A program made the position numbers and the translations under genes. The notes beneath the pieces are model-generated. The model saw only the letters and a list, made by a program, of their open reading frames with translations, was not told where the DNA came from and did not search any database. DNA of 64,000 nucleotides from Comamonas sp. (GTDB taxonomy: Bacteria; Pseudomonadota; Gammaproteobacteria; Burkholderiales; Burkholderiaceae_C): positions 1-64,000 of the forward strand of contig JADMKK010000004.1 of NCBI GenBank assembly GCA_015478895.1, written 5' to 3'. Shown here piece after piece: positions 1 through 64,000 of this stretch; position 1 is the first letter of the stretch, and each line of letters begins with the position of its first letter.

Positions 1-48
1 GGATTGTCAGCGCCTGCATACGTAGTCAACTATTAACGTGAACACACC

Positions 49-546
49 CTAGGTGCTAGTTCGCAGTGACTCTAGCAACTGCTTCAGCGCGTAATGCACC
101 GTAGCCTGGCGAATGTCTGTGCGCTGACCTGGCAGCTGCAGGCCGTGCGTCCATGTGTATCCTGGCGTGTGCCAAGCCAGCCACACCGTGCCCACTGGCT
201 TTTCCGCACTGCCTCCGCCGGGGCCGGCGATGCCGCTGACAGCCACACTCACACACGCATGCGATTGCGCCACCGCGCCTTCGGCCATGGCGCGCACGAC
301 GGCTTCGCTGACGGCGCCGTGCTGCTCAATCAACTGTGCCGGAACGCCCAGCATCTCAGTTTTGGCGGCGTTGGAATACGTCACAAAGCCACGGTCAAAC
401 CATGTGCTGGAGCCGGGCAAATCGGTGCAGGCGGCGGCAATCATTCCGCCGGTGCAGCTTTCTGCGGTTGCCATCATCCAGCCGCGTTGCTGCAGGGCTT
501 GGGCGAGCTGTTCCAGTGTGTCTTGAAGATCGCGGGCCGTATGCAT
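49..546 (-). CDS. pncC: CinA C-terminal domain protein, nicotinamide-nucleotide amidase
   Basis: Predicted cytoplasmic amidase that deamidates nicotinamide mononucleotide to nicotinate mononucleotide in pyridine-nucleotide salvage. At 165 aa it is a stand-alone CinA C-terminal (PncC/YgaD) protein without the N-terminal competence domain. The family motif ATAESCTGG is at residues 26-34 and SGIAGPGGG at 104-112. I chose the ATG at 546, just 2 nt after the pgpA stop codon; an upstream in-frame extension would run into pgpA and has no family similarity. The tight spacing implies co-translation with pgpA. The function is a family assignment; the sequence alone does not prove activity. Confidence 0.88.
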   Translation of the reverse strand: MHTARDLQDTLEQLAQALQQRGWMMATAESCTGGMIAAACTDLPGSSTWFDRGFVTYSNAAKTEMLGVPAQLIEQHGAVSEAVVRAMAEGAVAQSHACVSVAVSGIAGPGGGSAEKPVGTVWLAWHTPGYTWTHGLQLPGQRTDIRQATVHYALKQLLESLRTST

Positions 547-548
547 GC

Positions 549-1139
549 TCAGCCCAGCAGATGGCGCCACAGCGCAATCACCAGCAGCGTGCAAAACGCT
601 GCCACCAGATCGTCCAGCATGATGCCCCAGCCGCCGCGTGGCCCGAAACCCTTGCACAGCTGATCGGCCCATTTGACGGGATTGGGTTTGGCTGCATCAA
701 AAAATCGGAACAGACCAAACGCCACAAGCTGCCCCCAAAACCCCATGGGCATGGCCAGCCACAGCACGATCCAGATGGCGACAATTTCATCCCAGACGAT
801 GTGCCCCGGATCGGCCACGTGCATATTGCGGGCAGTCACGGTACAGGCCCACCAGCCAAGTGGAATGCTGGCGGCAATCAGCCAGCCGATGGAGGCGGGC
901 GACAACCACATTTGCAGCACCAGAAATGCCAGCCAGCCCCACAGCGTGCCGACTGTGCCCGGTGCCATGCGGCCCAGGCCTGAGCCAAAGCCCAGGGCGA
1001 TCATGTGCGCAGGGTGTTGCAGCATGAAGCGCAGCGTAGGGCGGACAGGGGCAGGGCGTGCGGCTTGGGGTGAAGCGCCTGCGCCATTGCTGCTGGAGGC
1101 AGTGAAGCGCTTGGGCTCCACGTCGGTGATGGTTTCCAT
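549..1139 (-). CDS. pgpA: Phosphatidylglycerophosphatase A
   Basis: Inner-membrane phosphatase that dephosphorylates phosphatidylglycerophosphate to phosphatidylglycerol. The 196-aa protein shows the PgpA signature GLGRMAPGTVGT (residues 54-65), the acidic WDEIV motif (116-120), RFFDAAKPNP (145-154) and LDDLVA (175-180), with hydrophobic segments between them. The first 35 residues are a polar extension rich in Ala and Pro. No Shine-Dalgarno sequence precedes the ATG; instead TAAAAT lies 6 nt before it, suggesting a leaderless transcript. It heads a two-gene unit with pncC. Confidence 0.92.
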   Translation of the reverse strand: METITDVEPKRFTASSSNGAGASPQAARPAPVRPTLRFMLQHPAHMIALGFGSGLGRMAPGTVGTLWGWLAFLVLQMWLSPASIGWLIAASIPLGWWACTVTARNMHVADPGHIVWDEIVAIWIVLWLAMPMGFWGQLVAFGLFRFFDAAKPNPVKWADQLCKGFGPRGGWGIMLDDLVAAFCTLLVIALWRHLLG

Positions 1140-1195
1140 GGCGAGATTTTAGAAGGGCGGTGCGGGCAGGCAGAGCACGCCTTGAGGCTGGAGGT

Positions 1196-2164
1196 TTAAG
1201 CAAAGTGGTCGAACGACGCAAAGCGCAGCGGAAGTTGTTGCCCATTGGGTGTCATGATGCGCACGCCGGGCTCGGCTTCAATGCGGCCAATGCACGTGAC
1301 CGGGGTCTGCGCTTGCTGGGCAGCGTGCAGAACTTCGGCTTGCGCGGCAGACGCAGCGGTAAAGCACAGCTCGTAGTCATCGCCGCCAGCCAATGTACAC
1401 GCATCAATACGGCTCATGGCCAGCGCAGCCATCAAGGGGTGCTTGCGTGCACGCAGCAGGCTGCGGGTGATATTGGCGTCAATGCGGGCGCCCACGCCGC
1501 TGGCTTCCAGGATGTGGCCCAGATCGCCCAGCAGGCCGTCGCTCACATCCAGGGCGCTGCTGGCAACGCCGCGAAGCGCCATGCCCAGGGCCACGCGGGG
1601 TGTGGGCTGCTCCAATCGCTGGCGTGCTTGTGCCAATACGGCGGGCGGCAGCGCGTGCTGGCGCAGCAAGGCATCCAGCGCCAGACGGGCATCGCCCAGC
1701 GAGCCGCTGACCCAGATGTCATCGCCCACCTTGGCACCTTTGCGCAGCAACGCTGCATCAGTGGGCACTTCGCCAAACACGGTGATGCAGATGTTCAGCG
1801 GCCCTTGGGTGGTGTCACCGCCGATGAGTTCGCAGTCGTGCGCATCGGCCAGGGCAAACAGGCCCTCAGCAAAAGCCTGGCACCAGGCAGCATCGGCGCG
1901 GGGCAGGGACAAAGCCAGAGTGAAAGCCAGCGGCTTGGCACCGCAGGCTGCCAGATCACTCAGGTTCACCGCCAGTGCTTTGTGGCCCAGCAATTGTGGG
2001 TGCACGTCGGCAAAGAAATGCTTGCCTTCTACCAGCATGTCGGTCGAGATGGCCATCTGCATGCCTGGCGTGGGGGCGAGCAGCGCGCAGTCGTCACCAA
2101 TGCCCAAGGCACTGCGGCGGGTGGGGCGCTGGAAGAAGCGGCGGATTAGTTCGAATTCACCCAT
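1196..2164 (-). CDS. thiL: Thiamine-monophosphate kinase
   Basis: Phosphorylates thiamine monophosphate to thiamine pyrophosphate, the last step of cofactor synthesis. The 322-aa protein belongs to the AIRS/ThiL fold: GIGDDCA (residues 21-27), STDMLVEGKHF (40-50), NLSDLAA (68-74), GGDTTQG (115-121) and a later DVSDGLLGD that together bind Mg-ATP and the substrate. I chose the ATG at 2164 (protein beginning MGEFELI, as in homologues) over a TTG two codons upstream. There is no clear ribosome-binding site; a dispersed repeat lies directly upstream. No other thi genes are in the window. Confidence 0.95.
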   Translation of the reverse strand: MGEFELIRRFFQRPTRRSALGIGDDCALLAPTPGMQMAISTDMLVEGKHFFADVHPQLLGHKALAVNLSDLAACGAKPLAFTLALSLPRADAAWCQAFAEGLFALADAHDCELIGGDTTQGPLNICITVFGEVPTDAALLRKGAKVGDDIWVSGSLGDARLALDALLRQHALPPAVLAQARQRLEQPTPRVALGMALRGVASSALDVSDGLLGDLGHILEASGVGARIDANITRSLLRARKHPLMAALAMSRIDACTLAGGDDYELCFTAASAAQAEVLHAAQQAQTPVTCIGRIEAEPGVRIMTPNGQQLPLRFASFDHFA

Positions 2165-2171
2165 ATACAAA

Positions 2172-2255
2172 AGATAGCTGTTAGCCCTTGTGTTTTAAGC
2201 ATTTGAATGCCAAATGCTTACCAAATCGTTGCATTGCAAGGGCTAATAGCTACGA
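2172..2255 (+). repeat. Dispersed bipartite palindrome, long form, copy 1
   Basis: Outer arms TAGCTGTTAGCCCTTG (2175-2190) and CAAGGGCTAATAGCTA (2237-2252) pair at 15 of 16 positions. Inside them is a perfect 9-bp inverted repeat, AAGCATTTG (2197-2205) and CAAATGCTT (2211-2219), with a 5-nt loop. It fills most of the gap between the GshA-like gene and thiL. Confidence 0.85.
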
Positions 2256-2267
2256 TTTTTGCTGTGG

Positions 2268-3392
2268 CTACACCGCCTCCCCGCGAAAGCGTCGGGAGGC
2301 CTGGCGTGTTACCTCGCCCAATAATTGTTCACGCGACTGGCGCTCGCGCAGCCAACGAGCATCATTGTGACTGGCAACGACATCATTGCGCAGCATTTGC
2401 AGCGCTGGTGCTGCGCCATGCCGTGCGGCGTGTTCGGCAATTTGGTCGATGGTTTGCAAAATATGCTCCGCCAACGGCATGTGCGCGCCGCTGCCGGGCT
2501 CGACATACACCGCATCCAAACCAAAGCGGCAGGCCTGAAAGCGGTTGTAGGTGTAGACCAGGTAATCGTCTTCCTGCGGTGTGAAGGGCTGGGTGTCCAG
2601 AAACCACGCAGCCAGCGCCTGCACGTAGCCTGCCAGCGCGGCGGCGCGTTCAATGGTCAGGGGGGTGTCGAACACACGGATTTCAATCGTGCCAAATTCT
2701 GGCTTGGGGCGAATGTCCCAGTAGAAATCCTTCATGCTCTTGACCACGCCGGTGGCGGTCATTTTTTCAAAATAGCGCTCAAACTCGGCCCAGGTCAGCA
2801 CGCAGGGCGCGCGCCCAGACAGGGGGAAGGCAAACACCGAATTGAGCCGCGCCGAGTCAAACGCCGTGTCCTGCCCCTGCACGTAAGGGCTGGAGGCCGA
2901 CAGCGCAATGAAATGCGGAATGTAGCGGCTCATGCGGTGCAGCATCAGCAGGGCCGCGTCCGCATCCGGGCAGCCAATGTGGACGTGCTGGCCAAAGATG
3001 GTGAATTGCTTGCTCAGGTAGCCATACAGCGAAGACAGCTCATGAAAGCGTGCCTTGTCGTAAATGCGCTGCTGGTGCCACTGCTGAAATGGGTGGGTGC
3101 CACCGCCCACCACGGCGATATTGAGCTTGTCGGCGCTTTTCACCAAAGCGTCGCGTGTCGGGGTCAGCTGGCTCAACACCTCGGCGGCGCTGTGGCAAAT
3201 GCCGGTGGAGATTTCGATCATGCTGCTCGTCATCTCCGGCACCACGCTGCCGGGCAGCTGGTGTTTGCTCATCAAACGCAGCATGTCGGTGGCGTAGGGG
3301 GCCAGGTCGTAGTCGTGGGTGTTGACCAGTTGCAGCTCCAGCTCGACACCCAAGGTCAGGGGCTCAGACTTTTGGAAAGCTTCCAAGGGCAT
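2268..3392 (-). CDS. YbdK-type carboxylate-amine ligase (GshA-like gamma-glutamylcysteine ligase)
   Basis: The 374-aa protein belongs to the GCS2/YbdK family, ATP-dependent ligases that join glutamate to an amine such as cysteine. Near the N terminus is the [10 protein letters not shown] strand with the metal-binding glutamates, followed by [13 protein letters not shown] and, mid-protein, FGQHVHIGC; these are the usual active-site blocks. The start at 3392 has a GGAG 8 nt upstream and lies only 2 nt after the stop codon of the antiporter gene, so the two are probably translated together. Whether it makes gamma-glutamylcysteine or another gamma-glutamyl product cannot be read from sequence. 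Confidence 0.85.
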
Positions 3393-3394
3393 GT

Positions 3395-4654
3395 TCACGC
3401 TCCGGTTTTGAGGTTGCTGGCCGGGGCCACTTTGGTCGGTGCGCTTTCGCGCGCGCGGCGCAAGGCCACGGTGGCCAGTGCGGCACCTGCCAGTTCCAGC
3501 AACAAAATGGCGGGTAAAGCAATGCCTGCAATGGATTGGCCCAACTCGGGCGAGGCTTGCGCAAATTGCGAAGTAATCAATAGCGCCACTGCCGACATGG
3601 GGGCCATGGCACAGGCCACCCACACCGCCTGCTGCCAACTGGCACCTGAGCCCATATTGCCCAGGCCCACACCCACTGCTTTGGCAATCAAGCGCGCCAC
3701 CACCAGTGCCAGCACGGCCACCGCAACCGCACCACTCCAGGGCGCTTGTGCTGCCACGGTTGAAACCATTACAAACATCAGCATGGTGAGCAGCGAAGAC
3801 GCCGTTCCCAGCTGGCGCGGCCAGGCCCAAGGTCGCTGGTGCAACTGCTTGAGCAAAATGCCCCCCAGCAGCGCAGCCAAGGGGGCAGAGCCACCCAGGT
3901 GCGCAGCCACTACAGTGGCTGCAGCAATCAAGGCCAGCATCAAAATGGACGTGTTTTCACTGCTGGGGCTCATCACCTGTAGTGCCAGGCGCATGGCAAA
4001 GCACAGCAAGGCGCCCACCAATACAGACACCCCCAGCACCACCAGCACGGGCGTAATGTCTTGCCATAGCGAGGCAGCGGGCCTTGCAAAGATTTCGGCT
4101 TTGGCACTGCCCAGGGTCAGGGCATACAGCGTAGAGAGCGTGGCCAGCACCATGGCGCGGTCGGTGACTGGGCCCACCGCGCGGGTGTCGTTAATCACGC
4201 GGGCCAGAACCACGGGGGAGGCGGCCATGGCGATCAACGCCAGCGGCGTGGCAATGATGGCTTCAATCCCGCACCAGCGCAGCACGTAAAACACCGCCAG
4301 ATAGGTGAGCGCTGCTTCAGCCAAACTTTGCACCAGCACCATCGGATTGTGGCGGAACCAGCGCAGCGTAATACGTGCACCGCACTCAAACAACACCACC
4401 GAGACTCCCAACTCCAGCAGGAACAACGCAGGCCCTTGCAGGGGCCACATGGCACCGCCAAAGCCAAAAAATCCGGCCAGGGTGCCGATCAGCGCATAGC
4501 CCACTATCTTTGGCATTTGCAGGTGGCGCTGAAAAAGGTAGCCCACCAGGGAAGCGAGAGCCAGTAGCAGCGACCACTGCAACGTGTCAAATCCTGCGGA
4601 GGGTTTGAGCCATTGTTCCCAAAACTGGGAAATGTGGAGGGAGATTTCGTTCAT
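3395..4654 (-). CDS. Kef-like cation:proton antiporter (CPA2), membrane domain only
   Basis: Polytopic inner-membrane protein of 419 aa with about 12 hydrophobic segments and CPA2 features: [19 protein letters not shown] near the N terminus and [16 protein letters not shown] in the helix 3-4 region. Full-length Kef proteins are about 600 aa and carry a C-terminal RCK/TrkA-N nucleotide-binding domain; this one stops after the membrane domain with a short basic tail. The start at 4654 (MNEISL) has AAGGA about 9 nt upstream. Kef systems are classically gated by glutathione, and the next gene in the operon is a GshA-like ligase, so a thiol-linked role is a reasonable guess. Confidence 0.8.
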
Positions 4655-4742
4655 GCCTTCATCCTTGCTCAGAGCTCCTAAATGTTGATGCGCTCGCAAT
4701 AATCTACGAATGCCAGCGCATGCGATCAAGAGGACAAAACCG

Positions 4743-6707
4743 TCAAGGCTTGAAGAAACTCAGCGGATTGCTGCGCAAGCGGTGGCGAATGGCGGCGTAG
4801 ATGCGTGAACGCTCTACGCCAGTGACGTTTTGGGCGCGCAGCGCCATGCGAAACGCCAAGTAAAAGCTCACCATAACATTGATGGCACCGTTGAACGGCA
4901 GCATGGCCACGGCCCACCAGAAAGCGCTGCTGTGAATGATGTCAAGACCGAAAGTGGCCCCGGCAACGCCCAGTTGGCCGGAGGAGAGTGTGACATGGCG
5001 CACTTCCAGACCCAACCCAAAAAACCCTGCAACAGCGGGAGCCAGCCCCAGCATCAAACCCAAAGAAATATTGGCGGCAAAGCCCGAGATATGGTTGCGC
5101 CAGAAGTGGCTCCAGCGCTTGGCCCGGTGGTTGCCCAAGGCGCGGGTGATGGTCGGGTTGTAGCGCATGGCTGAATCCAGGCGGTTCAGCACAAACCAGT
5201 TTTCTGCCCAGCCTGCTATCAGGCTGCTGATAAACAGCAGCACGCCGGTGAAAGCGGCAAATAGCAGCGAAGGCCCCAGCAAGCTCAGGGAGGTGAGCAC
5301 TTGTGTGGCGTGCGCTTCGTCCAGCGGCGGAGCGCCAAAAGCGTACTGGAACAGCATGGCCAGCCCCAGGGCGGCAGGAAACACCACCAGCACATTGCCC
5401 AAGATAGCGGCCACTTGGGTTCGGGTGAGGTTGGCCACCTCGTCCACAAAGTTTTCAATTGCTCCGGGCTCATTGATGTTCTTGAGCTTGGAGGCCATGG
5501 CCGGTGCCGTCATGGCGGGCTGCTTGGTGGCCACGGTGAAGTGCAGCAGCTGGATCAGCACAAAGCTGATGGCGTAGTTCACCCCCGCCCAGAAGCCACC
5601 CCAAAACGCCGAAAATGCCAGCGCTGCCAGCCCGAACTTGAGCATGGTGGTGACTGACATCAGCAAGCCACCACCCGCAGCGCGGCGCAGCATCTGCATG
5701 TATTCCGAGCTGTTGCGCGTGATGTAGTGCTCGCCCGTCTCTGCGCTGCGTTCCGTAACTTTTGCTGCCAGCAGCGAGGAGTTGGTGGAGAACAGCGAGC
5801 GCAGGCTGCGCCGCTCACGGCCCACGCTGACAAAGCCTGCCAGCAGGCGCACAGCGTCTTGTTCCGGCCGCGAACTGGTCAAGCAATCGAGCAGTTGCCG
5901 AATGCGCACGATGCGGGTGCGCAATTGGCGTACCCGAAACACCAGGCCCACGGAGATGCCGCCCTCGCCAAAGCGGTTGTAGACCGTGCCAATAGCGGCG
6001 CGGCAGGCATCAAGACGCTCACGCAGGCGGCGTTCGGCTTCCAGCAGCCGGTCAGGGGTGCGCAGGCCGTGCAGCACTTCAATGCGCAGGCTTTCCACAT
6101 CGCGAATCAGGTCGTGAAAAGGCCGTGCATCGCGTGCTTCCTCACTCATACGCAGGCGCAACTCTGGCGAGAACCCGTTGGAGAGAATCTGGCCCGCGCA
6201 GTACGTAATGGCATTGAGCAGCGCGTGCTGCCAAAAGCTGGTGCCCTGGCTCTCTTGCGGATTGAGCAAGGCAGACAGCCGTTGCAACAAGGCTTCGGGC
6301 ATGGCAGTGAGCCAGCGCGCACCAAACTCCGTTGGCATGGCAATCGAAAACAGCTCGGAGGCATCGATCGTCTCCGGGGTGCCAGGCAGCAGCTTGCCGC
6401 GAATGCGCTCGGATACCTCGGTGATCATGGCGGTGCGCGGGGCAAAGCCAAAGTCGGCCAGCAGCGTGGTGATGTCCACGGTGTCAATGAATGCCAGCCA
6501 CCACGCCTGCAAGCGTTGCTGTAATTGCGGATCACCTTCTACCGTCGTAATCAACGACTCGGCGCGCCCGATTGCCACTTCCACCGAAGGTTGGGCTGCG
6601 CGGATCCACTCCAGTACATGAATGAGCCAAAGGTGGCGCTCCGCCAAGTCGGCACGGGGGTCTAGTTCCGCCAGCAGGCGGGGCAAATCAGTGGCAGTAC
6701 GGCGCAT
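4743..6707 (-). CDS. gcr: SpecificRecomb (Gcr) family membrane protein
   Basis: A 654-aa member of the SpecificRecomb family, which databases call site-specific recombinase. The first half is soluble and helical with many Arg-rich helices (about residues 1-340). The second half has several hydrophobic segments beginning near the MSVTTMLKFGLAALAFSAF region, typical of an integral membrane protein. I see no tyrosine- or serine-recombinase catalytic signature, so the recombinase label is doubtful. Its ATG follows the apaG stop codon with no intervening base, so expression is probably coupled to apaG. Found as a single copy in most Burkholderiales; function unknown. Confidence 0.8.
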   Translation of the reverse strand: MRRTATDLPRLLAELDPRADLAERHLWLIHVLEWIRAAQPSVEVAIGRAESLITTVEGDPQLQQRLQAWWLAFIDTVDITTLLADFGFAPRTAMITEVSERIRGKLLPGTPETIDASELFSIAMPTEFGARWLTAMPEALLQRLSALLNPQESQGTSFWQHALLNAITYCAGQILSNGFSPELRLRMSEEARDARPFHDLIRDVESLRIEVLHGLRTPDRLLEAERRLRERLDACRAAIGTVYNRFGEGGISVGLVFRVRQLRTRIVRIRQLLDCLTSSRPEQDAVRLLAGFVSVGRERRSLRSLFSTNSSLLAAKVTERSAETGEHYITRNSSEYMQMLRRAAGGGLLMSVTTMLKFGLAALAFSAFWGGFWAGVNYAISFVLIQLLHFTVATKQPAMTAPAMASKLKNINEPGAIENFVDEVANLTRTQVAAILGNVLVVFPAALGLAMLFQYAFGAPPLDEAHATQVLTSLSLLGPSLLFAAFTGVLLFISSLIAGWAENWFVLNRLDSAMRYNPTITRALGNHRAKRWSHFWRNHISGFAANISLGLMLGLAPAVAGFFGLGLEVRHVTLSSGQLGVAGATFGLDIIHSSAFWWAVAMLPFNGAINVMVSFYLAFRMALRAQNVTGVERSRIYAAIRHRLRSNPLSFFKP

Positions 6708-7124
6708 TCAGTGCAGTGTTCGTGAAGCAGTCAGGGGCGATGGAATGTGGGCTTTGTGCGTAGCCTCGATATCCAGTGCAAAGGGCGGTATGTCGCATTC
6801 AAATGTTTCCCCATGCTCACTGACACACAGGTAGCGGCCCTGCATCGTCCCTGCAGGGGTGCGCAGTTCACAGGCGCTGTCATACACAAAACGCTCGCCC
6901 GGCTGCAACAGTGGCTGCCGGCCAATCACGCCCAGGCCATGCACCTCTTGCTGGTCGCCTTGCGCATCGGTAATCAGCCAATGCCGTGCGATCAACTGCG
7001 CGGCGGCTTGACCGGTGTTGGTCACGGTGATGGTGTAACTGAATCGGTACACGCCCTCCTGCAGCCGGGATTGCTCCGGCTCGTATTGGGCATGTGCTTC
7101 CACTTGAAACTCGTACATAGGCAT
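6708..7124 (-). CDS. apaG: ApaG protein (Co2+/Mg2+ efflux-associated, DUF525)
   Basis: The 138-aa product is a single beta-sandwich ApaG/DUF525 domain, as in E. coli CorD/ApaG, which has been linked to divalent-cation tolerance. Visible family blocks are YRFSYTITVTN, ARHWLITDAQG, EVHGLGVIG and GRYLCVSEHG. I use the ATG at 7124 (MPMYEFQV); an ATG two codons later is also possible. TACTAT lies 6 nt before the ATG and there is no Shine-Dalgarno sequence. It is divergent from rpe with only 31 bp between the start codons. Confidence 0.93.
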   Translation of the reverse strand: MPMYEFQVEAHAQYEPEQSRLQEGVYRFSYTITVTNTGQAAAQLIARHWLITDAQGDQQEVHGLGVIGRQPLLQPGERFVYDSACELRTPAGTMQGRYLCVSEHGETFECDIPPFALDIEATHKAHIPSPLTASRTLH

Positions 7125-7155
7125 AGCGCAATAGTAACTGCGACAATTGCCCACC

Positions 7156-7839
7156 ATGAACCCCACGTACCGCATTGCCCCCTCTATTCTCTCTGCCGAC
7201 TTTGCCCGTCTGGGCGACGAAGTGCGCACGGTGATTGCCTCTGGCGCAGACTGGATCCACTTTGATGTCATGGACAATCATTACGTGCCGAATTTGACAT
7301 TCGGCCCCATGATTTGCCAGGCTTTGAAGCCGCATGCAGCCACCCCCGATGGCAAGCCGGTACCCATCGACGTGCACTTGATGGTGCAGCCGGTCGATGA
7401 ACTGGCCACCGCTTTTGCCAAGGCCGGCGCTGACTACATCAGCTTTCATCCGGACGCCAGCAACCACGTGCACCGCAGCATCCAGAACATCAAGTCGCAC
7501 GGCGCGAAAGCCGGCTTGACGTTCAACCCTGCCATGCCTTTGGATGTGCTGGACTGGGTGATTGAAGACCTGGATCTGATCTTGTTGATGAGCGTGAACC
7601 CCGGTTTCGGCGGTCAAAGCTTTATTGATAGCACCCTGCGCAAGATTGAAGCTGTGCGCAAGCGCATTGATGCATGCGGTAAAGACATTCGATTGGAAGT
7701 CGATGGTGGCATTAAGGAAACCAACATCCGCGCAGTCGCCAATGCTGGCGCAGATACTTTTGTGGCAGGCAGCGCCATTTTTGGCAAACCCGACTACAAG
7801 GCCGTGATCGATCAAATGCGTGCCAATCTGGCCGCTTGA
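7156..7839 (+). CDS. rpe: Ribulose-phosphate 3-epimerase
   Basis: Interconverts ribulose-5-phosphate and xylulose-5-phosphate in the pentose phosphate pathway. The 227-aa TIM barrel shows [14 protein letters not shown] at the N terminus, [12 protein letters not shown] (metal ligands), [16 protein letters not shown] and LEVDGGI, all standard for Rpe. The ATG at 7156 begins [10 protein letters not shown]. There is no Shine-Dalgarno sequence; GACAAT at 7142-7147 is placed for a transcript starting almost on the ATG. A strong terminator follows. Together with gph downstream it forms a classic carbon-metabolism pair. Confidence 0.97.
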
Positions 7840-7857
7840 ATAGCGCCCCAGCAACTG

Positions 7858-7887
7858 GGCCTGCCATAGCAGGCCTTTTTTATTTTT
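7858..7887 (+). terminator. Rho-independent terminator after rpe
   Basis: GGCCTGC (7858-7864), loop CATA, GCAGGCC (7869-7875), a perfect 7-bp stem, followed by TTTTTTATTTTT (7876-7887). Confidence 0.93.
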
Positions 7888-7898
7888 GAGTATTTTAT

Positions 7899-7945
7899 GC
7901 CTCAAGCCCTTGTGTAGCAACGGCTTATAGCTATAAAAGTAGGTG
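7899..7945 (-). repeat. Dispersed palindrome, short form, copy 2
   Basis: AGCCCTT (7905-7911), a 7-nt loop, then AACGGCT (7919-7925), with flanks GCCTCA and TATAGCTATAAAA. Read on the minus strand it matches the short-form pattern TAGCTA...AGCCNTT-7 nt-AAGGGCT...GAGGC. It sits between the rpe terminator and gph. Confidence 0.7.
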
Positions 7946-7950
7946 ATTGA

Positions 7951-8673
7951 ATGTCCGTGATTTTGACCCTGGGCACAGCGCGCAGAACGCTGGAATTGGA
8001 TGCAGCCATCGTCGATCTAGATGGCACCATGGTGGACACCATCGGCGATTTTGTGCAGGCCATCACCCGCATGCTGGCGGATCTGCAGTTGCCCAACCTG
8101 GGCGCTGAGGACGTGCAGCACATGGTGGGCAAAGGCACGGAACACTTGCTGCGCAGTGTGCTGGCCCATGTGCTCCAGCACGGGGGTCATCCAGAGCAAG
8201 ATTTGAGCGATGCCGTGCAAGCGCTGTTCCCCCAAGCGCTGGCGCGCTATGAGCACCATTACATCGTCATCAATGGGCAATATTCATCGGTCTACGCCGG
8301 GGTGCTAGAGGGCCTGCACACCCTCAAAAATGCCGGTTTGCGTTTGGCCTGCGTGACGAATAAACCTTTGGCATTCACCCTTCCTTTGCTGCAAGCCAAA
8401 GGGCTGGATGGCTTGTTTGAGCAGGTTTTTGGCGGCGATTCTTTTCCTCGTAAAAAACCCGATCCCATGCCGTTGCTCAAAACTTGCGAGGCCTTGGGCA
8501 CCGCACCTGCCCGCACCTTAATGCTCGGCGACTCCAGCAACGATGCCCAAGCCGCCCGCGCAGCGGGCTGCCCCGTGGTGCTGGTGAGCTATGGCTACAA
8601 CCACGGCCAACCAGTGCAGGCTGTGGATGCCGATGGGGTGGTGGACAGCTTGGTGCAGTTGGCTTTGAAATAA
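7951..8673 (+). CDS. gph: Phosphoglycolate phosphatase (HAD family)
   Basis: Hydrolyses 2-phosphoglycolate, a DNA-repair and metabolic by-product, to glycolate. The 240-aa protein has the HAD motifs: nucleophile motif VDLDGTMVDT (about residues 22-31), CVTNKPLAF (motif II), KPDPMPLL (motif III) and MLGDSSNDAQAA (motif IV), plus an alpha-helical cap after motif I. An AGG triplet lies 8 nt upstream of the ATG, just past a dispersed repeat. Classical Gph/CbbZ proteins begin motif I with FDLDGTL; here it is VDLDGTM, still compatible with activity. Confidence 0.93.
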   Translation: MSVILTLGTARRTLELDAAIVDLDGTMVDTIGDFVQAITRMLADLQLPNLGAEDVQHMVGKGTEHLLRSVLAHVLQHGGHPEQDLSDAVQALFPQALARYEHHYIVINGQYSSVYAGVLEGLHTLKNAGLRLACVTNKPLAFTLPLLQAKGLDGLFEQVFGGDSFPRKKPDPMPLLKTCEALGTAPARTLMLGDSSNDAQAARAAGCPVVLVSYGYNHGQPVQAVDADGVVDSLVQLALK

Positions 8674-8691
8674 GTGGCCGTTTTTATTACC

Positions 8692-8728
8692 AATCCTCCA
8701 GCCTTGGCTCCCACAAGGCTTGAGGATT
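8692..8728. terminator. Bidirectional terminator-like hairpin between gph and the MCP gene
   Basis: AATCCTCCAGCCTTG (8692-8706) pairs with CAAGGCTTGAGGATT (8714-8728) with one mismatch and a 7-nt loop. It lies between convergent genes; T-rich stretches flank it on both sides but are short. Confidence 0.75.
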
Positions 8729-8753
8729 TAAAGTTTTCGTACGCGTTTTCTGG

Positions 8754-10388
8754 CTAGGCCAGCGCTTTGGTGGCTGGCTGGGAGGTTGCCTTTGATGTAG
8801 TCACCGCAGGCCGTGCCGACGATGCCGACTCGTAATGCGCGAGTTTGAAGACTGACACAGCCTCAACCAGCTGCTCGGCTTGCAGTTGCAGGCTCGAAGC
8901 GGCCGACGCACTCTGCTCGACCAGTGCAGAGTTCTGCTGGGTGTTCTGGTCCATCTGTGCAATAGCCTGTGCGACTTGGGCCACGCCCGTGCTTTGCTCG
9001 GCACTGGCAGCACTGATTTCTCCCACGATGTCGTTGACTTGGCGGATGGCAGCGACCACTTCGGCCATGGTGGCGCCGGCCCGGTCAACCAAGGCTGAGC
9101 CTTGACCTACTCGATCCACACTGGTGGAGATCAAAACTTTGATTTCTTTCGCCGCCTCGGCGCTGCGTTGCGCAAGGTTGCGCACTTCGCTGGCGACCAC
9201 TGCAAAGCCGCGCCCTTGTTCACCGGCTCTGGCTGCTTCAACAGCAGCATTCAATGCCAAGATATTGGTTTGGAAGGCAATGCTGTCAATCACGCCAATG
9301 ATGTCTGAGATGCGCTGGCTCGCATCATTGATGCCACGCATGGTGCTGACGACCTCTTGCACAACCTGGCCGCCTTGCTGCGCCACTTGGCTGGCATTCA
9401 ACGCCAGTTGGTTGGCTTGGCGTGCACTGTCAGCGTTTTGGCGCACCGTGTTGCCCAACTCATCCATGGAGGCGGCCGTTTGCTCCAGGGCACTGGCTTG
9501 CTCTTCAGTGCGGTGAGCAAGGTCCTGATTGCCTTGGTTGATTTCTTCGCTGGCCATGGCAACGCGCTCCGCACTGCTGCGGACCCCTTGAACAATGCCC
9601 GCTACGTTGGCGCGCATACTTTCCAGCCCGTAAGTGACGCTGCTGGCCTGACCCTTAGAGCCCGCGCTGGCGCTCAGGTCACCTTGCGCCATACGGTGCG
9701 TGAGTGCCAAAAGCTCACCCGGCTCTGCGCCCAGCTGCTTCAAGATGCTGGTGGAAAGCAGCCATCCCACGCCCAGCAAGAGCAGCACGATCACCCCGCA
9801 GCCTGCGGCGGCCCATTGCAACCGGGTTGCGAATGCGGCATTGACCGTATCGATATACACCCCTGATCCAATGACCCAGCCCCAGGCATCAAACCCCATG
9901 ATGTAGGAGACTTTTTCCACGGGGTCATCGCTGCCCGGTTTGGGCCAGAGATAGCGGTGGTAGCCCGCACCATATTTTTTGATGATGTTGACAAAGTCCA
10001 CGAAAAGCCGGCGTCCGGTTGGGTCTTTGTGTTCGTTCAGATCTTGCCCATCGAGTTGAGGGCGCACCGGGTGCATGATCATGCGAGGGTGCATGTCATT
10101 GATCCAGAAATACTCAGTGCCGCTGTAGCGCAGCTTGCCAATTGCTTGTAGCGCCCGTGTCTGGGCCTCTGTCTGGGTCATCTGACCCTGCTCAGCCTGA
10201 GCGTGAAACTGTGTCAAAAGTCCATGCGCGATTTCAACGGTCTGGCGCACTCCGCTTTGGCGTTCTTGAATCAGCATCGACCTTTCGGAAATACTGAGCC
10301 CTAAAGTCATCGTCAGAATGGCGAGGGTGGCAAAAAATACCAGTGCGCCCAGCCTCCGAGTGACGCTGATGCGTTGAAGCAATTGCAT
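8754..10388 (-). CDS. Methyl-accepting chemotaxis protein with single Cache sensor
   Basis: A 544-aa chemoreceptor. Residues 13-33 form the first membrane helix, 36-190 a periplasmic Cache domain containing the [15 protein letters not shown] motif seen in small-carboxylate sensors, 191-214 the second helix, then HAMP (215-268) and a cytoplasmic signalling hairpin. Its conserved tip, [20 protein letters not shown], is near 367-386 and binds CheA/CheW. The C terminus is Ala/Ser/Thr-rich and lacks the NWETF pentapeptide for CheR/CheB docking. GGAG lies 7 nt upstream of the start. The ligand is unknown; the gene is alone, with no che genes nearby. Confidence 0.92.
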
Positions 10389-10635
10389 GATGTCTCCGAA
10401 TACTTTCTGTCTGCCCGACAGTTGTATGGACTTCTACTCAGAAAGAACAGAGGGGAAGGGAGTGGTTGGCGTATTTCTGCGACCAAAAACGTTGATATAG
10501 AAACAGGAAGTTGAAGTTGAGCCCCAGTCTTGCTATTTGGGTGCAACGCCGGGCAACGAACTCCGCGCAATTGCGGAGGCCGTGCCATCCGGGTGCGGAG
10601 AAGCGAGCCGTCACATTTTGTGTGTCAAGGCCTCA

Positions 10636-10664
10636 TTTATGGCCGGGGAAGGATGCGCTACACT
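10636..10664 (+). promoter_or_regulatory. Candidate promoter of the trp leader
   Basis: TACACT at 10659-10664 resembles a sigma-70 -10 box and would place the transcription start at about 10671-10673, on the ATG of the leader peptide. The -35 position (TTTATG, 10636-10641) matches consensus at only three bases, so this is a weak prediction. Confidence 0.4.
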
Positions 10665-10672
10665 CATCCGCT

Positions 10673-10756
10673 ATGTTCATTCACTACGTGTTCATCACAG
10701 GTTGCTCCGACCGGGGAGCCTGGCCCTGGCGTAAGCCAGCATCCATGACCGTGTAA
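10673..10756 (+). CDS. trpL: Candidate trp operon leader peptide
   Basis: A 27-codon reading frame ending 118 nt before trpE. It contains the sequence GAWPWRKP, with tryptophan codons at 10721-10723 and 10727-10729, separated by one proline codon. Trp is normally rare, so two Trp codons just before trpE are the expected sign of attenuation. There is no Shine-Dalgarno sequence; a -10-like TACACT ends 8 nt upstream, so the mRNA may be leaderless, as reported for the rhizobial trpL transcript. The stop codon is immediately followed by two hairpins. This assignment is inference from sequence and position only. Confidence 0.6.
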   Translation: MFIHYVFITGCSDRGAWPWRKPASMTV

Positions 10757-10805
10757 AGCGCTCACTGGTTGAGCGCACCCATGTCCGCCACCGCAGCGGA
10801 CGTTT
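10726..10805 (+). promoter_or_regulatory. Candidate trp attenuator hairpins
   Basis: Three consecutive hairpins follow the Trp codons. A: CTGGC-GTAA-GCCAG (10726-10739), which overlaps the second Trp codon. B: GCGCTCA-5 nt-TGAGCGC (10758-10776), starting right after the leader stop codon. C: GTCCGC-7 nt-GCGGAC (10783-10801), followed by GTTTG, a weak U-run for a terminator. I could not establish which pairings exclude each other. Confidence 0.5.
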
Positions 10806-10874
10806 GAGTGAATCGCAACGCCTGCCCTTGCCCTATTGCGTGCAGTGCGTTGCCCCGATTGGGAACCCTGCTCT

Positions 10875-12374
10875 GTGATCACAGAACTTGAATTCAAAAG
10901 CCTGGCCAGCCAAGGCTACAACCGCATTCCTTTGGTGACCGAGGCGTTTGCCGACCTCGAAACCCCGCTCTCGCTGTATCTGAAACTTGCGCATGCCCAG
11001 GGCGATGGCAAGCACAGCTTCTTGCTGGAATCGGTGGTGGGGGGCGAGCGTTTTGGCCGCTACAGTTTTATTGGCCTGCCTGCGCGTACGTGCTTGCGTG
11101 CCAGCGGTTTTGGCGCAGCAGCCAAAACCGAGGTGGTGACCGATGGCGCGGTGGTAGAAACGCACGCCGGCAATCCGCTGGACTTTATGGAGGCCTACCA
11201 GCAGCGCTTCAAGGTGGCGCTGGTGCCCGGCCTGCCGCGTTTTTGCGGCGGTTTGGCGGGGTACTTTGGCTACGACGCGGTGCGCTATGTCGAGAAAAAG
11301 CTCGAACATTCCTGCCCCGTCGATACGCTGGGCACGCCCGACATCATGCTGCTGCTGTGCGAAGAGGTGGCGGTCATCGACAACCTCTCGGGCAAGCTGT
11401 ATTTCATCGTCTATGTGAATCCCTCGGAAGCCGAGGCCTACAGCAAGGGCAAAAAGCGCATGCGCCAGCTCAAAGAGCAGCTGCGCTACTCGGTCAGCGT
11501 GCCGCAAATCAAGGGCGGTGACAGCCATCCGGCCGAGCGCAGTTTTGCCAAGCAGGATTACATCCAGGCCGTGGAGCACGCCAAAGAGCTGATTGCGGCG
11601 GGCGAATTCATGCAAGTGCAAGTGGGCCAGCGCATTCAAAAACGCTACACCGAATCACCCTTGAGCCTGTACCGCGCATTGCGTTCGCTGAACCCTTCGC
11701 CGTACATGTATTTCTACAACTTTGGCGACTTCCAGGTGGTGGGCTCCAGCCCCGAAATTCTGGTGCGCCAGGAAAAAACCGAAGCGGGTGAGCAGATCAC
11801 CATCCGCCCCCTGGCGGGCACACGGCCACGTGGTTCTACGCCCGAGAAAGACAAGGCCACCGAGCTGGAGCTGATGGCCGACCCCAAAGAGCGCGCCGAG
11901 CACGTGATGCTGATCGATCTGGCGCGCAACGACATTGGCCGCATCGCCAAAACTGGCAGCGTCAAAGTGACGGAAGCCTTTGTGGTGGAGCGTTACAGCC
12001 ACGTCATGCACATCGTCAGCAACGTGGAAGGCATTTTGCAAGACGGCATGACCAGCATGGATGTGCTCAAAGCCACCTTCCCGGCGGGTACGCTGTCGGG
12101 CGCACCCAAGGTGCATGCGATGGAGCTGATTGACCAGCTCGAACCCACCAAGCGCGGCATCTACGGCGGCGCCGTGGGTTATCTGAGTTTTGCGGGCCAC
12201 ATGGACATGGCGATTGCCATTCGCACCGGTGTCATCAAAGATGGTCACCTGTATGTGCAGGCCGCTGCGGGGGTGGTGGCCGACTCGATTCCTGAGATGG
12301 AATGGAGAGAAACTGAACACAAAGCCCGTGCCTTGTTGCGCGCGGCAGAACTGGTGGAAGAAGGGTTGGAATGA
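10875..12374 (+). CDS. trpE: Anthranilate synthase component I
   Basis: Converts chorismate with ammonia or TrpG-delivered glutamine nitrogen to anthranilate, the first committed step of tryptophan synthesis. The 499-aa protein has the LLES feedback motif (residues 50-53) that binds tryptophan in allosterically inhibited TrpE, and the C-terminal chorismate-binding domain with blocks such as PLAGTRPRG, ERAEHVMLIDLARND and GTLSGAPKVHAMELI. The start is GTG at 10875, giving the family-typical beginning ITELEFKSL. The stop codon overlaps the ATG of the next gene, so translation is coupled. Confidence 0.97.
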   Translation: MITELEFKSLASQGYNRIPLVTEAFADLETPLSLYLKLAHAQGDGKHSFLLESVVGGERFGRYSFIGLPARTCLRASGFGAAAKTEVVTDGAVVETHAGNPLDFMEAYQQRFKVALVPGLPRFCGGLAGYFGYDAVRYVEKKLEHSCPVDTLGTPDIMLLLCEEVAVIDNLSGKLYFIVYVNPSEAEAYSKGKKRMRQLKEQLRYSVSVPQIKGGDSHPAERSFAKQDYIQAVEHAKELIAAGEFMQVQVGQRIQKRYTESPLSLYRALRSLNPSPYMYFYNFGDFQVVGSSPEILVRQEKTEAGEQITIRPLAGTRPRGSTPEKDKATELELMADPKERAEHVMLIDLARNDIGRIAKTGSVKVTEAFVVERYSHVMHIVSNVEGILQDGMTSMDVLKATFPAGTLSGAPKVHAMELIDQLEPTKRGIYGGAVGYLSFAGHMDMAIAIRTGVIKDGHLYVQAAAGVVADSIPEMEWRETEHKARALLRAAELVEEGLE

Positions 12375-12721
12375 TGCGAGCGATTGAGAAAGTCAAAGAC
12401 TGCCAGAGCATGCAAGAAGTGCGCGCCGGTGTGAATGCGCTGGACGACATCCTGGTGCCTTTGCTGGTGGAGCGCAGCGGCTATATGACGCAGGCTGCTA
12501 AGGTCAAGAACAACGAAAACCTGGTGCGCGATGAAGCGCGCATTCAAACCATCATCGATCGCGTGCGTCCTATGGCCGAAGCGCAGGGCGGCAACCCCGA
12601 CCTGATGGAGCGCCTGTACCGCGCCATGATGGAGTGCTACATCGACTATGAGCACCAAGAGCTGGCGCGCATGCGCGCTGAGGGTTTGCAGCCTCAGGAG
12701 CGTCAAGGAACACAGGTATGA
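12371..12721 (+). CDS. Chorismate mutase (AroQ class)
   Basis: Small all-helical chorismate mutase of 116 aa that rearranges chorismate to prephenate for phenylalanine and tyrosine. Family residues are visible in the long first helix ([19 protein letters not shown], about 19-37), then AAKVKN and the C-terminal [13 protein letters not shown]. The ATG overlaps the trpE stop (ATGA), and its own stop overlaps the trpG start, so it is embedded between the two anthranilate synthase subunits. A second ATG one codon later is possible. Both branch-point enzymes acting on chorismate are thus on one message. In Burkholderiales such a gene at this place is known; its regulatory logic here is inference. 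Confidence 0.87.
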
Positions 12722-13299
12722 AGCTCTTGATGATCGACAACTACGACAGCTTTACCTACAACATCGTCCAGTACTTTGGCGAGTTGGGGGCGGAGGTGAC
12801 TGTGGTGCGCAACGACGAAATCACGCTGGATGCCGTCATCGCTTTGGTGGCCGAAAAAGGCATCGAGCGCATCGTTATTTCGCCTGGCCCCAGCTCCCCG
12901 AAAGAAGCCGGCATTTCGGTGCCTGCGATTGAACATTTCGCGGGCAAATTGCCGGTGCTGGGCGTGTGTCTAGGCCACCAGAGTATTGGCGCAGCGTTTG
13001 GTGGCGACATCGTCCGCGCAGGCCAGCAAATGCATGGCAAAACCAGCGTGATTAGCACCGATCAAAAGGGCGTGTTTGCCGACTTGCCGCAGCAGTTCAC
13101 GGTGAACCGCTACCACTCGCTGGTGATCGACAAGAACACGCTGCCGGATTGCCTGGCCATCACCGCCACCAGCGAAGATGGCGAAATTCAGGGCGTGCGC
13201 CACAAAACGCTGGCGGTGGAGGGGGTGCAGTTCCACCCCGAAAGCATCTTGACCGAGCATGGCCACGCCATGCTCAAGAACTTTCTGGAGCAGAAATAA
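12718..13299 (+). CDS. trpG: Anthranilate synthase component II (glutamine amidotransferase)
   Basis: Class I glutamine amidotransferase subunit that hydrolyses glutamine and passes ammonia to TrpE. In the 193-aa protein the catalytic triad is visible: Cys84 in GVCLGHQS, His173 and Glu175 in QFHPES. The N terminus [15 protein letters not shown] is diagnostic for TrpG/PabA. PabA-like dual use for folate synthesis cannot be excluded. The ATG overlaps the stop codon of the chorismate mutase gene. It is followed by a terminator and a dispersed repeat rather than directly by trpD. Confidence 0.96.
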
Positions 13300-13301
13300 G
13301 C

Positions 13302-13341
13302 CCGCAGCCGCATGGTCTTATGCCCTGCGGTTTTTGTTTTT
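13302..13341 (+). terminator. Rho-independent terminator after trpG
   Basis: CCGCAG (13302-13307) pairs with CTGCGG (13325-13330); an inner GCAT/ATGC helix extends the stem, and TTTTTGTTTTT follows (13331-13341). It divides trpE-aroQ-trpG from trpD-trpC. Confidence 0.85.
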
Positions 13342-13425
13342 AAGAGCAGCCTGCCCTTGTCATACCTTGTTTTCAAAGCAATAACTATCTGAAAGCAAGC
13401 AAATGACAGGGCAAGCAGCTTTGAT
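13342..13425 (+). repeat. Dispersed bipartite palindrome, long form, copy 3
   Basis: Outer arms GCAGCCTGCCCTTGTCAT (13346-13363) and ATGACAGGGCAAGCAGC (13403-13419) pair with one gap and two mismatches. Inner arms CTTGTTTTCA (13366-13375) and TGAAAGCAAG (13390-13399) pair at 9 of 10. It lies inside the trp region between trpG and trpD. Its right half closely matches that of copy 4. Confidence 0.85.
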
Positions 13426-13449
13426 TGCGATAGCAAAGGAATAGACCCC

Positions 13450-14484
13450 ATGAGCACTTTTACCGCCCAGGAAGCGCTGCAGCGCACCATTGAACACCGC
13501 GAAATCTTTCACGATGAAATGCTGGACCTGATGCGCCAGATCATGCGCGGTGAGCTATCGCCCGTGATGATGGCGGCCATCCTCACCGGCCTTCGTGTGA
13601 AGAAGGAAACCATTGGCGAAATCTCCGCCGCCGCCGAGGTGATGCGCGAGTTTTCCAACCAGGTGCATGTGCACGACAAAGCCCATCTGGTGGACATCGT
13701 CGGCACTGGCGGCGATGGTGCCAATACCTTCAATATCTCGACTTGCGCCACGTTTGTGATTGCGGCGGCGGGCGGCAAGGTCAGCAAGCACGGCGGGCGC
13801 AGCGTCAGCAGCAAATCGGGCAGCGCCGACGCGATGGAAGCGCTGGGCGTGAACATCAACTTGCAACCCTCACAAATCGCCGATTGCATCCGCGATGTAG
13901 GCATTGGCTTTATGTTCGCCCCCAACCATCACCCGGCCATGAAGAACGTGGCGCCGGTGCGCAAAGAGCTGGGCGTGCGCACCATCTTTAACATCCTGGG
14001 CCCGCTGACCAACCCGGCCGGTGCGCCCAATATTTTGATGGGTGTGTTCCACGAAGACCTGGTCGGCATCCAGGTGCGCGCACTGCAGCGTCTGGGCGCC
14101 GAGCACGCGCTGGTGGTCTATGGCCGCGACGGCCTCGATGAAATCAGTCTGGGCGCGGGCACGCTGGTGGGTGAGCTCAAAGACGGCGTGGTGCGCGAGT
14201 ACGAAATCCACCCCGAAGACTTTGGCCTGCGCATGGCGGGCACACGCGGCCTGAAGGTGGAAACGCCCGAGGAATCCAAGGCCATGCTGATGGGCGTGCT
14301 GCAGGGCGAGTCAGGCCCGGCGCGCGACATCGTCTGCCTGAACGCAGGCGCGGCGCTGTACGCGGCCAATGTGGCGTCTTCGATTGCGGATGGCTTGCAG
14401 CGTGCACAGGCTGCGATTAACAGCGGCGCAGCGTTGAAAAAACTGCATGAACTGGTGGCTTACAGCGGCAAGCAGGCAAGCTGA
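13450..14484 (+). CDS. trpD: Anthranilate phosphoribosyltransferase
   Basis: Transfers the phosphoribosyl group of PRPP to anthranilate. The 344-aa protein carries the PRPP-binding loop GTGGDG (residues 85-90) followed by NTFNIST, then [21 protein letters not shown], the usual substrate-binding blocks. AAGGAA lies about 11 nt upstream of the ATG. The gene is separated from trpG by a terminator and a palindromic repeat, so it either relies on read-through or has its own promoter; I found no convincing promoter. It is followed by trpC after 68 bp. Confidence 0.96.
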
Positions 14485-14552
14485 TCTGCGCAGCGCCGAC
14501 AATAGCTCCCATTGCTGCACCGCGTGTGCAGCCACTGCCTAGAAAGAACACC

Positions 14553-15353
14553 ATGTCCGATATCCTGAAAAAAATCTGCGACGTCAAAGTCCAAGAAGTA
14601 GCCGCAGCCCAGCAAGCCATCCCATTGGCCGAGGTGCGCCGCGATGCGGAAAGCCGCGTCTCCACGCGTGATTTTGAAGGTGCCATTCGCGCCAAAATCG
14701 CCAAAGGCCATGCTGGCGTGATTGCTGAAGTGAAAAAAGCCAGCCCCAGCCAAGGCGTAATCCGTGCAGATTTTGACCCCGTGGACATCGCCCAAAGCTA
14801 CATGGTGGGCAACGGCAAGATCAGCGCGGCTTGCCTGTCGGTGCTGACCGACCGCCAGTTCTTCCAGGGCCAGCCGGACTTTTTGAAGCAGGCCCGCGCT
14901 AGCACGCTGCTGCCAGTGCTGCGCAAGGACTTCATGGTCGATCCTTACCAGATCTACGAGTCGCGCGTGATGGGCGCGGACTGCGTGCTGCTGATTGCTG
15001 CCTGCCTGGAAGACAGCATGATGGCCGAGATGGAGCAGATCGCCCGCAGCCTGGACATGGCCGTGCTGGTCGAGGTGCACGATGGCGTCGAGCTGGAGCG
15101 TGCCTTGAAGCTCAAGACGAAGCTGGTGGGCATCAACAACCGCAATCTGCGTACGTTTGAAGTCAACGTTCAAACCACGCTGGATCTGCAAAAACAAGTG
15201 CCCGCAGACCGCCTGCTGGTCACGGAATCGGGCATCCAGACCCAGGATGACGTGAAAAAACTGCGCGATGCCGGCATCAACGCCTTCCTGGTGGGTGAGA
15301 CCTTCATGCGCGCGCCGGAACCCGGTGAAGCGCTGGCCAAACTGTTTGCCTAA
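14553..15353 (+). CDS. trpC: Indole-3-glycerol phosphate synthase
   Basis: Closes the indole ring to give indole-3-glycerol phosphate. The 266-aa monofunctional TIM barrel shows [16 protein letters not shown] (about 56-71, with the substrate-binding lysine), [33 protein letters not shown] and TESGI. The ATG at 14553 begins MSDILKKI; a GTG nine codons upstream is less likely because it would overlap the intergenic promoter-like GACAATAG around 14500. In E. coli TrpC is fused to TrpF; here TrpF is absent, as usual in betaproteobacteria. Confidence 0.96.
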
Positions 15354-15394
15354 ACCCAGCCACGTTTTTCAGGCCCTTTCCTCTCCGATATTGC

Positions 15395-15661
15395 ATGCCA
15401 GAAGCCTCTCCTTACATCGTTGCCCGCATCCCCAAGTTGCCCCCTAAATACCTGCTGGTGGTCATGCCCTTGCTCATGTCTTTGTGCATGTCGTGCGTGG
15501 TGTCCCTGGTGGCAACGCTGCGGGCGGTGGGCTGGACGGAGCACCTGTTTTTGGCGTGGATGGGCAATTGGGCATCGGGCTGGATGGTGGCGTTTCCGGT
15601 GCTGTTTGTGGTCACGCCACTGGTGAAAAAGCTCACCGCCAAGCTGGTGCGCATGCATTAA
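15395..15661 (+). CDS. DUF2798 small membrane protein
   Basis: An 88-aa protein with two hydrophobic segments (about residues 20-43 and 55-76) and a short basic C terminus, matching the two-helix DUF2798 family of unknown function. Blocks such as KYLLVVMPLLMSLCMSCVVS and NWASGWMVAFPVLFVVTP are characteristic. It is placed between trpC and ung in the same direction and may share their transcript. No role in tryptophan synthesis is known. Confidence 0.75.
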   Translation: MPEASPYIVARIPKLPPKYLLVVMPLLMSLCMSCVVSLVATLRAVGWTEHLFLAWMGNWASGWMVAFPVLFVVTPLVKKLTAKLVRMH

Positions 15662-15685
15662 AGTGCCAGATCATGCTATGGTTTA

Positions 15686-15767
15686 AAGAGTTACAAGCCT
15701 TTGTAAATGCACGTTTTTAGTATGAAAGTCATCTGAAATGCAAGCAACATCAGGGCAGCCAGCTACG
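15686..15767 (+). repeat. Dispersed bipartite palindrome, degenerate long form, copy 4
   Basis: The right half (15731-15764), with ATCTGAAATGCAAGCAA followed by CAGGGCAGCCAGCT, aligns closely with the right half of copy 3 (13387-13420). The left half (AAGAGTTACAAGCCTTTGT) is a decayed version of the outer arm, so pairing is weak. It overlaps the upstream ATG of ung at 15738. Confidence 0.65.
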
Positions 15768-15773
15768 CAATTG

Positions 15774-16457
15774 ATGAGCGCCGACCCCGCGCACTGGCCG
15801 GTAGCGCCGGGCTGGCAGCCCATCGTCGAGCAGTTTTTCACCGCACCCAAAGGCCAGCAGTTGCTGGCTTATCTGCAACAACGCCTGGACGATGGCGCGG
15901 TGATTTTCCCGCCGCAACCGCTGCGGGCGCTGGAACTCACTGCGCCCGAAGATGTGCGTGTGGTGATCCTGGGGCAAGACCCCTACCATGGCCGCGGTCA
16001 GGCCGAAGGGCTGGCGTTTTCCGTCGCACCCGGCGTGCGTCTGCCGCCGTCACTGCTCAATATCTTTAAAGAAATGCAGCGCGATTTGGGCACGCCCTTT
16101 CCGCCCGTGCCCAGCCCCGGCGGTTCACTGGTCAAATGGGCGCAAAACGGCGTGCTGCTGCTCAATACCTGCTTGACCGTCGAAGAAGGCCAAGCTGCCA
16201 GCCACAGCAAACGCGGCTGGGAAGTGCTGACCGACGCCATCATTGAGCACGTGGCACAGCAAGGCCGCCCCACCGTCTTTATGCTCTGGGGCGCCCATGC
16301 CCAATCCAAAAGCGTGCTGATCCCGCATGACCGTGGGCACTTGGTGCTGATGAGCAATCACCCCTCACCACTGTCCGCGCTGCGTCCCCCCGTGCCATTT
16401 ATCGGCAATGGGCACTTTGGGCAGGCCAAAGCATTTCGGCAGCAGCACGGTTATTGA
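15774..16457 (+). CDS. ung: Uracil-DNA glycosylase
   Basis: Removes uracil from DNA by cleaving the N-glycosidic bond. Family 1 motifs are intact: water-activating GQDPYHG at residues 67-73 and the minor-groove loop HPSPLSALR near the C terminus. I chose the ATG at 15774 (227 aa, close to the 229 aa of E. coli Ung). An in-frame ATG at 15738 would add 12 residues, but these lie inside a dispersed repeat. Neither start has a good Shine-Dalgarno sequence. The order trpC...ung is common in betaproteobacteria. Confidence 0.95.
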   Translation: MSADPAHWPVAPGWQPIVEQFFTAPKGQQLLAYLQQRLDDGAVIFPPQPLRALELTAPEDVRVVILGQDPYHGRGQAEGLAFSVAPGVRLPPSLLNIFKEMQRDLGTPFPPVPSPGGSLVKWAQNGVLLLNTCLTVEEGQAASHSKRGWEVLTDAIIEHVAQQGRPTVFMLWGAHAQSKSVLIPHDRGHLVLMSNHPSPLSALRPPVPFIGNGHFGQAKAFRQQHGY

Positions 16458-16517
16458 CTACTTGGTTGTGACGCCCTGTGGGCAAGCTTGTGTGGGCGCA
16501 CGCCAGGCCATCCATCT

Positions 16518-17606
16518 CTAGCGTTTGCGCTCCAGCAGCATGGAGTCGCCGTAGCTGAAGAAACGGTACTCATTGGCAATCGCGTGCTGGTACACCTCCA
16601 TGATGTGCTTGTAGCCGGCGAGGGCGCTCACCAGCATCATTAAAGTGCTCTTGGGCAGGTGAAAGTTGGTGATGAGCGCATCGACCACGCGGAACTCAAA
16701 ACCGGGCGTGATGAAAATGTTGGTGTCGCCTGAAATCTGCCCCGTGCGCGCCCATGACTCTAGGGTGCGTACGCTGGTGGTGCCCACGGCGATGATGCGA
16801 CCCCTGCGTTGGCGGCAGCGCTCAAGGGCTGCCAGTGTTTCCAGCGGCACGTTGTACCACTCGGTGTGCATCTGGTGCTCCGACAGGTTCTCGGTCTTGA
16901 CGGGCTGGAATGTGCCAGCGCCGACGTGCAGCGTGACGGCCGCAGTCTCGACGCCTTTTTCCTTCAGTGCTGCCAATACTTTCTCATCAAAGTGCAGCGC
17001 AGCAGTGGGTGCGGCCACGGCACCGGGGTGGCTGGCAAACACAGTCTGGTAGCGCTCAGCGTCTTCTTGCTCGTCAGGGTCAAATTCGGCGTTCTGGTTA
17101 CGCTCGATGTAGGGCGGCAGTGGTAGATGCCCAAACTGCTCCATCAGCTCCCAAGGCGTTTCACCGTTGTCGCCTTGCAGCGCAAAGCGAAACAGCGGGC
17201 CGCTTTCATCGGGCCAGCGGCCCAGCAGCACCGCATCAAAGCCGCCGCGCTTGACACCGCCGCACAGATGCACGCGCGCGCCGGGCAGTGGCTTTTTGCT
17301 GACCTTCATGTGCGCGACCACTTCGTTGCCCTGCAGCACGCGCTCAATCAGCAGTTCCAGCTTGCCGCCGCTGGCTTTTTCACCAAATACGCGGGCTTTG
17401 ATGACCTTGGTGTCGTTGAACACCAAGAGGTCGCCCTCATGCAGCAAATCAGGAAGTTCTTTGAAGATGCGATCCACCAACTCTGGCGCGCGGGCATCCA
17501 GCAGGCGTGAGGCGCTGCGTTCGGCAGCAGGGTGTTGGGCAATCAGGTGCTCAGGAAGCACAAAGTCGAAATCGCTGAGGGTATGAGCGCGGGGGCTGAG
17601 AGGCAT
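16518..17606 (-). CDS. queA: S-adenosylmethionine:tRNA ribosyltransferase-isomerase
   Basis: Adds the ribosyl moiety of SAM to preQ1 in the tRNA wobble position, producing epoxyqueuosine. The 362-aa protein begins with the QueA signature [15 protein letters not shown] (about 13-27) and has [42 protein letters not shown] and [15 protein letters not shown]. It is convergent with ung and no tgt or queG gene is nearby. The ATG at 17606 is used; no strong ribosome-binding site is visible. Confidence 0.97.
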
Positions 17607-17825
17607 GCGTATTCTTGAGGGCTGAACAAGCCCGTTCCAAGGCTAGAAATGAAGTGGCAGATTTTCGCAAATCTCTACGCATGGATTGACAAGGGTGGGG
17701 TGAATGTCCCTGCTGATTCAGGGTAAGCCCTATATCAGCAGTCGGTAAGCCTTGATGAACGTCATAGAGCTGGAGCACGTACTTCTTACACTCGACCCCC
17801 CGTGTGTACAAGGAAGGGCGCAACC

Positions 17826-18983
17826 ATGGATACCTCGTTTGTCTGGGATGACCACTTTGTCACTGAGCTGGATGCGGTGGACGAGCAGCACCATGACTTG
17901 GTGAATTTATTCAATGAACTGAGTCAGGGCCTGTTCTCCAAGCGCAGTGATCGTGAAGTCGTTCTGGCAGACACCTATGCGCGTTTGCTGGCGTATACCA
18001 ACCATCATTTCCAGGAAGAAGAGGAATTGATGGCGCACCATCAGATAGATGATCGGCATGTGCAAAGCCATAAAAGCATGCACAAGCAATTTGTGGAGCA
18101 GGTGATTGTGCTTTGGTCGCAGCGCACCACGATGACCGACCCAGCCACCACCTTGGTGGGCTTTTTGACCTCTTGGCTGGGCTTGCACATCTTGGGAATT
18201 GATCAGTCGATGGCGCGGCAAATTAAATCGATTCGCGCCGGATTGACCCCTGAAGCTGCTTACGACAAAGAGCGTTCAGCCCATGACAACGGCACCCAGG
18301 CGCTGCTGAAAATGATTGGCAAGTTGTACACCGCGCTCTCCTCCCAGAATGCCCAACTGGCGCTTGCCAATCAAACGCTGGAAGATCGCGTGGCCTCGCG
18401 CACGCGGGAGCTGCAAGCGGCCAATGCCAAGCTCCAAGCTTATTCACGCACCGATGGTTTGCTGGGTATTGCCAATCGCGCCTATTTCAATGAGCGCCTG
18501 GAGCATGCGTGGGCCATGGCGCGGCGCTGCGGCAGTCCTTTGGGGTTGGTGATGATTGATGTGGATTGCTTCAAACGCTACAACGACCGGTATGGGCACC
18601 TGCAAGGCGATGTGTGCTTGCAGACCGTGGCTGACGCGATCAAAAACAGTGCCTTGCGCGAGACCGATCTGGTAGCACGCTATGGCGGAGAGGAGCTGGT
18701 CGTCATACTCACCGATACCGACGCGGATGGCGCGCACGACGTAGCGCAGCGCATGGTGCAAAGCGTGCGCGGTCTGCGGCTGTTGCATGAAGCATCTCCG
18801 GTCGCTTCTTACATCACCATCAGTGCGGGTGCTGCGAGCAAGGTGCCGGCGGCCACACCATGGAGTGCGCGCGACTTGGTGCGCTGGGCCGATGAGGCAC
18901 TTTATGCCGCAAAGACAGCAGGGCGTAACTGTGCGGTGAAATCAGCCTGCGACTCACTGAACGTTGGTGCTGGCGAGCGCTGA
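17826..18983 (+). CDS. Bacteriohemerythrin-GGDEF diguanylate cyclase
   Basis: A 385-aa soluble fusion. Residues 1-135 are a hemerythrin four-helix bundle with the di-iron ligand pattern His22, His61/Glu65, His82, His86, His121 and Asp126, which reversibly binds O2. A coiled-coil linker (about 160-205) leads to a GGDEF domain with active-site GGEEL at 287-291 and an RETD inhibitory site five residues earlier. It therefore probably makes cyclic di-GMP in response to oxygen or iron-redox state. SD-like AAGGAAGGG lies about 10 nt before the ATG. Vibrio Bhr-DGC is a described protein with this architecture. Confidence 0.92.
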   Translation: MDTSFVWDDHFVTELDAVDEQHHDLVNLFNELSQGLFSKRSDREVVLADTYARLLAYTNHHFQEEEELMAHHQIDDRHVQSHKSMHKQFVEQVIVLWSQRTTMTDPATTLVGFLTSWLGLHILGIDQSMARQIKSIRAGLTPEAAYDKERSAHDNGTQALLKMIGKLYTALSSQNAQLALANQTLEDRVASRTRELQAANAKLQAYSRTDGLLGIANRAYFNERLEHAWAMARRCGSPLGLVMIDVDCFKRYNDRYGHLQGDVCLQTVADAIKNSALRETDLVARYGGEELVVILTDTDADGAHDVAQRMVQSVRGLRLLHEASPVASYITISAGAASKVPAATPWSARDLVRWADEALYAAKTAGRNCAVKSACDSLNVGAGER

Positions 18984-19118
18984 AGGCACTGGTTGCCAAT
19001 AGAAGGCAAGGCATGGATGACGGCGCGCCACAGCGGTTATGGCGTGCTTGTATCGAGGCGGACACTTCTTGCATGGTAGTCTGCTCGACAGCTTTGACCA
19101 TTCGCTTTCGACGTCTCC

Positions 19119-21242
19119 ATGCCTTCTGCACCCGCATCACCTGCCAAAAAAACTGCGCCTAGCGCGCCCCAGCAGGCCCTGCACAAAATGGGGTTGGTGC
19201 GTGATATTGATTTGGTGTTGCACCTGCCACTGCGGTATGAGGACGAGACACGCATCACCCTGCTGCGCAATGCGCGCGATGGGGAAGTGGCGCAGATCGA
19301 AGCCACCGTGACCCAGTGTGAAGTGCAATTGCGCCCACGGCGCATGCTCAAAGTGACGGTCGATGATGGCACGGGCACCTGCGTGCTGACCTTTTTCAGC
19401 TTCTATCCGTCGCAGCAAAAAACCATGGCCGTGGGCACGGTGCTGCGCATTCGCGGTGAGGTCAAAGGCGGGTTTTGGGGGCGGCAGATGATGCACCCAG
19501 CCTTCAAAGTCGCAGGCGGTGAGCTGCCACAAGCGCTGACGCCGGTGTACCCCACAGCGGCAGGATTGCCGCAACCGTATCTGCGCCGTGCCATTGCCAG
19601 CGCCTTGCGGCGTGTGCACCTGCCCGAAACCCTGCCCGCAGGCACACCACCACCAGTGATGAGCTATTGGGGTGAAAATGGCCTGCAGCCCTTGATGGGC
19701 CTTGGCGATGCGCTCTCATTTCTGCACAATCCGACGCCCGAGGTTGCCATGGCCACCTTGGAAGACCATTCCCACCCTGCCTGGCAGCGCTTGAAAGCCG
19801 AAGAGCTGCTGGCGCAGCAGCTGTCGCAATACCGCTCCAAGCAAGAGCGCGCAGCGCTCAAAGCGCCCAGCTTGCAAGTGCCGCAGGCGGGCGATGGCGA
19901 GCAGACCCTGGTGGAGCAATTTTTGCAGCAACTGCCGTTCGGTTTGACGGGCGCGCAACAGCGCGTGTGCCACGAGATTGCGCAGGACATGGCCAAGCCG
20001 TTGCCCATGCACCGCCTGCTGCAGGGCGATGTAGGGTCTGGCAAAACCGTGGTTGCCGCGATGTCTGCCATGGTCTGCATTGCCGCAGGCTGGCAATGTG
20101 CGCTGATGGCACCCACCGAAATTTTGGCGGAGCAGCACTTTGCCAAACTGGTGGGATGGCTAGAGCCCTTGTTTGCGCCCTTGGGCAAAAAAGTCGCTTG
20201 GTTGTCGGGTGCGCAAAAGAAAAAAGAGCGTGCGGCCATGCTGGAGTTGGTGGCCAGTGGAGAGGCTGCTTTGGTGGTTGGCACGCATGCCGTGATCCAA
20301 GACCAGGTGCGGTTCAAAAATCTGGCGCTGGCCGTCATTGATGAGCAGCACCGTTTTGGTGTGGCCCAGCGCTTGGCGCTGCGTCAGAAACTGGCGCACC
20401 AAGGGCTGGAGCCGCATTTGCTGATGATGAGCGCCACGCCCATTCCGCGTACGCTGGCGATGAGCTACTACGCTGATCTGGATGTATCGGTGATCGACGA
20501 GTTACCCCCCGGACGCACGCCCATCGTCACCAAAGTCATCTCTGACAGCCGCAAGGACGAAGTCATCGCGCGCATTGGGGCGCAAGTGGCTGCTGGGCGG
20601 CAGGTGTACTGGGTGTGCCCGTTGATTGAAGAAAGCGAGGCGCTGGACTTGTCCAATGCCACGGCCACGCACATGGATTTGAGCGAGGCACTGCCCGGCG
20701 TCACCGTGGGGCTGCTGCACTCACGCATGCCGCAAGCGGAGAAAAAAGCCGTGATGGAGCTGTTTACCGCCGGCATCATGGGCGTACTGGTGTCCACCAC
20801 GGTGATTGAAGTGGGGGTTGATGTGCCAAACGCTTCGCTGATGGTGATTGAGCATGCAGAGCGTTTTGGCCTGAGCCAGTTGCACCAGTTGCGCGGGCGC
20901 GTAGGGCGGGGGGCGGCTGCTTCGGCCTGCGTGTTGCTGTATGCGGTCAATGACAACGGCAGGTTGTCAGACACTGGCAAAGAGCGATTGCGAGCGATGG
21001 CCGAGACCAATGATGGCTTTGAAATTGCCCGCCGTGATCTGGAGATTCGTGGGCCTGGCGAGTTTCTCGGGGCCAGGCAATCTGGCGACGCCATGCTGCG
21101 TTTCGCTGATATCGACAAGGACATTGCCTTATTGGAGTGGGCCCGTGAGCTTGCGCCTGTTTTGCTGCAACAGCACCCGCATTTGGCAGACCTGCACATT
21201 CAGCGCTGGCTGGGCGTGAAGTCAGAGTTTCTCAAAGCGTAG
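19119..21242 (+). CDS. recG: ATP-dependent DNA helicase RecG
   Basis: Remodels stalled replication forks and branch-migrates Holliday junctions. The 707-aa protein has an N-terminal OB-like wedge domain (about 60-160), helicase motif I GDVGSGKT (303-310), the RecG-type motif II DEQHRFGV (about 405), MSATPIPRTLAMS (motif III) and QLRGRVGRG (motif VI). The ATG at 19119 starts a short Pro/Ala-rich tail. The gene is followed after 131 bp by oxyR, a linkage seen in many proteobacteria. Confidence 0.97.
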   Translation: MPSAPASPAKKTAPSAPQQALHKMGLVRDIDLVLHLPLRYEDETRITLLRNARDGEVAQIEATVTQCEVQLRPRRMLKVTVDDGTGTCVLTFFSFYPSQQKTMAVGTVLRIRGEVKGGFWGRQMMHPAFKVAGGELPQALTPVYPTAAGLPQPYLRRAIASALRRVHLPETLPAGTPPPVMSYWGENGLQPLMGLGDALSFLHNPTPEVAMATLEDHSHPAWQRLKAEELLAQQLSQYRSKQERAALKAPSLQVPQAGDGEQTLVEQFLQQLPFGLTGAQQRVCHEIAQDMAKPLPMHRLLQGDVGSGKTVVAAMSAMVCIAAGWQCALMAPTEILAEQHFAKLVGWLEPLFAPLGKKVAWLSGAQKKKERAAMLELVASGEAALVVGTHAVIQDQVRFKNLALAVIDEQHRFGVAQRLALRQKLAHQGLEPHLLMMSATPIPRTLAMSYYADLDVSVIDELPPGRTPIVTKVISDSRKDEVIARIGAQVAAGRQVYWVCPLIEESEALDLSNATATHMDLSEALPGVTVGLLHSRMPQAEKKAVMELFTAGIMGVLVSTTVIEVGVDVPNASLMVIEHAERFGLSQLHQLRGRVGRGAAASACVLLYAVNDNGRLSDTGKERLRAMAETNDGFEIARRDLEIRGPGEFLGARQSGDAMLRFADIDKDIALLEWARELAPVLLQQHPHLADLHIQRWLGVKSEFLKA

Positions 21243-21326
21243 GATAAATGCGGATATGCATTCAAGCACTTGCTTTGCGCAGGATGTCAGCCTTGCTGTG
21301 CTATACATTTAATTACATCAATGCAC

Positions 21327-21346
21327 GATAGGCTATCGAATTTCGA
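21327..21346 (+). promoter_or_regulatory. Candidate OxyR/LysR operator upstream of oxyR
   Basis: Two interlocking palindromes: GATAG-G-CTATC (21327-21337) and TCGAA-T-TTCGA (21336-21346). ATAG and CTAT half-sites are the elements of the OxyR consensus, and the site lies 28 bp before the oxyR ATG, where autoregulation is expected. Confidence 0.5.
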
Positions 21347-21373
21347 CAGGCATCGAAAAGCATTTTAAATTCC

Positions 21374-22336
21374 ATGACACTCACAGAACTGAAATACATC
21401 GTCGCGGTTGCGCGCGAGAAGCATTTTGGCCGAGCTGCTGAAGCATGCTACGTGTCACAGCCTACGCTTTCGGTGGCTATCAAGAAGCTGGAAGAAGAGC
21501 TGGATGTCAAAATTTTCGAACGCAGCGCAGGTGATGTCTCTGTCACTGCGCTGGGAGAAGATATTGTTCGTCAGGCGCAAAGCGTGCTGGAGCAGGCTGC
21601 TGAAATCAAGGAAATTGCCAAGCGCGGCAAAGACCCCTTGTCGGGCGTACTCACATTGGGTGTGATCTACACCATTGGCCCGTATTTGCTGCCGGAGCTG
21701 GTGCGCAACTCGATCAAAAATACGCCGCAAATGCCGTTGATGCTGCAAGAAAACTTTACCGCCAAGCTGCTGGAAATGCTGCGCACCGGAGAGATTGACT
21801 GCGCCATCGTCGCGGAGCCATTTCCTGAGACCGGACTGGCCATGGCTCCTTTGTATGAGGAGCCCTTCATGGCGGCGGTGCCCAATACGCACCCATTGGC
21901 GCAGCAAGAACAGGTCACTACCAGCGAGCTGAAGAACGAAACCATGTTGCTGCTGGGAGCAGGCCACTGCTTCCGTGACCATGTGCTGGAAGTGTGCCCC
22001 GAATTTGCGCGCTACGCCAGCAATGCCGAGGGCATTCGCCGCACTTTCGAAGGCTCCTCGCTGGAAACCATCAAACACATGGTGGCTGCAGGAATGGGCG
22101 TGACCTTGGTGCCCCGGTTGTCGGTGCCCAAGGAAGCGCTGGATACCTTGCGCCGCCGCCAGTCTGACGACCCCCATATTCGCTACTTGCCCGTGGCGGA
22201 AGAGGAGGGCTTGCCCGCCCCCAGCCGCCGCGTGGTGCTGGTATGGCGCCGCAGCTTTACGCGCTATGAGGCAATTGCCGCGTTGCGTAACGCGGTCTAC
22301 GCGTGTGAGTTGCCCGGTGTGAACCTGCTGACCTAA
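21374..22336 (+). CDS. oxyR: Peroxide-sensing LysR-type regulator
   Basis: Transcription factor activated by H2O2 through an intramolecular disulfide. In this 320-aa protein the redox cysteines are Cys199 and Cys208 in [14 protein letters not shown], at the same numbers as in E. coli OxyR. The N terminus [19 protein letters not shown] is a standard LysR winged helix. The C terminus is about 15 residues longer than in E. coli. Located between recG and dps; dps is a classic OxyR target, so a local peroxide-response unit is likely. A palindromic operator candidate lies upstream. Confidence 0.96.
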
Positions 22337-22338
22337 AA

Positions 22339-22367
22339 CAATCGCGGCGATTGCCATATGTCATGGC
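22339..22367 (+). other. Palindromes after oxyR
   Basis: CAATCGC-G-GCGATTG (22339-22353) overlaps by one base GCCAT-5 nt-ATGGC (22353-22367). They lie between oxyR and dps without a T-run; either an RNA structure at the end of the oxyR mRNA or a protein site before dps. Confidence 0.45.
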
Positions 22368-22472
22368 GATACCGCGGGTGCGTCTTTGGTGTGCGCTACA
22401 GTAGCTCTACAGTATTCAGTATTTCTAACAGGCATATACCGCTCGTATGTGCCGCGATTGAGGAGAATCGTG

Positions 22473-23000
22473 ATGGCTAAAGAAACCAAACTCGGCAAAA
22501 AAATGGCGGCAGCGCCCACGTCTGGAATGCCCATCAAGATCGGTATCAGTGCGCAAGACCGCGCTGACATTTCTGCCGGTTTGTCGCGCCTGCTGGCCGA
22601 TACCTACACGCTGTACCTGACCACGCACAACTTTCACTGGAACGTGACGGGCCCCATGTTCAACACGCTGCACACCATGTTCATGGGCCAGTACACCGAA
22701 CTTTGGAATGCCGTCGATCCTGTGGCAGAGCGCATTCGCTCGCTGGGCCACTTCGCGCCAGGCTCTTACGCCCAGTTTGGCAAGCTGACCAGCCTGCCGG
22801 ATGTGCCTGCCAAGCCGCCCAAGGCAGCAGAGATGATCCGCATCTTGGTGGAAGGCAACGAAGCCGTGGCCCGCACGGCACGCGAGCTGTTCCCCCTGGC
22901 GGACAAGGCCAGCGACGAACCCACTGCCGATTTGCTGACCCAGCGCCTGACAGTGCATGAGCAAAATGCCTGGATGCTGCGCTCACTGCTCGAAGACTAA
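22473..23000 (+). CDS. dps: Dps family DNA-binding ferritin
   Basis: Dodecameric mini-ferritin that oxidises and stores iron and protects DNA from peroxide damage. The 175-aa protein has inter-subunit ferroxidase ligands in [12 protein letters not shown] (His52, His55) and DPVAERI (Asp82, Glu86), plus His67. The N-terminal tail has lysines at positions 3, 6, 9 and 10, suited to DNA contact. AGGAG at 22461 lies 7-8 nt before the ATG. Downstream of oxyR in the same direction, consistent with OxyR control. Confidence 0.95.
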
Positions 23001-23021
23001 GCCGCGCTGATTTCCTGATAA

Positions 23022-23050
23022 CGCCCGCTGTGTGCGGGCGTTGCGCTTTG
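23022..23050 (+). terminator. Hairpin terminator after dps
   Basis: CGCCCGC (23022-23028), loop TGTGT, GCGGGCG (23034-23040), a perfect 7-bp stem. Only a weak T-rich tail follows (TTGCGCTTTG), so efficiency is uncertain. Confidence 0.6.
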
Positions 23051-23067
23051 TGCCAGACAATTTACCC

Positions 23068-23964
23068 ATGACCACCTCGACCCCCAGCAGTGCTGCCACT
23101 GCCGCCAAGCGCTCCAAGCTTTCTCTGTATCTGGACTTGATCCGCTGGAACCGCCCTGCGGGCTGGCTGGTGCTGGTGTGGCCAACTTTGGCTGCGCTGT
23201 GGATCGCGGCGGAAGGCTTTCCAGGCTGGCACTTGTTGCTGGTATTTGTGGTGGGCACCGTGCTGATGCGCAGCGCTGGCTGCACCATCAATGACATTGC
23301 CGACCGTGATTTTGACAAGCACGTCAAACGCACGACACAGCGCCCCATCACCAGCGGGCAAGTCAGTGTCAAAGAAGCCGCCTTGGTGGGCTTGGTGCTG
23401 ACACTGGCAGCTTTTGCGCTGGTGCTCACCACACGCTGGGAGGCGGTGGCCTGGTCGGTGCCCGCCGTGTTGTTCACCATCCTTTATCCGTTCACCAAAC
23501 GCTTTTTCGCCATGCCGCAAGCCTTTTTGGGTATTGCATTCAACTTTGGCATCTTGATTGCTTTTGCAGCGGTAACGGGCGAGGTCAGCACCACCGCATG
23601 GAGCCTGTGGCTGGCCAACATGTTCTTGGTGCTGGCGTATGACACCGAATACGCCATGGTGGATCGCGATGACGATCTGAAGATCGGCATGAAGACCTCG
23701 GCCATCACGCTGGGGCGTCTGGATGTGGCCGGCATCATGGGCTTTTTTGCCCTGTGCCTGGTGCTCACGGTCTGCGCGGTGATGCCGTACGACCTGGGCT
23801 GGCCGTTCTGGCTGGGCATGGCGGCGGCGGTGGCGCAAGTGATCTGGCACTTTGTATTAATCAAAGACCGGGCTCGCGAGGGTTGCTTTACCGCGTTTAG
23901 CAAGAGCCATTACATCGGCATGACGATGTTTGCAGGCATCGCGCTGGGCTTTGCCTTGCGTTGA
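23068..23964 (+). CDS. ubiA: 4-hydroxybenzoate octaprenyltransferase
   Basis: Inner-membrane prenyltransferase that attaches the polyprenyl chain to 4-hydroxybenzoate in ubiquinone synthesis. The 298-aa protein has nine or so hydrophobic helices, the first Asp-rich motif NDIADRDFD at residues 75-83 and the second around [13 protein letters not shown] at 191-203. The ATG at 23068 has no Shine-Dalgarno sequence but GACAAT ends 6 nt before it, so the transcript may begin on the start codon. No ubiC is adjacent. A strong terminator follows. Confidence 0.96.
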
Positions 23965-23977
23965 TAGATCACGCCAT

Positions 23978-24016
23978 AAAAAATCCCCGCAGCGGTGACG
24001 CTGGCGGGGATTTTTT
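23978..24016. terminator. Bidirectional terminator between ubiA and proC
   Basis: AAAAAATCCCCGC (23978-23990) and GCGGGGATTTTTT (24004-24016) are exact reverse complements, giving a 7-bp GC stem with A/T tails on both sides. It serves both convergent genes. Confidence 0.95.
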
Positions 24017-24035
24017 CATGGGCGCTGGCAGTGGC

Positions 24036-24860
24036 TTACTTGCCGAACTCCGCCGCCAGCTCCTTGGCGCGGGTTTCGGCCTTGCGCAGCGCCGCAATGA
24101 AGTGCTGGGGCAACTCGGTCTGCTGCATGTGCGTGATGGCGGCATACGTAGTGCCGCCCTTGCTGGTCACGCGCTCACGCAATACGGCTGCGGGTTCGTC
24201 CGAACGCGCGGCCAATTCGGACGCGCCCTGGAAGGTGGCAATTGCCAGCTGGTACGACTGCTCGGTGGTCAGACCCATGCCCACACCCGCCTGGGTCATG
24301 GCTTCGAGGAACAAAAACACATAGGCCGGGCCAGAGCCTGACAGGGCCGTCACGGCGTCGAGTTTGTCTTCGGCATCCACCCAGACCAACTGGCCGGTGG
24401 TGCCAATGACGCGCTCTATCAGGGCTTGGCCTTCGGCATTGACTTCAGCACGGGCAAACAGGCCGGTCATGCCTTTACCGACCAGCGCCGGGGTATTGGG
24501 CATGGCGCGCACGATGCGACCCGTGCCCAGCCACTGGCTGATGCTGTCGGTGGTAATGCCCGCGGCCACGCTCAAATGCAGCGCTTGGGTGGTAAAGGCC
24601 ACAGCTGCAGCAGCGGCGTCTTTGAACGTCTGGGGCTTGACGGCCCAGACCACCAGGTCAGCAGCAGTCAGCGCATCGGTAGCAGCGGGCAGGGCGGTGA
24701 TGCCAAACTTGGCCTGCAGCGCCTGGCGCGCAGCTTCAAAGGGTTCAACCACGGTGATGTGTGCAGCAGGCAAACCGTTGCCAATCAGCCCGCCGATGAT
24801 GGCGCTTGCCATATTGCCGCCGCCGATGAAGGCAATGCGGGTAGAAGGTATCTGGCTCAT
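24036..24860 (-). CDS. proC: Pyrroline-5-carboxylate reductase
   Basis: Reduces pyrroline-5-carboxylate to proline with NAD(P)H. The 274-aa protein has the Rossmann start IAFIGGGNMASAIIGGL (about residues 8-24), the AVKPQ motif near 95, and the C-terminal dimer and substrate blocks SGSGPAYVFLFLEAM and SKGGTTYAAI. The ATG at 24860 is used. A dispersed repeat separates it from glpK upstream. Confidence 0.96.
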   Translation of the reverse strand: MSQIPSTRIAFIGGGNMASAIIGGLIGNGLPAAHITVVEPFEAARQALQAKFGITALPAATDALTAADLVVWAVKPQTFKDAAAAAVAFTTQALHLSVAAGITTDSISQWLGTGRIVRAMPNTPALVGKGMTGLFARAEVNAEGQALIERVIGTTGQLVWVDAEDKLDAVTALSGSGPAYVFLFLEAMTQAGVGMGLTTEQSYQLAIATFQGASELAARSDEPAAVLRERVTSKGGTTYAAITHMQQTELPQHFIAALRKAETRAKELAAEFGK

Positions 24861-24879
24861 AGCAATGCTTTCAGAGTGA

Positions 24880-24973
24880 AAAAATGAGAGCTAGTAGCCC
24901 TTATAAAGCTTTGCATTCGAGAGGGAAACTATTCGAAAGCTAGGTTTCACCGGGGCAAGATGCTCTCTTTTTG
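24880..24973 (+). repeat. Dispersed bipartite palindrome, long form, copy 5
   Basis: Outer arms AAAAATGAGAGCTAGTAGCCC (left) and GGGGCAAGATGCTCTCTTTTT (right) pair imperfectly. The inner arms are AGCTTT...CGA and TCGAAAGCT with a 5-nt bulge. It lies between glpK and proC; the T-run next to glpK could aid termination. Confidence 0.7.
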
Positions 24974-24984
24974 GTGAATCCTTA

Positions 24985-26481
24985 TCAGGCAGCAGTGGTC
25001 TGGCGCACGGCGCGCTCCCAGCGCGCCATCAACTCATCGGCACGGGATTTTTCCATCGTGGGCACAAAGTGGCGTTCGGCTTTCCACAGTGTGGACAGCT
25101 CATCGGTGCTTTGGTACACGCCTGATGACAAACCGGCCAAGTAGGCCGCGCCCAGCGCCGTGGTCTCTACGCAGGCAGGTCGCACCACCGGAATGCCCAG
25201 CAAGTCAGCTTGAAACTGCATCAGCAAATTGTTGACGCAGGCGCCACCGTCCACACGCAACTCGCTCACCGCTGCGCCGCCGTTGGCCACCGCATCACGG
25301 CTCATGGCCAGCAGCAGGGCAGCGCTTTGGTAGGCAATCGATTCCAGCGCTGCACGCGCGATATGCGCCAGCGTCGTGCCGCGCGTCAGGCCGGTAATCG
25401 ACCCACGTGCATCGGGCTCCCAATACGGCGCGCCCAGGCCCGTAAACGCAGGCACCAGCATCACGCCGCCGGAATCGGGCACGCTTTCTGCCAGTTGCTG
25501 CACCTGGCCGCTGTGCTCAATGGCTTGCAGGCCGTCGCGCAGCCACTGCACCACGGCGCCGCCGACAAACACACTGCCTTCCAAGGCAAACTGCGGCGTG
25601 GTGCTGGTCTGTGCTGCAGCGGTGGTCAGCAGGCCATTGGCCGACGTCTGGAATTTGCCCCCCGTGTGCATCAGCATGAAGCAGCCCGTGCCGTAGGTAT
25701 TCTTGGCCATGCCGGCTTTAAAGCAGGCCTGGCCGAACAGCGCACTTTGCTGGTCGCCGGCCACGCCGCCAATGCTGATAGCGCCGCCCAGCACATCGTC
25801 TGCCGTGTTGCCGAAATCTGCTGCCGAAGGCAGCACCTCGGGCATCAGGCTGGCGGGAATGTCCAGCAGCGCCAGCAAGTTGGCATCCCACTGGTTGGTG
25901 TGCACGTTAAACAGCATGGTGCGGCTGGCATTGGACACATCGGTCACGTGCCGCTTGCCGCCTGTGAGCTGCCAGATCAACCAGCTGTCCACCGTGCCAA
26001 ACGCCAACTCGCCGCGCTCGGCGGCCGCGCGTGCGCCGGCCACATTGTCCAGTAGCCATTGGAGCTTGGTGCCCGAGAAATAGGCGTCGATGCGCAGGCC
26101 CGTCTTTTGCAAGATGGTGTCGCTGTGGCCCGCGTCGCGCAGTTGCACGCAAGTGGGCTCGGCGCGGCGGTCTTGCCAGACGATGGCGTGGTGAATCGGC
26201 GCGCCAGTCTTGCGGTTCCAGACGATGGTGGTTTCGCGCTGGTTGGTAATGCCGACAGAGCGAATGTCGCTGGCTGTCAAGCCCGCTTTGGCCAGCGCCT
26301 CTTTGGCCGTCCTTAACTGGGTGCGCCAGATTTCGCGCGGGTCGTGCTCCACCCAGCCCGGCCGAGGGTAAATTTGCGGCAGCTCCTGCTGGGCCGAAGC
26401 CACGATCTGGCCTTGCGTGTTGAAAACGATAGAGCGTGAGCTGGAGGTGCCTTGGTCCAAGGCGAGCAGGTAGGTCGTCAT
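24985..26481 (-). CDS. glpK: Glycerol kinase
   Basis: Phosphorylates glycerol to sn-glycerol-3-phosphate. The 498-aa FGGY kinase begins with the ATP-binding block [14 protein letters not shown] (7-20), has GWVEHDP and NQRETT for glycerol binding, and [15 protein letters not shown] in the middle. Near the C terminus is [19 protein letters not shown]. The upstream neighbour glpR is a repressor of such genes. No glpF facilitator is present, which is unusual for a glycerol locus. Confidence 0.97.
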
Positions 26482-26542
26482 AGTTGACTAGAGTAAGGCA
26501 GAAAAAAGCGCCGTATGGCCGCTGCCATGTCCGTGGGCGAAC

Positions 26543-27313
26543 TTATTGCGCGATCACGCACTGCACTTCTGCATCATTGAGCAGCTGGGCAAATGGCGCA
26601 GGCGGTGGGGCATCGGTAAACAGGCGGTCAATCTGGTGCAAGGTGGCAAGCTCTACCATCGCCTGACGGTGGAATTTGCTGTGATCGGCTGCCAGCCACA
26701 CCTCGCGCGACTGATGAATGATGGTTTGTGCCACCTTCACTTCGCGCAGGTCGTAGTCGCGCAGCGTGCCGTCTTCCTCAATGGCAGAGATACCGATCAA
26801 GGCAATGTCCACCTTGAACTGGCGCATGAAGTCCACAGCCGCCTCGCCAATGATGCCGCGGTCACGGGTGCGCACCACGCCGCCTGCGACGATGACTTCG
26901 CACTCGGCATTGCTGCTTAGGATGGCGGCCACGTTCAGGTTGTTGGTAATGACGCGCAGGCCCCGGTGGTGCAGCAGCTCTTTGGCAATCGCTTCGGTGG
27001 TCGTGCCAATATTCAAAATCAACGAGCAACCATTGGGCACGGCTTGCGCCACCGCCTTGGCAATGCGCGCCTTGCCTTCGGCATTGAGCGTTTCGCGGCG
27101 GGTATGGGCCAGGTTTTCCACGGTGGCGCTGGGCACCCGCACCCCGCCATGAAATCGCACCAGCAAGCCGGAGGCGGCCAGCTTCTGCACATCGCGGCGT
27201 ACGGTCTGCAGCGTCACGCCCAGACTGTCTGCCAATTGCTCCACAGTGGCCGATTGCAGGTTGCGCACTTCTTCCAGCAACTTCAGCTGGCGGGGGTTGT
27301 TATTGCTATTCAC
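26543..27313 (-). CDS. glpR: DeoR-family glycerol-3-phosphate regulon repressor
   Basis: A 256-aa DeoR repressor: N-terminal helix-turn-helix VEQLADSLGVTLQTVRRDVQ (about residues 24-43) and a C-terminal sugar-phosphate isomerase-like sensor (ILNIGTTTEAIAKEL, DIALIGISAIEEDG). By neighbourhood it should sense glycerol-3-phosphate and control glpK and glpD. I chose the GTG at 27313, which gives the family-typical start NSNNNPRQLKLLEEV; an upstream TTG frame is unlikely because it runs through the operator region. There is no strong Shine-Dalgarno sequence. Confidence 0.9.
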   Translation of the reverse strand: MNSNNNPRQLKLLEEVRNLQSATVEQLADSLGVTLQTVRRDVQKLAASGLLVRFHGGVRVPSATVENLAHTRRETLNAEGKARIAKAVAQAVPNGCSLILNIGTTTEAIAKELLHHRGLRVITNNLNVAAILSSNAECEVIVAGGVVRTRDRGIIGEAAVDFMRQFKVDIALIGISAIEEDGTLRDYDLREVKVAQTIIHQSREVWLAADHSKFHRQAMVELATLHQIDRLFTDAPPPAPFAQLLNDAEVQCVIAQ

Positions 27314-27344
27314 GGGGGTGCCACGCAAGGTAGATAAGTCAAAT

Positions 27345-27405
27345 ATCGTAAAACCGAAGGCTAAACGATGGAAATCGAAAAAAATCAATCACAAACGAAA
27401 GAAAA
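27345..27405 (+). promoter_or_regulatory. Helically phased CGAAR repeats in the glpR-glpD gap
   Basis: CGAAG (27355), CGATG (27366), CGAAA (27376) and CGAAA (27396) stand on one strand at spacings of 11, 10 and 20 bp, that is on one face of the helix, in an A-rich context. They sit between divergent glpR and glpD, the expected place for GlpR operators. Confidence 0.5.
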
Positions 27406-27525
27406 ACATGACAATACTATCTAGCGCTCTGTTGTTGAATAGGGCGTATGGCACCGGCGCGCATTAACGTGCTGCTGTGCCCTGTTTTTACTACTCTCAG
27501 AAACTTGCCCGAGTCCTGAAGCGCC

Positions 27526-29121
27526 ATGACGATTGCCTCTACGCCTTTGACCACTGACCGTGCCGAATTACTGGCCCGACTGTCTCAGCCTGAAACTTAC
27601 GATCTGCTGATTATCGGCGGAGGCGCAACCGGTTTGGGCACTGCGTTGGATGCAACGGCGCGTGGTTTCAAAGTGTGTTTGCTGGAGTCGCACGACTTTG
27701 CCAAAGGCACCTCGTCGCGCGCTACCAAGCTGGTGCACGGCGGTGTGCGTTATTTGGCACAGGGCAATGTGGCGCTGGTGCGCGAGGCGCTGCATGAGCG
27801 CACCACGCTACTCAATAACGCTCCGCATCTGGCCCAGCCGCTGGCCTTTGTGATGCCTTCGTACAAATTGCTGGATACGCCGTTCTATGGCGCAGGCCTG
27901 AAGATGTATGACGCGCTGGCTGGCAAGCAGGGTCTGGGCCGTACAGAATTTCTGAGTAAAGACAAAACTTTGCGTCTGCTGCCCACTGTGCGCACCGAGT
28001 CGCTCAAAGGCGGCGTGAAGTACTGGGATGGCCAGTTTGACGATGCCCGACTGGCACTGGCGCTGGCGCGCACTGCCGCAGCCAAGGGTGCATTGCTGGT
28101 GAACTACTGTCCTGCCAAAGAATTGCTGCATACCGATGGCAAAGTCACGGGCGTGGTGTGTGAAGACGCAGAAACAGGTGTGCGTTACGAAGTGCATGCC
28201 CAATGTGTCGTGAACGCTACCGGGCCGTGGGTCGATCTGTTCCGCCAGCAAGATGCGGAACTGCTGGGCAAGCCCGTCAAGCCCATGGTTGCACCCAGCC
28301 AAGGTGTGCACGTGGTGGTGGATCGTGAGTTCCTGCCCTCTGACCATGCGTTGCTGGTGCCCAAGACGGCTGACGGCCGTGTGCTGTTTGCCGTGCCATG
28401 GCTGGGCAAGGTCATCCTCGGAACGACGGATACGCCACGCCAAGACCTGGCCCGTGAGCCCCAGGCCTTTGAGCACGAAATTGCCTTCATCCTGAAAGAG
28501 GCGGGCAACTACCTGTGCCGCCGCCCCACGCGCGCGGATGTGCGCAGCATCTGGGTGGGCATGCGTCCCTTGGTCAAGCCCCAAGACGATGACGGCGCAA
28601 ACACCAAGAAAATCAGCCGGGAGCATACGGTGATGACCAGTAAGTCGGGCTTGGTGACCGTAACGGGTGGCAAATGGACCACCTACCGTGCCATGGCGGA
28701 GGACGTGCTGAAAGAATGCTTCGATGAAAAGCTCTTGCCCGCCCGCGCTGGTGGCGTCACCGTGCACATGCCGTTGGTCGGAGCGCCCAAGCCCGAAGAC
28801 ATCAAGCATCGAATGAATGCTGCCCAAGGTGAGCATATCTATGGCACTGAAGCGGCCGCTGTCCACAGTTTGCCCGGCGCCACCCAGATGCTGGCCGAGG
28901 GTTTGAGCGAAGCCATGGTCCGCTTTGCCGTGCGCTATGAATATGCGCGCACCGTCGAAGACGTGCTGGCGCGCCGCAGCCGCCTGCTGTTCCTGGATGC
29001 GCGCCTGGCGGCCAGCATTGCGCCCCGCGTGGCGCAAATCCTGCAGCAAGAGCTGCCAGGCGCAGACGTCAAGCTGACAGAGTTCCTGGCGCTGGCACAG
29101 CAGTATCTGCTCACCAAATAA
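27526..29121 (+). CDS. glpD: Aerobic glycerol-3-phosphate dehydrogenase
   Basis: Membrane-associated flavoenzyme that oxidises glycerol-3-phosphate to dihydroxyacetone phosphate and passes electrons to ubiquinone. The 531-aa protein has the FAD-binding dinucleotide fold DLLIIGGGATGLGTALDA (about 26-43), GTSSRATKLVHGGVRYL, and later GGKWTTYRAMAEDVL. It is divergent from glpR with a 212-bp gap carrying phased repeats. The first 18 or so residues are extra relative to E. coli GlpD, but the ATG at 27526 is the only good start. Confidence 0.97.
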   Translation: MTIASTPLTTDRAELLARLSQPETYDLLIIGGGATGLGTALDATARGFKVCLLESHDFAKGTSSRATKLVHGGVRYLAQGNVALVREALHERTTLLNNAPHLAQPLAFVMPSYKLLDTPFYGAGLKMYDALAGKQGLGRTEFLSKDKTLRLLPTVRTESLKGGVKYWDGQFDDARLALALARTAAAKGALLVNYCPAKELLHTDGKVTGVVCEDAETGVRYEVHAQCVVNATGPWVDLFRQQDAELLGKPVKPMVAPSQGVHVVVDREFLPSDHALLVPKTADGRVLFAVPWLGKVILGTTDTPRQDLAREPQAFEHEIAFILKEAGNYLCRRPTRADVRSIWVGMRPLVKPQDDDGANTKKISREHTVMTSKSGLVTVTGGKWTTYRAMAEDVLKECFDEKLLPARAGGVTVHMPLVGAPKPEDIKHRMNAAQGEHIYGTEAAAVHSLPGATQMLAEGLSEAMVRFAVRYEYARTVEDVLARRSRLLFLDARLAASIAPRVAQILQQELPGADVKLTEFLALAQQYLLTK

Positions 29122-29149
29122 CTGGCGGCCCTTCACTGGGTCACCTGAA

Positions 29150-29195
29150 AAGGCCGGCAACTTCAAAAAAAGAAGCTGCTGGCCTTCTGTTTTAT
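29150..29195 (+). terminator. Rho-independent terminator after glpD
   Basis: AAGGCCGGCAACTTC (29150-29164), loop of seven A, GAAGCTGCTGGCCTT (29172-29186), 13 of 15 pairs, then CTGTTTTATT. Confidence 0.85.
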
Positions 29196-29320
29196 TGGTT
29201 TTGGCGATTAAACCTGTTTGAAAATAAGGCCATGGCTGGGCATGCAGCTATGCTTTTGGATGATTAAAGTTGCTCGCTTTTCATTCCCTACGCATGTGGT
29301 GGTTTTCGCTCGCTAAACAG

Positions 29321-29349
29321 TTGACGCGCAAGGAGTTTCTTGCGATAAT
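29321..29349 (+). promoter_or_regulatory. Strong sigma-70 promoter of the spc operon
   Basis: TTGACG (29321-29326), an exact 17-bp spacer, and GATAAT (29344-29349). Both hexamers match consensus at five of six positions. Predicted transcription start is about 29356, 160 nt upstream of rplN. Confidence 0.88.
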
Positions 29350-29355
29350 CTTCTG

Positions 29356-29514
29356 CTCACGTGTAAAAGCGTGAAACTTTCTGCCCAGCGGGAAGCCCTC
29401 CGGAATGGTCCGGGCGGTGGACGACGGGCCCAAGACTGACTGGCTGCTTTGTTTGGCCCTTGAGAAGTTCTCTGGGGCTGTCCGGATCTGCTGGAGCAAG
29501 TTGGGAATATTGAA
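29356..29514 (+). promoter_or_regulatory. Structured 5' leader of the rplN operon
   Basis: About 160 nt with no gene. Hairpins seen by eye: TCACG...CGTGA (near 29356-29375), CCGGA-ATGG-TCCGG (near 29400-29413), and GGGCC...GGCCC spanning about 29428-29460. A long structured leader before a ribosomal-protein operon suggests feedback by one of its products; no known r-protein leader could be matched by eye. Confidence 0.5.
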
Positions 29515-29883
29515 ATGATCCAAACAGAATCTCGTTTAGAGGTTGCCGATAACACGGGCGCGAAGTCTGTCCAGTGCATTAAAGTGCTGGGCGGTTCTCA
29601 TCGCCGCTACGCTAGCGTTGGCGACATCATCAAAGTGAGCATCAAAGAAGCCGCTCCCCGTGGCCGCGTCAAAAAAGGCGAGGTTTACAGTGCAGTGGTA
29701 GTTCGTACAGCCAAGGGCATCCGCCGTGGCGACGGTTCTTTGGTGAAGTTCGATGGCAACGCTGCCGTTCTGCTGAACGCCAAGCTGGAGCCTATCGGCA
29801 CTCGTATTTTTGGCCCCGTGACTCGTGAACTTCGTAATGAAAAGTTCATGAAGATCGTGTCCTTGGCACCTGAAGTTCTCTAA
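29515..29883 (+). CDS. rplN: 50S ribosomal protein L14
   Basis: The 122-aa product contacts 23S rRNA and L19 at the intersubunit bridge. It starts [17 protein letters not shown], which is diagnostic, and has [11 protein letters not shown]. It is the first gene of the transcription unit here: a strong promoter and leader lie directly upstream and rpsQ of the S10 cluster is not adjacent, so the two ribosomal clusters are split at this point. Confidence 0.99.
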
Positions 29884-29893
29884 AGGAAGCGCT

Positions 29894-30214
29894 ATGAACA
29901 AGATTCGCAAGGGCGACGAAGTCATCGTGCTGACCGGCCGTGACGCAGGCAAGCGTGGCGTAGTTGCCTCGCGCAAGGACGATTCTTACCTGGTGATCGA
30001 TGGCGTGAACCTGGTAAAGAAGCACGTCAAGCCAAACCCCATGAAGGGCACCACCGGCGGTATCGTGGACAAGGTTATGCCTATCCACCAGTCCAACGTG
30101 GCTATCTTCAATGCAGCGACAGGCAAGGCCGATCGCGTGGGCATCAAGGTGAACGCCGACGGCGCACGTGTTCGCGTGTTCAAGTCCAATGGCGCTGAAA
30201 TCCAGACTGCCTAA
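29894..30214 (+). CDS. rplX: 50S ribosomal protein L24
   Basis: A 106-aa KOW-domain protein that initiates assembly of the large subunit. The motif [17 protein letters not shown] is at residues 6-22. AGGA lies 9 nt upstream of the start. Ten bases separate it from rplN, in the usual spc order. Confidence 0.99.
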
Positions 30215-30224
30215 GGAGTAACAC

Positions 30225-30764
30225 ATGGCACGACTGCAAAAACTCTATCGCGAAAAAATCGCGGCTGAACTGAAAGAAAAGTTCGGTTACACCTCCGCTA
30301 TGGAAGTGCCCCGTCTGACCAAGATCACTCTGAATATGGGTGTGAGCGAAGCCGTGGCCGACAAGAAGGTGATGGACAACGCTGTGGCTGATCTGACCAA
30401 AATTGCTGGTCAAAAGCCCGTGGTGACCAAGGCCAAGAAGGCTATCGCTGGTTTCAAGATCCGTGAAGGTCAAGCAATTGGCTGCATGGTGACCCTGCGT
30501 GGCGTTCAAATGTACGAATTCCTGGACCGTTTCGTAACCGTGGCTCTGCCCCGTGTTCGCGATTTCCGCGGTATCTCGGGTCGTTCGTTCGACGGTCGCG
30601 GCAACTACAACGTTGGCGTGAAAGAACAGATCATCTTCCCTGAAATCGAATACGACAAAGTGGATGCTCTGCGTGGTCTGAATATCAGCATCACGACTTC
30701 GGCTAAGAACGACGAAGAGTGCAAGGCACTGCTCGCAGCGTTCAAATTCCCCTTCAAGAACTGA
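30225..30764 (+). CDS. rplE: 50S ribosomal protein L5
   Basis: The 179-aa product binds 5S rRNA and forms part of the central protuberance. Typical blocks are [16 protein letters not shown] and [17 protein letters not shown]. Preceded by a clear AAGGAG site and spaced 10 nt after rplX. Confidence 0.99.
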
Positions 30765-30772
30765 GGTAGCGC

Positions 30773-31078
30773 ATGGCTAAAAAAGCTTTGATCGAGCGCG
30801 AACTGAAGCGCGAAAAACTGGCCGCTAAGTTTGCTGCCAAGTACGCTGAATTGAAGGCCATCGCCGGTGACGCTAAGCGTTCCGACGAAGAGCGTGATGC
30901 AGCCCGCATGGGTCTGCAAAAGCTGCCCCGTAACGCTAACCCCACTCGTCAACGTGCTCGTTGCGAGATCACTGGTCGTCCACGTGGCACATTCCGTCAA
31001 TTCGGTCTGGGTCGCGCCAAGATCCGTGAACTGGCCTTCGCTGGTGACATCCCTGGTGTCACCAAGGCCAGCTGGTAA
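30773..31078 (+). CDS. rpsN: 30S ribosomal protein S14 (zinc-independent form)
   Basis: 101 aa, the long form of S14. It has only one cysteine (in [12 protein letters not shown]), so it lacks the CXXC zinc ribbon of the short paralogue. The C-terminal [21 protein letters not shown] block is conserved. It follows rplE after 8 nt. Confidence 0.99.
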
Positions 31079-31098
31079 GCAAGTAGGAGAGATACAAG

Positions 31099-31494
31099 AT
31101 GAGCATGAGTGATCCTATCGCCGACTTGCTGACCCGTATTCGCAACGCCCAAATGGTTTCTAAAGCCACAGTGTCGGTTCCTTCCTCTAAAGTGAAGGTT
31201 GCCATTGCACAAGTGCTGAAGGACGAGGGCTATGTTGACGGTTTTGAAGTCAAGACCGAAGACGGCAAGTCCGAACTCGTTATTACCCTGAAGTACTACG
31301 CTGGCTCCCCCGTGATCGAGCGTATTGAACGTGTAAGCCGTCCTGGCCTGCGCGTGTACAAGGGCCGTGACGCTATTCCTCAAGTCCAAAATGGCTTGGG
31401 TGTGGCCATTGTTACCACTCCTAAGGGTGTGATGACAGATCGCAAAGCACGTGCTACCGGTGTCGGTGGTGAAGTGCTCTGCTATGTGGCTTAA
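31099..31494 (+). CDS. rpsH: 30S ribosomal protein S8
   Basis: The 131-aa product binds the central domain of 16S rRNA. It starts [18 protein letters not shown] and ends with [11 protein letters not shown], both typical. In E. coli S8 represses the spc operon by binding its own mRNA; whether this leader or another segment serves that role here is unknown. AGGAGAG precedes the start. Confidence 0.99.
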
Positions 31495-31518
31495 CAGACA
31501 TTAAGGAGAAATACTGAA

Positions 31519-32052
31519 ATGTCTCGCGTAGCTAAAGCAAATGTGACCATCCCCGCTGGCGTGGATGTGTCGATGACTGCTGACTCCATCAAGGTTAAGG
31601 GCAAGGGCGGTGAACTGTCCCAAGCTCTGAATGCTTTGGTGTCCATCAGCAATAACGAAGGCAAGCTGTCGTTTGCCCCTGTTAACGATTCCCGTGATGC
31701 TGACGCACTGGCCGGTACTTTCCGCCAGTTGGTTAACAACATGGTCAAGGGTGTAACCGAAGGCTTCGAAAAGAAGCTGAGCCTGATCGGCGTGGGTTAC
31801 AAGGCCTCTGTGCAAGGTTCCAAGCTGAACCTGGCTGTGGGCTTCTCGCACCCCGTTAACTTCGAAGCCCCTCAAGGCATCACCATCACTACCCCTACTC
31901 CGACTGAAATCGTGATTAAGGGTGCTGACCGCCAAGTGGTGGGTCAGCTGGCTGCTGAGATCCGCGCCGTTCGTCCTCCTGAGCCTTACAAGGGCAAGGG
32001 CATCCGCTATGTGGGTGAGAAGGTCGTGATCAAAGAGACCAAGAAGAAGTAA
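31519..32052 (+). CDS. rplF: 50S ribosomal protein L6
   Basis: 177-aa protein with two related domains near the factor-binding site. It has [24 protein letters not shown] and the C-terminal [14 protein letters not shown], the L6 signature. AAGGAG precedes the ATG. Confidence 0.99.
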
Positions 32053-32063
32053 GGAGCTGCAAT

Positions 32064-32429
32064 ATGTTGACCAAGAAAGAGCAGCGTCTGCGTCGTGCAC
32101 GCCAAACTCGCATCCGCATTGCACAGCAAGGCGTGGCGCGTTTGAGCGTGAACCGCACGAACCTCCACATCTACGCCAGCGTCTTCTCCGAAGACGGCAC
32201 CAAGGTGTTGGCCACAGCTTCGACTGCCGAAGCTCCTGTGCGCGCACAACTGGGCGCCGCTGGCAAGGGTGGCAACGTGGCTGCCGCCACACAAATCGGC
32301 AAGTTGATTGCCGAGCGTGCTAAGGCTGCCGGCGTTGAGAAAGTGGCTTTCGACCGCGCCGGTTTTGCATACCACGGCCGTGTGAAGGCTTTGGCAGAGG
32401 CCGCTCGCGAAGCGGGCCTGCAGTTCTAA
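32064..32429 (+). CDS. rplR: 50S ribosomal protein L18
   Basis: The 121-aa product binds 5S rRNA with L5. It begins [19 protein letters not shown] and ends [21 protein letters not shown], standard for L18. Spaced 11 nt after rplF with an AAGGAG site. Confidence 0.99.
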
Positions 32430-32444
32430 GCGGAGCGGACAAAA

Positions 32445-32966
32445 ATGGCAAAATTTTCCCCCAAAGTGCAAGACCAGGCGAATGATGATGGTCTGCGCGA
32501 AAAAATGATCGCGGTAAACCGCGTCACCAAGGTGGTAAAGGGCGGTCGTATCCTCGGCTTCGCTGCACTGACCGTGGTTGGCGACGGTGATGGCCGTATT
32601 GGCATGGGTAAGGGCAAGTCGAAAGAAGTGCCTGCAGCCGTGCAAAAGGGCATGGAAGAGTCCCGCCGCAACATGATGAAGGTTTCGCTCAAGAGCGGCT
32701 CCATCCACCACTCTGTGTTGGGTCATCATGGTGCAGCTCGTGTGGAACTCCATCCAGCTCCCAAGGGTACTGGCATTATTGCTGGTGGCCCAATGCGCGC
32801 TGTTTTCGAAGTTGTTGGTATCACTGACATCGTGGCCAAAAGCCACGGTTCTTCGAATCCTTACAACATGGTTCGCGCCACACTCGACGCTTTGAAGAAC
32901 TCCACGACTCCTTCGGAAGTGGCAGCAAAGCGCGGCAAGTCGGTTGAAGACATCTTCACCGCCTGA
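32445..32966 (+). CDS. rpsE: 30S ribosomal protein S5
   Basis: The 173-aa product acts in translational accuracy. The RNA-binding domain [16 protein letters not shown] and the [15 protein letters not shown] loop are visible, and the C-terminal fold contains [15 protein letters not shown]. In the usual place between rplR and rpmD. Confidence 0.99.
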
Positions 32967-32980
32967 TCGGAGTCCAGCAC

Positions 32981-33163
32981 ATGACAACACAACAAACTGT
33001 CAAGATTCAGCTGGTTCGTAGCCCCATCAGCACGAAAGAGTCGCACCGCGCGACTGTTCGTGGCCTGGGTCTGCGCAAGCTGAACAGCGTCAGCGAACTC
33101 AAGGACACTCCTGAAGTTCGCGGCATGATCAACAAGATCGCCTACTTGGTGAAGGTTCTGTAA
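32981..33163 (+). CDS. rpmD: 50S ribosomal protein L30
   Basis: 60-aa bacterial L30 with [20 protein letters not shown] and GLGLRKLNS. It lies between rpsE and rplO, as in E. coli. Confidence 0.98.
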
Positions 33164-33173
33164 AGGATTGATG

Positions 33174-33605
33174 ATGGAACTCAATAGCATCAAGCCTGCA
33201 GAAGGCGCCAAGCACGCTAAGCGTCGCGTTGGCCGTGGCATCGGCTCCGGTCTGGGTAAGACTGCCGGTCGTGGTCACAAGGGTCAAAAATCGCGTTCGG
33301 GTGGCTACCACAAGGTAGGCTTCGAAGGTGGTCAAATGCCTTTGCAACGTCGCCTGCCAAAGCGTGGCTTCAAGTCTTTGACTTTGAAGTTCAATGCTGA
33401 AGTCACCTTGGCTGCTCTCGAGCAGTTGGGTCTGGCCGAAGTTGATATCGCAGCACTGAAGCAAGCGGATCTGGTAGCCTCTAACGCCCTGGTGGTAAAG
33501 GTTATCAAGAGCGGTGAGTTGACCAAGGCTATCAAGCTGAGCGGCATTGTCGCTACAGCCGGTGCCAAGGCTGCCATCGAAGCTGCCGGTGGCAGCATCG
33601 CCTGA
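33174..33605 (+). CDS. rplO: 50S ribosomal protein L15
   Basis: 143-aa protein with [19 protein letters not shown] and [17 protein letters not shown], the L15 signature. Three start codons stand in a row (TTG-ATG-ATG, 33168-33176); I chose the last ATG because AGGA at 33164-33167 is then 6 nt away. Confidence 0.98.
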
Positions 33606-33627
33606 TTAAGTTCTGAAAGAGACATCC

Positions 33628-34941
33628 GTGGCTACTAGCGCAGCTCAAATTGCAAAAACCGGCAAGTTTGGTGACTTGCGTCGCCGTCTGGTTTTTCTGT
33701 TGCTTGCACTGGTCGTATACCGTATCGGGGCGCATATCCCCGTTCCGGGCATCGATCCAGCGCAGCTGCAGCAGCTGTTTACTGGTCAGCAGGGCATTCT
33801 CAACCTGTTCAATATGTTCTCGGGTGGAGCGCTGGAGCGTTTCACAGTGTTTGCATTGGGAATCATGCCGTATATTTCGGCATCGATCATCATGCAGCTG
33901 ATGACGTACGTCGTCCCTACATTTGAACAACTGAAAAAAGAAGGTGAAGCGGGTCGTCGCAAGATTACCCAGTTCACTCGCTATGGCACTTTGGGCCTGG
34001 CTCTTTTCCAGTCGTTGGGTATTGCTGTGGCTTTGGAAAGCTCTCCAGGACTGGTGCTTGATCCAGGCATGGGCTTCCGCATCACTGCGGTAGTCAGCCT
34101 GACAGCAGGTACTTTATTCCTGATGTGGCTCGGTGAGCAAATCACAGAACGTGGTTTGGGCAACGGTATTTCCATCCTGATTTTTGCTGGTATTGCCGCA
34201 GGCTTGCCCAGCTCAATTGGTGGTTTGCTGGAGCTGGTTCGCACCGGTGCCATGAGCATCCTGGCCGCGATCTTCATTGTCCTCGTTGTGGCAGCAGTGA
34301 CGTATTTCGTCGTGTTTGTCGAAAGAGGTCAACGCAAGATCTTGGTGAATTACGCACGCCGCCAAGTCGGTAACAAGGTGTACGGGGGGCAGTCTTCGCA
34401 CTTGCCTTTGAAGTTGAATATGGCAGGCGTGATTCCTCCCATCTTTGCTTCTTCGATCATCTTGTTACCAGCAACCGTGGTGAATTGGTTCAGTGCTGGA
34501 GAATCTATGCGCTGGTTAAAGGACATTGCAGCGACGTTGACCCCTGGTCAACCGATTTATGTGATGCTCTACGCTGCCGCAATTATTTTCTTTTGCTTCT
34601 TCTATACGGCGCTCGTGTTTAATAGTCGCGAGACTGCTGATAATTTGAAGAAAAGTGGTGCTTTCATTCCCGGAATTCGTCCCGGAGATCAGACGGCCCG
34701 CTACATTGACAAAATTCTGGTGCGCTTGACACTAGCTGGTGCCATCTACATTACGTTTGTCTGTTTGCTGCCTGAGTTCATGATCTTGAAGTACAACGTT
34801 CCGTTCTACTTCGGTGGTACGTCACTACTCATTATTGTGGTGGTCACCATGGACTTTATGGCGCAGGTGCAGAACTACATGATGTCGCAACAGTATGAGT
34901 CCCTTCTTAAGAAGGCCAACTTCAAGGCATCAGGTCACTGA
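33628..34941 (+). CDS. secY: Preprotein translocase subunit SecY
   Basis: Channel-forming subunit of the Sec translocase, with ten predicted membrane helices over 437 aa. Conserved blocks include [29 protein letters not shown] and [17 protein letters not shown] (cytoplasmic loop 4, SecA/ribosome contact). It starts at a GTG (33628). Codon use is somewhat less biased than in the flanking ribosomal genes, as usual for secY. Confidence 0.99.
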
Positions 34942-34954
34942 GATATGAAGGCCG

Positions 34955-34981
34955 TTCCTTCCAGAAAACCTCTGGAAGGAA
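34955..34981 (+). other. Perfect hairpin between secY and rpmJ
   Basis: TTCCTTCCAG (34955-34964), a 7-nt loop, CTGGAAGGAA (34972-34981): a perfect 10-bp stem with no T-run. It lies in the 141-bp gap where related Burkholderiales may carry infA; infA is absent here. Possible mRNA-processing or regulatory structure. Confidence 0.7.
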
Positions 34982-35082
34982 ATCCCATAACAGGCAAGTA
35001 TGAGTGCTCTAAGCTCTTTCACGGTCACAGGCAGTGTCCAGGTCGAAAGAGTAAAACGGATGCAAAGTTTTAGGAGAATGAA

Positions 35083-35196
35083 ATGAGAGTTTCGGCTTCG
35101 GTCAAGAAAATCTGCCGCAACTGCAAGATCATCCGCCGTAAAGGCGTGGTTCGCGTGATCTGCACAGACCAGCGCCATAAGCAGCGCCAGGGCTGA
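35083..35196 (+). CDS. rpmJ: 50S ribosomal protein L36
   Basis: A 37-codon gene beginning [15 protein letters not shown]. It carries the zinc-ribbon ligands Cys11, Cys14, Cys27 and His32, so it is the zinc-binding form. TAGGAG precedes the ATG by 7 nt. It sits between secY and rpsM, as in the E. coli spc operon end. Confidence 0.98.
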
Positions 35197-35218
35197 TTTA
35201 AAGTATTAGAGGACTAAT

Positions 35219-35584
35219 ATGGCACGTATTGCTGGTATTAACATCCCGCCCCATAAGCATGCTGAAATCGGCCTGACCGCCATTTACGGTATTGGTCGTA
35301 CGACCGCTCGCAAAATTTGCGAAGCTTGTGGCATTGACTACGCTAAGAAGATCAAGGAATTGACCGACGCGGATCTGGAAAAGATCCGTGACCAACTGGC
35401 TTCCCTGACTCTGGAAGGTGACCTGCGTCGTGAAACCACGATGAACATCAAGCGTTTGATGGACATCGGTTGCTACCGTGGTTTCCGTCATCGTCGTGGT
35501 CTGCCTATGCGCGGTCAACGTACACGTACCAATGCCCGCACTCGCAAGGGTCCGCGCAAGGGCGCTGCGGGTCTGAAGAAATAA
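35219..35584 (+). CDS. rpsM: 30S ribosomal protein S13
   Basis: The 121-aa product contacts the P-site tRNA and L5 across the subunit interface. It starts [19 protein letters not shown] and has the basic tail [17 protein letters not shown]. First gene of the alpha-type group; in E. coli this leader is the S4 repression target. Confidence 0.99.
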
Positions 35585-35601
35585 GGGATTGAGAGATCAC
35601 T

Positions 35602-36003
35602 ATGGCAAAGGCACAAAACAACGCTGCAGCACGTGTTCGTAAGAAAGTTCGCAAGAACATTTCTGACGGTATTGCGCACGTGCACGCTTCGTTCAACAAC
35701 ACGATCATCACCATCACCGACCGTCAAGGCAATGCTTTGTCGTGGGCTTCGTCGGGTGGCCAAGGCTTCAAGGGTTCGCGCAAGTCGACTCCTTTTGCAG
35801 CTCAGGTTGCTTCGGAAGTGGCTGGTCGTGCTGCGATCGAACAAGGTATCAAGAACCTGGACGTCGAAATCAAGGGACCCGGCCCTGGCCGTGAATCTTC
35901 GGTTCGCGCCTTGGGTGCATTGGGTATCCGTATCACTTCCATCGCGGACGTGACACCGGTTCCTCACAACGGCTGCCGCCCTCAAAAGCGTCGTCGTATT
36001 TAA
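35602..36003 (+). CDS. rpsK: 30S ribosomal protein S11
   Basis: 133-aa platform protein with [18 protein letters not shown] and the C-terminal [17 protein letters not shown], both diagnostic. Follows rpsM after 17 nt. Confidence 0.99.
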
Positions 36004-36019
36004 TTTTTGTAAGCCCACC

Positions 36020-36070
36020 GCCACCCGGGCTGTCGTATGACACCCCGGGTGGCTCCCGTGTGAATACACG
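36020..36070 (+). promoter_or_regulatory. Two hairpins in front of rpsD
   Basis: GCCACCCGGG (36020-36029) pairs perfectly with CCCGGGTGGC (36044-36053) over a 14-nt loop. It is followed by CGTGT-GAAT-ACACG (36057-36070), a perfect 5-bp stem with a tetraloop. Neither is followed by a T-run. Possible S4 target or processing site. Confidence 0.65.
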
Positions 36071-36094
36071 GTAGATGACATAAAGGAAGCTCAA

Positions 36095-36718
36095 GTGGCA
36101 CGCTATCTCGGCCCCAAGGCCAAACTCTCCCGCCGTGAAGGCACCGACCTGTTTCTGAAGAGCGCACGTCGCTCGATCGCGGACAAGTCCAAGTTCGAAA
36201 CCAAGCCTGGCCAACACGGCCGCACATCGGGTCAGCGTACGTCTGACTACGGTCTGCAACTGCGTGAAAAGCAGAAGGTCAAGCGCATGTACGGCGTGCT
36301 GGAAAAGCAATTCCGCCGTTACTTCGAAGCTGCTGACCAGAAGAAGGGCAACACCGGCGCGAACTTGCTGGCTCTGCTGGAAACTCGTCTGGACAACGTG
36401 GTCTACCGTATGGGCTTTGGCTCTACACGCGCTGAAGCACGTCAGTTGGTATCCCACAAGGCGATCACTGTGAACGGTCAATCTGTGAACATTGCTTCGT
36501 ACTTGGTTAAGGCTGGTGACGTAGTTGCTGTGCGCGAAAAATCCAAGAAGCAAGCCCGTATTGTTGAAGCTATGCAATTGGCTCAGCAAGTTGGCTTCCC
36601 TGCTTGGGTTGAAGTGAGCTTGGACAAGGCCGAAGGTACTTTCAAGCAAGTGCCTGACCGCGACCAGTTCGCAGCTGACGTCAACGAATCGTTGATCGTC
36701 GAGTTGTACTCGCGTTAA
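36095..36718 (+). CDS. rpsD: 30S ribosomal protein S4
   Basis: The 207-aa product is a primary 16S rRNA-binding protein and, in E. coli, a translational repressor of the alpha operon. It starts [18 protein letters not shown] at a GTG codon (36095), with AAGGAA upstream. The S4 domain [20 protein letters not shown] is intact. It has no N-terminal zinc-ligand cysteines. Confidence 0.98.
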
Positions 36719-36753
36719 TAGTTGTTCCGGTTAATTTATTAACCAACCCCGTC

Positions 36754-36781
36754 CCTAAACCGCGAGGCATCGCGGTTTAGG
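36754..36781 (+). promoter_or_regulatory. Perfect 12-bp hairpin between rpsD and rpoA
   Basis: CCTAAACCGCGA (36754-36765), loop GGCA, TCGCGGTTTAGG (36770-36781), with no mismatch and no T-run. Just upstream is another palindrome, GGTTAAT-TT-ATTAACC (36729-36744). Together they occupy most of the 117-bp gap before rpoA. Confidence 0.75.
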
Positions 36782-36835
36782 TGCTTCACCAGCCTTACCG
36801 GTGTAACGAGCCGGGGGTATTGAGAGGAAGTCTGC

Positions 36836-37834
36836 ATGCAAACAAATTTGCTGAAACCCAAGACGATCAATGTTGAGCAGCTTGGCCACAACCGTGCCAA
36901 GGTGACTTTGGAGCCGTTCGAGCGTGGCTATGGCCATACGCTGGGCAATGCCCTGCGCCGCGTGCTGCTGTCGTCCATGGTGGGTTATGCAGCGACGGAA
37001 GTCACCATTGCTGGCGTTCTGCACGAGTATTCGTCCATTGATGGCGTGCAAGAAGATGTGGTTAGCATCCTCTTGAACCTCAAGGGCGTCGTGTTCAAGT
37101 TGCACAATCGTGACGAAGTCACCCTGAGCCTGCGCAAAGACGGCGAAGGCGTGGTCACTGCCCGTGACATCCAGACTCCCCATGACGTTGAGATCATCAA
37201 TCCTGACCACGTGATTGCCAACCTGTCGCAAGGCGGCAAGCTGGACATGCAGATCAAGGTGGAAAAGGGCCGTGGCTATGTGCCCGGTAACGTGCGTCGC
37301 TATGGCGATGAGTCGACCAAGTCGATCGGCCGTATCGTGTTGGACGCATCGTTCTCTCCAGTTCGTCGCGTGAGCTACACCGTGGAATCTGCCCGTGTAG
37401 AGCAGCGTACCGATCTGGACAAGCTGGTTGTCGAAATCGAAACCAATGGCGCTATTAACTCTGAAGATGCAGTGCGCGCATCGGCCAAGATCTTGGTCGA
37501 GCAGCTGGCTGTGTTTGCTCAGCTGGACGGCGAGTTCGGCGAAGGCGGCATCCTGCAAGCTGGCGGCAGCCGTACCACGGCTCAGACGTTCGATCCTATC
37601 TTGCTGCGTCCTGTGGACGAACTGGAATTGACCGTACGTTCCGCAAACTGCTTGAAGGCAGAAAACATTTACTACATCGGTGATCTGATTCAGCGCACCG
37701 AGAACGAGCTCTTGAAGACTCCTAACTTGGGTCGCAAGTCGCTCAACGAAATCAAGGAAGTCTTGGCTTCCCGTGGTCTGACTCTGGGCATGAAGCTCGA
37801 GAACTGGCCACCAGCAGGCCTGGAAAAGCGTTAA
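36836..37834 (+). CDS. rpoA: DNA-directed RNA polymerase subunit alpha
   Basis: 332-aa alpha subunit: N-terminal dimerisation domain (to about 230, with [23 protein letters not shown]) and C-terminal domain that binds UP elements and activators (about 250-320, [20 protein letters not shown] and [18 protein letters not shown]). Located between rpsD and rplQ as in most bacteria. A hairpin with 12 perfect pairs precedes it. GAGAGGAAG lies about 8 nt upstream of the start. Confidence 0.99.
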
Positions 37835-37857
37835 TTCGCAGCTTCAAGCTATAATCG

Positions 37858-37897
37858 CTGGCTCTTTATCTGCAAGGGTGAAGAGCCAGTTATTTTT
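37858..37897 (+). terminator. Terminator-like hairpin between rpoA and rplQ
   Basis: CTGGCTCTT (37858-37866), 14-nt loop, AAGAGCCAG (37881-37889), then TTATTTTT. A perfect 9-bp stem with a T-run inside the alpha operon could reduce rplQ expression. A TATAAT stands just upstream (37850-37855) without a matching -35. Confidence 0.55.
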
Positions 37898-37963
37898 CAC
37901 ATACGTGCACCGAGCGGTACCTGATTACGGCCACTCGACCAAACTACCTAAAAGGAAAGCACC

Positions 37964-38341
37964 ATGCGCCACGGCAACGGACTCCGTAAACTCAATCGTA
38001 CTTCTTCGCACCGCAAGGCGATGCTGCAGAACATGATGAATTCCTTGATCGAACACGAAGCGATCAAAACCACCGTTCCTAAGGCTAAGGAACTGCGCCG
38101 CGTGATCGAGCCTATGATCACTCTGGCCAAGGTTGACACTGTGGCCAACCGCCGTTTGGCGTTTGACCGTCTGCGTGACCGCGACAGCGTCACCAAGCTG
38201 TTCAACGTGCTGGGCCCCCGCAACGCACAGCGTCCTGGCGGCTACACACGTATCCTGAAGATGGGCTTCCGCGTTGGCGACAATGCCCCCATGGCTTACG
38301 TAGAACTGGTTGAAGTAGCTCCTGAAGCTGCAGCAGAGTAA
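37964..38341 (+). CDS. rplQ: 50S ribosomal protein L17
   Basis: The 125-aa product ends the alpha operon. It starts [19 protein letters not shown] and has [15 protein letters not shown], both diagnostic. AAAGGAAAG precedes the ATG. The initiator tRNA gene begins 25 bp after its stop codon. Confidence 0.99.
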
Positions 38342-38347
38342 TTTCTC

Positions 38348-38356
38348 TGCTATAAT
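38348..38356 (+). promoter_or_regulatory. Extended -10 promoter of the initiator tRNA
   Basis: TGC-TATAAT (38348-38356) is a perfect -10 box with the upstream TGN extension; no -35 is evident. The start would be about 38363, 4 nt before the mature tRNA. Confidence 0.65.
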
Positions 38357-38366
38357 TTGAAAATAT

Positions 38367-38443
<77 letters not shown>

Positions 38444-38447
38444 AATC

Positions 38448-38482
38448 AAAAACCCTGTTGAAGCAACTCAACAGGGTTTTTT
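38448..38482 (+). terminator. Rho-independent terminator after tRNA-fMet
   Basis: CCCTGTTGA (38453-38461), loop AGCAAC, TCAACAGGG (38468-38476), a perfect 9-bp stem preceded by A5 and followed by T6. Confidence 0.95.
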
Positions 38483-38686
38483 GTTGCCCGCAAAAACTGC
38501 TGCTTTTCCAGATCGGCAGGCCTGCTGTAGATGGCGCTGCGGGCTGGTACGCATTGTCCCCAAGTTGCTCCCAAGCGTGGGCAATTGCGTTGACCTTGCG
38601 GCAGACCGGCGCGGCTGGGGCGGTGTCTGCAAGGCTATCGGCTTGCTGCCACAATGGCGCCCCTTGAACTTCGGCGTCCGCTTTTT
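38483..38686. other. Intergenic stretch without a recognised gene
   Basis: About 200 bp between the tRNA terminator and a dispersed repeat. There is no supported reading frame. It has a TTGACC (near 38590), a possible GC-rich hairpin (CTTGCGGCAGACC...GGTGTCTGCAAG) and GCCACAATGG near 38650, which may be part of the promoter for the Hsp70-like gene. Confidence 0.4.
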
Positions 38687-38779
38687 AAAATGAGAGCTGG
38701 TTGCCCTTGTCTATCCTTGTTTTCAATATGTTTTGGCACGCAAAGCAAGGATTGGCTAGGGCAAGCAGCTTCACTTTTT
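38687..38779 (+). repeat. Dispersed bipartite palindrome, long form, copy 6
   Basis: The best-preserved copy. AGCTGGTTGCCCTTG with CTATCCTTGTTTT (38695-38723) faces AAAGCAAGGATTGG with CTAGGGCAAGCAGCT (38742-38770); 21 of the 25 outer positions pair and the inner ATCCTTG/CAAGGAT pair is perfect. It lies between the tRNA terminator and the Hsp70-like gene. Confidence 0.9.
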
Positions 38780-38815
38780 GAGAAAGCTGGGCCGCGCATC
38801 TGAATTTTTTCGCGC

Positions 38816-40066
38816 ATGCAGATTCTCTCGAACACCACCCTGGGCATTGACTTCGGCACTTCCAACTCCGCCATGTCGTGGCGCACGCAAGGCCAAACCG
38901 CACAATTGCTGCCCCTGGAAGGCTGTGCAGGCGCCATGCCTACGGCGCTGTTTTTCAACTACGAAGACGGCACCACGCACTATGGCCGCGATGCGATGAA
39001 GCAATATCTGGCCGGTGAAGAGGGCCGCCTGATGCGCTCGCTCAAAAGCTTGCTGGGGAGCAGTTTGCTGCAAGACAAAACCGCTGTACACGGCAAGCTG
39101 GTGAGTTACCAGGATGTGATTGCCATGTTCCTTAAACACTTGGCACAGCAGGCGCAACAGCATATGGGTGGCATGCCTGAGCGCGTAGTGCTGGGCCGGC
39201 CCGTCCACTTTGTGGATGGCAACCCTGAGCGCGATGCGCTGGCGCAATCGGCGCTGGAAGCGGCGGCGCACACGGCAGGTTTCAAGGAAGTGGCTTTCCA
39301 GCTCGAACCCATTGCGGCCGCGCTGGACTATGAGCAGCGGTTGACCCAAGCGTCGTGCATTTTGGTGGTGGACATTGGCGGCGGTACGTCGGACTTCACC
39401 GTAGTGCGCTTGGGGCCGCAGTACGCGGGCAAGCTGGATCGCACGCAAGACATTCTGGCCACCACGGGCGTGCATATTGGCGGCACGGACTTTGACTACA
39501 AGCTCAACGTGGCTGAAGTGCAGCCCTTGCTGGGCCTGGGCCACATCGGCCCCAGTGGCCGCGAAGTGCCTAGCCGTACGTTCTATGACCTGTCTACCTG
39601 GCACCTGATCCAGTGGCTGTATACCGCCAAGTCCATGCGCGAGGTGGCGGCGCTGCGCAACGACTTTAGCGACCGCAACCTGCATGCCCGCCTGATGCGG
39701 GTGCTGGAAGAGCAGGCCGGCCACCGCTTGGCCGATGCGGTGGAGCAAGCCAAGATCGGTGCCTCCAGCACTGCCGCTACGGCGCTGATGGATTTGGGCT
39801 GGGTCGAAAGCGGTCTGGCAGCGCAAATTTCGCCCCAAGGGCTGGAGCAGCATTTGCAGGCGTTGCTGGCGGAGGTGGTGACCTGCGCTGAGGAATGCGT
39901 GACGATGGCAGGCCTGCGCAAGGAGCAGATCACCGCGCTGTATTTGACCGGTGGCTCGTCTGCGCTGCAAACCCTGCGCGATGCGCTGAAAGTGGCGTTC
40001 CCGACCACGCCGCAAGTGGCAGGGGATTTGTTTGGGGGTGTGGCGTCGGGTTTGGCATACGCCTAA
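38816..40066 (+). CDS. yegD: Hsp70-family (YegD-like) ATPase, nucleotide-binding domain only
   Basis: 416-aa actin-fold ATPase: phosphate-1 motif TLGIDFGTSNSAMSW (about 8-22), phosphate-2 motif LVVDIGGGTSDFTVV (about 181-195) and adenosine motif LTGGSSALQTLRDAL near the end. It covers the Hsp70 nucleotide-binding domain but has no substrate-binding domain, as in E. coli YegD. Role unknown; a chaperone-like or actin-like ATPase. No DnaJ or GrpE gene is nearby. No clear Shine-Dalgarno sequence. Confidence 0.88.
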   Translation: MQILSNTTLGIDFGTSNSAMSWRTQGQTAQLLPLEGCAGAMPTALFFNYEDGTTHYGRDAMKQYLAGEEGRLMRSLKSLLGSSLLQDKTAVHGKLVSYQDVIAMFLKHLAQQAQQHMGGMPERVVLGRPVHFVDGNPERDALAQSALEAAAHTAGFKEVAFQLEPIAAALDYEQRLTQASCILVVDIGGGTSDFTVVRLGPQYAGKLDRTQDILATTGVHIGGTDFDYKLNVAEVQPLLGLGHIGPSGREVPSRTFYDLSTWHLIQWLYTAKSMREVAALRNDFSDRNLHARLMRVLEEQAGHRLADAVEQAKIGASSTAATALMDLGWVESGLAAQISPQGLEQHLQALLAEVVTCAEECVTMAGLRKEQITALYLTGGSSALQTLRDALKVAFPTTPQVAGDLFGGVASGLAYA

Positions 40067-40068
40067 AT

Positions 40069-40112
40069 ATGTAGCTACCAGCCCTTGTCCCATAAGGGCT
40101 AGAGCCTTTTTT
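40069..40112 (+). repeat. Dispersed palindrome, short form, copy 7 (terminator-like)
   Basis: AGCCCTT (40080-40086), 7-nt loop GTCCCAT, AAGGGCT (40094-40100), flanked by GTAGCTACC and AGAGCCTTTTTTT. It lies between the convergent Hsp70-like gene and rsmI, and its T-run suggests it doubles as a terminator. Confidence 0.85.
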
Positions 40113-40166
40113 TGATTGACGCTGGCTTGGGCTTTGAGGGCAGAGGCCGCGCGGCAAGCTCAAAAA

Positions 40167-41090
40167 CTATTCCTGGTCGCTTTCTCGCTTAATTTCCAAG
40201 GCCCGCTCATACAGCGTATTGCGATTCCCACCGGTGATTTCGGCGGTCAGCTTCACCGCTGTCTTGGTCGGCAACTCTGCCAACAACAAACGCAGTACGC
40301 GTTCGGCCTCACTGCTTTCCTGCTGCACTTCCACCGGGTGCAGCACCACCACAAACTCGCCCTTGCTGCGGGTGGATTCCGCGTCCAGCCAGACCGCCAC
40401 ATCTTGTGCGGCATGCGTGGTGATTTGCTCAAACTGCTTGGTGATCTCGCGCGCCAGGGTCACTTTGCGCTCGCCCAGCACGGCCAGGGCCTTGGCCATT
40501 TCCTGGATGCGGTGCGGGGCCTCCAGCAGCACGATGCAGCGCGGTTCGTCGGCCAGTTTTTGCACCGCAGTCTGGCGCTCTGCATTTTTGGTGGGCAAAA
40601 AACCGGCAAACACAAAACCACCATCACCTTGGCCCGGTGGCACGCAACCGGCCACGCACAGGGCGCTGGTGATGGAACTGGCACCGGGCAGCGGCATGCT
40701 GCGCAGGCCGTGCGCGGCCAAGGCGGCACACAGGCGCGCGCCGGGGTCGCTGACGCCGGGGGTGCCAGCGTCACTCACATAAGCGATGCGCTGGCCTTGC
40801 TGCAGCCGGGCGATGATGCCAGCGGCCGCTTCGGCCTCGTTGTGCTGGTGTACGGCCAGCAGCTGGCTGCCGGAGCGCTCCATGCCGTACGAGCGCAGCA
40901 TGCCTTGCGTGTGGCGTGTGTCTTCGCAGGCGATTGCATCCACCATTTGCAGCACATGCAGGCTGCGCAGCGAGATGTCGGCCAGATTACCGATGGGCGT
41001 AGCCACCACATACAGGACACCCTGTGGATAATTTTGCGAGGCAGCCGCATCACGCGCTGCTGTCAATGCCGAAGCGAAAGAGGCACTCAA
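40167..41090 (-). CDS. rsmI: 16S rRNA (cytidine1402-2'-O)-methyltransferase
   Basis: SAM-dependent methyltransferase that modifies C1402 in the decoding centre. The 307-aa tetrapyrrole-methylase fold shows LYVVATPIGNLADISLRSL near the N terminus, CEDTRHTQ, YVSDAGTPGVSDPG and FLPTKNAERQ. I chose the TTG at 41090 (reading SASFASALTAARD), with AAGGA 8 nt upstream. That start codon shares one base with the divergent yraN ATG. RsmI and YraN neighbour each other in many genomes, but a one-base overlap of the two starts is unusual. Confidence 0.92.
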   Translation of the reverse strand: MSASFASALTAARDAAASQNYPQGVLYVVATPIGNLADISLRSLHVLQMVDAIACEDTRHTQGMLRSYGMERSGSQLLAVHQHNEAEAAAGIIARLQQGQRIAYVSDAGTPGVSDPGARLCAALAAHGLRSMPLPGASSITSALCVAGCVPPGQGDGGFVFAGFLPTKNAERQTAVQKLADEPRCIVLLEAPHRIQEMAKALAVLGERKVTLAREITKQFEQITTHAAQDVAVWLDAESTRSKGEFVVVLHPVEVQQESSEAERVLRLLLAELPTKTAVKLTAEITGGNRNTLYERALEIKRESDQE

Positions 41091-41488
41091 TGTTTTTCCT
41101 TGGAAAAAAGCCAAAACCTGAAACTGCTGCGGGCTCCACCAAGGCGCGTGGACAGGCCGCAGAAGACCAAGCGCTGGCCTATTTGCAGGCCCGGGGCCTG
41201 CGTTTGCTTGGCCGCAATTATCGAACGCCGGGACGTGGCGGTGGGGAGATCGATTTAATCCTGCAAGAAAGCGATGGCACTGTGGTGTTTGTGGAGGTGC
41301 GCAGCCGCAGTCACAGTGACTTTGGCGGCGCGGGCGCCAGCATTGGCCACGCCAAACGCCAGCGCATTGTGTTTGCTGCGCGGCAGTGGCTACATGGGCA
41401 GGGTTGGCAGGAGCCTTGCCGGTTTGATGTGGTGCTGATGCAGGGCGCGCAGCTGCACTGGTTGCCTGCGGCCTTTGACGCTGGGTAA
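41090..41488 (+). CDS. yraN: YraN family (UPF0102) nuclease-like protein
   Basis: 132-aa protein of the restriction-endonuclease-like fold family UPF0102, function unknown. Key residues are in GRNYRTPGRGGGEIDLIL (Glu-Asp), VFVEVRSRS (Glu-X-Arg, the place of the E-X-K motif) and the helix after HAKRQRIVFAARQWL. I chose ATG 41090 with AGAGG about 9 nt upstream; an in-frame ATG eight codons earlier would lie within rsmI. Followed by diaA and dolP as in E. coli. Confidence 0.88.
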   Translation: MFFLGKKPKPETAAGSTKARGQAAEDQALAYLQARGLRLLGRNYRTPGRGGGEIDLILQESDGTVVFVEVRSRSHSDFGGAGASIGHAKRQRIVFAARQWLHGQGWQEPCRFDVVLMQGAQLHWLPAAFDAG

Positions 41489-41598
41489 AGCGGCAGGACG
41501 CGGGACAATAGACACTTCCTTGCAACCCCTGACGCTTAGACTGGTGTTACCTGATCGCTACAAAATTGTGAGAGGCGCGCAGTTATCATCCACATCCC

Positions 41599-42195
41599 AT
41601 GCTTGAACAACGAATTCAACAAAACTTCATTGACAGCGCTGACTTGAAATACCAGTCCGCACAGTCTTTGAGTGTGCCCATTGCTGCAGCCGTGCAGGCC
41701 ATCTTGGCCTGTGTCACGGGCGGCGGAAAAATATTGGCTTGTGGTGCCGGGGTTTCCGCCTGCCAGGCCCAGATGTTCGCTGCACTGTGCGTGAGCGGTT
41801 TTGAACGCGAAAGGCCTGAGCTGGCTGCGCTGGCACTGTCGTCTGACAGTGGTTTCCTGGCGCCAGCAGGCAGCTCTTCCTTGCTGTCTGCGCAGTACGT
41901 GGCGCGCCAAGTGCGCGCCTTGGGACAGGCTGGCGATGTGCTGGTGGTGCTATCTGTCACGGGCAGTGACGCTTGCATGGTGGAAGCCGTGGAAGCGGCC
42001 CACGAGCGGGACATGATGGTGATTGTCCTGACGGGCAGCACCGGCGCAGCGCTGGCGGGGCGCGTGCGTGAGACGGATGTGCTGATTTGTGTGCCCCATG
42101 AGCGCGCAGCGCGAGTGCGTGAAACGCATGAACTGGTGCTGCATTGTTTGTGCGACGGCGTCGATAACCAATTGCTAGGCGAACAGGAGTTGTGA
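41599..42195 (+). CDS. diaA: SIS-domain protein DiaA/GmhA-like
   Basis: 198-aa phosphosugar isomerase-type (SIS) protein. GGGKILACGAGVSACQAQMFA (near 41-60) is the phosphate-binding loop region and VLVVLSVTGSDACMVEAVEA the second SIS block. By position behind yraN and before a DolP-like lipoprotein it corresponds to E. coli DiaA (YraO), which binds DnaA; GmhA-type phosphoheptose isomerase is the alternative, since the two are hard to tell apart. The stop codon overlaps the next start by one base. TATCAT ends 9 nt before the ATG. Confidence 0.82.
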   Translation: MLEQRIQQNFIDSADLKYQSAQSLSVPIAAAVQAILACVTGGGKILACGAGVSACQAQMFAALCVSGFERERPELAALALSSDSGFLAPAGSSSLLSAQYVARQVRALGQAGDVLVVLSVTGSDACMVEAVEAAHERDMMVIVLTGSTGAALAGRVRETDVLICVPHERAARVRETHELVLHCLCDGVDNQLLGEQEL

Positions 42196-42851
42196 TGAAA
42201 CAGGGATGGCAGCGTGCGGGTTTAAAGGTCGTAGCGGCTTCTATGCTGGTGGGCAGCTTGGCGGGCTGCGTGCCTTTGGTCATTGGCGGTGGTGCGATGA
42301 CGACGGCATTGGTGGCATCTGACCGCCGCACTTCAGGCATGTACCTGGAAGATGAGCGCATCGAGCAAAGTGCGGGCGCCAAATTGCGTGAATTGCTGGG
42401 CAATGATGGCCGCGCCAGCGTGACCAGTTTCAACCGGCTGGCCCTGGTGACCGGCGAAGTGCGTAGCGCAGAGCAAAAAGCTGCGGTGGAGCGTGCGGTG
42501 GCCAGTGTGGAGAATGTGCGCAGCGTCATCAATGAGGTGCAAGTGGTGCCCTTTATTTCGTCCATCACCCAACGCACCAAAGACACGTTCATCACCAGCA
42601 AAGTCAAAGCCAGCCTTATTGATGCCAAGGATCTGCAGGCCAACACCATCAAGGTGGTCTCAGAGATGAATGTGGTTTATCTGATGGGCTTGGTCACACC
42701 CCGTGAAGCCAAGCGTTCTGCAGAAATCGCCCGGGGCGTGAACGATGTGCGCAAGGTCGTGCGTGTGTATGAAACGGTCAGCGAAGAAGATCTGGCCAAC
42801 TACCGTACGCAGCAACCGGCCCCGGTGGTGGAAGACAAATCGGCGATGTAA
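42195..42851 (+). CDS. dolP: BON-domain outer-membrane lipoprotein (DolP-like)
   Basis: 218-aa lipoprotein. The signal ends with a lipobox LAGC, Cys at residue 25. Two BON domains follow: about 60-125 (RASVTSFNRLALVTGEVRS) and 135-200 (DAKDLQANTIKVVSEMNVVY), each with the typical strand-helix pattern. E. coli DolP supports outer-membrane integrity and BAM function. Its ATG overlaps the diaA stop (TGATG), so translation is coupled. A strong terminator ends the yraN-diaA-dolP operon. Confidence 0.88.
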   Translation: MKQGWQRAGLKVVAASMLVGSLAGCVPLVIGGGAMTTALVASDRRTSGMYLEDERIEQSAGAKLRELLGNDGRASVTSFNRLALVTGEVRSAEQKAAVERAVASVENVRSVINEVQVVPFISSITQRTKDTFITSKVKASLIDAKDLQANTIKVVSEMNVVYLMGLVTPREAKRSAEIARGVNDVRKVVRVYETVSEEDLANYRTQQPAPVVEDKSAM

Positions 42852-42879
42852 TCCCGCGGCGTTCTCAGCAGAAAGCACC

Positions 42880-42904
42880 AAGCCCAGCGATGCTGGGCTT
42901 TTTT
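42880..42904. terminator. Terminator between dolP and pilU
   Basis: AAGCCCAGC (42880-42888), loop GAT, GCTGGGCTT (42892-42900), a perfect 9-bp stem followed by T4. It sits between convergent genes. Confidence 0.93.
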
Positions 42905-42920
42905 GTGGAGTTGCTGGCAA

Positions 42921-44057
42921 CTACAGAATGCGGAAATGCTCCGTACCGGCTGCCAAGTCGGAGTTTTTCGCCCGTTTGCTGTGCAGCTTGATTTGCAGGC
43001 GCAAGTCGTTGACGGAGTCCGCGTTGCGCAGCGCATCTTCGTAGAGGACCTGGCCGCTCTCATACAGCTCGAACAGTGACTGGTCAAAAGTCTGCATGCC
43101 CAGCTCGCGGCTTTTCTTCATGATCTCTTTGATCTCCACGACATCGCCCTTGGCAATCAGGTCAGAGATCAGCGGCGTATTGAGCATCACCTCCAGTGCC
43201 GCCACGCGGCCCTTGCCGTCTTCTTTGGGCAGCAGGCGTTGCGAAATCATGCCGCGCAGATTAAGGGACAAGTCCATCAGTAATTGCTCGCGCCGCTCTT
43301 CAGGGAAGAAGTTCACGATGCGATCCAGCGCCTGATTGGCGCTGTTGGCGTGCAAAGTGGCCATGCACAGGTGGCCCGTTTCGGAAAACACCACAGCGTG
43401 CTCCATGGTTTCGCGGTCCCGGATTTCGCCCATCAAAATGACATCAGGGGCCTGGCGCAGCGTGTTCTTCAGGGCTGCCTCCCAAGTGTCGGTATCCAGT
43501 CCCACTTCACGTTGGGTGACGATGCAGTTCTTGTGCGGATGCACAAACTCAATCGGGTCTTCGATGGTGATGATATGGCCTTGCGAATGCTCATTGCGCC
43601 AGTCCACCATGGCTGCCAGAGACGTGGACTTGCCCGAACCTGTCGCACCCACAAAAATGCACAGCCCGCGCTTGGTCATGGCAACTTCTTTGAGCACTTG
43701 CGGAAGACCCAGCGCATCAATGGACGGAATGGTGGCGGGAATCGTCCGCAGCACCATGCCCACGTTGCCTTGCTGAATAAAGGCGTTGACCCGAAAGCGC
43801 CCAACGCCAGCGGGCGAGATGGCGAAATTGCACTCCTTGGTGCGTTCAAATTCCGCCACCTGCTTGTCGCTCATGATGGAGCGTGCCAGCGTCAGCGTGT
43901 GGGCGGCCACCAAGGGCTGCTCTGTAATGCGAGTGACCTTGCCATCGACCTTGATCGCTGGCGGAAACTCTGCCGTAATGAACAAGTCACTGCCCTTGCG
44001 TGCCACCATGAGCTTGAGCAAGTCGTTGATAAATTTACTGGCCTGGTCGCGTTCCAT
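42921..44057 (-). CDS. pilU: Type IV pilus retraction ATPase PilU
   Basis: 378-aa hexameric secretion-type ATPase that assists PilT in pilus retraction. Walker A is GATGSGKS (137-144), followed by ITIEDPIEFVHPHKN (Asp box) and LMGEIRDRETMEHA (Walker B). The late AIRNLIRE motif of PilT is absent, which separates it from its neighbour. It follows pilT after 24 bp, so the pair is probably one transcript. The C terminus is about 30 residues longer than PilT. Confidence 0.94.
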   Translation of the reverse strand: MERDQASKFINDLLKLMVARKGSDLFITAEFPPAIKVDGKVTRITEQPLVAAHTLTLARSIMSDKQVAEFERTKECNFAISPAGVGRFRVNAFIQQGNVGMVLRTIPATIPSIDALGLPQVLKEVAMTKRGLCIFVGATGSGKSTSLAAMVDWRNEHSQGHIITIEDPIEFVHPHKNCIVTQREVGLDTDTWEAALKNTLRQAPDVILMGEIRDRETMEHAVVFSETGHLCMATLHANSANQALDRIVNFFPEERREQLLMDLSLNLRGMISQRLLPKEDGKGRVAALEVMLNTPLISDLIAKGDVVEIKEIMKKSRELGMQTFDQSLFELYESGQVLYEDALRNADSVNDLRLQIKLHSKRAKNSDLAAGTEHFRIL

Positions 44058-44081
44058 TGTTGTGCTTTCAATTGCAGCCGT

Positions 44082-45125
44082 TTAACCGGGAAAGTTTTCA
44101 GGCATCTTGGCCTTGCTGCGTGCCTCTGCAGCACTGATGACATTGCGGCGCACCAAGTCCGTCAGGTTCTGATCCAGCGTCTGCATGCCGACGCTGGAGC
44201 CCGTCTGGATGGCGGAGTACATCTGCGCCACCTTCGCCTCGCGAATCAAGTTGCGAATCGCGCTGGTGCCCATCATGATTTCGTGCGCCGCCACGCGGCC
44301 ATTGCCATCTCTGGTTTTGCACAGTGTTTGCGAGATCACGGCCTGCAGCGATTCGGACAACATGGTGCGCACCATCTCTTTTTCTTCCGAAGGGAATACA
44401 TCGATCACCCGGTCAATGGTTTTGGCAGCGCTGGAAGTGTGCAGCGTGCCAAACACCAGATGCCCGGTCTCTGCGGCCGTCATGGCCAGGCGAATGGTTT
44501 CCAGGTCACGCATTTCACCCACCATGATGCAGTCCGGATCTTCCCGCAGCGCCGAGCGCAGGGCGGAAGAGAAGGAATGCGTCATGGGCCCAACTTCGCG
44601 CTGGTTGACCAGGCATTTTTTGGATTCGTGGATGAATTCGATGGGATCTTCTACAGTCAGAATATGGCCGTGTTGCACGGTGTTGAGATGGTCCACCATT
44701 GCTGCCAGCGTGGTCGATTTGCCAGACCCAGTGGGGCCTGTCACCAGTATCAGGCCACGTGGCTTCCGCGCTAAATTGGCAAAGATTTTGGGCGCGTCCA
44801 GTTCTTCAAGCGTGAGAATTTTGCTGGGAATCGTCCGGAACACCGCTGCTGCGCCGCGGTATTGGTTGAAAGCATTCACCCGAAAACGCGCCAGCCCTGC
44901 AATCTCGAAGGAGAAGTCCACCTCCAGCTTCTCTTCATAAGCCTTGCGCTGGCCGTCGGTCATGATGTCGTAGACCATGGTGTGGACATCTTTGTGGTCC
45001 AGTGGCTCCACATTGATGCGGCGCACATCACCGTGGACACGAATCATGGGAGGCAGCCCCGCCGACAGGTGCAAGTCCGATGCCTTGTTTTTCACACTAA
45101 AAGCCAGCAAGGTGGTGATGTCCAC
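44082..45125 (-). CDS. pilT: Type IV pilus retraction ATPase PilT
   Basis: 347-aa motor that depolymerises pili for twitching motility. Walker A GPTGSGKST (130-138), LTVEDPIEFIHESKK, VGEMRDLETIRLA and the PilT-specific AIRNLIREAK motif are intact. I chose the GTG at 45125 (reading DITTLLAFSVKNKASDLHL), with GGGAGA 8 nt upstream; this gives the standard PilT length. Divergent from yggS, a pairing also seen in other proteobacteria. Confidence 0.96.
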   Translation of the reverse strand: MDITTLLAFSVKNKASDLHLSAGLPPMIRVHGDVRRINVEPLDHKDVHTMVYDIMTDGQRKAYEEKLEVDFSFEIAGLARFRVNAFNQYRGAAAVFRTIPSKILTLEELDAPKIFANLARKPRGLILVTGPTGSGKSTTLAAMVDHLNTVQHGHILTVEDPIEFIHESKKCLVNQREVGPMTHSFSSALRSALREDPDCIMVGEMRDLETIRLAMTAAETGHLVFGTLHTSSAAKTIDRVIDVFPSEEKEMVRTMLSESLQAVISQTLCKTRDGNGRVAAHEIMMGTSAIRNLIREAKVAQMYSAIQTGSSVGMQTLDQNLTDLVRRNVISAAEARSKAKMPENFPG

Positions 45126-45221
45126 GGCAGTTCTCCCTGTGTTGGAATACAACCTGAGCGCACAACTTTATGTGCCATAGGTCAATTGCAGTTATTTTGG
45201 TTTGGTACGCTTCGAATGATT

Positions 45222-45965
45222 ATGACAACCATTGCCAGCCAGATTCACCGCGTTCAAGCGCAGATTCACGATGCATGTCAAAAGGCCAACAGGCCGCCTG
45301 CATCGGTTGACTTGCTCGCTGTTTCCAAAACCTTTCCAGCCCAAGCCGTGCGTGAGGCCGCGCTGGCCGGGCAACGCGCCTTTGGCGAAAACTATATCCA
45401 GGAAGCCGTAGAAAAAATCGCGGCCATACAGGTGATGCCGGATGTGCCCGCCCTGACGTGGCACTGCATTGGCCCCATCCAGAGTAACAAGACCAAGCTG
45501 GTCGCGCAGCATTTTGACTGGGCGCACACGGTGGACCGCGAAAAAATTGCCCAGCGCCTCCATGACCAGCGCCCGGCCAATTTGCCACCTTTGCAGGTAT
45601 GCATTCAGGTGAATGTGGATGGTGGCGAGACCAAATCCGGCTGCAACGCGCAAGAAGCGGTGGCGCTGGCCCGCGCGATTGCGCAGATGCCCCGGCTGAC
45701 GTTGCGCGGTGTGATGAGCATCCCGGATGCGCAGCCTACCGAAGCGCAGACGCTGGCCGTACACCGCAAAGTCGTCGCTGTGTTTGAGCAAATCCGCAGC
45801 GCCGGCATAGAGGGGCTCGCGCACTTTGACACTATCAGTCTAGGCATGACGGCAGATATGTCGGCAGCGATTGCAGCTGGCAGCACCATGGTGCGGGTGG
45901 GCAGTGGTGTATTTGGTGCACGTGACTACGGCGCTAAAGTTTCCAGCGCGGACATGGGCGCTTGA
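45222..45965 (+). CDS. yggS: PLP homeostasis protein (YggS/PROSC family)
   Basis: 247-aa alanine-racemase-like PLP-binding protein. The N-terminal VDLLAVSKTFPAQAVREA contains the PLP lysine; FGENYIQEA, WHCIGPIQSNKTKL and GMTADMSAAIAAGSTMVRVG are diagnostic. It buffers pyridoxal phosphate and affects amino-acid pools. An ATG two codons upstream (45216) is an alternative start; neither has a good ribosome-binding site. Confidence 0.93.
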   Translation: MTTIASQIHRVQAQIHDACQKANRPPASVDLLAVSKTFPAQAVREAALAGQRAFGENYIQEAVEKIAAIQVMPDVPALTWHCIGPIQSNKTKLVAQHFDWAHTVDREKIAQRLHDQRPANLPPLQVCIQVNVDGGETKSGCNAQEAVALARAIAQMPRLTLRGVMSIPDAQPTEAQTLAVHRKVVAVFEQIRSAGIEGLAHFDTISLGMTADMSAAIAAGSTMVRVGSGVFGARDYGAKVSSADMGA

Positions 45966-45999
45966 CGTGGCACAAGTGCGCGCGGGGTGACTGCAAATG

Positions 46000-46007
46000 T
46001 GTATACA
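46000..46007. promoter_or_regulatory. TGTATACA palindrome upstream of the aminotransferase
   Basis: TGTATACA lies 96 bp before the start codon in the context TGTGTATACAAA, which resembles operators of GntR/FadR-type regulators. A second palindrome, GCTAT-5 nt-ATAGC, is at 46050-46064. No GntR gene is in the window. Confidence 0.35.
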
Positions 46008-46103
46008 AAATTTGTGCGCAGTGCTTCCACAAAAAACGCAGCGTGCTAAGCTATTTTCCATAGCAATAAGGCGACACTGTGCCGCCTAGAAAATGGAGAA
46101 ACC

Positions 46104-47255
46104 ATGCCCGGACTTTTGCCTGATATTGATCCCGATGGACTGTTAGAGTTTTCGGTGGTCTACACCGACCGCGCCCTTAACCACATGTCCAAGCGCTTTA
46201 CCGGCGTGGTGCAAGACATCTTGGGCACGCTCAAAGAGGTCTATAACGCCCGCACCGCAGTGCTGGTGCCCGGCAGCGGCACGTTTGGCATGGAAGCGGT
46301 AGCGCGCCAGTTTGCCAATGGCGAGAAGGTGCTGATCGTGCGCAATGGCTGGTTCAGCTACCGCTGGACACAGATTTTTGAGGCCGGCAACTTCGGCTTG
46401 GGCGGCGGCGCCATCGTCTGCAAGGCGCGCAAGCAGGGTGCGGGCAGCCAAGACCCGTGGGCGCCGTGCGCGGCCGCAGATGTGGCCGCCACCATCCGCG
46501 CTGAAAAACCCAAAGTGGTGTTTGCGCCGCACGTGGAAACCGCCAGCGGCATCTTGCTGCCCGATGACTACATCCGCACCATCAGCGATGCGGCCCACGA
46601 AGTAGGCGCTTTGGTGGTGCTGGACTGCGTAGCTTCTGGCGCGATGTGGGTGGACATGGTCAAAACCGGTGTGGATGTGCTGATTTCTGCGCCCCAAAAA
46701 GGCTGGAGCAGCTCGCCGTGCTGTGCCATGGTGATGCTGTCCGAGCGTGCACGCCAGGCCATCGATGGCACGCAAAGTTCGAGCTTTTCGTGCGACTTGA
46801 AAAAGTGGATGCAGATTGCCGAAGGCTACGAAAAAGGCCAGCACGCCTACCACACCACCATGCCGACCGATGCGCTGGTGCGCCTGCGTGATGTGATGAT
46901 CGAGACGCGCGCCTATGGCTTTGCCAAGGTGCGTGAAGAGCAGATCGAATTGGGCCAGCAAGTGCGTGCGCTGCTGGAGTCGCGCGGCTTTCCGAGCGTA
47001 GCGGCTGAGGGTTTCAAGGCTCCCGGCGTGGTGGTGAGCTACACCACGGATGCCGGCATCCAGAGCGGCAAGAAGTTCATGGAAGTGGGCTTGCAGACGG
47101 CCTCGGGCGTGCCTTTGCAGTGCGATGAAGGCGCAGATTTTCAGACCTTCCGCATTGGTCTGTTTGGGCTGGAAAAATGGCACAACGTCGCGCGCACCGT
47201 GGGACATCTGGGCACTGCCTTGGATGCCATCGGGGTTGCACCGGCCAAGGCATGA
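46104..47255 (+). CDS. Class V PLP aminotransferase (serine/alanine--glyoxylate type)
   Basis: 383-aa fold-type I aminotransferase. The PLP lysine is Lys199 in SAPQKGWSS, and Asp174 in VVLDCVASGA pairs with the pyridine nitrogen. PGSGTFGMEAV (56-66) is the phosphate loop. The family includes serine-glyoxylate and alanine-glyoxylate transaminases and, more distantly, phosphoserine aminotransferase; the substrate cannot be fixed from sequence. GGAGA lies 6 nt upstream. It may share a transcript with the FKBP gene 32 bp downstream. Confidence 0.85.
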   Translation: MPGLLPDIDPDGLLEFSVVYTDRALNHMSKRFTGVVQDILGTLKEVYNARTAVLVPGSGTFGMEAVARQFANGEKVLIVRNGWFSYRWTQIFEAGNFGLGGGAIVCKARKQGAGSQDPWAPCAAADVAATIRAEKPKVVFAPHVETASGILLPDDYIRTISDAAHEVGALVVLDCVASGAMWVDMVKTGVDVLISAPQKGWSSSPCCAMVMLSERARQAIDGTQSSSFSCDLKKWMQIAEGYEKGQHAYHTTMPTDALVRLRDVMIETRAYGFAKVREEQIELGQQVRALLESRGFPSVAAEGFKAPGVVVSYTTDAGIQSGKKFMEVGLQTASGVPLQCDEGADFQTFRIGLFGLEKWHNVARTVGHLGTALDAIGVAPAKA

Positions 47256-47287
47256 TGTCGTCTTTTCCAGACTGAAAGAACCGATTC

Positions 47288-47686
47288 ATGAAGCAATTGC
47301 TTGTACTGGCTTCTGCCGGCCTGATGGCCTTGGGCACCGCACACGCCGCGCCGGAAACCACGGCCAGCGGCCTGGTCTACGAAGTCATCACCGAAGGCTC
47401 GGGCGCGCAGCCCAAAGCCACTGACACCGTGCGCGTGCACTACCGCGGCTGGTTCCCGGAGAGTGGCAAGGAGTTCGACAGCTCCATTGCGCGCGGTCAG
47501 CCTATTGACTTTCCGCTCAACCGGGTGATTCCTTGCTGGACCGAAGGTGTGCAGAAAATGAAGGTGGGCGGCAAGGCCAAGCTGACTTGCCCGGCCAGCA
47601 TTGCCTACGGCAGCCGTGGCGCGGGTAGCGCCATTCCGCCCAATGCCACCCTGAACTTTGAGGTGGAGCTGCTGCAGGTGAAGTAA
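47288..47686 (+). CDS. Periplasmic FKBP-type peptidyl-prolyl isomerase
   Basis: 132-aa protein with a cleavable signal (about residues 1-20, ending AHA) and a single FKBP domain: DTVRVHYRGWFPESGKEFDSS, then VIPCWTEGVQKMKVGGKAKL, IAYGSRGAGSAIPPNATL. It should catalyse proline isomerisation in the periplasm. There is no dimerisation domain as in FkpA. A long palindromic repeat after the stop codon likely terminates it. Confidence 0.93.
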   Translation: MKQLLVLASAGLMALGTAHAAPETTASGLVYEVITEGSGAQPKATDTVRVHYRGWFPESGKEFDSSIARGQPIDFPLNRVIPCWTEGVQKMKVGGKAKLTCPASIAYGSRGAGSAIPPNATLNFEVELLQVK

Positions 47687-47701
47687 ACCGCGGAACGTCT
47701 T

Positions 47702-47795
47702 AAAAAAAGGAGCTAGAAGCCCCCGTAAAAGCTTGTTTTGGCAATGTATTGCATTGCAAAGCAAGCTTCTTTCAGGGCAACTAGCTCCTTTTTTT
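47702..47795. repeat. Dispersed bipartite palindrome, long form, copy 8 (terminator-like)
   Basis: A single imperfect hairpin of 94 bp. The ends AAAAAAAGGAGCTAG and CTAGCTCCTTTTTTT are exact complements; across 34-nt arms (47702-47735 and 47762-47795) 27 positions pair. The inner part GCTTGTTTTGGCAATG and CATTGCAAAGCAAGC pairs almost perfectly around loop TATTG. It lies between convergent FKBP and TonB receptor genes, with T-runs on both strands. Confidence 0.92.
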
Positions 47796-47837
47796 GAGTC
47801 TGCTGGCGCTGTGTGTCCACCGCGCCAGCTTCGTGGC

Positions 47838-50021
47838 TTAGAACTGCATGTTGGCCTTCAGCCACAAGGTGCGGCCGTCCGAGGCCGTGCCCTTGACGCT
47901 GCGGCCACCCTTGAAGTAATTGCTGTACCAGGTGCCGTTCACGCTGGTGTACTGGTGAAAGTCTTTGTCCAGCAGGTTGTGAATGGTGCCGCTGAGTGTC
48001 ACGTTCTGGCTGAGCTTGTAGCTGGCGCCCAGATGCAGCAGGGCATAGCCTTTGAGGTCACCCATGGCCGCGTATTCGGCTGCTTCCGTAGCGGTCATTT
48101 GGCCTGGGGCGTTGTCAAAGCGGCGGCTCTTGCCTCGGTACTCAGCTTGCAGCCAGGTGGACCACTGGCTGTTGGGCGTCCAGTTCAGCGTGGCGCTGGC
48201 GACATGTTTGGCGGTGTCGCTGAGCTTGCCGACGACCACGCCTTGCTCGATCAACTCGCTGTCGGTCCATGTGTAGTTGGCACCCATGGACCACTGCGGC
48301 GAGAGCACGTACTTGGTGCCCAGCTCCAGGCCCCAGGTTTTGCCTGTGTCGCGGTTCATGCTGAAGGTTGCCGTATTGGGGTAGCCCGCACAGCCGGTGA
48401 TGCGATCAGCGCTGTCGCAGCGGATGCTGCCCACAATCTTGTCTTTGACGTCGTTGTGGAACAAGGTGGCGCTGTTGGTCCAGCCCTGCAGGTTGTCGAA
48501 CAGCATGCCCAATTCGGTGCTGGTGCTGACTTCGGGCTTGAGATCGGGGTTGCCCAGGGTGATGGTGGTGCCTTGGCCAACCAGACCGATCACGCCGTCC
48601 ATGATCTGGTTGACCTTGGGCGCACGAAAGCCCCGGCTGATACCGCCCTTGAGGGTCAGCATGTCGGTGGTATTCCACACCAGATAGGCGCGAGGGCTCC
48701 AGTGGCCGCCGAACTTGTTGTGATCGTCATAGCGCAGGCCACCAGTAGCAGTCAGGCTGTCGGTAATCGACCATTCATTTTCGGCAAACAGCGCCCAGGT
48801 GGTTTGCTTGAAGGCGCTGCCGCCGCGCAGGCTGGGCACGCCATCCACGGCCTTGGTATTGGCGTACTGGGTGCCCAGGCTCAGCAGATTGCGCTCGCCC
48901 AGTGGCGAGACCAGCTTGGCGTCATACGTGGTGCTGGTGGATTCCAGCAAGCGTGCCTGGCCAATGCGTGGATCGTTGCGGTTGGTGAAGGCCTCCGTGG
49001 GCAGGGTGCGGCCTTTGGTGGCATTTTCCGAGTGCGTGATGCTGGTTTCCAGCAGGCCAATGTCCAGTTTTCCCTTGTAGCCCAGCGCTACCTGATCGCG
49101 GTTGAACTGCATTTCATCAGCGTAGCCCGAAGCGGTGGTGGTGCCTGCACCCGTCGTGCAGTTCACAAAATCCAGCGTGCCCAGGTCACAGTTGCGGTTG
49201 TCGTAAGTGGTCTTGGCGGTGTCCGCATCCAGCCACAGCTCGTGGCCCTTGGAGGGGGTCAGCGTCAGGCGTGCACCCAGGCTTTGCTGCTTGCTCTTGG
49301 GTGGTGCCAAGCCTTTGAGCTGGCTGGCGGCAATCCCGGTGGGTGGGGCAATGCTGGAGGCATCGCGGTTGTACATGCTGCCGCGCACGGTCAAGCCCAG
49401 TGTGTCGGCCTGGATGGGGCCGCTCAGGTAGAAGCTGCCCTTCTGGGCTGCACCTTGTTCGCTGTGCTCGGGCAGGGAGCCTTCCAGCTGCACGCTGCCG
49501 CCCCAGACCTTGGACACCTTGCGGGTGATGATATTGATCACACCGCCCATGGCGTCCGAGCCGTACAGCGTGGACATGGGACCACGGATGACTTCGATGC
49601 GCTCAATCGCCGACAGTGGCGGGATCAGCGAGGTTTGGGCTTCGCTGAAGCCGTTGGGCGCGGTCTCGCCAGCAGGGGTGGTGCGCCGGCCATCGACCAG
49701 AATCAGCGTGTATTCGCTGGGCATGCCGCGCATGCTGATGTTCAGGCCACCGGTCTTGCCCGTGCCACCGCGCACATCAATGCCTTCCACGTTCTGCAGC
49801 GCTTCGGCCAAGTCGCGAAAGCTCTTTTTCTCCAGCTCTTCGCGACTCACCACCGAAATCGATGCCGGTGCTTGCTTGAGCTCCTGCTCAAAGCCAGACG
49901 CAGAAACCACCACTTCAGACAAGGTCTGGGTGCGCTCCTGGGCGACCGCTGATGCGCAGGCAGCAGCAGCCAGCGCCAGTAAGGTGGGACGAAGCAAGAG
50001 GGATGAAGCAATTTTTGGCAT
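47838..50021 (-). CDS. CirA/FepA-like TonB-dependent receptor 1
   Basis: 727-aa outer-membrane receptor. After a signal peptide (about 1-28, ending AVAQ) comes a TonB box-like TLSEVVV, the plug (KQAPASISVVSREEL, MRGMPSEYTLILVDGRR, IERIEVIRGPMSTLYGSDAM) and a 22-strand barrel ending in F (WLKANMQF). The plug closely resembles E. coli CirA, so catecholate ferri-siderophores are the likely ligands. A cysteine pair in NCDLGTLDFVNC lies in an extracellular loop. Start ATG 50021; a good Fur box lies about 135 bp upstream. It has no transport partner in the same direction. Confidence 0.9.
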   Translation of the reverse strand: MPKIASSLLLRPTLLALAAAACASAVAQERTQTLSEVVVSASGFEQELKQAPASISVVSREELEKKSFRDLAEALQNVEGIDVRGGTGKTGGLNISMRGMPSEYTLILVDGRRTTPAGETAPNGFSEAQTSLIPPLSAIERIEVIRGPMSTLYGSDAMGGVINIITRKVSKVWGGSVQLEGSLPEHSEQGAAQKGSFYLSGPIQADTLGLTVRGSMYNRDASSIAPPTGIAASQLKGLAPPKSKQQSLGARLTLTPSKGHELWLDADTAKTTYDNRNCDLGTLDFVNCTTGAGTTTASGYADEMQFNRDQVALGYKGKLDIGLLETSITHSENATKGRTLPTEAFTNRNDPRIGQARLLESTSTTYDAKLVSPLGERNLLSLGTQYANTKAVDGVPSLRGGSAFKQTTWALFAENEWSITDSLTATGGLRYDDHNKFGGHWSPRAYLVWNTTDMLTLKGGISRGFRAPKVNQIMDGVIGLVGQGTTITLGNPDLKPEVSTSTELGMLFDNLQGWTNSATLFHNDVKDKIVGSIRCDSADRITGCAGYPNTATFSMNRDTGKTWGLELGTKYVLSPQWSMGANYTWTDSELIEQGVVVGKLSDTAKHVASATLNWTPNSQWSTWLQAEYRGKSRRFDNAPGQMTATEAAEYAAMGDLKGYALLHLGASYKLSQNVTLSGTIHNLLDKDFHQYTSVNGTWYSNYFKGGRSVKGTASDGRTLWLKANMQF

Positions 50022-50155
50022 GGCAATGTCTGCCAGCAGTTGCTGGCTGGAAAATAAGAAATTGGATGGGAGCAAGCGGGCGATCACTTGCCTGGATGCA
50101 GTCCTTGTTATGTTTTTTTATGTGGACTTGGAGTGCGTGAATTATGAATGTTGAA

Positions 50156-50170
50156 TGCTAATAATTCTCA
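50156..50170 (-). promoter_or_regulatory. Fur box of TonB receptor 1
   Basis: On the minus strand TGAGAAT-T-ATTAGCA fits the 7-1-7 Fur consensus TGATAATNATTATCA at 12 of 14 paired positions. It overlaps a TTGAGA that could serve as -35 for the receptor gene. Confidence 0.75.
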
Positions 50171-50365
50171 ATATGGTCACGTTTTTTGCGCAGTGTTGGG
50201 ATAAACCCACGCTAGTCCCAGCATCCAAGCTACGTTCCTACTTGCAGCCTGCGTGCATGCGAAGCGGACCAACTCCCTCAGCGCGTTAAGGTCTGGGAAT
50301 GGCTACAGCCCTGAGGCTTTATGCACGGAGCAATTGGGGCTGTATCAGACAAGGAGTAGAGGCTT

Positions 50366-51640
50366 ATGCAACCACAATGGGCGGCAGGAACAGAGGTGCG
50401 CCGAGCCAAAAGGCAGGCCACAGGTTTGCTGTTGCTGGTGTCAGCGGTGTTTATCGGCACGCACTTTTTCGCACCGACTTTGCTGGTGCGTTGCATGACG
50501 GCTATGTCTGAAGCCGCCATGGTGGGTGCGTTGGCTGACTGGTTTGCGGTTACTGCGCTGTTCCGGCGGATTCCTTTGCCCATTGTGGGGCGCCACACAG
50601 CGATCATTGCGCGCAACAAAGACCGAATCGGCGAAAACTTGGCCGCGTTTGTGCGCGACAAATTTCTGGATGCGCCCTCGTTGATTGCGCTGATGCGCCG
50701 CAACGATCCTGCGCAGTGGATGGTGCAGTGGCTGTCTGCACCCGGCAATGCCCAGTTGCTGGGCATGCAGCTGGCCAGACTGGTGGCAGGTGCTGTAGAG
50801 ATGGTGCAAGACAAGCAGGTGGAGCGTCTGCTGACGCGCACCCTGCGGGGTGTGCTGGGCAAGATCGATATGACGCAGTCCATGGCGGCGGGGCTGGCTG
50901 CGCTGACCCACAATGGCCGCCACCAGGCGGTTCTGGATGATGTACTGGCAAGCATCTCCAAAGCGTTGCAGCAATCGCAGACCCGCCTGGTCATGGCGGA
51001 AACCATTGTGCAATGGCTCAAACGTGAACACCCTCTGAAAGAGAAAGTGCTGCCCAGCGATTGGTTGGGTGACAAAGGGGCGCAAGTGATTGCAGAAGCT
51101 GTGGACAGCGTGCTCGATGACATTGCGCATAACCCGCAGCATCGCTTGCGCGAGGCGTTTGATGCCTCGGTGCGCGATCTGATCGAGCGTTTGCGCACCG
51201 ATCCCAGCTATGCCCAAAAAGGCGAGCAACTGCGCCGCTATCTGCTGCATGACGAGAACTTGGCGCGCTATCTGCACGACCTGTGGGCACGCATGCGCAG
51301 CAAGCTGCAGGCAGATCTGGAGAACCCCCATTCCTGGGTGGGCCACAAGCTCGCCGGTATGGGCGCGTGGCTAGGCAATGCGCTGGCGCATGATCCAGCA
51401 CTGCGGCACTCCATGAATGAGCGACTGGAGCGCTGGGCACAAGGTCTGGCGCCGGAGGTGTCGCAGTTCATTGCCAGACACATTCAAGACACGGTGCAGC
51501 GTTGGGATGCGCAGGAGCTGTCAGATTTGGTGGAGCAGCACATTGGCAAAGATCTGCAGTTCATTCGCATCAACGGCACGCTGGTGGGCGGGGCCGTGGG
51601 TTTGCTGCTCTTCATGCTGGAGCTTGCCTTCTCGCGCTGA
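50366..51640 (+). CDS. DUF445 (YjiN-like) membrane protein
   Basis: 424-aa protein with a membrane segment near the N terminus (about 20-45), another at the C terminus (about 402-420), and a long helical region between; this matches DUF445. EAAMVGALADWFAVTALFRR (about 48-67) and GRHTAIIARNKDRIGENLAAF (75-95) are family landmarks. Function unknown. AAGGAG about 10 nt before the start is a good ribosome-binding site. It has no visible link to the surrounding iron genes. Confidence 0.85.
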   Translation: MQPQWAAGTEVRRAKRQATGLLLLVSAVFIGTHFFAPTLLVRCMTAMSEAAMVGALADWFAVTALFRRIPLPIVGRHTAIIARNKDRIGENLAAFVRDKFLDAPSLIALMRRNDPAQWMVQWLSAPGNAQLLGMQLARLVAGAVEMVQDKQVERLLTRTLRGVLGKIDMTQSMAAGLAALTHNGRHQAVLDDVLASISKALQQSQTRLVMAETIVQWLKREHPLKEKVLPSDWLGDKGAQVIAEAVDSVLDDIAHNPQHRLREAFDASVRDLIERLRTDPSYAQKGEQLRRYLLHDENLARYLHDLWARMRSKLQADLENPHSWVGHKLAGMGAWLGNALAHDPALRHSMNERLERWAQGLAPEVSQFIARHIQDTVQRWDAQELSDLVEQHIGKDLQFIRINGTLVGGAVGLLLFMLELAFSR

Positions 51641-51778
51641 GGGCTGACGCAGACAGCCCCGCCCAGCAGAGCAGCCTTGGGTGCGTGTGGCCAATTACCA
51701 GGCTGCCCGTGCGCGCAGCAACAGAAACGTGCTTTCCCCCGGGATTTTGTGTGGAAAAGTGTGTTTCCTTTTTAAATT

Positions 51779-51797
51779 GAATAATAATAATGAGATT
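51779..51797 (+). promoter_or_regulatory. Fur-like site upstream of the siderophore-binding protein
   Basis: The stretch AATAATAATAATGAGATT reads as three adjacent hexamers of the GATAAT type, one accepted form of a Fur site. It lies about 120 bp before the start codon in an AT-rich island. Confidence 0.6.
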
Positions 51798-51913
51798 GGT
51801 TCTTGTTTGCATTGAATGAGTTGCTTGCCGAATTTTCTACGGCATGTCTGGTCATGCAAGGATCGTCGAATGCATCGCTCTGCATGGGTTCATACCCGAT
51901 AAAAAGGTTTTTC

Positions 51914-52873
51914 ATGAGTTTCTTTTCCCAACGTCGATGGACTTTGTTGGCCGGCATGGCTGCTGTGTGCGGTACGGTCTGGGCGGCGCAGCCGAACATG
52001 GCCCAGCAGGTCACAGTGACCCATGCCAAAGGCACGACACAGGTTCCGCGGGCGCCCCAGCGTGTGGTGGTGTATGACTTGGCATCGCTGGATGCCATGC
52101 AGGCTTTGGGAATTCCGGTGACCGGCGGCTTGCCCAGGGCGCAGTTCCCGCAGTACATGGCGGGCTACAGCGATGCCAAATACAAGGTGGCGGGCAGCTT
52201 GTTTGAGCCCGATTACGACGCCCTGAGCCAGATTCGCCCCGATCTGATCATTGTGGCCGGCCGTTCTGCCGCGAAGTACGACGTGCTGAGCAAGATTGCG
52301 CCCACTGTGGACTTCAGCGTCAACAGCAGTCACATGCTCGATGACATGCAGCGTAATTTGACGCAGCTGGGCCAGGTGTTTGGCAAGCAGGCGCAAAGCC
52401 AGGCGCTGGCCAGCAAGATTCGCAGCGAAGTGGCGCAGCTGCGCCAGCTCTCCAGCAAGGCCGAGCCCGGTTTGCTGCTGATGGCGGTGAACGAACGCAT
52501 CATGCCCAACGCGCCGGGCTCGCGATTTGGCTTCTTGTTCGACGTGCTGGGTGCGCAATCGGCCATCACGGCGAAAGACGTTCCTGCACGCGGCACGGCC
52601 TACACCTTCGATGACGTAGCCAAACTCAATCCCGCCTGGATTTATGTGATTGACCGCAACACCGGTACGGGCTCGGCGGCGGGCGGCGGCGAGATCATCC
52701 CTTCGCAAAAGGTGTTTGATAAGCCCCAGATCCAGGCCACCACGGCAGGCCAAAAAGGGCAGGTGGTGTTTTTGGACCCCAAAGGCTGGTACCTGATGGG
52801 CAGCACTGGCCCGACTGCGATGTTGAACAACATCGCACAGCTCAAACAAGCCTACACCGCTACACAGCGCTGA
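51914..52873 (+). CDS. Periplasmic catecholate siderophore-binding protein (CeuE/FatB/YclQ-like)
   Basis: 319-aa class III substrate-binding protein. A signal peptide (about 1-24, ending VWA) precedes VPRAPQRVVVYDLASLDAM, the usual start of the first lobe; a long helix backbone and a second lobe with DRNTGTGS and DPKGWYLMG follow. It lacks a lipobox cysteine, so it is probably soluble. Relatives CeuE and YclQ bind tetradentate catecholates or petrobactin. No permease or ATPase gene is near, so it must work with transporter parts elsewhere. AAAAGG lies 5 nt upstream. Confidence 0.85.
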   Translation: MSFFSQRRWTLLAGMAAVCGTVWAAQPNMAQQVTVTHAKGTTQVPRAPQRVVVYDLASLDAMQALGIPVTGGLPRAQFPQYMAGYSDAKYKVAGSLFEPDYDALSQIRPDLIIVAGRSAAKYDVLSKIAPTVDFSVNSSHMLDDMQRNLTQLGQVFGKQAQSQALASKIRSEVAQLRQLSSKAEPGLLLMAVNERIMPNAPGSRFGFLFDVLGAQSAITAKDVPARGTAYTFDDVAKLNPAWIYVIDRNTGTGSAAGGGEIIPSQKVFDKPQIQATTAGQKGQVVFLDPKGWYLMGSTGPTAMLNNIAQLKQAYTATQR

Positions 52874-52902
52874 TCGCCCGAGGGCCTGCTTGAGCTTCAT
52901 TA

Positions 52903-52990
52903 AATGAAGCAGCTTGCCGCCTATCTATAAGCACTTGAGCAACTAAACACCTTGAAAGTGTTTGGTTGCTTGGGCATGCCGCTCTCTTAT
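52903..52990 (+). repeat. Dispersed bipartite palindrome, long form, copy 9
   Basis: Inner arms AGCAACTAAACAC (52938-52950) and GTGTTTGGTTGCT (52958-52970) pair at 12 of 13. Outer arms GAAGCAGCTTGCC and GGGCATGCCGCTCTC are degenerate. It lies between the binding-protein gene and the second TonB receptor. Confidence 0.75.
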
Positions 52991-53021
52991 TAATCTCATC
53001 TCACAGTTCAGAAGGACACGT

Positions 53022-55067
53022 ATGTCTACGTCTCACCGATTTCCCTTTGCTCGCACGCTGATCGCAGCGGCGGCGGCAACCAGCTTGTCGGCGTTGGCCC
53101 AGCAGCAGGGTACGCAGCTTGATGTGGTGACTGTGACAGCGGGCGGCTACGAGCAAAGCGTGAAGGACGCGCCCGCGTCGATTTCCGTGATTACGGCCGA
53201 AGAAATCGCCAAGAAGTCGTACACGGATGTGACCGATGTGCTCAAGAACGTGCCTGGCGTACACATTCAGGGCGGTGGTGTGGAGCAGTCCGTGATGATT
53301 CGCGGCATGAGTGCGGAGTACACCAAGTTCCTGATTGATGGCCGTCCGATGCAGGACAACCAGGCATTTGGATTGAATGGCTCCAACGCGGGCAATTCGG
53401 TGAACTTCCTGCCACCACTGGAGGCCATTGAGCGCATTGAAGTGATTCGCGGCCCCGCCTCGTCGCTGTATGGCTCGGATGCGATTGGCGGCGTGGTGAA
53501 CGTGATTACCAAGAAGGTGGTCAACAAATTTAGTGGCAGTGTGAGTACCGAGTACATCAAGTCTGGCAATGATGTGACCAACGACGGCATGAACACGAAT
53601 TTCGCGCTGAACATTCCATTGGTCAACGACAAGCTGTCGCTGCAATTGAATGGTGGCTTGCGCCACCAGGACGAAGCGGATTTCGTCGGCGGCGACGACA
53701 GTGCCGCCGCAGACCCAGCGTTCAAACGCCGCAACTTTGCGGCCAAGGCCAGCTTGAAACTGGATGCCCGCAACACCTTCACGCTGGGTGGCGGACGCAC
53801 CGAGCAAGAGCGCACGCACAACCCCGGCAAGAGCTTGGCCATTGGTGACGATGCCAGCTACAACCAGTCTTTGCGCAATAACTTCTTTGCCACGCACGAA
53901 GGCCGCTACACAGACATGCTGTGGGAGAGCTATGTCAACTACGACACGTCCTCCAATCCCAGCCGTGTCAACGCAACCACGGGCAGCGGCATTGGCTTTA
54001 GCACGCTGACCGCCAATAGCCAGGCTTCTTTCTTCCTGGGTGATCACACCGTGACCTCCGGCTTGAACTACACCGACGAAAAGCTCGATGACGGTGCCAC
54101 CAACGGCATCAACATTCCAGGCTTTCGCCTGAACACGGACATGGTCACGATGGCGCGCAAGTCAGCGGCCGTGTTTGCTGAAGACAACTGGCAGATCACC
54201 GACGATTTGGCGCTGCTGCTCAGTGGCCGTTATGACCACAATGACCAGTACGGCGGCAAGTTCAGCCCCAAGGTCTATGCGGTGTACGACATCAGCCCCA
54301 CGTTGGCATTGAAGGGCGGATACACGACGGGTTATAAATCCCCCGAGCTGCGCCGCGCTGTGCCGGACTTTGGCAGCACTTCCATGGGCGGCGTGATCAT
54401 CGGCAGCCCGGATCTGAAGCCTGAAACCACCAAGAACTTTGAAATTGGTCTGAACTACGGTAACTCTGCCAATGGCTTGTCCGGTAGCTTGACGGTGTAC
54501 CAGAGCAAATTCAAAGACAAGCTGGTGCGCAGTGGCCGCGTTTGTGCAGAAAACGTCGCTTGCTCCATCTACGGTCTGGACTTGCCCGCGCACCAATTTG
54601 GCTACACCACGTACCACAACGTGGACTCGGCCCAACTGCAAGGCCTGGAGTGGACGCTGGACTGGAAAGTCAATCAGCGCCTGACTTACCGCCACAGCTA
54701 CACCTATGCCGAGTCGGAGCAAACCTCGGGCCAGTACAAAGGCAGCCCGCTCAACGATATTCCTGAGCACATGTTCAACGCCTCGCTGGACTGGCAGGCC
54801 ACCGCCAAAACCAACGTGTGGACGCAATGGAACTACCGGGGCAAGACGTCGGGGCGCGCCGTGGCCGCCAGTGGCTCTGCCACCAATGGCGTGAAGTACC
54901 CGGGCTACAGCTTCTTGGATGCGGGCGTGATGTTCCAGCCTCGCAAGGACGTGAAACTGCGTTTTGGCGTGTACAACTTGCTGGACAAGAAGGTCACACC
55001 GGAAGATGGTTTTGCCTATGTCCTGGATGGTCGCCGCTACAGCGTTTCGGCCAGCTTCCAATTCTGA
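53022..55067 (+). CDS. CirA-like TonB-dependent receptor 2
   Basis: 681-aa outer-membrane receptor with signal peptide (about 1-27, ending LAQ), TonB box-like LDVVTVT, a plug (VKDAPASISVITAEEI, MIRGMSAEYTKFLIDGRP, IERIEVIRGPASSLYGSDAIGG in successive blocks) and a barrel ending SASFQF. It resembles CirA and receptor 1 but the two are clearly diverged. A Cys pair (VCAENVAC) marks an extracellular loop. AGAAGGA lies 8 nt upstream. With the CeuE-like binding protein it forms a plausible catecholate uptake pair; a methyltransferase gene follows after 27 bp. Confidence 0.9.
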   Translation: MSTSHRFPFARTLIAAAAATSLSALAQQQGTQLDVVTVTAGGYEQSVKDAPASISVITAEEIAKKSYTDVTDVLKNVPGVHIQGGGVEQSVMIRGMSAEYTKFLIDGRPMQDNQAFGLNGSNAGNSVNFLPPLEAIERIEVIRGPASSLYGSDAIGGVVNVITKKVVNKFSGSVSTEYIKSGNDVTNDGMNTNFALNIPLVNDKLSLQLNGGLRHQDEADFVGGDDSAAADPAFKRRNFAAKASLKLDARNTFTLGGGRTEQERTHNPGKSLAIGDDASYNQSLRNNFFATHEGRYTDMLWESYVNYDTSSNPSRVNATTGSGIGFSTLTANSQASFFLGDHTVTSGLNYTDEKLDDGATNGINIPGFRLNTDMVTMARKSAAVFAEDNWQITDDLALLLSGRYDHNDQYGGKFSPKVYAVYDISPTLALKGGYTTGYKSPELRRAVPDFGSTSMGGVIIGSPDLKPETTKNFEIGLNYGNSANGLSGSLTVYQSKFKDKLVRSGRVCAENVACSIYGLDLPAHQFGYTTYHNVDSAQLQGLEWTLDWKVNQRLTYRHSYTYAESEQTSGQYKGSPLNDIPEHMFNASLDWQATAKTNVWTQWNYRGKTSGRAVAASGSATNGVKYPGYSFLDAGVMFQPRKDVKLRFGVYNLLDKKVTPEDGFAYVLDGRRYSVSASFQF

Positions 55068-55094
55068 TGGCGCTGAGCGCATGGGGCGGATGTT

Positions 55095-56387
55095 TTGAGC
55101 AGAGTTGACGGCTACACCACCGATATCACTTTCCCGGCGTTTTTTTACAAAGAAATGCAGCCGGTCTGGATCAGCCATCTCTTGCGCTTTGAAGGCTTTC
55201 AAGCGCCAGACCTGGCAGGCCATTTCAGGCTGTGTGAGCTGGGCTGTGGCGTGGGCGTCAACCTGCTGGTGGCCGCGGCATGCCACCCTGCGGCGCAGTT
55301 TATCGGTGTCGATTTCAACCCCCAGCACCTGGAGATTGCGCGCACATTGGCGCAAGCCGCTGGCCTTCACAACCTGGAATTTGTGCAGGCTGATTTTGCG
55401 CAGTTTGCAGCCAGCCAGCCGCAGGCGTTTGACTTCATCAACACCCATGGCGTGTGGTCATGGATTGCGCCCGGGCACCAGCAGGCCATGCTGGAGGTGG
55501 TGAGGCAATCACTCAAAGTGGGTGGCGTTTTCTATCTGCATTACATGTGCCACCCCGGCTCGACCGATTTGCAAACCCTGCAGCATTTTTTGAATGTGTT
55601 TGCACCCCATGTGCCGGGGTCTTCGTCGCAGCAGGTGCAGATGGGCCTCAAGCTGTTGCAGCAACTGGCGCAGCGGGGCATGTTTGCCGATCAACCCAAC
55701 GTGCTGCGGCATCTGGAGCAGCTGCAGCGCAAAGATGCTACGCACCTGGCCCACGAGTTTTTGACGGACCACTGGCAGCCCCAGCATGGCGTAGATGTGC
55801 ACCGCCAAGTGGGCAGCACCGGCTTGCAGTACGTGTGCAGTGCCGATGTCTTCAACAACCTGGATGTATCGCTGTCCATTCCTGGCCGTCTGCAAAACGT
55901 GGTGGCGCAGACCAAAATTGCCGCTGTGGCCGAGACGCTCAAGGACATGGCCCGCAACAGCCACCAGCGTATGGATCTGTTCCAGCGTGCGCCGCAAGTT
56001 TGCTCGGTGCAGGAGCAACTGCAAGACATTCAAAAGATGGGGTTTCAACTGCTGCCCAACGCGCCAAAGAGCGGGGCGATTGACTTCACCACGCCCATGG
56101 GCAATGTGCAGGGCCCTGAAGCACTGTGCAGTCCTTTATTGGGCGCTTTGCACCAGGGGCCGCAAACCTTTGCGGCATTGATGCAGTTGCCCCCTTTCCA
56201 TGACAACCCGGCGCTGCTGCTGCAGAGCCTGCAGCTCATGATGATGCAAAGCCTGGTGCACCCTGTGAACCCTGTGGCGTCTCCAAGCTTGCCTGCGGTG
56301 CCGTTGCTCCATGCCGCGCTGCAGCAGCAAGCGTGGGGCATTACGGTCATGCCTGAGATGGGTACGGCTACACTGCGCCGCCCTTAA
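55095..56387 (+). CDS. Class I SAM-dependent methyltransferase with regulatory domain
   Basis: 430-aa two-domain protein. Residues 1-160 form a class I methyltransferase: motif I LCELGCGVG (46-54), acidic Asp73 in GVDFNPQ, then NTHGVWSW. The rest matches the methyltransferase-regulatory type (PF10119-like), found also in rickettsial lysine methyltransferases that modify outer-membrane protein OmpB. The only start is TTG at 55095 with GGGGCGGA about 6 nt upstream. It follows receptor 2 after 27 bp, probably on one transcript. The substrate is unknown; receptor lysines, a siderophore or an unrelated molecule are all possible. Confidence 0.75.
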   Translation: MSRVDGYTTDITFPAFFYKEMQPVWISHLLRFEGFQAPDLAGHFRLCELGCGVGVNLLVAAACHPAAQFIGVDFNPQHLEIARTLAQAAGLHNLEFVQADFAQFAASQPQAFDFINTHGVWSWIAPGHQQAMLEVVRQSLKVGGVFYLHYMCHPGSTDLQTLQHFLNVFAPHVPGSSSQQVQMGLKLLQQLAQRGMFADQPNVLRHLEQLQRKDATHLAHEFLTDHWQPQHGVDVHRQVGSTGLQYVCSADVFNNLDVSLSIPGRLQNVVAQTKIAAVAETLKDMARNSHQRMDLFQRAPQVCSVQEQLQDIQKMGFQLLPNAPKSGAIDFTTPMGNVQGPEALCSPLLGALHQGPQTFAALMQLPPFHDNPALLLQSLQLMMMQSLVHPVNPVASPSLPAVPLLHAALQQQAWGITVMPEMGTATLRRP

Positions 56388-56420
56388 AGCGGCAATCAAC
56401 GCGGGGGAGGCGGCAGATTT

Positions 56421-56849
56421 TCAGTTGCGGTCGCCTTCGGCAGCCTCGGTTGCATCTTTGAGCAAATGCTCGCCGATCTGCTTCCATGCCTTGCTGGCAT
56501 CGTGCTCTCCCGCAAAGTGGTGGCAACTGGCGGCGGTCATGGCGATGCGGCCGTTTTCGGGGGCCAGGTCAAACGCACGTTCACACTGGGCGGCAGCGTT
56601 GCTCCACATGACCAGCGCGTTGGGGGAGTCTTCCTTTTGCAGGGCATAGGCCTCGGCCATCCATGCCTGGGCCAGGCGGAAAGCGGCTTCGCAATGATCC
56701 GGTTCTGCAGTGTGCGCGCGGTAGAAGTGCTTGCCGGCCTCTTGCCACAGCGCACGGGCGCGCTGGAAATCGGAGGGGGCGACCTGCTGGGCCTCGGTGA
56801 CCAAGGCGTTGCCTGATTGCAGGAGTTCTTCAAAGCTCAGTTCAGTCAT
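56421..56849 (-). CDS. Hypothetical helical-repeat (TPR-like) protein
   Basis: 142-aa acidic protein made of amphipathic helices: ARALWQEAGKHFYRAHTAEP and AAAQCERAFDLAPENGRIAM resemble TPR units, so a protein-binding role is likely. I chose ATG 56849 (MTELSFEELLQ). It has no signal peptide and is probably cytoplasmic. I cannot name a family. It lies next to an ankyrin-type gene on the same strand, 82 bp apart. Confidence 0.65.
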   Translation of the reverse strand: MTELSFEELLQSGNALVTEAQQVAPSDFQRARALWQEAGKHFYRAHTAEPDHCEAAFRLAQAWMAEAYALQKEDSPNALVMWSNAAAQCERAFDLAPENGRIAMTAASCHHFAGEHDASKAWKQIGEHLLKDATEAAEGDRN

Positions 56850-56931
56850 GGTGCGACAAGGCAGTGTGTGAAACCGGCATTGTGGCGCGATGCGTGAAAG
56901 CACGTGTGCTGCAAGTCTTGTCAAGGCAGTG

Positions 56932-57282
56932 TTAGACCGATAGCCAGCGTTCCCAAAAGCGTCGGTGTGGGGAGGGCTGTTCTTGTGCGCCGAAATCTTG
57001 CAAAAGGCTTTGCAGCGCCACATCCCCGTGCTGCCGGGCCGCTTGCAAGGGCGTAAGCTGGCCCAGTTCTGCAGGCAGGTTGGGATCGGCCCCATGTGCA
57101 AGCAGTGCGCGGGCCACCTCGGTGTGGCCCTGCATGCAACTGATCACCAGCGCCGACACCATGGCCTCGGGGTGCTGGTAGTCCACATCCACCCCTTCAC
57201 TGAGGTGATACAGCACGCAGTGAAGATCACCGCGCTCTGCGGCGTAGTACATGTCTTTCCAATCGCCCCCTGCACTGGCCAT
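56932..57282 (-). CDS. Ankyrin-repeat protein
   Basis: 116-aa protein with about three ankyrin units: DMYYAAERGDLHCVLYHLSE, then ALVISCMQGHTEVARALLAHGADPN and TPLQAARQHGDVALQSLLQDF. AAGGAG lies 7 nt upstream of the ATG at 57282. Such small ankyrin proteins act as protein-binding modules; the partner is unknown. It may be co-transcribed with the TPR-like gene. Confidence 0.8.
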   Translation of the reverse strand: MASAGGDWKDMYYAAERGDLHCVLYHLSEGVDVDYQHPEAMVSALVISCMQGHTEVARALLAHGADPNLPAELGQLTPLQAARQHGDVALQSLLQDFGAQEQPSPHRRFWERWLSV

Positions 57283-57394
57283 GGCTTGCTCCTTGAGAGA
57301 AGCCGCCAACGTAATCGCTAATGGCCGATGTGGCTACAGGGTGAGCACCATGAAAAATGCTTTTCACTGTGCCCAACGCCGCTGTTTGCAGGCG

Positions 57395-58879
57395 CTAAAA
57401 GCGTGGCAAATCCGGGTGGCTGATCTGGCCGCCCCGCACCAGCATCTTGCCGTACTCGGCGCAGCGGTTGAGTGTGGGAATGACCTTGCCGGGGTTGAGC
57501 AGGCCCGCCGGATCGAACGCCGCTTTGAGCGCAAACATCTGCAGGTTTTCTTCGGTGGTGAACTGGGTACACATGCTGTTGAGCTTTTCCACGCCCACGC
57601 CGTGTTCGCCCGTCACCGTGCCGCCCATGGCCACGCTGGTTTCCAGAATGTCGGCACCGAACAGTTCGCAGCGGTGCAGCTCGTCCGGGTCATTGGCATC
57701 AAACAGAATCAGCGGGTGCAAGTTGCCGTCGCCCGCATGGAACACGTTGGCGCAGCGCAGCTGGTATTTCTTTTCCATTTCCTGAATCGCCAGCAGGATG
57801 TCCGCCAGACGTTTGCGCGGAATGGTCGAATCCATGCACATGTAGTCGGGGCTGATACGGCCCGATGCCGGGAAGGCGTTCTTGCGGCCACTCCAAAAGC
57901 GCATGCGCTCTTCTTCACTGTTGCTCACGGTGATGGCTGTGGCACCGGCTGCGCGCAGCACTTCGCTCATGCGGCCAATTTCTTCTTCCACTTCTTCGGG
58001 TGTGCCGTCAGATTCGCACAAAAGAATGGCTTCTGCGGTCAGGTCGTAGCCCGCCTTCACAAAGTCTTCGACGGCGGCGGTCATGGGCTTGTCCATCATC
58101 TCCAGTCCGGCAGGAATGATGCCCGCAGCAATCACGGCGGCCACAGCATCGCCCGCTTTGCGCACGTCGTCAAAGCTGGCCATGATGCAGCGTGCCAGCT
58201 GGGGTTTGGGGATGAGTTTGACGGTCACTTCCGTGGTGACGGCCAGCATGCCTTCGCTGCCAATCAACGCGGCCAGCAGATCGTAGCCGGGCGCGTCCAG
58301 CGCATCGGAACCAAATTCCATCGGTTCGCCTTCGATGCTGAAGCCTTTGACCTTGAGGATGTTGTGCACCGTCAGCCCGTATTTCAGGCAGTGCACGCCG
58401 CCGGAGTTCTCGGCCACATTGCCGCCAATGGTGCAGGCAATCTGGCTGCTGGGGTCGGGCGCGTAGTACAGGCCGTAGGGCGCAGCCGCATCGCTGATGG
58501 CGAGGTTGCGCACGCCGCACTGCACCACGGCCGTGCGGCTGTAGGCATCAACGTTGAGGATCTGGTTGAACTTGGCCAGCGACAGCGTCACCCCCATCGC
58601 ATGCGGCATGGCGCCGCCCGACAAACCGGTGCCCGCACCACGCGCCACCACCGGCACTTTGTGGATGTGGCAGGCCTTGAGCACGGCTTGCACCTGTTCA
58701 TAAGTTTCAGGCAAGCACACCACCAGCGGGCGCTGGCGATAGGCGGTCAGGCCGTCGCACTCATAGGGCGTGGTGTCTTCGCTGTGCCACAGCAGGGCGT
58801 GTGCGGGCACATGCTGGGACAGGGCTTGCACCACCTCGGCTTGGCGGGTAGCGCGTTCAGAAAGGCTGGCAGTCGTCAT
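57395..58879 (-). CDS. glcD: FAD-binding oxidase, glycolate oxidase GlcD/D-lactate dehydrogenase type
   Basis: 494-aa FAD-linked oxidoreductase of the vanillyl-alcohol-oxidase fold: FAD-binding VPVVARGAGTGLSGG (about 76-90), GGNVAENSGGVHCLKYG, and the C-terminal cap with NVFHAGDGNLHPLILFD and TGEHGVGVEK. Substrate is a D-2-hydroxy acid such as glycolate or D-lactate. GlcE and GlcF subunits are not adjacent, so either it acts alone or its partners are elsewhere. TACAGT ends 8 nt before the ATG and no Shine-Dalgarno sequence is seen. Confidence 0.88.
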   Translation of the reverse strand: MTTASLSERATRQAEVVQALSQHVPAHALLWHSEDTTPYECDGLTAYRQRPLVVCLPETYEQVQAVLKACHIHKVPVVARGAGTGLSGGAMPHAMGVTLSLAKFNQILNVDAYSRTAVVQCGVRNLAISDAAAPYGLYYAPDPSSQIACTIGGNVAENSGGVHCLKYGLTVHNILKVKGFSIEGEPMEFGSDALDAPGYDLLAALIGSEGMLAVTTEVTVKLIPKPQLARCIMASFDDVRKAGDAVAAVIAAGIIPAGLEMMDKPMTAAVEDFVKAGYDLTAEAILLCESDGTPEEVEEEIGRMSEVLRAAGATAITVSNSEEERMRFWSGRKNAFPASGRISPDYMCMDSTIPRKRLADILLAIQEMEKKYQLRCANVFHAGDGNLHPLILFDANDPDELHRCELFGADILETSVAMGGTVTGEHGVGVEKLNSMCTQFTTEENLQMFALKAAFDPAGLLNPGKVIPTLNRCAEYGKMLVRGGQISHPDLPRF

Positions 58880-58975
58880 AGCCAATGACTGTAGGGCAAG
58901 CCTTGGCGCAACGCTGTGATTTTTTTGGCAAGCCTGCGTGAAAGTGCCGCGTTTGGGAGAGGAAGATATCTATAA

Positions 58976-59017
58976 AGATAGCTGCACGCCCTTGTGCAAT
59001 AAGGGCTAGAAGCTGAT
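58976..59017 (+). repeat. Dispersed palindrome, short form, copy 10
   Basis: GCCCTT (58988-58993), 7-nt loop GTGCAAT, AAGGGC (59001-59006), flanked by GATAGCTGCAC and TAGAAGC. The same 7-nt loop length and flanks as copy 7. It lies between glcD and the lysR gene. Confidence 0.85.
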
Positions 59018-59022
59018 TTGGC

Positions 59023-59943
59023 TTAAATCGTCTTGGCCAGCCATTCAGCAAACGCCTGGCACTCCCAGCGGTCCATGGTGCCGGTGCGCCAGCACAGGTA
59101 GTGCGCGTTCGGGCTGGGCACCTCCAAGTCAAACAGGCGCACCAGCGTGCCATTGTCCAGCCACGGTGCGCCCAGCTTCAGGCGCACCGGGGCCACGCCC
59201 AAGCCGGCAGCGGCGGCATCGCACAACAGACCCACATCGTTGAACTGCGAGCCTTCGGTGGGCTCCGCCCAGTCCAGCCCTGCGGCCTGGAACCACGGGC
59301 GCCACGACTCCAGCGGGCTGCGCAGCAGTGGCAGCTCTTGCAGGTCTTCGGGTTTTTCGATGGGGCCGTGCAGGCGCAAAAAGGCGGGTGAAACCACGGG
59401 CGTGTACACATCGCGGGCAATCTCGCGGTGCTCGACATCGGCGTAGTGGCCCGCGCCGTAGCGCACCATCAAATCAGCGTCTTCAGCCACCACGTCCAGC
59501 AGCGGAATCGCCACTTGCAGCGTCAGATCAATCTCGGGGTGGGCCTCGGTGAACTGTGCCAGGCGCGGGATCAGCATGCAGCGCGCAAACGTGGGCGTAA
59601 CAGCAATTTTCAGGCGCACGCGGCCAGTGGCAACGGGGTGGTTGGGAAAGCACTGCAGCGCACCCAGGCCGTCACGCACTTGCTGCAGGTAATTCTGGCC
59701 GTCGGTGGTGAGGGAGAAATCGGTGCGGCCAAACAGCTGGGTGCCCAAAACTTGCTCCAGCTGGCGCACACGGTGGCTGACGGCGCTGGGCGTCACGCTG
59801 AGCTCCTCGGCCGTGAGCGTCACGCTGCGCAGGCGCGCCAGTGCTTCAAAGGTCAGCAGGCATTGAATCGGCGGTATGCGCCGGGCCGAGCGGCTGTCAA
59901 AAAAACGGGTGGGGCGCTGGCCGTTGTTGCGTGGAGTGGACAT
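59023..59943 (-). CDS. LysR-family regulator (GcvA-like)
   Basis: 306-aa LysR regulator. The winged helix spans about 25-85 (LLTFEALARLRSVTLTAEEL, TPSAVSHRVRQLEQVLG) and a periplasmic-binding-like sensor follows. The pattern PSAVSHRVRQLE is typical of the GcvA subgroup. It runs in the same direction as glcD and lies upstream of it, so it may regulate glcD; the gap contains a repeat and no clear operator was identified. Its inducer is unknown. Confidence 0.88.
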   Translation of the reverse strand: MSTPRNNGQRPTRFFDSRSARRIPPIQCLLTFEALARLRSVTLTAEELSVTPSAVSHRVRQLEQVLGTQLFGRTDFSLTTDGQNYLQQVRDGLGALQCFPNHPVATGRVRLKIAVTPTFARCMLIPRLAQFTEAHPEIDLTLQVAIPLLDVVAEDADLMVRYGAGHYADVEHREIARDVYTPVVSPAFLRLHGPIEKPEDLQELPLLRSPLESWRPWFQAAGLDWAEPTEGSQFNDVGLLCDAAAAGLGVAPVRLKLGAPWLDNGTLVRLFDLEVPSPNAHYLCWRTGTMDRWECQAFAEWLAKTI

Positions 59944-59967
59944 GGCTCAGTGTGGTGCTACAGATTT

Positions 59968-60049
59968 AAAAGCAATAAGCCCTAGTGTTATATAGCTTTT
60001 ACTATCAAAACATAGTGAAAGCAATACAACACGAGGGCCAGGTGCTTTG
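59968..60049 (+). repeat. Dispersed bipartite palindrome, long form, copy 11
   Basis: Inner arms GCTTTTACTAT (59995-60005) and ATAGTGAAAGC (60012-60022), loop CAAAAC, pair at 10 of 11. The outer arms AAAAGCAATAAGCCCTAGTG and CACGAGGGCCAGGTGCTTTG pair in part. It lies between purU and the lysR gene. Confidence 0.75.
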
Positions 60050-60064
60050 TTTTTTGAGGGGTGC

Positions 60065-60913
60065 TTAGCGGAACACAACCGTCTTGTGACCATTCGGGAT
60101 CACGCGACGTTCGCTGTGCCACTTCACAGCGCGTGCCAGAACCTGGCTTTCCGTGTCCTGACCGCGGGTGGTCAGGTCTTCCACGGTGTCGGTGTGGTCA
60201 GCGCGGGCCACGTCTTGTTCAATGATCGGGCCTTCATCCAGATCGGCGGTCACGTAGTGCGCGGTGGCTCCAATCAGCTTCACACCGCGATCATGCGCCT
60301 GGTAGTAAGGCTTGGCACCTTTGAAGCTGGGCAGGAAGCTGTGGTGAATGTTGATGGCGCGTCCCGCCAGTTTTTGACACAAATCATTGGACAGCACTTG
60401 CATATAGCGCGCCAGCACCACGAGTTCGGCCCCTTCCGCCTCGATAATCTCCAATTGTTTCGCTTCGGCCTGTGCTTTGGTTGCGGCAGTGACCGGAATG
60501 TGGTGGAAGGGAATGTTGTGGCTGGCCGCGAGTTGGTAGAAATCACGGTGGTTGCTGATGATGGCCTTGATGTCGATGGGCAGCTGACCAGATTTCCAGC
60601 GGAACAATAAATCGTTCAGGCAGTGGCCTTGGCGGCTGACCATGAGGACCGTCTTCATGCGCTCTGCGTTGGAGTGCAGGCGCCATTTCATGTCATAGGT
60701 GTCGCCTAAAACAGCGCAGGCCTGTTTCAAAGTGTTAATTTCAGTGTTTTCACACTGAAACTGCACACGCATAAAAAACAGGCCAGTGGCGCTGTCATTG
60801 AACTGGGAGGCTTCTTCGATATTGGCGCCTTGCTCCAGCAAGAAACCAGAGACGGCATGCACCAGGCCACGGCGGTCTGGGCAAGATAGAGTAAGGATAT
60901 AGGCTTGGGTCAT
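60065..60913 (-). CDS. purU: Formyltetrahydrofolate deformylase
   Basis: 282-aa enzyme that hydrolyses 10-formyl-THF to formate and THF, feeding purine synthesis and balancing one-carbon pools. An ACT domain (about 1-80, LSCPDRRGLVHAVSGFL) precedes the formyltransferase fold with AIISNHRDF, INIHHSFLPSFKGAKPY (catalytic His) and GATAHYVTADLDEGPII (catalytic Asp). The ATG at 60913 has GACAAT ending 9 nt before it and no Shine-Dalgarno sequence. Divergent from the GGDEF-EAL gene with 52 bp between starts. Confidence 0.96.
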   Translation of the reverse strand: MTQAYILTLSCPDRRGLVHAVSGFLLEQGANIEEASQFNDSATGLFFMRVQFQCENTEINTLKQACAVLGDTYDMKWRLHSNAERMKTVLMVSRQGHCLNDLLFRWKSGQLPIDIKAIISNHRDFYQLAASHNIPFHHIPVTAATKAQAEAKQLEIIEAEGAELVVLARYMQVLSNDLCQKLAGRAINIHHSFLPSFKGAKPYYQAHDRGVKLIGATAHYVTADLDEGPIIEQDVARADHTDTVEDLTTRGQDTESQVLARAVKWHSERRVIPNGHKTVVFR

Positions 60914-60965
60914 AGCGGCGCAATTGTCGCGCATGGCCAGGGTCTCAATGGGATTGAGGGAATAC

Positions 60966-63302
60966 ATGCAAAACGACGGGGGCTCTGTCCCGCACCTGGC
61001 ACCGTGGCGTGCGCTGGTGCTTTATTTGTGCGTCGGATTGCTCTGGTTTGGTGCCGGCGATGTCGTGCTGCCCTACCTTGTGCAAGACCACGGCATCTAC
61101 GTGCTGCTCCAGCGCTGGCAGGACTACGTATTTGTGCTGGGCTCGGGCTGCTATGCCGCCTGGCTGATGTACCGCATGCTGCTGGCCGAGCAACGCCGTG
61201 AACTGGCGCGCAAGGATTTGGCAGAGAGCGAGCAGCAATTGCGTCTGGCGCTGGACGGCAGTGGCAGTGGCATGTGGGACTGGAACATTGAAGACAAGCA
61301 CTACACGTTCTCGCAGGGCATCGCCAGCCTGTTGCGCTATGCAGGCGAGGACTTCGCGCGCGATTTTCGCTTGAAGGCCCGCATTCATCCGGATGATCGA
61401 GAAATGGTGGCCGAAGCGTCCCGCACTTCGCTGCGTACCGGACAAGCTTATGTGGTGACTGCCCGCATCATGTGTTTTGACGGCGAATACCGCTGGTTTG
61501 AAGCGCGCGGCATGCGCCATTTGAATCGCGAAGGCGTGCCCGTGCGGTTTTCCGGCATCCTTACAGATAAAACCCAGCAGCGGCGCGAAGATGATCGCAT
61601 GCGTCTGGCCGCCACCGTGGTGGACAACACCACCGAAGGCATTGTGGTGACCGATGCGCATGGCAGCATTTTGTCGACCAATGCAGCCTTTTCGCGCATG
61701 CTGGGTTATGGGCAAGAAGAGTTGCTGGGCCAGAACCCTTCGGTCTTCAAGTCCGGCCACCATGACAAAGCGTTTTATGACGCGATGTGGAGCACCATCC
61801 ACCGCACAGGAAGCTGGCGTGGAGAGATCTGGAACAAGCGCAAAAACGGCGAAATTTTCCCTGAACGCATGTCGCTGAGTGCAGTGCAGGACAGCACTGG
61901 CAAAGCGACGCACTATGTGTGCATGTTCACAGATATTGCAGAGGAAAAGCGCCGCGAAGAGCAACTGCAATTCATGGCGCACCGCGATATGCTGACCGGC
62001 CTGTCTAACCGCACATGGTTTGTGCAGGAGCTCACGCGCCAGGTTGAGCTGGCGCCTGTGCGCAACGAGCAGATGGCGGTCATTCTGCTCAATCTGGACC
62101 GCTTCAAAGACGTCAATGACAGCTATGGTCATGCGGTGGGCGATGAAGTGCTCAAGCACATTGCCCGGCAGGTGCAGTTGGCCCTGCGGCCCGGCGATGT
62201 CATTGGCCGCATGGCAGGCGATGAAATCGTGGTGCTGGCGCGCAATCTGGCCAAGACAGAAGATGCCTCCGACATTGCGGAGCGCCTGATTCATGCGGCG
62301 GCCCAGCCCTGGAAATCGCCCGACGGGTTTGCGGTGGTGGTCAGCGTCAGTGCCGGCATTTGCTGCTATCCGCTGCATGCCAGCAATGCCTCCAACCTGG
62401 TACAAGGGGCGCACGCTGCCGTGTATGGCGCCAAGCAGGGGCGCGGGGCGAGCAACCTCTGGTGTTTCTTTAATGAGGACATGACGCTGGCAGCGCGCGA
62501 ACGTATTGCGCTGGAGGCGCGCCTGCGGCATGCCTTTGCGCAAGAGCACTTGCGCTTGTACTACCAGCCGCAAATTGACATTGCCACCGGCAACATCGTG
62601 GGCTGCGAAGCATTGATGCGCTGGTTTGACCCTGTCGAAGGCATGATTTCACCAGCGCGTTTTATTCCTGTGGCAGAGAGCACGGGCCTGATTGGCCCTT
62701 TGGGTGAATGGGTGCTGCACGAAGCTTGCCAGCAGGCACAGCAATGGTCGGGCCAAGGCTTGCCGGAGATCTCGATGGCCGTGAATATTTCGCTGCACCA
62801 GTTCTTGCTGACAGACATTGTCGAATGCACCAAAAAGGCATTAGCAACCTCGGGCCTGCCGGCGCGCCGTCTGGAAGTGGAAATCACTGAAAGCGCTTTG
62901 GCCGAGCGCCCCGATGAGGCGCTGATCGTGCTGCGCAAGCTCAAAGCCATGGGGCTGCGTTTGGCGATTGATGATTTCGGAACGGGTTACTCGTCGCTGG
63001 CGCACCTCAAGCGCTTTCCGATTGACGTGCTCAAAATCGACCAGGGCTTTATCCGCGACATTCCACAAAGCGCCGACGACATGGCGATTAGCCGTGCGGT
63101 AATCGCCATGGGGCAGAGTATGGGCCTGGAAGTGCTGGCCGAAGGGGTAGAAACCGCTGCGCAGTTGGAGTTTTTGCGCCAGCACGGCTGTAATTTCTAC
63201 CAAGGCTATTTTTGCAGCAAGCCTGTGCCAGCCAATGAATTTGCCGCGCTGTTGCAAGCCGACCAATTGCGCTTGCAGGCCTCCTCGCCATCGCACCCGT
63301 AA
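60966..63302 (+). CDS. Membrane PAS-PAS-GGDEF-EAL cyclic di-GMP enzyme
   Basis: 778-aa inner-membrane sensor: two helices (about 15-36 and 53-72), two PAS domains (about 85-205 and 215-330), GGDEF (about 340-500) and EAL (515-765). The cyclase motif is AGDEI (417-421) rather than GGDEF, with the RPGD inhibitory site intact five residues upstream; the phosphodiesterase residues EAL (548-550), DDFGTGYSS (669-677) and EGVET (726-730) are complete. It most likely hydrolyses c-di-GMP, with the GGDEF half regulatory or weakly active. GAGGGA lies 5 nt upstream of the ATG. Confidence 0.93.
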   Translation: MQNDGGSVPHLAPWRALVLYLCVGLLWFGAGDVVLPYLVQDHGIYVLLQRWQDYVFVLGSGCYAAWLMYRMLLAEQRRELARKDLAESEQQLRLALDGSGSGMWDWNIEDKHYTFSQGIASLLRYAGEDFARDFRLKARIHPDDREMVAEASRTSLRTGQAYVVTARIMCFDGEYRWFEARGMRHLNREGVPVRFSGILTDKTQQRREDDRMRLAATVVDNTTEGIVVTDAHGSILSTNAAFSRMLGYGQEELLGQNPSVFKSGHHDKAFYDAMWSTIHRTGSWRGEIWNKRKNGEIFPERMSLSAVQDSTGKATHYVCMFTDIAEEKRREEQLQFMAHRDMLTGLSNRTWFVQELTRQVELAPVRNEQMAVILLNLDRFKDVNDSYGHAVGDEVLKHIARQVQLALRPGDVIGRMAGDEIVVLARNLAKTEDASDIAERLIHAAAQPWKSPDGFAVVVSVSAGICCYPLHASNASNLVQGAHAAVYGAKQGRGASNLWCFFNEDMTLAARERIALEARLRHAFAQEHLRLYYQPQIDIATGNIVGCEALMRWFDPVEGMISPARFIPVAESTGLIGPLGEWVLHEACQQAQQWSGQGLPEISMAVNISLHQFLLTDIVECTKKALATSGLPARRLEVEITESALAERPDEALIVLRKLKAMGLRLAIDDFGTGYSSLAHLKRFPIDVLKIDQGFIRDIPQSADDMAISRAVIAMGQSMGLEVLAEGVETAAQLEFLRQHGCNFYQGYFCSKPVPANEFAALLQADQLRLQASSPSHP

Positions 63303-63361
63303 GACGTGTATGCAGGAAAACCGCTAAGGCGCGCTACGGCAGCTCTAGCGTGTTCTCCAGA

Positions 63362-63658
63362 TCAGTGAATCAGCACGGGGTTCTGGGCCAACTGGGCATA
63401 GGACTCCAGCGTTGCTTCCACTTCTTCTTCGCTAGGAGATTCCTGCTGCCAGGCATGAATGTGCTGCTGAAAAAGCTCCGCCCAGGATCCGTCCAGGTAC
63501 ACCTCTTTGCCGGTGCGTTTGTCCACAATTTCAAAGCCGTGGCGTGGCAGTGCGGGGGCGGTGGTTTCGCCATCTGCCAAGGTGATGTCCGATGGCAGTC
63601 CCAAGTTCGCTTGGATATGGAGCACCACGAAGGACTCAGAGTCATAAAGCATTTGCAT
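63362..63658 (-). CDS. DUF3567 family protein
   Basis: 98-aa soluble protein of unknown function; it starts MQMLYDSESFVVLHIQAN, typical of DUF3567, which is confined to Burkholderiales relatives, and contains RHGFEIVDKRTGKEVYLDG. GGAGG lies 7 nt upstream of the ATG at 63658. Convergent with the GGDEF-EAL gene. Confidence 0.8.
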   Translation of the reverse strand: MQMLYDSESFVVLHIQANLGLPSDITLADGETTAPALPRHGFEIVDKRTGKEVYLDGSWAELFQQHIHAWQQESPSEEEVEATLESYAQLAQNPVLIH

Positions 63659-63785
63659 GGTGGCCTCCTCAACGCATACAGATGGGGCTGCAGCAGTCAA
63701 TTTGCAAGGTGCGCGAAGCTGCACACCCTGTAATTCAGTATTCCATGGAAGAAAGAGCCTGGGACGGCCAATCCGTCAGCAGGGG

Positions 63786-64000
63786 CTAAGGTTTGCTGTG
63801 GGACTTGAGCTTCAGGTCCAGCTCATCACGGCCCCCGTCTTCCAGCATGCGGATACGCACGGGCAGGTATTGCAAGCTGGGAGCCAGCCACAAGGCGGCC
63901 TGCAAGCCATCTTCCAGACCGCTTTCTGACTGGTGCTCCAGTTTGAGGGCAGACAGCTTGCCTGCAGGCAACTGCAGTGTCTCTGTGCCCCGTACCGTAA
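63786..64000 (-). CDS. DUF3108 family protein, C-terminal part (runs off the window)
   Basis: Only the last 70 codons are in the window; the frame stays open to position 64000. The segment GTETLQLPAGKLSALKL followed by WLAPSLQYLPVRIRMLEDGG is typical of the C terminus of DUF3108 proteins, which are exported or periplasmic proteins of unknown function. No start is visible because it lies beyond the window. Confidence 0.75.
   Translation of the reverse strand, partial: TVRGTETLQLPAGKLSALKLEHQSESGLEDGLQAALWLAPSLQYLPVRIRMLEDGGRDELDLKLKSHSKP

Follow-up and report, generated by a model that had tools for sequence, protein, structure and literature searches.

Palindromic intergenic elements of two fixed lengths with lineage-specific cores lie at gene ends in a Comamonas genome

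The genome of Comamonas sp. (assembly GCA_015478895.1) carries a family of intergenic palindromic elements in two formats, one of 84 nt and one of about 43 nt. Both have an exact length and two-fold symmetry and share a lineage-specific core; the family is biased to the 3' ends of genes and conserved in place. We favor, at a probability of roughly 40%, the explanation that these are fixed-geometry sites kept at gene ends by a trans-acting, sequence-specific factor. The window referred to throughout is the whole stretch of 64,000 nt at the start of contig JADMKK010000004.1.

An initial annotation of the window had described a palindromic intergenic family with a nested long form and a short form at 11 places, and the family proved to be real and larger than that listing (Table 1). 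Ten of the 11 are clear members and the remaining one, at 7899, is a degenerate member of the short type; one long copy (29170..29253) had been overlooked. The window holds 9 long copies and 3 short ones, of which 2 are clear and 1 is degenerate. The exact long pattern occurs at 8 sites in the window, whereas 200 dinucleotide shuffles average 0.03, and the exact short pattern at 2 sites, compared with 0 in 50 shuffles. Genome-wide, the long pattern has 213 exact matches and the short pattern 94. When as many as 3 mismatches are allowed, the short pattern is matched 113 + 126 times on the two strands and its reversed control 0 + 0 times. Neither chance frequency nor a set of ordinary terminators without shared arms, the outcome that the annotation had set against its own claim, was found. 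At the curated score, Rfam matched none of the element copies in the window, where its sole match was a tRNA. All 12 copies lie in gaps between genes, as the annotation had stated, when genes are called with a simple purpose-made gene caller and a weak 153-bp open reading frame overlapping the copy at 47707 is discounted on score. Where the annotation gave a density of about one copy per 6 kb, the count is 12 per 64 kb, and the window and first sample together contain 61 merged places per 464 kb (47 long, 14 short). Densities were taken from this first batch only, because known matches had partly guided the choice of the 20 stretches in the second batch.

Table 1. Element copies in the 64,000-nt window.
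Element	Coordinates	Strand	Remarks
Long, 84 nt, core GCC/GGC	2172..2255	+	RNA-fold z -5.85
Degenerate short, arms GCCCTT/AACGGC (5/6 paired), loop 7	7899..7936	+	Identified by eye; no structure signal (z +0.19); listed by neither model R1 nor R2
Long, between GATase gene (trpG-like) and Glycos_transf_3 gene (trpD-like)	13341..13424	+	Counterpart at same place in L074, L075, L076, and L080
Long, diverged: core GCC kept, AGC changed to AGT	15685..15768	+	No match at colinear place in G090
Long	24885..24968	+
Long	29170..29253	+	G090 element at same place
Long, 3' of tRNA gene (38367-38440), 5' of HSP70-like gene	38691..38774	+	G090 element at same place
Short, 43 nt, arms GCCCTT/AAGGGC, loop 7	40069..40111	+
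Long, between convergent genes, flanked by A-run and T-run	47707..47790	+	RNA-fold z -7.73
Long	52904..52987	+
Short, 43 nt, arms GCCCTT/AAGGGC, loop 7	58976..59018	+
Long	59967..60050	+	Absent from G090, where the colinear gap is only 49 bp

Among 63 raw places found by model R1 in 464 kb, 46 were 84 nt and 12 were 43-44 nt long, and the remaining 5 measured 42, 45, 76, 83, and 85 nt. We scanned 864 kb for the arms GCCCTT/AAGGGC with loops of 3-60 nt. A loop of 7 nt was found 26 times, matching the constant loop that had first been noticed, a loop of 48 nt (equivalent to the long form) was found 5 times, and any other length was found at most once. When outer-to-outer distances of 24-149 were counted in this genome, 76 alone stood out (80 occurrences, where the background averaged 9.1 and the runner-up had 24); in the C. 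testosteroni-like set, the same distance ranked first but was less distinct (35 versus 30). No further loop or length classes beyond 84 and 43 were seen in this genome. What had been described as a nested second palindrome is more aptly seen as two inverted half-sites with conserved sequence and exact spacing, each composed of an A-tract, AGC-n5-GCC, and TTTCAG. Conserved bases within each half account for most of the symmetry, with a modest pairing excess at variable positions. As a matter of arithmetic only, 84 and 43 correspond to about 8 and 4 helical turns, and the 41-bp difference to 3.9 turns.

We analyzed gene context with 83 long copies. From 193 model matches the best 150 were taken, the 94-column ones among them were merged by place, and three copies were added by hand; length variants and weaker matches (e.g., L043:13319, L041:12159, and L031:83) were left out. 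These copies occupy 29 convergent, 50 co-oriented, and 4 divergent gaps, while the available gaps of at least 84 bp number 56, 269, and 81, respectively (P = 2e-10 for elements in convergent versus divergent gaps). In 40 of the 50 co-oriented gaps, the element lies closer to the 3' end of the upstream gene than to the downstream gene. The sample contains 72 long copies with an exact core, of which only 1 falls inside a called gene. Like terminators, the elements follow stop codons and avoid divergent gaps. The placement would suit hairpins at RNA 3' ends that an RNA-binding protein or nuclease recognizes by sequence, either bidirectional terminators or stems protecting mRNA 3' ends, although we regard this reading as doubtful. 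An A-run and a T-run flank the elements, and such a symmetric arrangement around a hairpin would serve either strand. In addition, RNA folds better than shuffled sequence (z below -2) in six of the nine long copies in the window, and at one colinear convergent gap, the place of a G090 element is taken in this genome by an ordinary GC hairpin and T-run, which hints at termination.

Base changes at paired positions give a mixed picture. Double changes from one Watson-Crick pair to another number 33 compared with 14.0 expected, and pairing therefore seems constrained; controls shifted by one base are also in excess (14 versus 6.6 and 18 versus 5.3), and those shifted by two and three bases show no excess. 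The excess of G-T over A-C that would point to RNA is absent, both in the 50 co-oriented copies read in the sense direction (109 versus 103) and over three lineages (145 versus 126, P = 0.27). The tRNA control for this wobble test was small and weak and left its power unproven (20 tRNAs, offset by best pairing: G-T 5, A-C 3). The orientation of the central AAAA/TTTT is accompanied by no clear wobble asymmetry (180 versus 152, P = 0.14) and bears no relation to gene direction among co-oriented copies (26 T, 21 A, 3 mixed). The T-run likewise lacks polarity, lying downstream in the sense direction in 21 of 50 co-oriented copies and on the opposite side in 22, on which basis we rejected a simple one-way intrinsic terminator. 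Moreover, no T-run follows the copy in the trpG-trpD interval in any of the five sequences read (this genome and four loci), and neither a fixed length nor the conserved inner TTTCAG is necessary for termination. A role for the elements in RNA is conceivable, with the odds clearly against it.

The core differs between lineages, and it does so in both formats. The pattern AGCN5GCC-N54-GGCN5GCT, matched 213 times here, has 4-22 matches in each of 40 other genomes of the genus, and its GCG version has 3 matches here and 30-197 in 20 of those 40. The short arms GCCCTT-N7-AAGGGC, with 94 matches here, have 0-3 in the 40 others. Their counterpart GCGCTT-N7-AAGCGC occurs 6 times here, 8-95 times in the same 20 genomes that are rich in the long GCG version, and 0-6 times in the 12 genus genomes with no long-form match; 29 genomes of the genus do have such matches. 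The coupling of long and short forms was not seen in G126 and G147, in which long copies have GTG at 4/5 and 3/5 loci read and GTGCTT short arms number just 3 and 2. Only a single clean genome-wide switch, that involving GCC, was observed.

Copies can persist in place across species while their sequence turns over. G090 has an element in 7 colinear gaps, and 5 of these are also occupied in this genome; all five shared sites have GCC here, a core never found at them in G090. Among three close relatives, elements accumulated 0-0.27 indels per 100 columns, compared with 0.57-0.82 in other intergenic DNA, and their divergence was 0.076 in core columns and 0.212 in variable columns. Gene conversion between copies, of which the mild excess of shared runs described below was the only sign, may account for part of the rapid change. 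To judge from the sequences compared, the dialect pattern points to a shared trans-acting recognizer, probably of DNA.

Core switching resembles the dialects of DNA uptake sequences (DUS), and the elements could by analogy be sites that biased DNA uptake and recombination both spread and maintain, and their lineage dialects would then track a receptor. The sites are indeed individual rather than copy-identical, and they show species dialects of a common motif. In the available text of PMC3630211, Neisseriaceae DUS likewise form species-specific variants of one short motif that change genome-wide; these dialects are tied to a binding protein, and inverted DUS pairs are associated with terminators. 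Yet there are about 300 sites here compared with 1543-3770 DUS copies (PMC3630211, available text), roughly a tenfold difference, and the elements are nearly all intergenic and form an exact 84-bp dyad of fixed geometry, unlike a 10-12-mer. We consider an uptake function highly improbable.

Several features recall a mobile family resembling REPINs or MITEs, by now old and largely immobile, that was copied by a REP-associated transposase (RAYT) or another transposase. As in the REP/REPIN and RAYT systems, to the extent covered by the accessible portions of PMC2817692, PMC3116915, and PMC8049555, the elements are extragenic, high-copy palindromes with a doublet-like architecture and long and short forms, and a single-copy Y1-type protein (Y1_Tnp) is present in most genus genomes (37/41). 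Certain sites are filled in one species and empty in another, and in-register shared runs of at least 14 nt number 135 compared with about 70 in shuffles, a mild excess that includes one 26-nt run. Unlike REP/REPIN as described in the same portions of these sources, the elements have no near-identical copies, no GTAG-type end tag, and no flanking RAYT, and Y1_Tnp is missing from element-rich genomes. No cluster of near-identical copies around a master sequence was found among the 83 sampled long copies, in which the highest pairwise identity was 77% and the median to the nearest neighbor 68%. The hairpin ends consist of an A-run, a variable stretch, and then (G/T)AGC. Direct repeats of 2-9 nt tested at 19 offsets showed no consistent excess that would indicate target duplication, with a few single offsets slightly high. 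The lack of consistent target duplication and of near-identical copies speaks against a MITE.

The initial annotation had proposed a search for a RAYT as mobilizer, and the result spoke against one. This genome encodes a single Y1_Tnp protein, which has lost its HUH motif through absence of the first H (NQLHLL for NHFHLL), and no R2 match adjoins the Y1_Tnp gene in any of five genomes (this genome, G144, G142, G134, and G151). The element-rich genomes G143 and G128 have no Y1_Tnp match, and Y1_Tnp was found in 11 of 12 genus genomes without long elements. Furthermore, old shared sites switched core in place, which a sweep of new copies would not do. A mobile origin of this kind is decidedly unlikely.

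Under the explanation we favor, a putative factor would read the half-sites AGC-n5-GCC or GCG, plus the inner TTTCAG in the long form, in two-fold symmetric sites of 84 bp or about 43 bp. Most likely, it would act as a dimer or tetramer on DNA that is either double-stranded or folded into a hairpin. The sites would be kept in place at gene ends because this factor reads their half-sites. We infer both the existence of the factor and its action on DNA rather than RNA; other models also accommodate the reduced indel rate and the 3' bias. The weakest step, unlikely when taken by itself, is an architectural or boundary role at gene 3' ends, which would limit the spread of supercoiling or read-through. 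Gyrase binding is known for BIME/REP sites. Roles in DNA supercoiling, termination, and mRNA stability have been proposed for them in the part of PMC3733652 available; they share with the elements a position at gene ends and dyad symmetry, but no sequence relation was seen in that part.

We also put forward, as an idea less probable than the explanation itself, that one DNA-binding factor reads about 300 dyad sites and that its specificity, shifting between species, drags all of them along to yield chromosome-boundary dialects. Such a code, equally speculative, would be genome-wide and lie outside restriction and DNA uptake, with 84-bp and 43-bp formats at gene ends. If a trans-acting reader exists, the dialects record, through natural mutation, how hundreds of sites and the protein that reads them changed together, and GCC/GCG species pairs permit a direct swap test. 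If this is true, extragenic palindromic repeats, whose roles are debated, would include a family that fits neither the typical mobile element nor the plain terminator. With the covariance models and core patterns, any Comamonas-like genome can be annotated and classified.

In the sampled genomes, the long form is confined to one genus, probably Comamonas, and we found no description of the 84-nt form in the open-licence literature. None of the comamonad names searched for appears in the main text of PMC3733652 or in PMC12306157, as far as the available text of each extends. The short form is already known as a published, unnamed motif. As the initial annotation had indicated, it occurs in other comamonads, both in an Acidovorax locus and a Rhodoferax locus, with a single copy in each, and as a motif pair, GCTTAT(N)5AAGCG, in Acidovorax ebreus TPSY, of which 107 of 114 copies are intergenic (44 convergent, 4 divergent, 59 co-oriented) according to the accessible part of PMC5217627. 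The short form, as seen in the Acidovorax locus L081, agrees with the reverse complement of this motif, CGCTT-N5-ATAAGC. The accessible part of PMC5217627 covers the short form only and gives no 84-nt form, species-specific cores, or mechanism. A Polaromonas motif in the same table of that part, ATAGCT(N)22CAAAAG, may be related to the elements.

In the window there are nine long elements, all exactly 84 nt in length, along with three short ones, of which two are clear (43 nt) and one is degenerate. We trained a covariance model (R1) on the nine long copies. Across 464 kb, R1 gave 113 strand matches, which merged into 61 places (long, 47; short, 14). No gaps are needed to align the long copies, and 45 of them were used to build a second model, R2 (94 columns, ungapped). 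Fully or nearly fully conserved in 46 copies are AGC (positions 5-7), GCC (13-15, hereafter the core), TTT (31-33), and their mirror images; these copies have A-runs before them, T-runs after them, and AAAA or TTTT at the center. The two halves are similar once copies are turned to be A-rich at the center. At most positions, Watson-Crick pairing equals the prediction from column composition, and it is clearly above composition only at some variable positions, such as 26/59 (0.63 vs. 0.38).

To count sizes independently of a model, we used the pattern AGC-n5-XXX ... XXX'-n5-GCT at outer distances of 24-149. In 864 kb of the host genome, 80 pairs lie at distance 76, corresponding to the 84-nt form (background mean, 9.1; next highest, 24), and 72 of the 80 have the core GCC. 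The same distance yielded 20 pairs in the congener G090 (background, 6.1; next, 18; core GCG in 15) and 35 in a C. testosteroni-like set (background, 8.8; next, 30; core GCG in 20). No peak at distance 76 was seen in 200 kb of G130, a genome without a model match (4 vs. 2.5). The core arms GCCCTT/AAGGGC occur in the host genome 26 times with a loop of 7, five times with a loop of 48, and at most once with any other loop. The elements are a real, abundant, and lineage-specific family of fixed-length dyad sites.

Long copies are found mostly at gene ends. By our own gene calls, the 83 long copies in 864 kb fall into convergent (29), co-oriented (50), and divergent (4) gaps, for comparison, 56, 269, and 81 such gaps, respectively, are 84 bp or longer. 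The upstream stop is the nearer gene end for 40 of the 50 copies in co-oriented gaps. Exact-core copies from G090 and the C. testosteroni-like set comprise 16 co-oriented, 15 convergent, 0 divergent, 1 in-gene, and 3 at edges.

The core differs between lineages in both formats. The GCC long pattern has 213 matches in the host genome and 4-22 in each of the 40 other genomes of the genus (reversed control, 0-5); by eye, the matches listed for several of these genomes resemble GC-rich coding sequence. Conversely, the GCG long pattern has 3 matches in the host genome but reaches 30 (G128) to 197 (G143) in 20 of the 40 others, compared with 3-15 in the 12 genomes without an R2 match (reversed control, 0-19). 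Short arms follow the same division: GCCCTT occurs 94 times in the host genome and 0-3 times elsewhere in the genus, and GCGCTT occurs 6 times in the host, 8-95 times in the 20 GCG genomes, and 0-6 times in the 12 without long elements. Eight R2-matching genomes belong to neither type, three of them with few matches (G122, G124, and G150). Among the loci read in four others, GTG forms the left core in 4/5 (G126) and 3/5 (G147); G120 has GTC (3/6), GTG (2/6), and GCG (1/6), and G121 is mixed. These four genomes may represent further dialects or transitions. Short arms with GTGCTT number 10 in G120 but only 3 in G126 and 2 in G147 (other genomes, 0-4), so the coupling of long and short forms is clear for GCC and GCG but not evident for GTG.

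At five sites shared by the window and G090, the window core is GCC in all five, and the left core in G090 is GCG or differs from it by one base (GCG, GTG, GCG, TCG, and GCG; GCC in 0/5). Old shared sites have therefore switched core, which argues against copying of new elements, since copying would leave old sites unchanged. It is difficult to account for an in-place change of approximately 300 sites, long and short alike, unless a trans-acting reader exists. Most likely, the elements are recognition sites of a putative trans-acting DNA-binding factor at gene ends.

We also considered a Y1_Tnp (RAYT) transposase as a mobilizer of the elements. The host genome has one Y1_Tnp match (29.6 bits; cut-off, 23), next to a gene that we take from its sequence to be gltB. 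The host protein reads NQLHLL where four relatives read the HUH-type NHFHLL, so judging from these residues catalysis may have been lost though the gene stays open. A match is present in 37 of 41 genus genomes, including 11 of the 12 without long elements, and is absent from G128 and G143, both with many elements.

Individual elements persist at shared sites. In the trpG-like/trpD-like interval, the element is alignable over 94 columns in the window and four further loci (L074, L075, L076, and L080); the window copy is 0.40-0.62 identical to the others, and 23-27 of 42 pairs are kept in each. No T-run follows this element in the sequences shown from the host genome and these loci. Seven gaps colinear with the window hold an element in G090, and five of them hold one in the window (identity, 0.40-0.66); of the other two, the window has an ordinary hairpin with a T-run in one and a longer, different interval in the other. 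The 84-nt element and the GC hairpin with T-run appear as if mutually replaceable. At the colinear sites read in G144, G142, and G134, which are 93-94% identical, sequence resembling the element is retained at unchanged length, in some cases below the model threshold. One G151 site has an element without a counterpart in G142.

Positions of individual features in the window and in other loci (L) read
Feature	Location	Observation
trp element	Window 12718-14484	84-nt element between trpG-like and trpD-like genes, inside an apparent trp operon
Hairpin	Window 23961-24039	Convergent gap; ordinary GC hairpin and T-run where G090 has an 84-nt element
Window copies	Window 15685 and 59967	Without counterpart at the colinear G090 location
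Y1_Tnp (RAYT-like) protein	L035:7086-7805	Host genome G000:C8, about 87086-87805
Long-copy pair	L043:9928 and L068:7218	Common 26-nt in-register run (one reversed), far above shuffles
Fast-changing elements	L194-L223 (G144, G142, G134)	Variable positions outpace four-fold sites while length is kept
GTG and GTC cores	L234-L254 (G120, G121, G126, G147)	Dominant or mixed

Between orthologous genes of G144, G142, and G134, identity is 0.77-0.83 in element columns vs. 0.90-0.92 in other intergenic columns, and indels per 100 columns are 0-0.27 vs. 0.57-0.82, with 6-9 element gaps per genome pair. Divergence is 0.212 at variable element positions, above that at four-fold degenerate sites (0.118-0.141), and 0.076 at core positions; the genome pairs are not statistically independent, however, and codon bias may act on the four-fold sites. 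For double Watson-Crick changes, 33 were observed vs. 14.0 expected; controls shifted by one base are also in excess (14 vs. 6.6; 18 vs. 5.3), but those shifted by two or three bases are not. In-register runs of at least 14 nt common to host-genome copies number 135, compared with about 70 in shuffles, and the 26-nt run is possibly a conversion tract. Template switching within the palindrome, short conversion tracts, or selection could cause the fast change.

The main rival to recognition as DNA is that the elements act as RNA, consistent with RNA-fold z scores below -2 in 6 of 9 long copies. However, co-oriented copies read in the sense of the gene show no excess of G-T over A-C mismatches (109 vs. 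103; 35 vs. 32 at well-paired positions; 145 vs. 126 for three lineages together), and T-runs are equally common on their upstream-facing (22/50) and downstream (21/50) sides. Both results favor action at the DNA level. A positive control of 20 tRNA acceptor stems (G-T, 5; A-C, 3) is too small to prove the power of the test; given this and the folds, we retain the RNA reading.

No match to the elements was found in Rfam, and searches of open-licence papers found no description of the 84-nt form or its cores. An A. ebreus motif fits the short form and has the same placement; the paper listing it assigns no function (PMC5217627). The short form is an already known motif, and the long form and coupled core switch appear new. 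Across the order, R2 matched 3 of 120 genomes (35 candidates scored per genome, strict filters): the host, G090, and, with a weak, shortened match, G065. Within the genus, 29 of 41 genomes gave a match. In a set of 80 named loci surrounding the trpD-like gene, an element adjoins the gene in four (three labeled Comamonas and one Comamonadaceae), which is no count of losses because many remaining loci are cut short or distantly related. The short form ranges wider, with one copy in an Acidovorax locus and one in a Rhodoferax locus.
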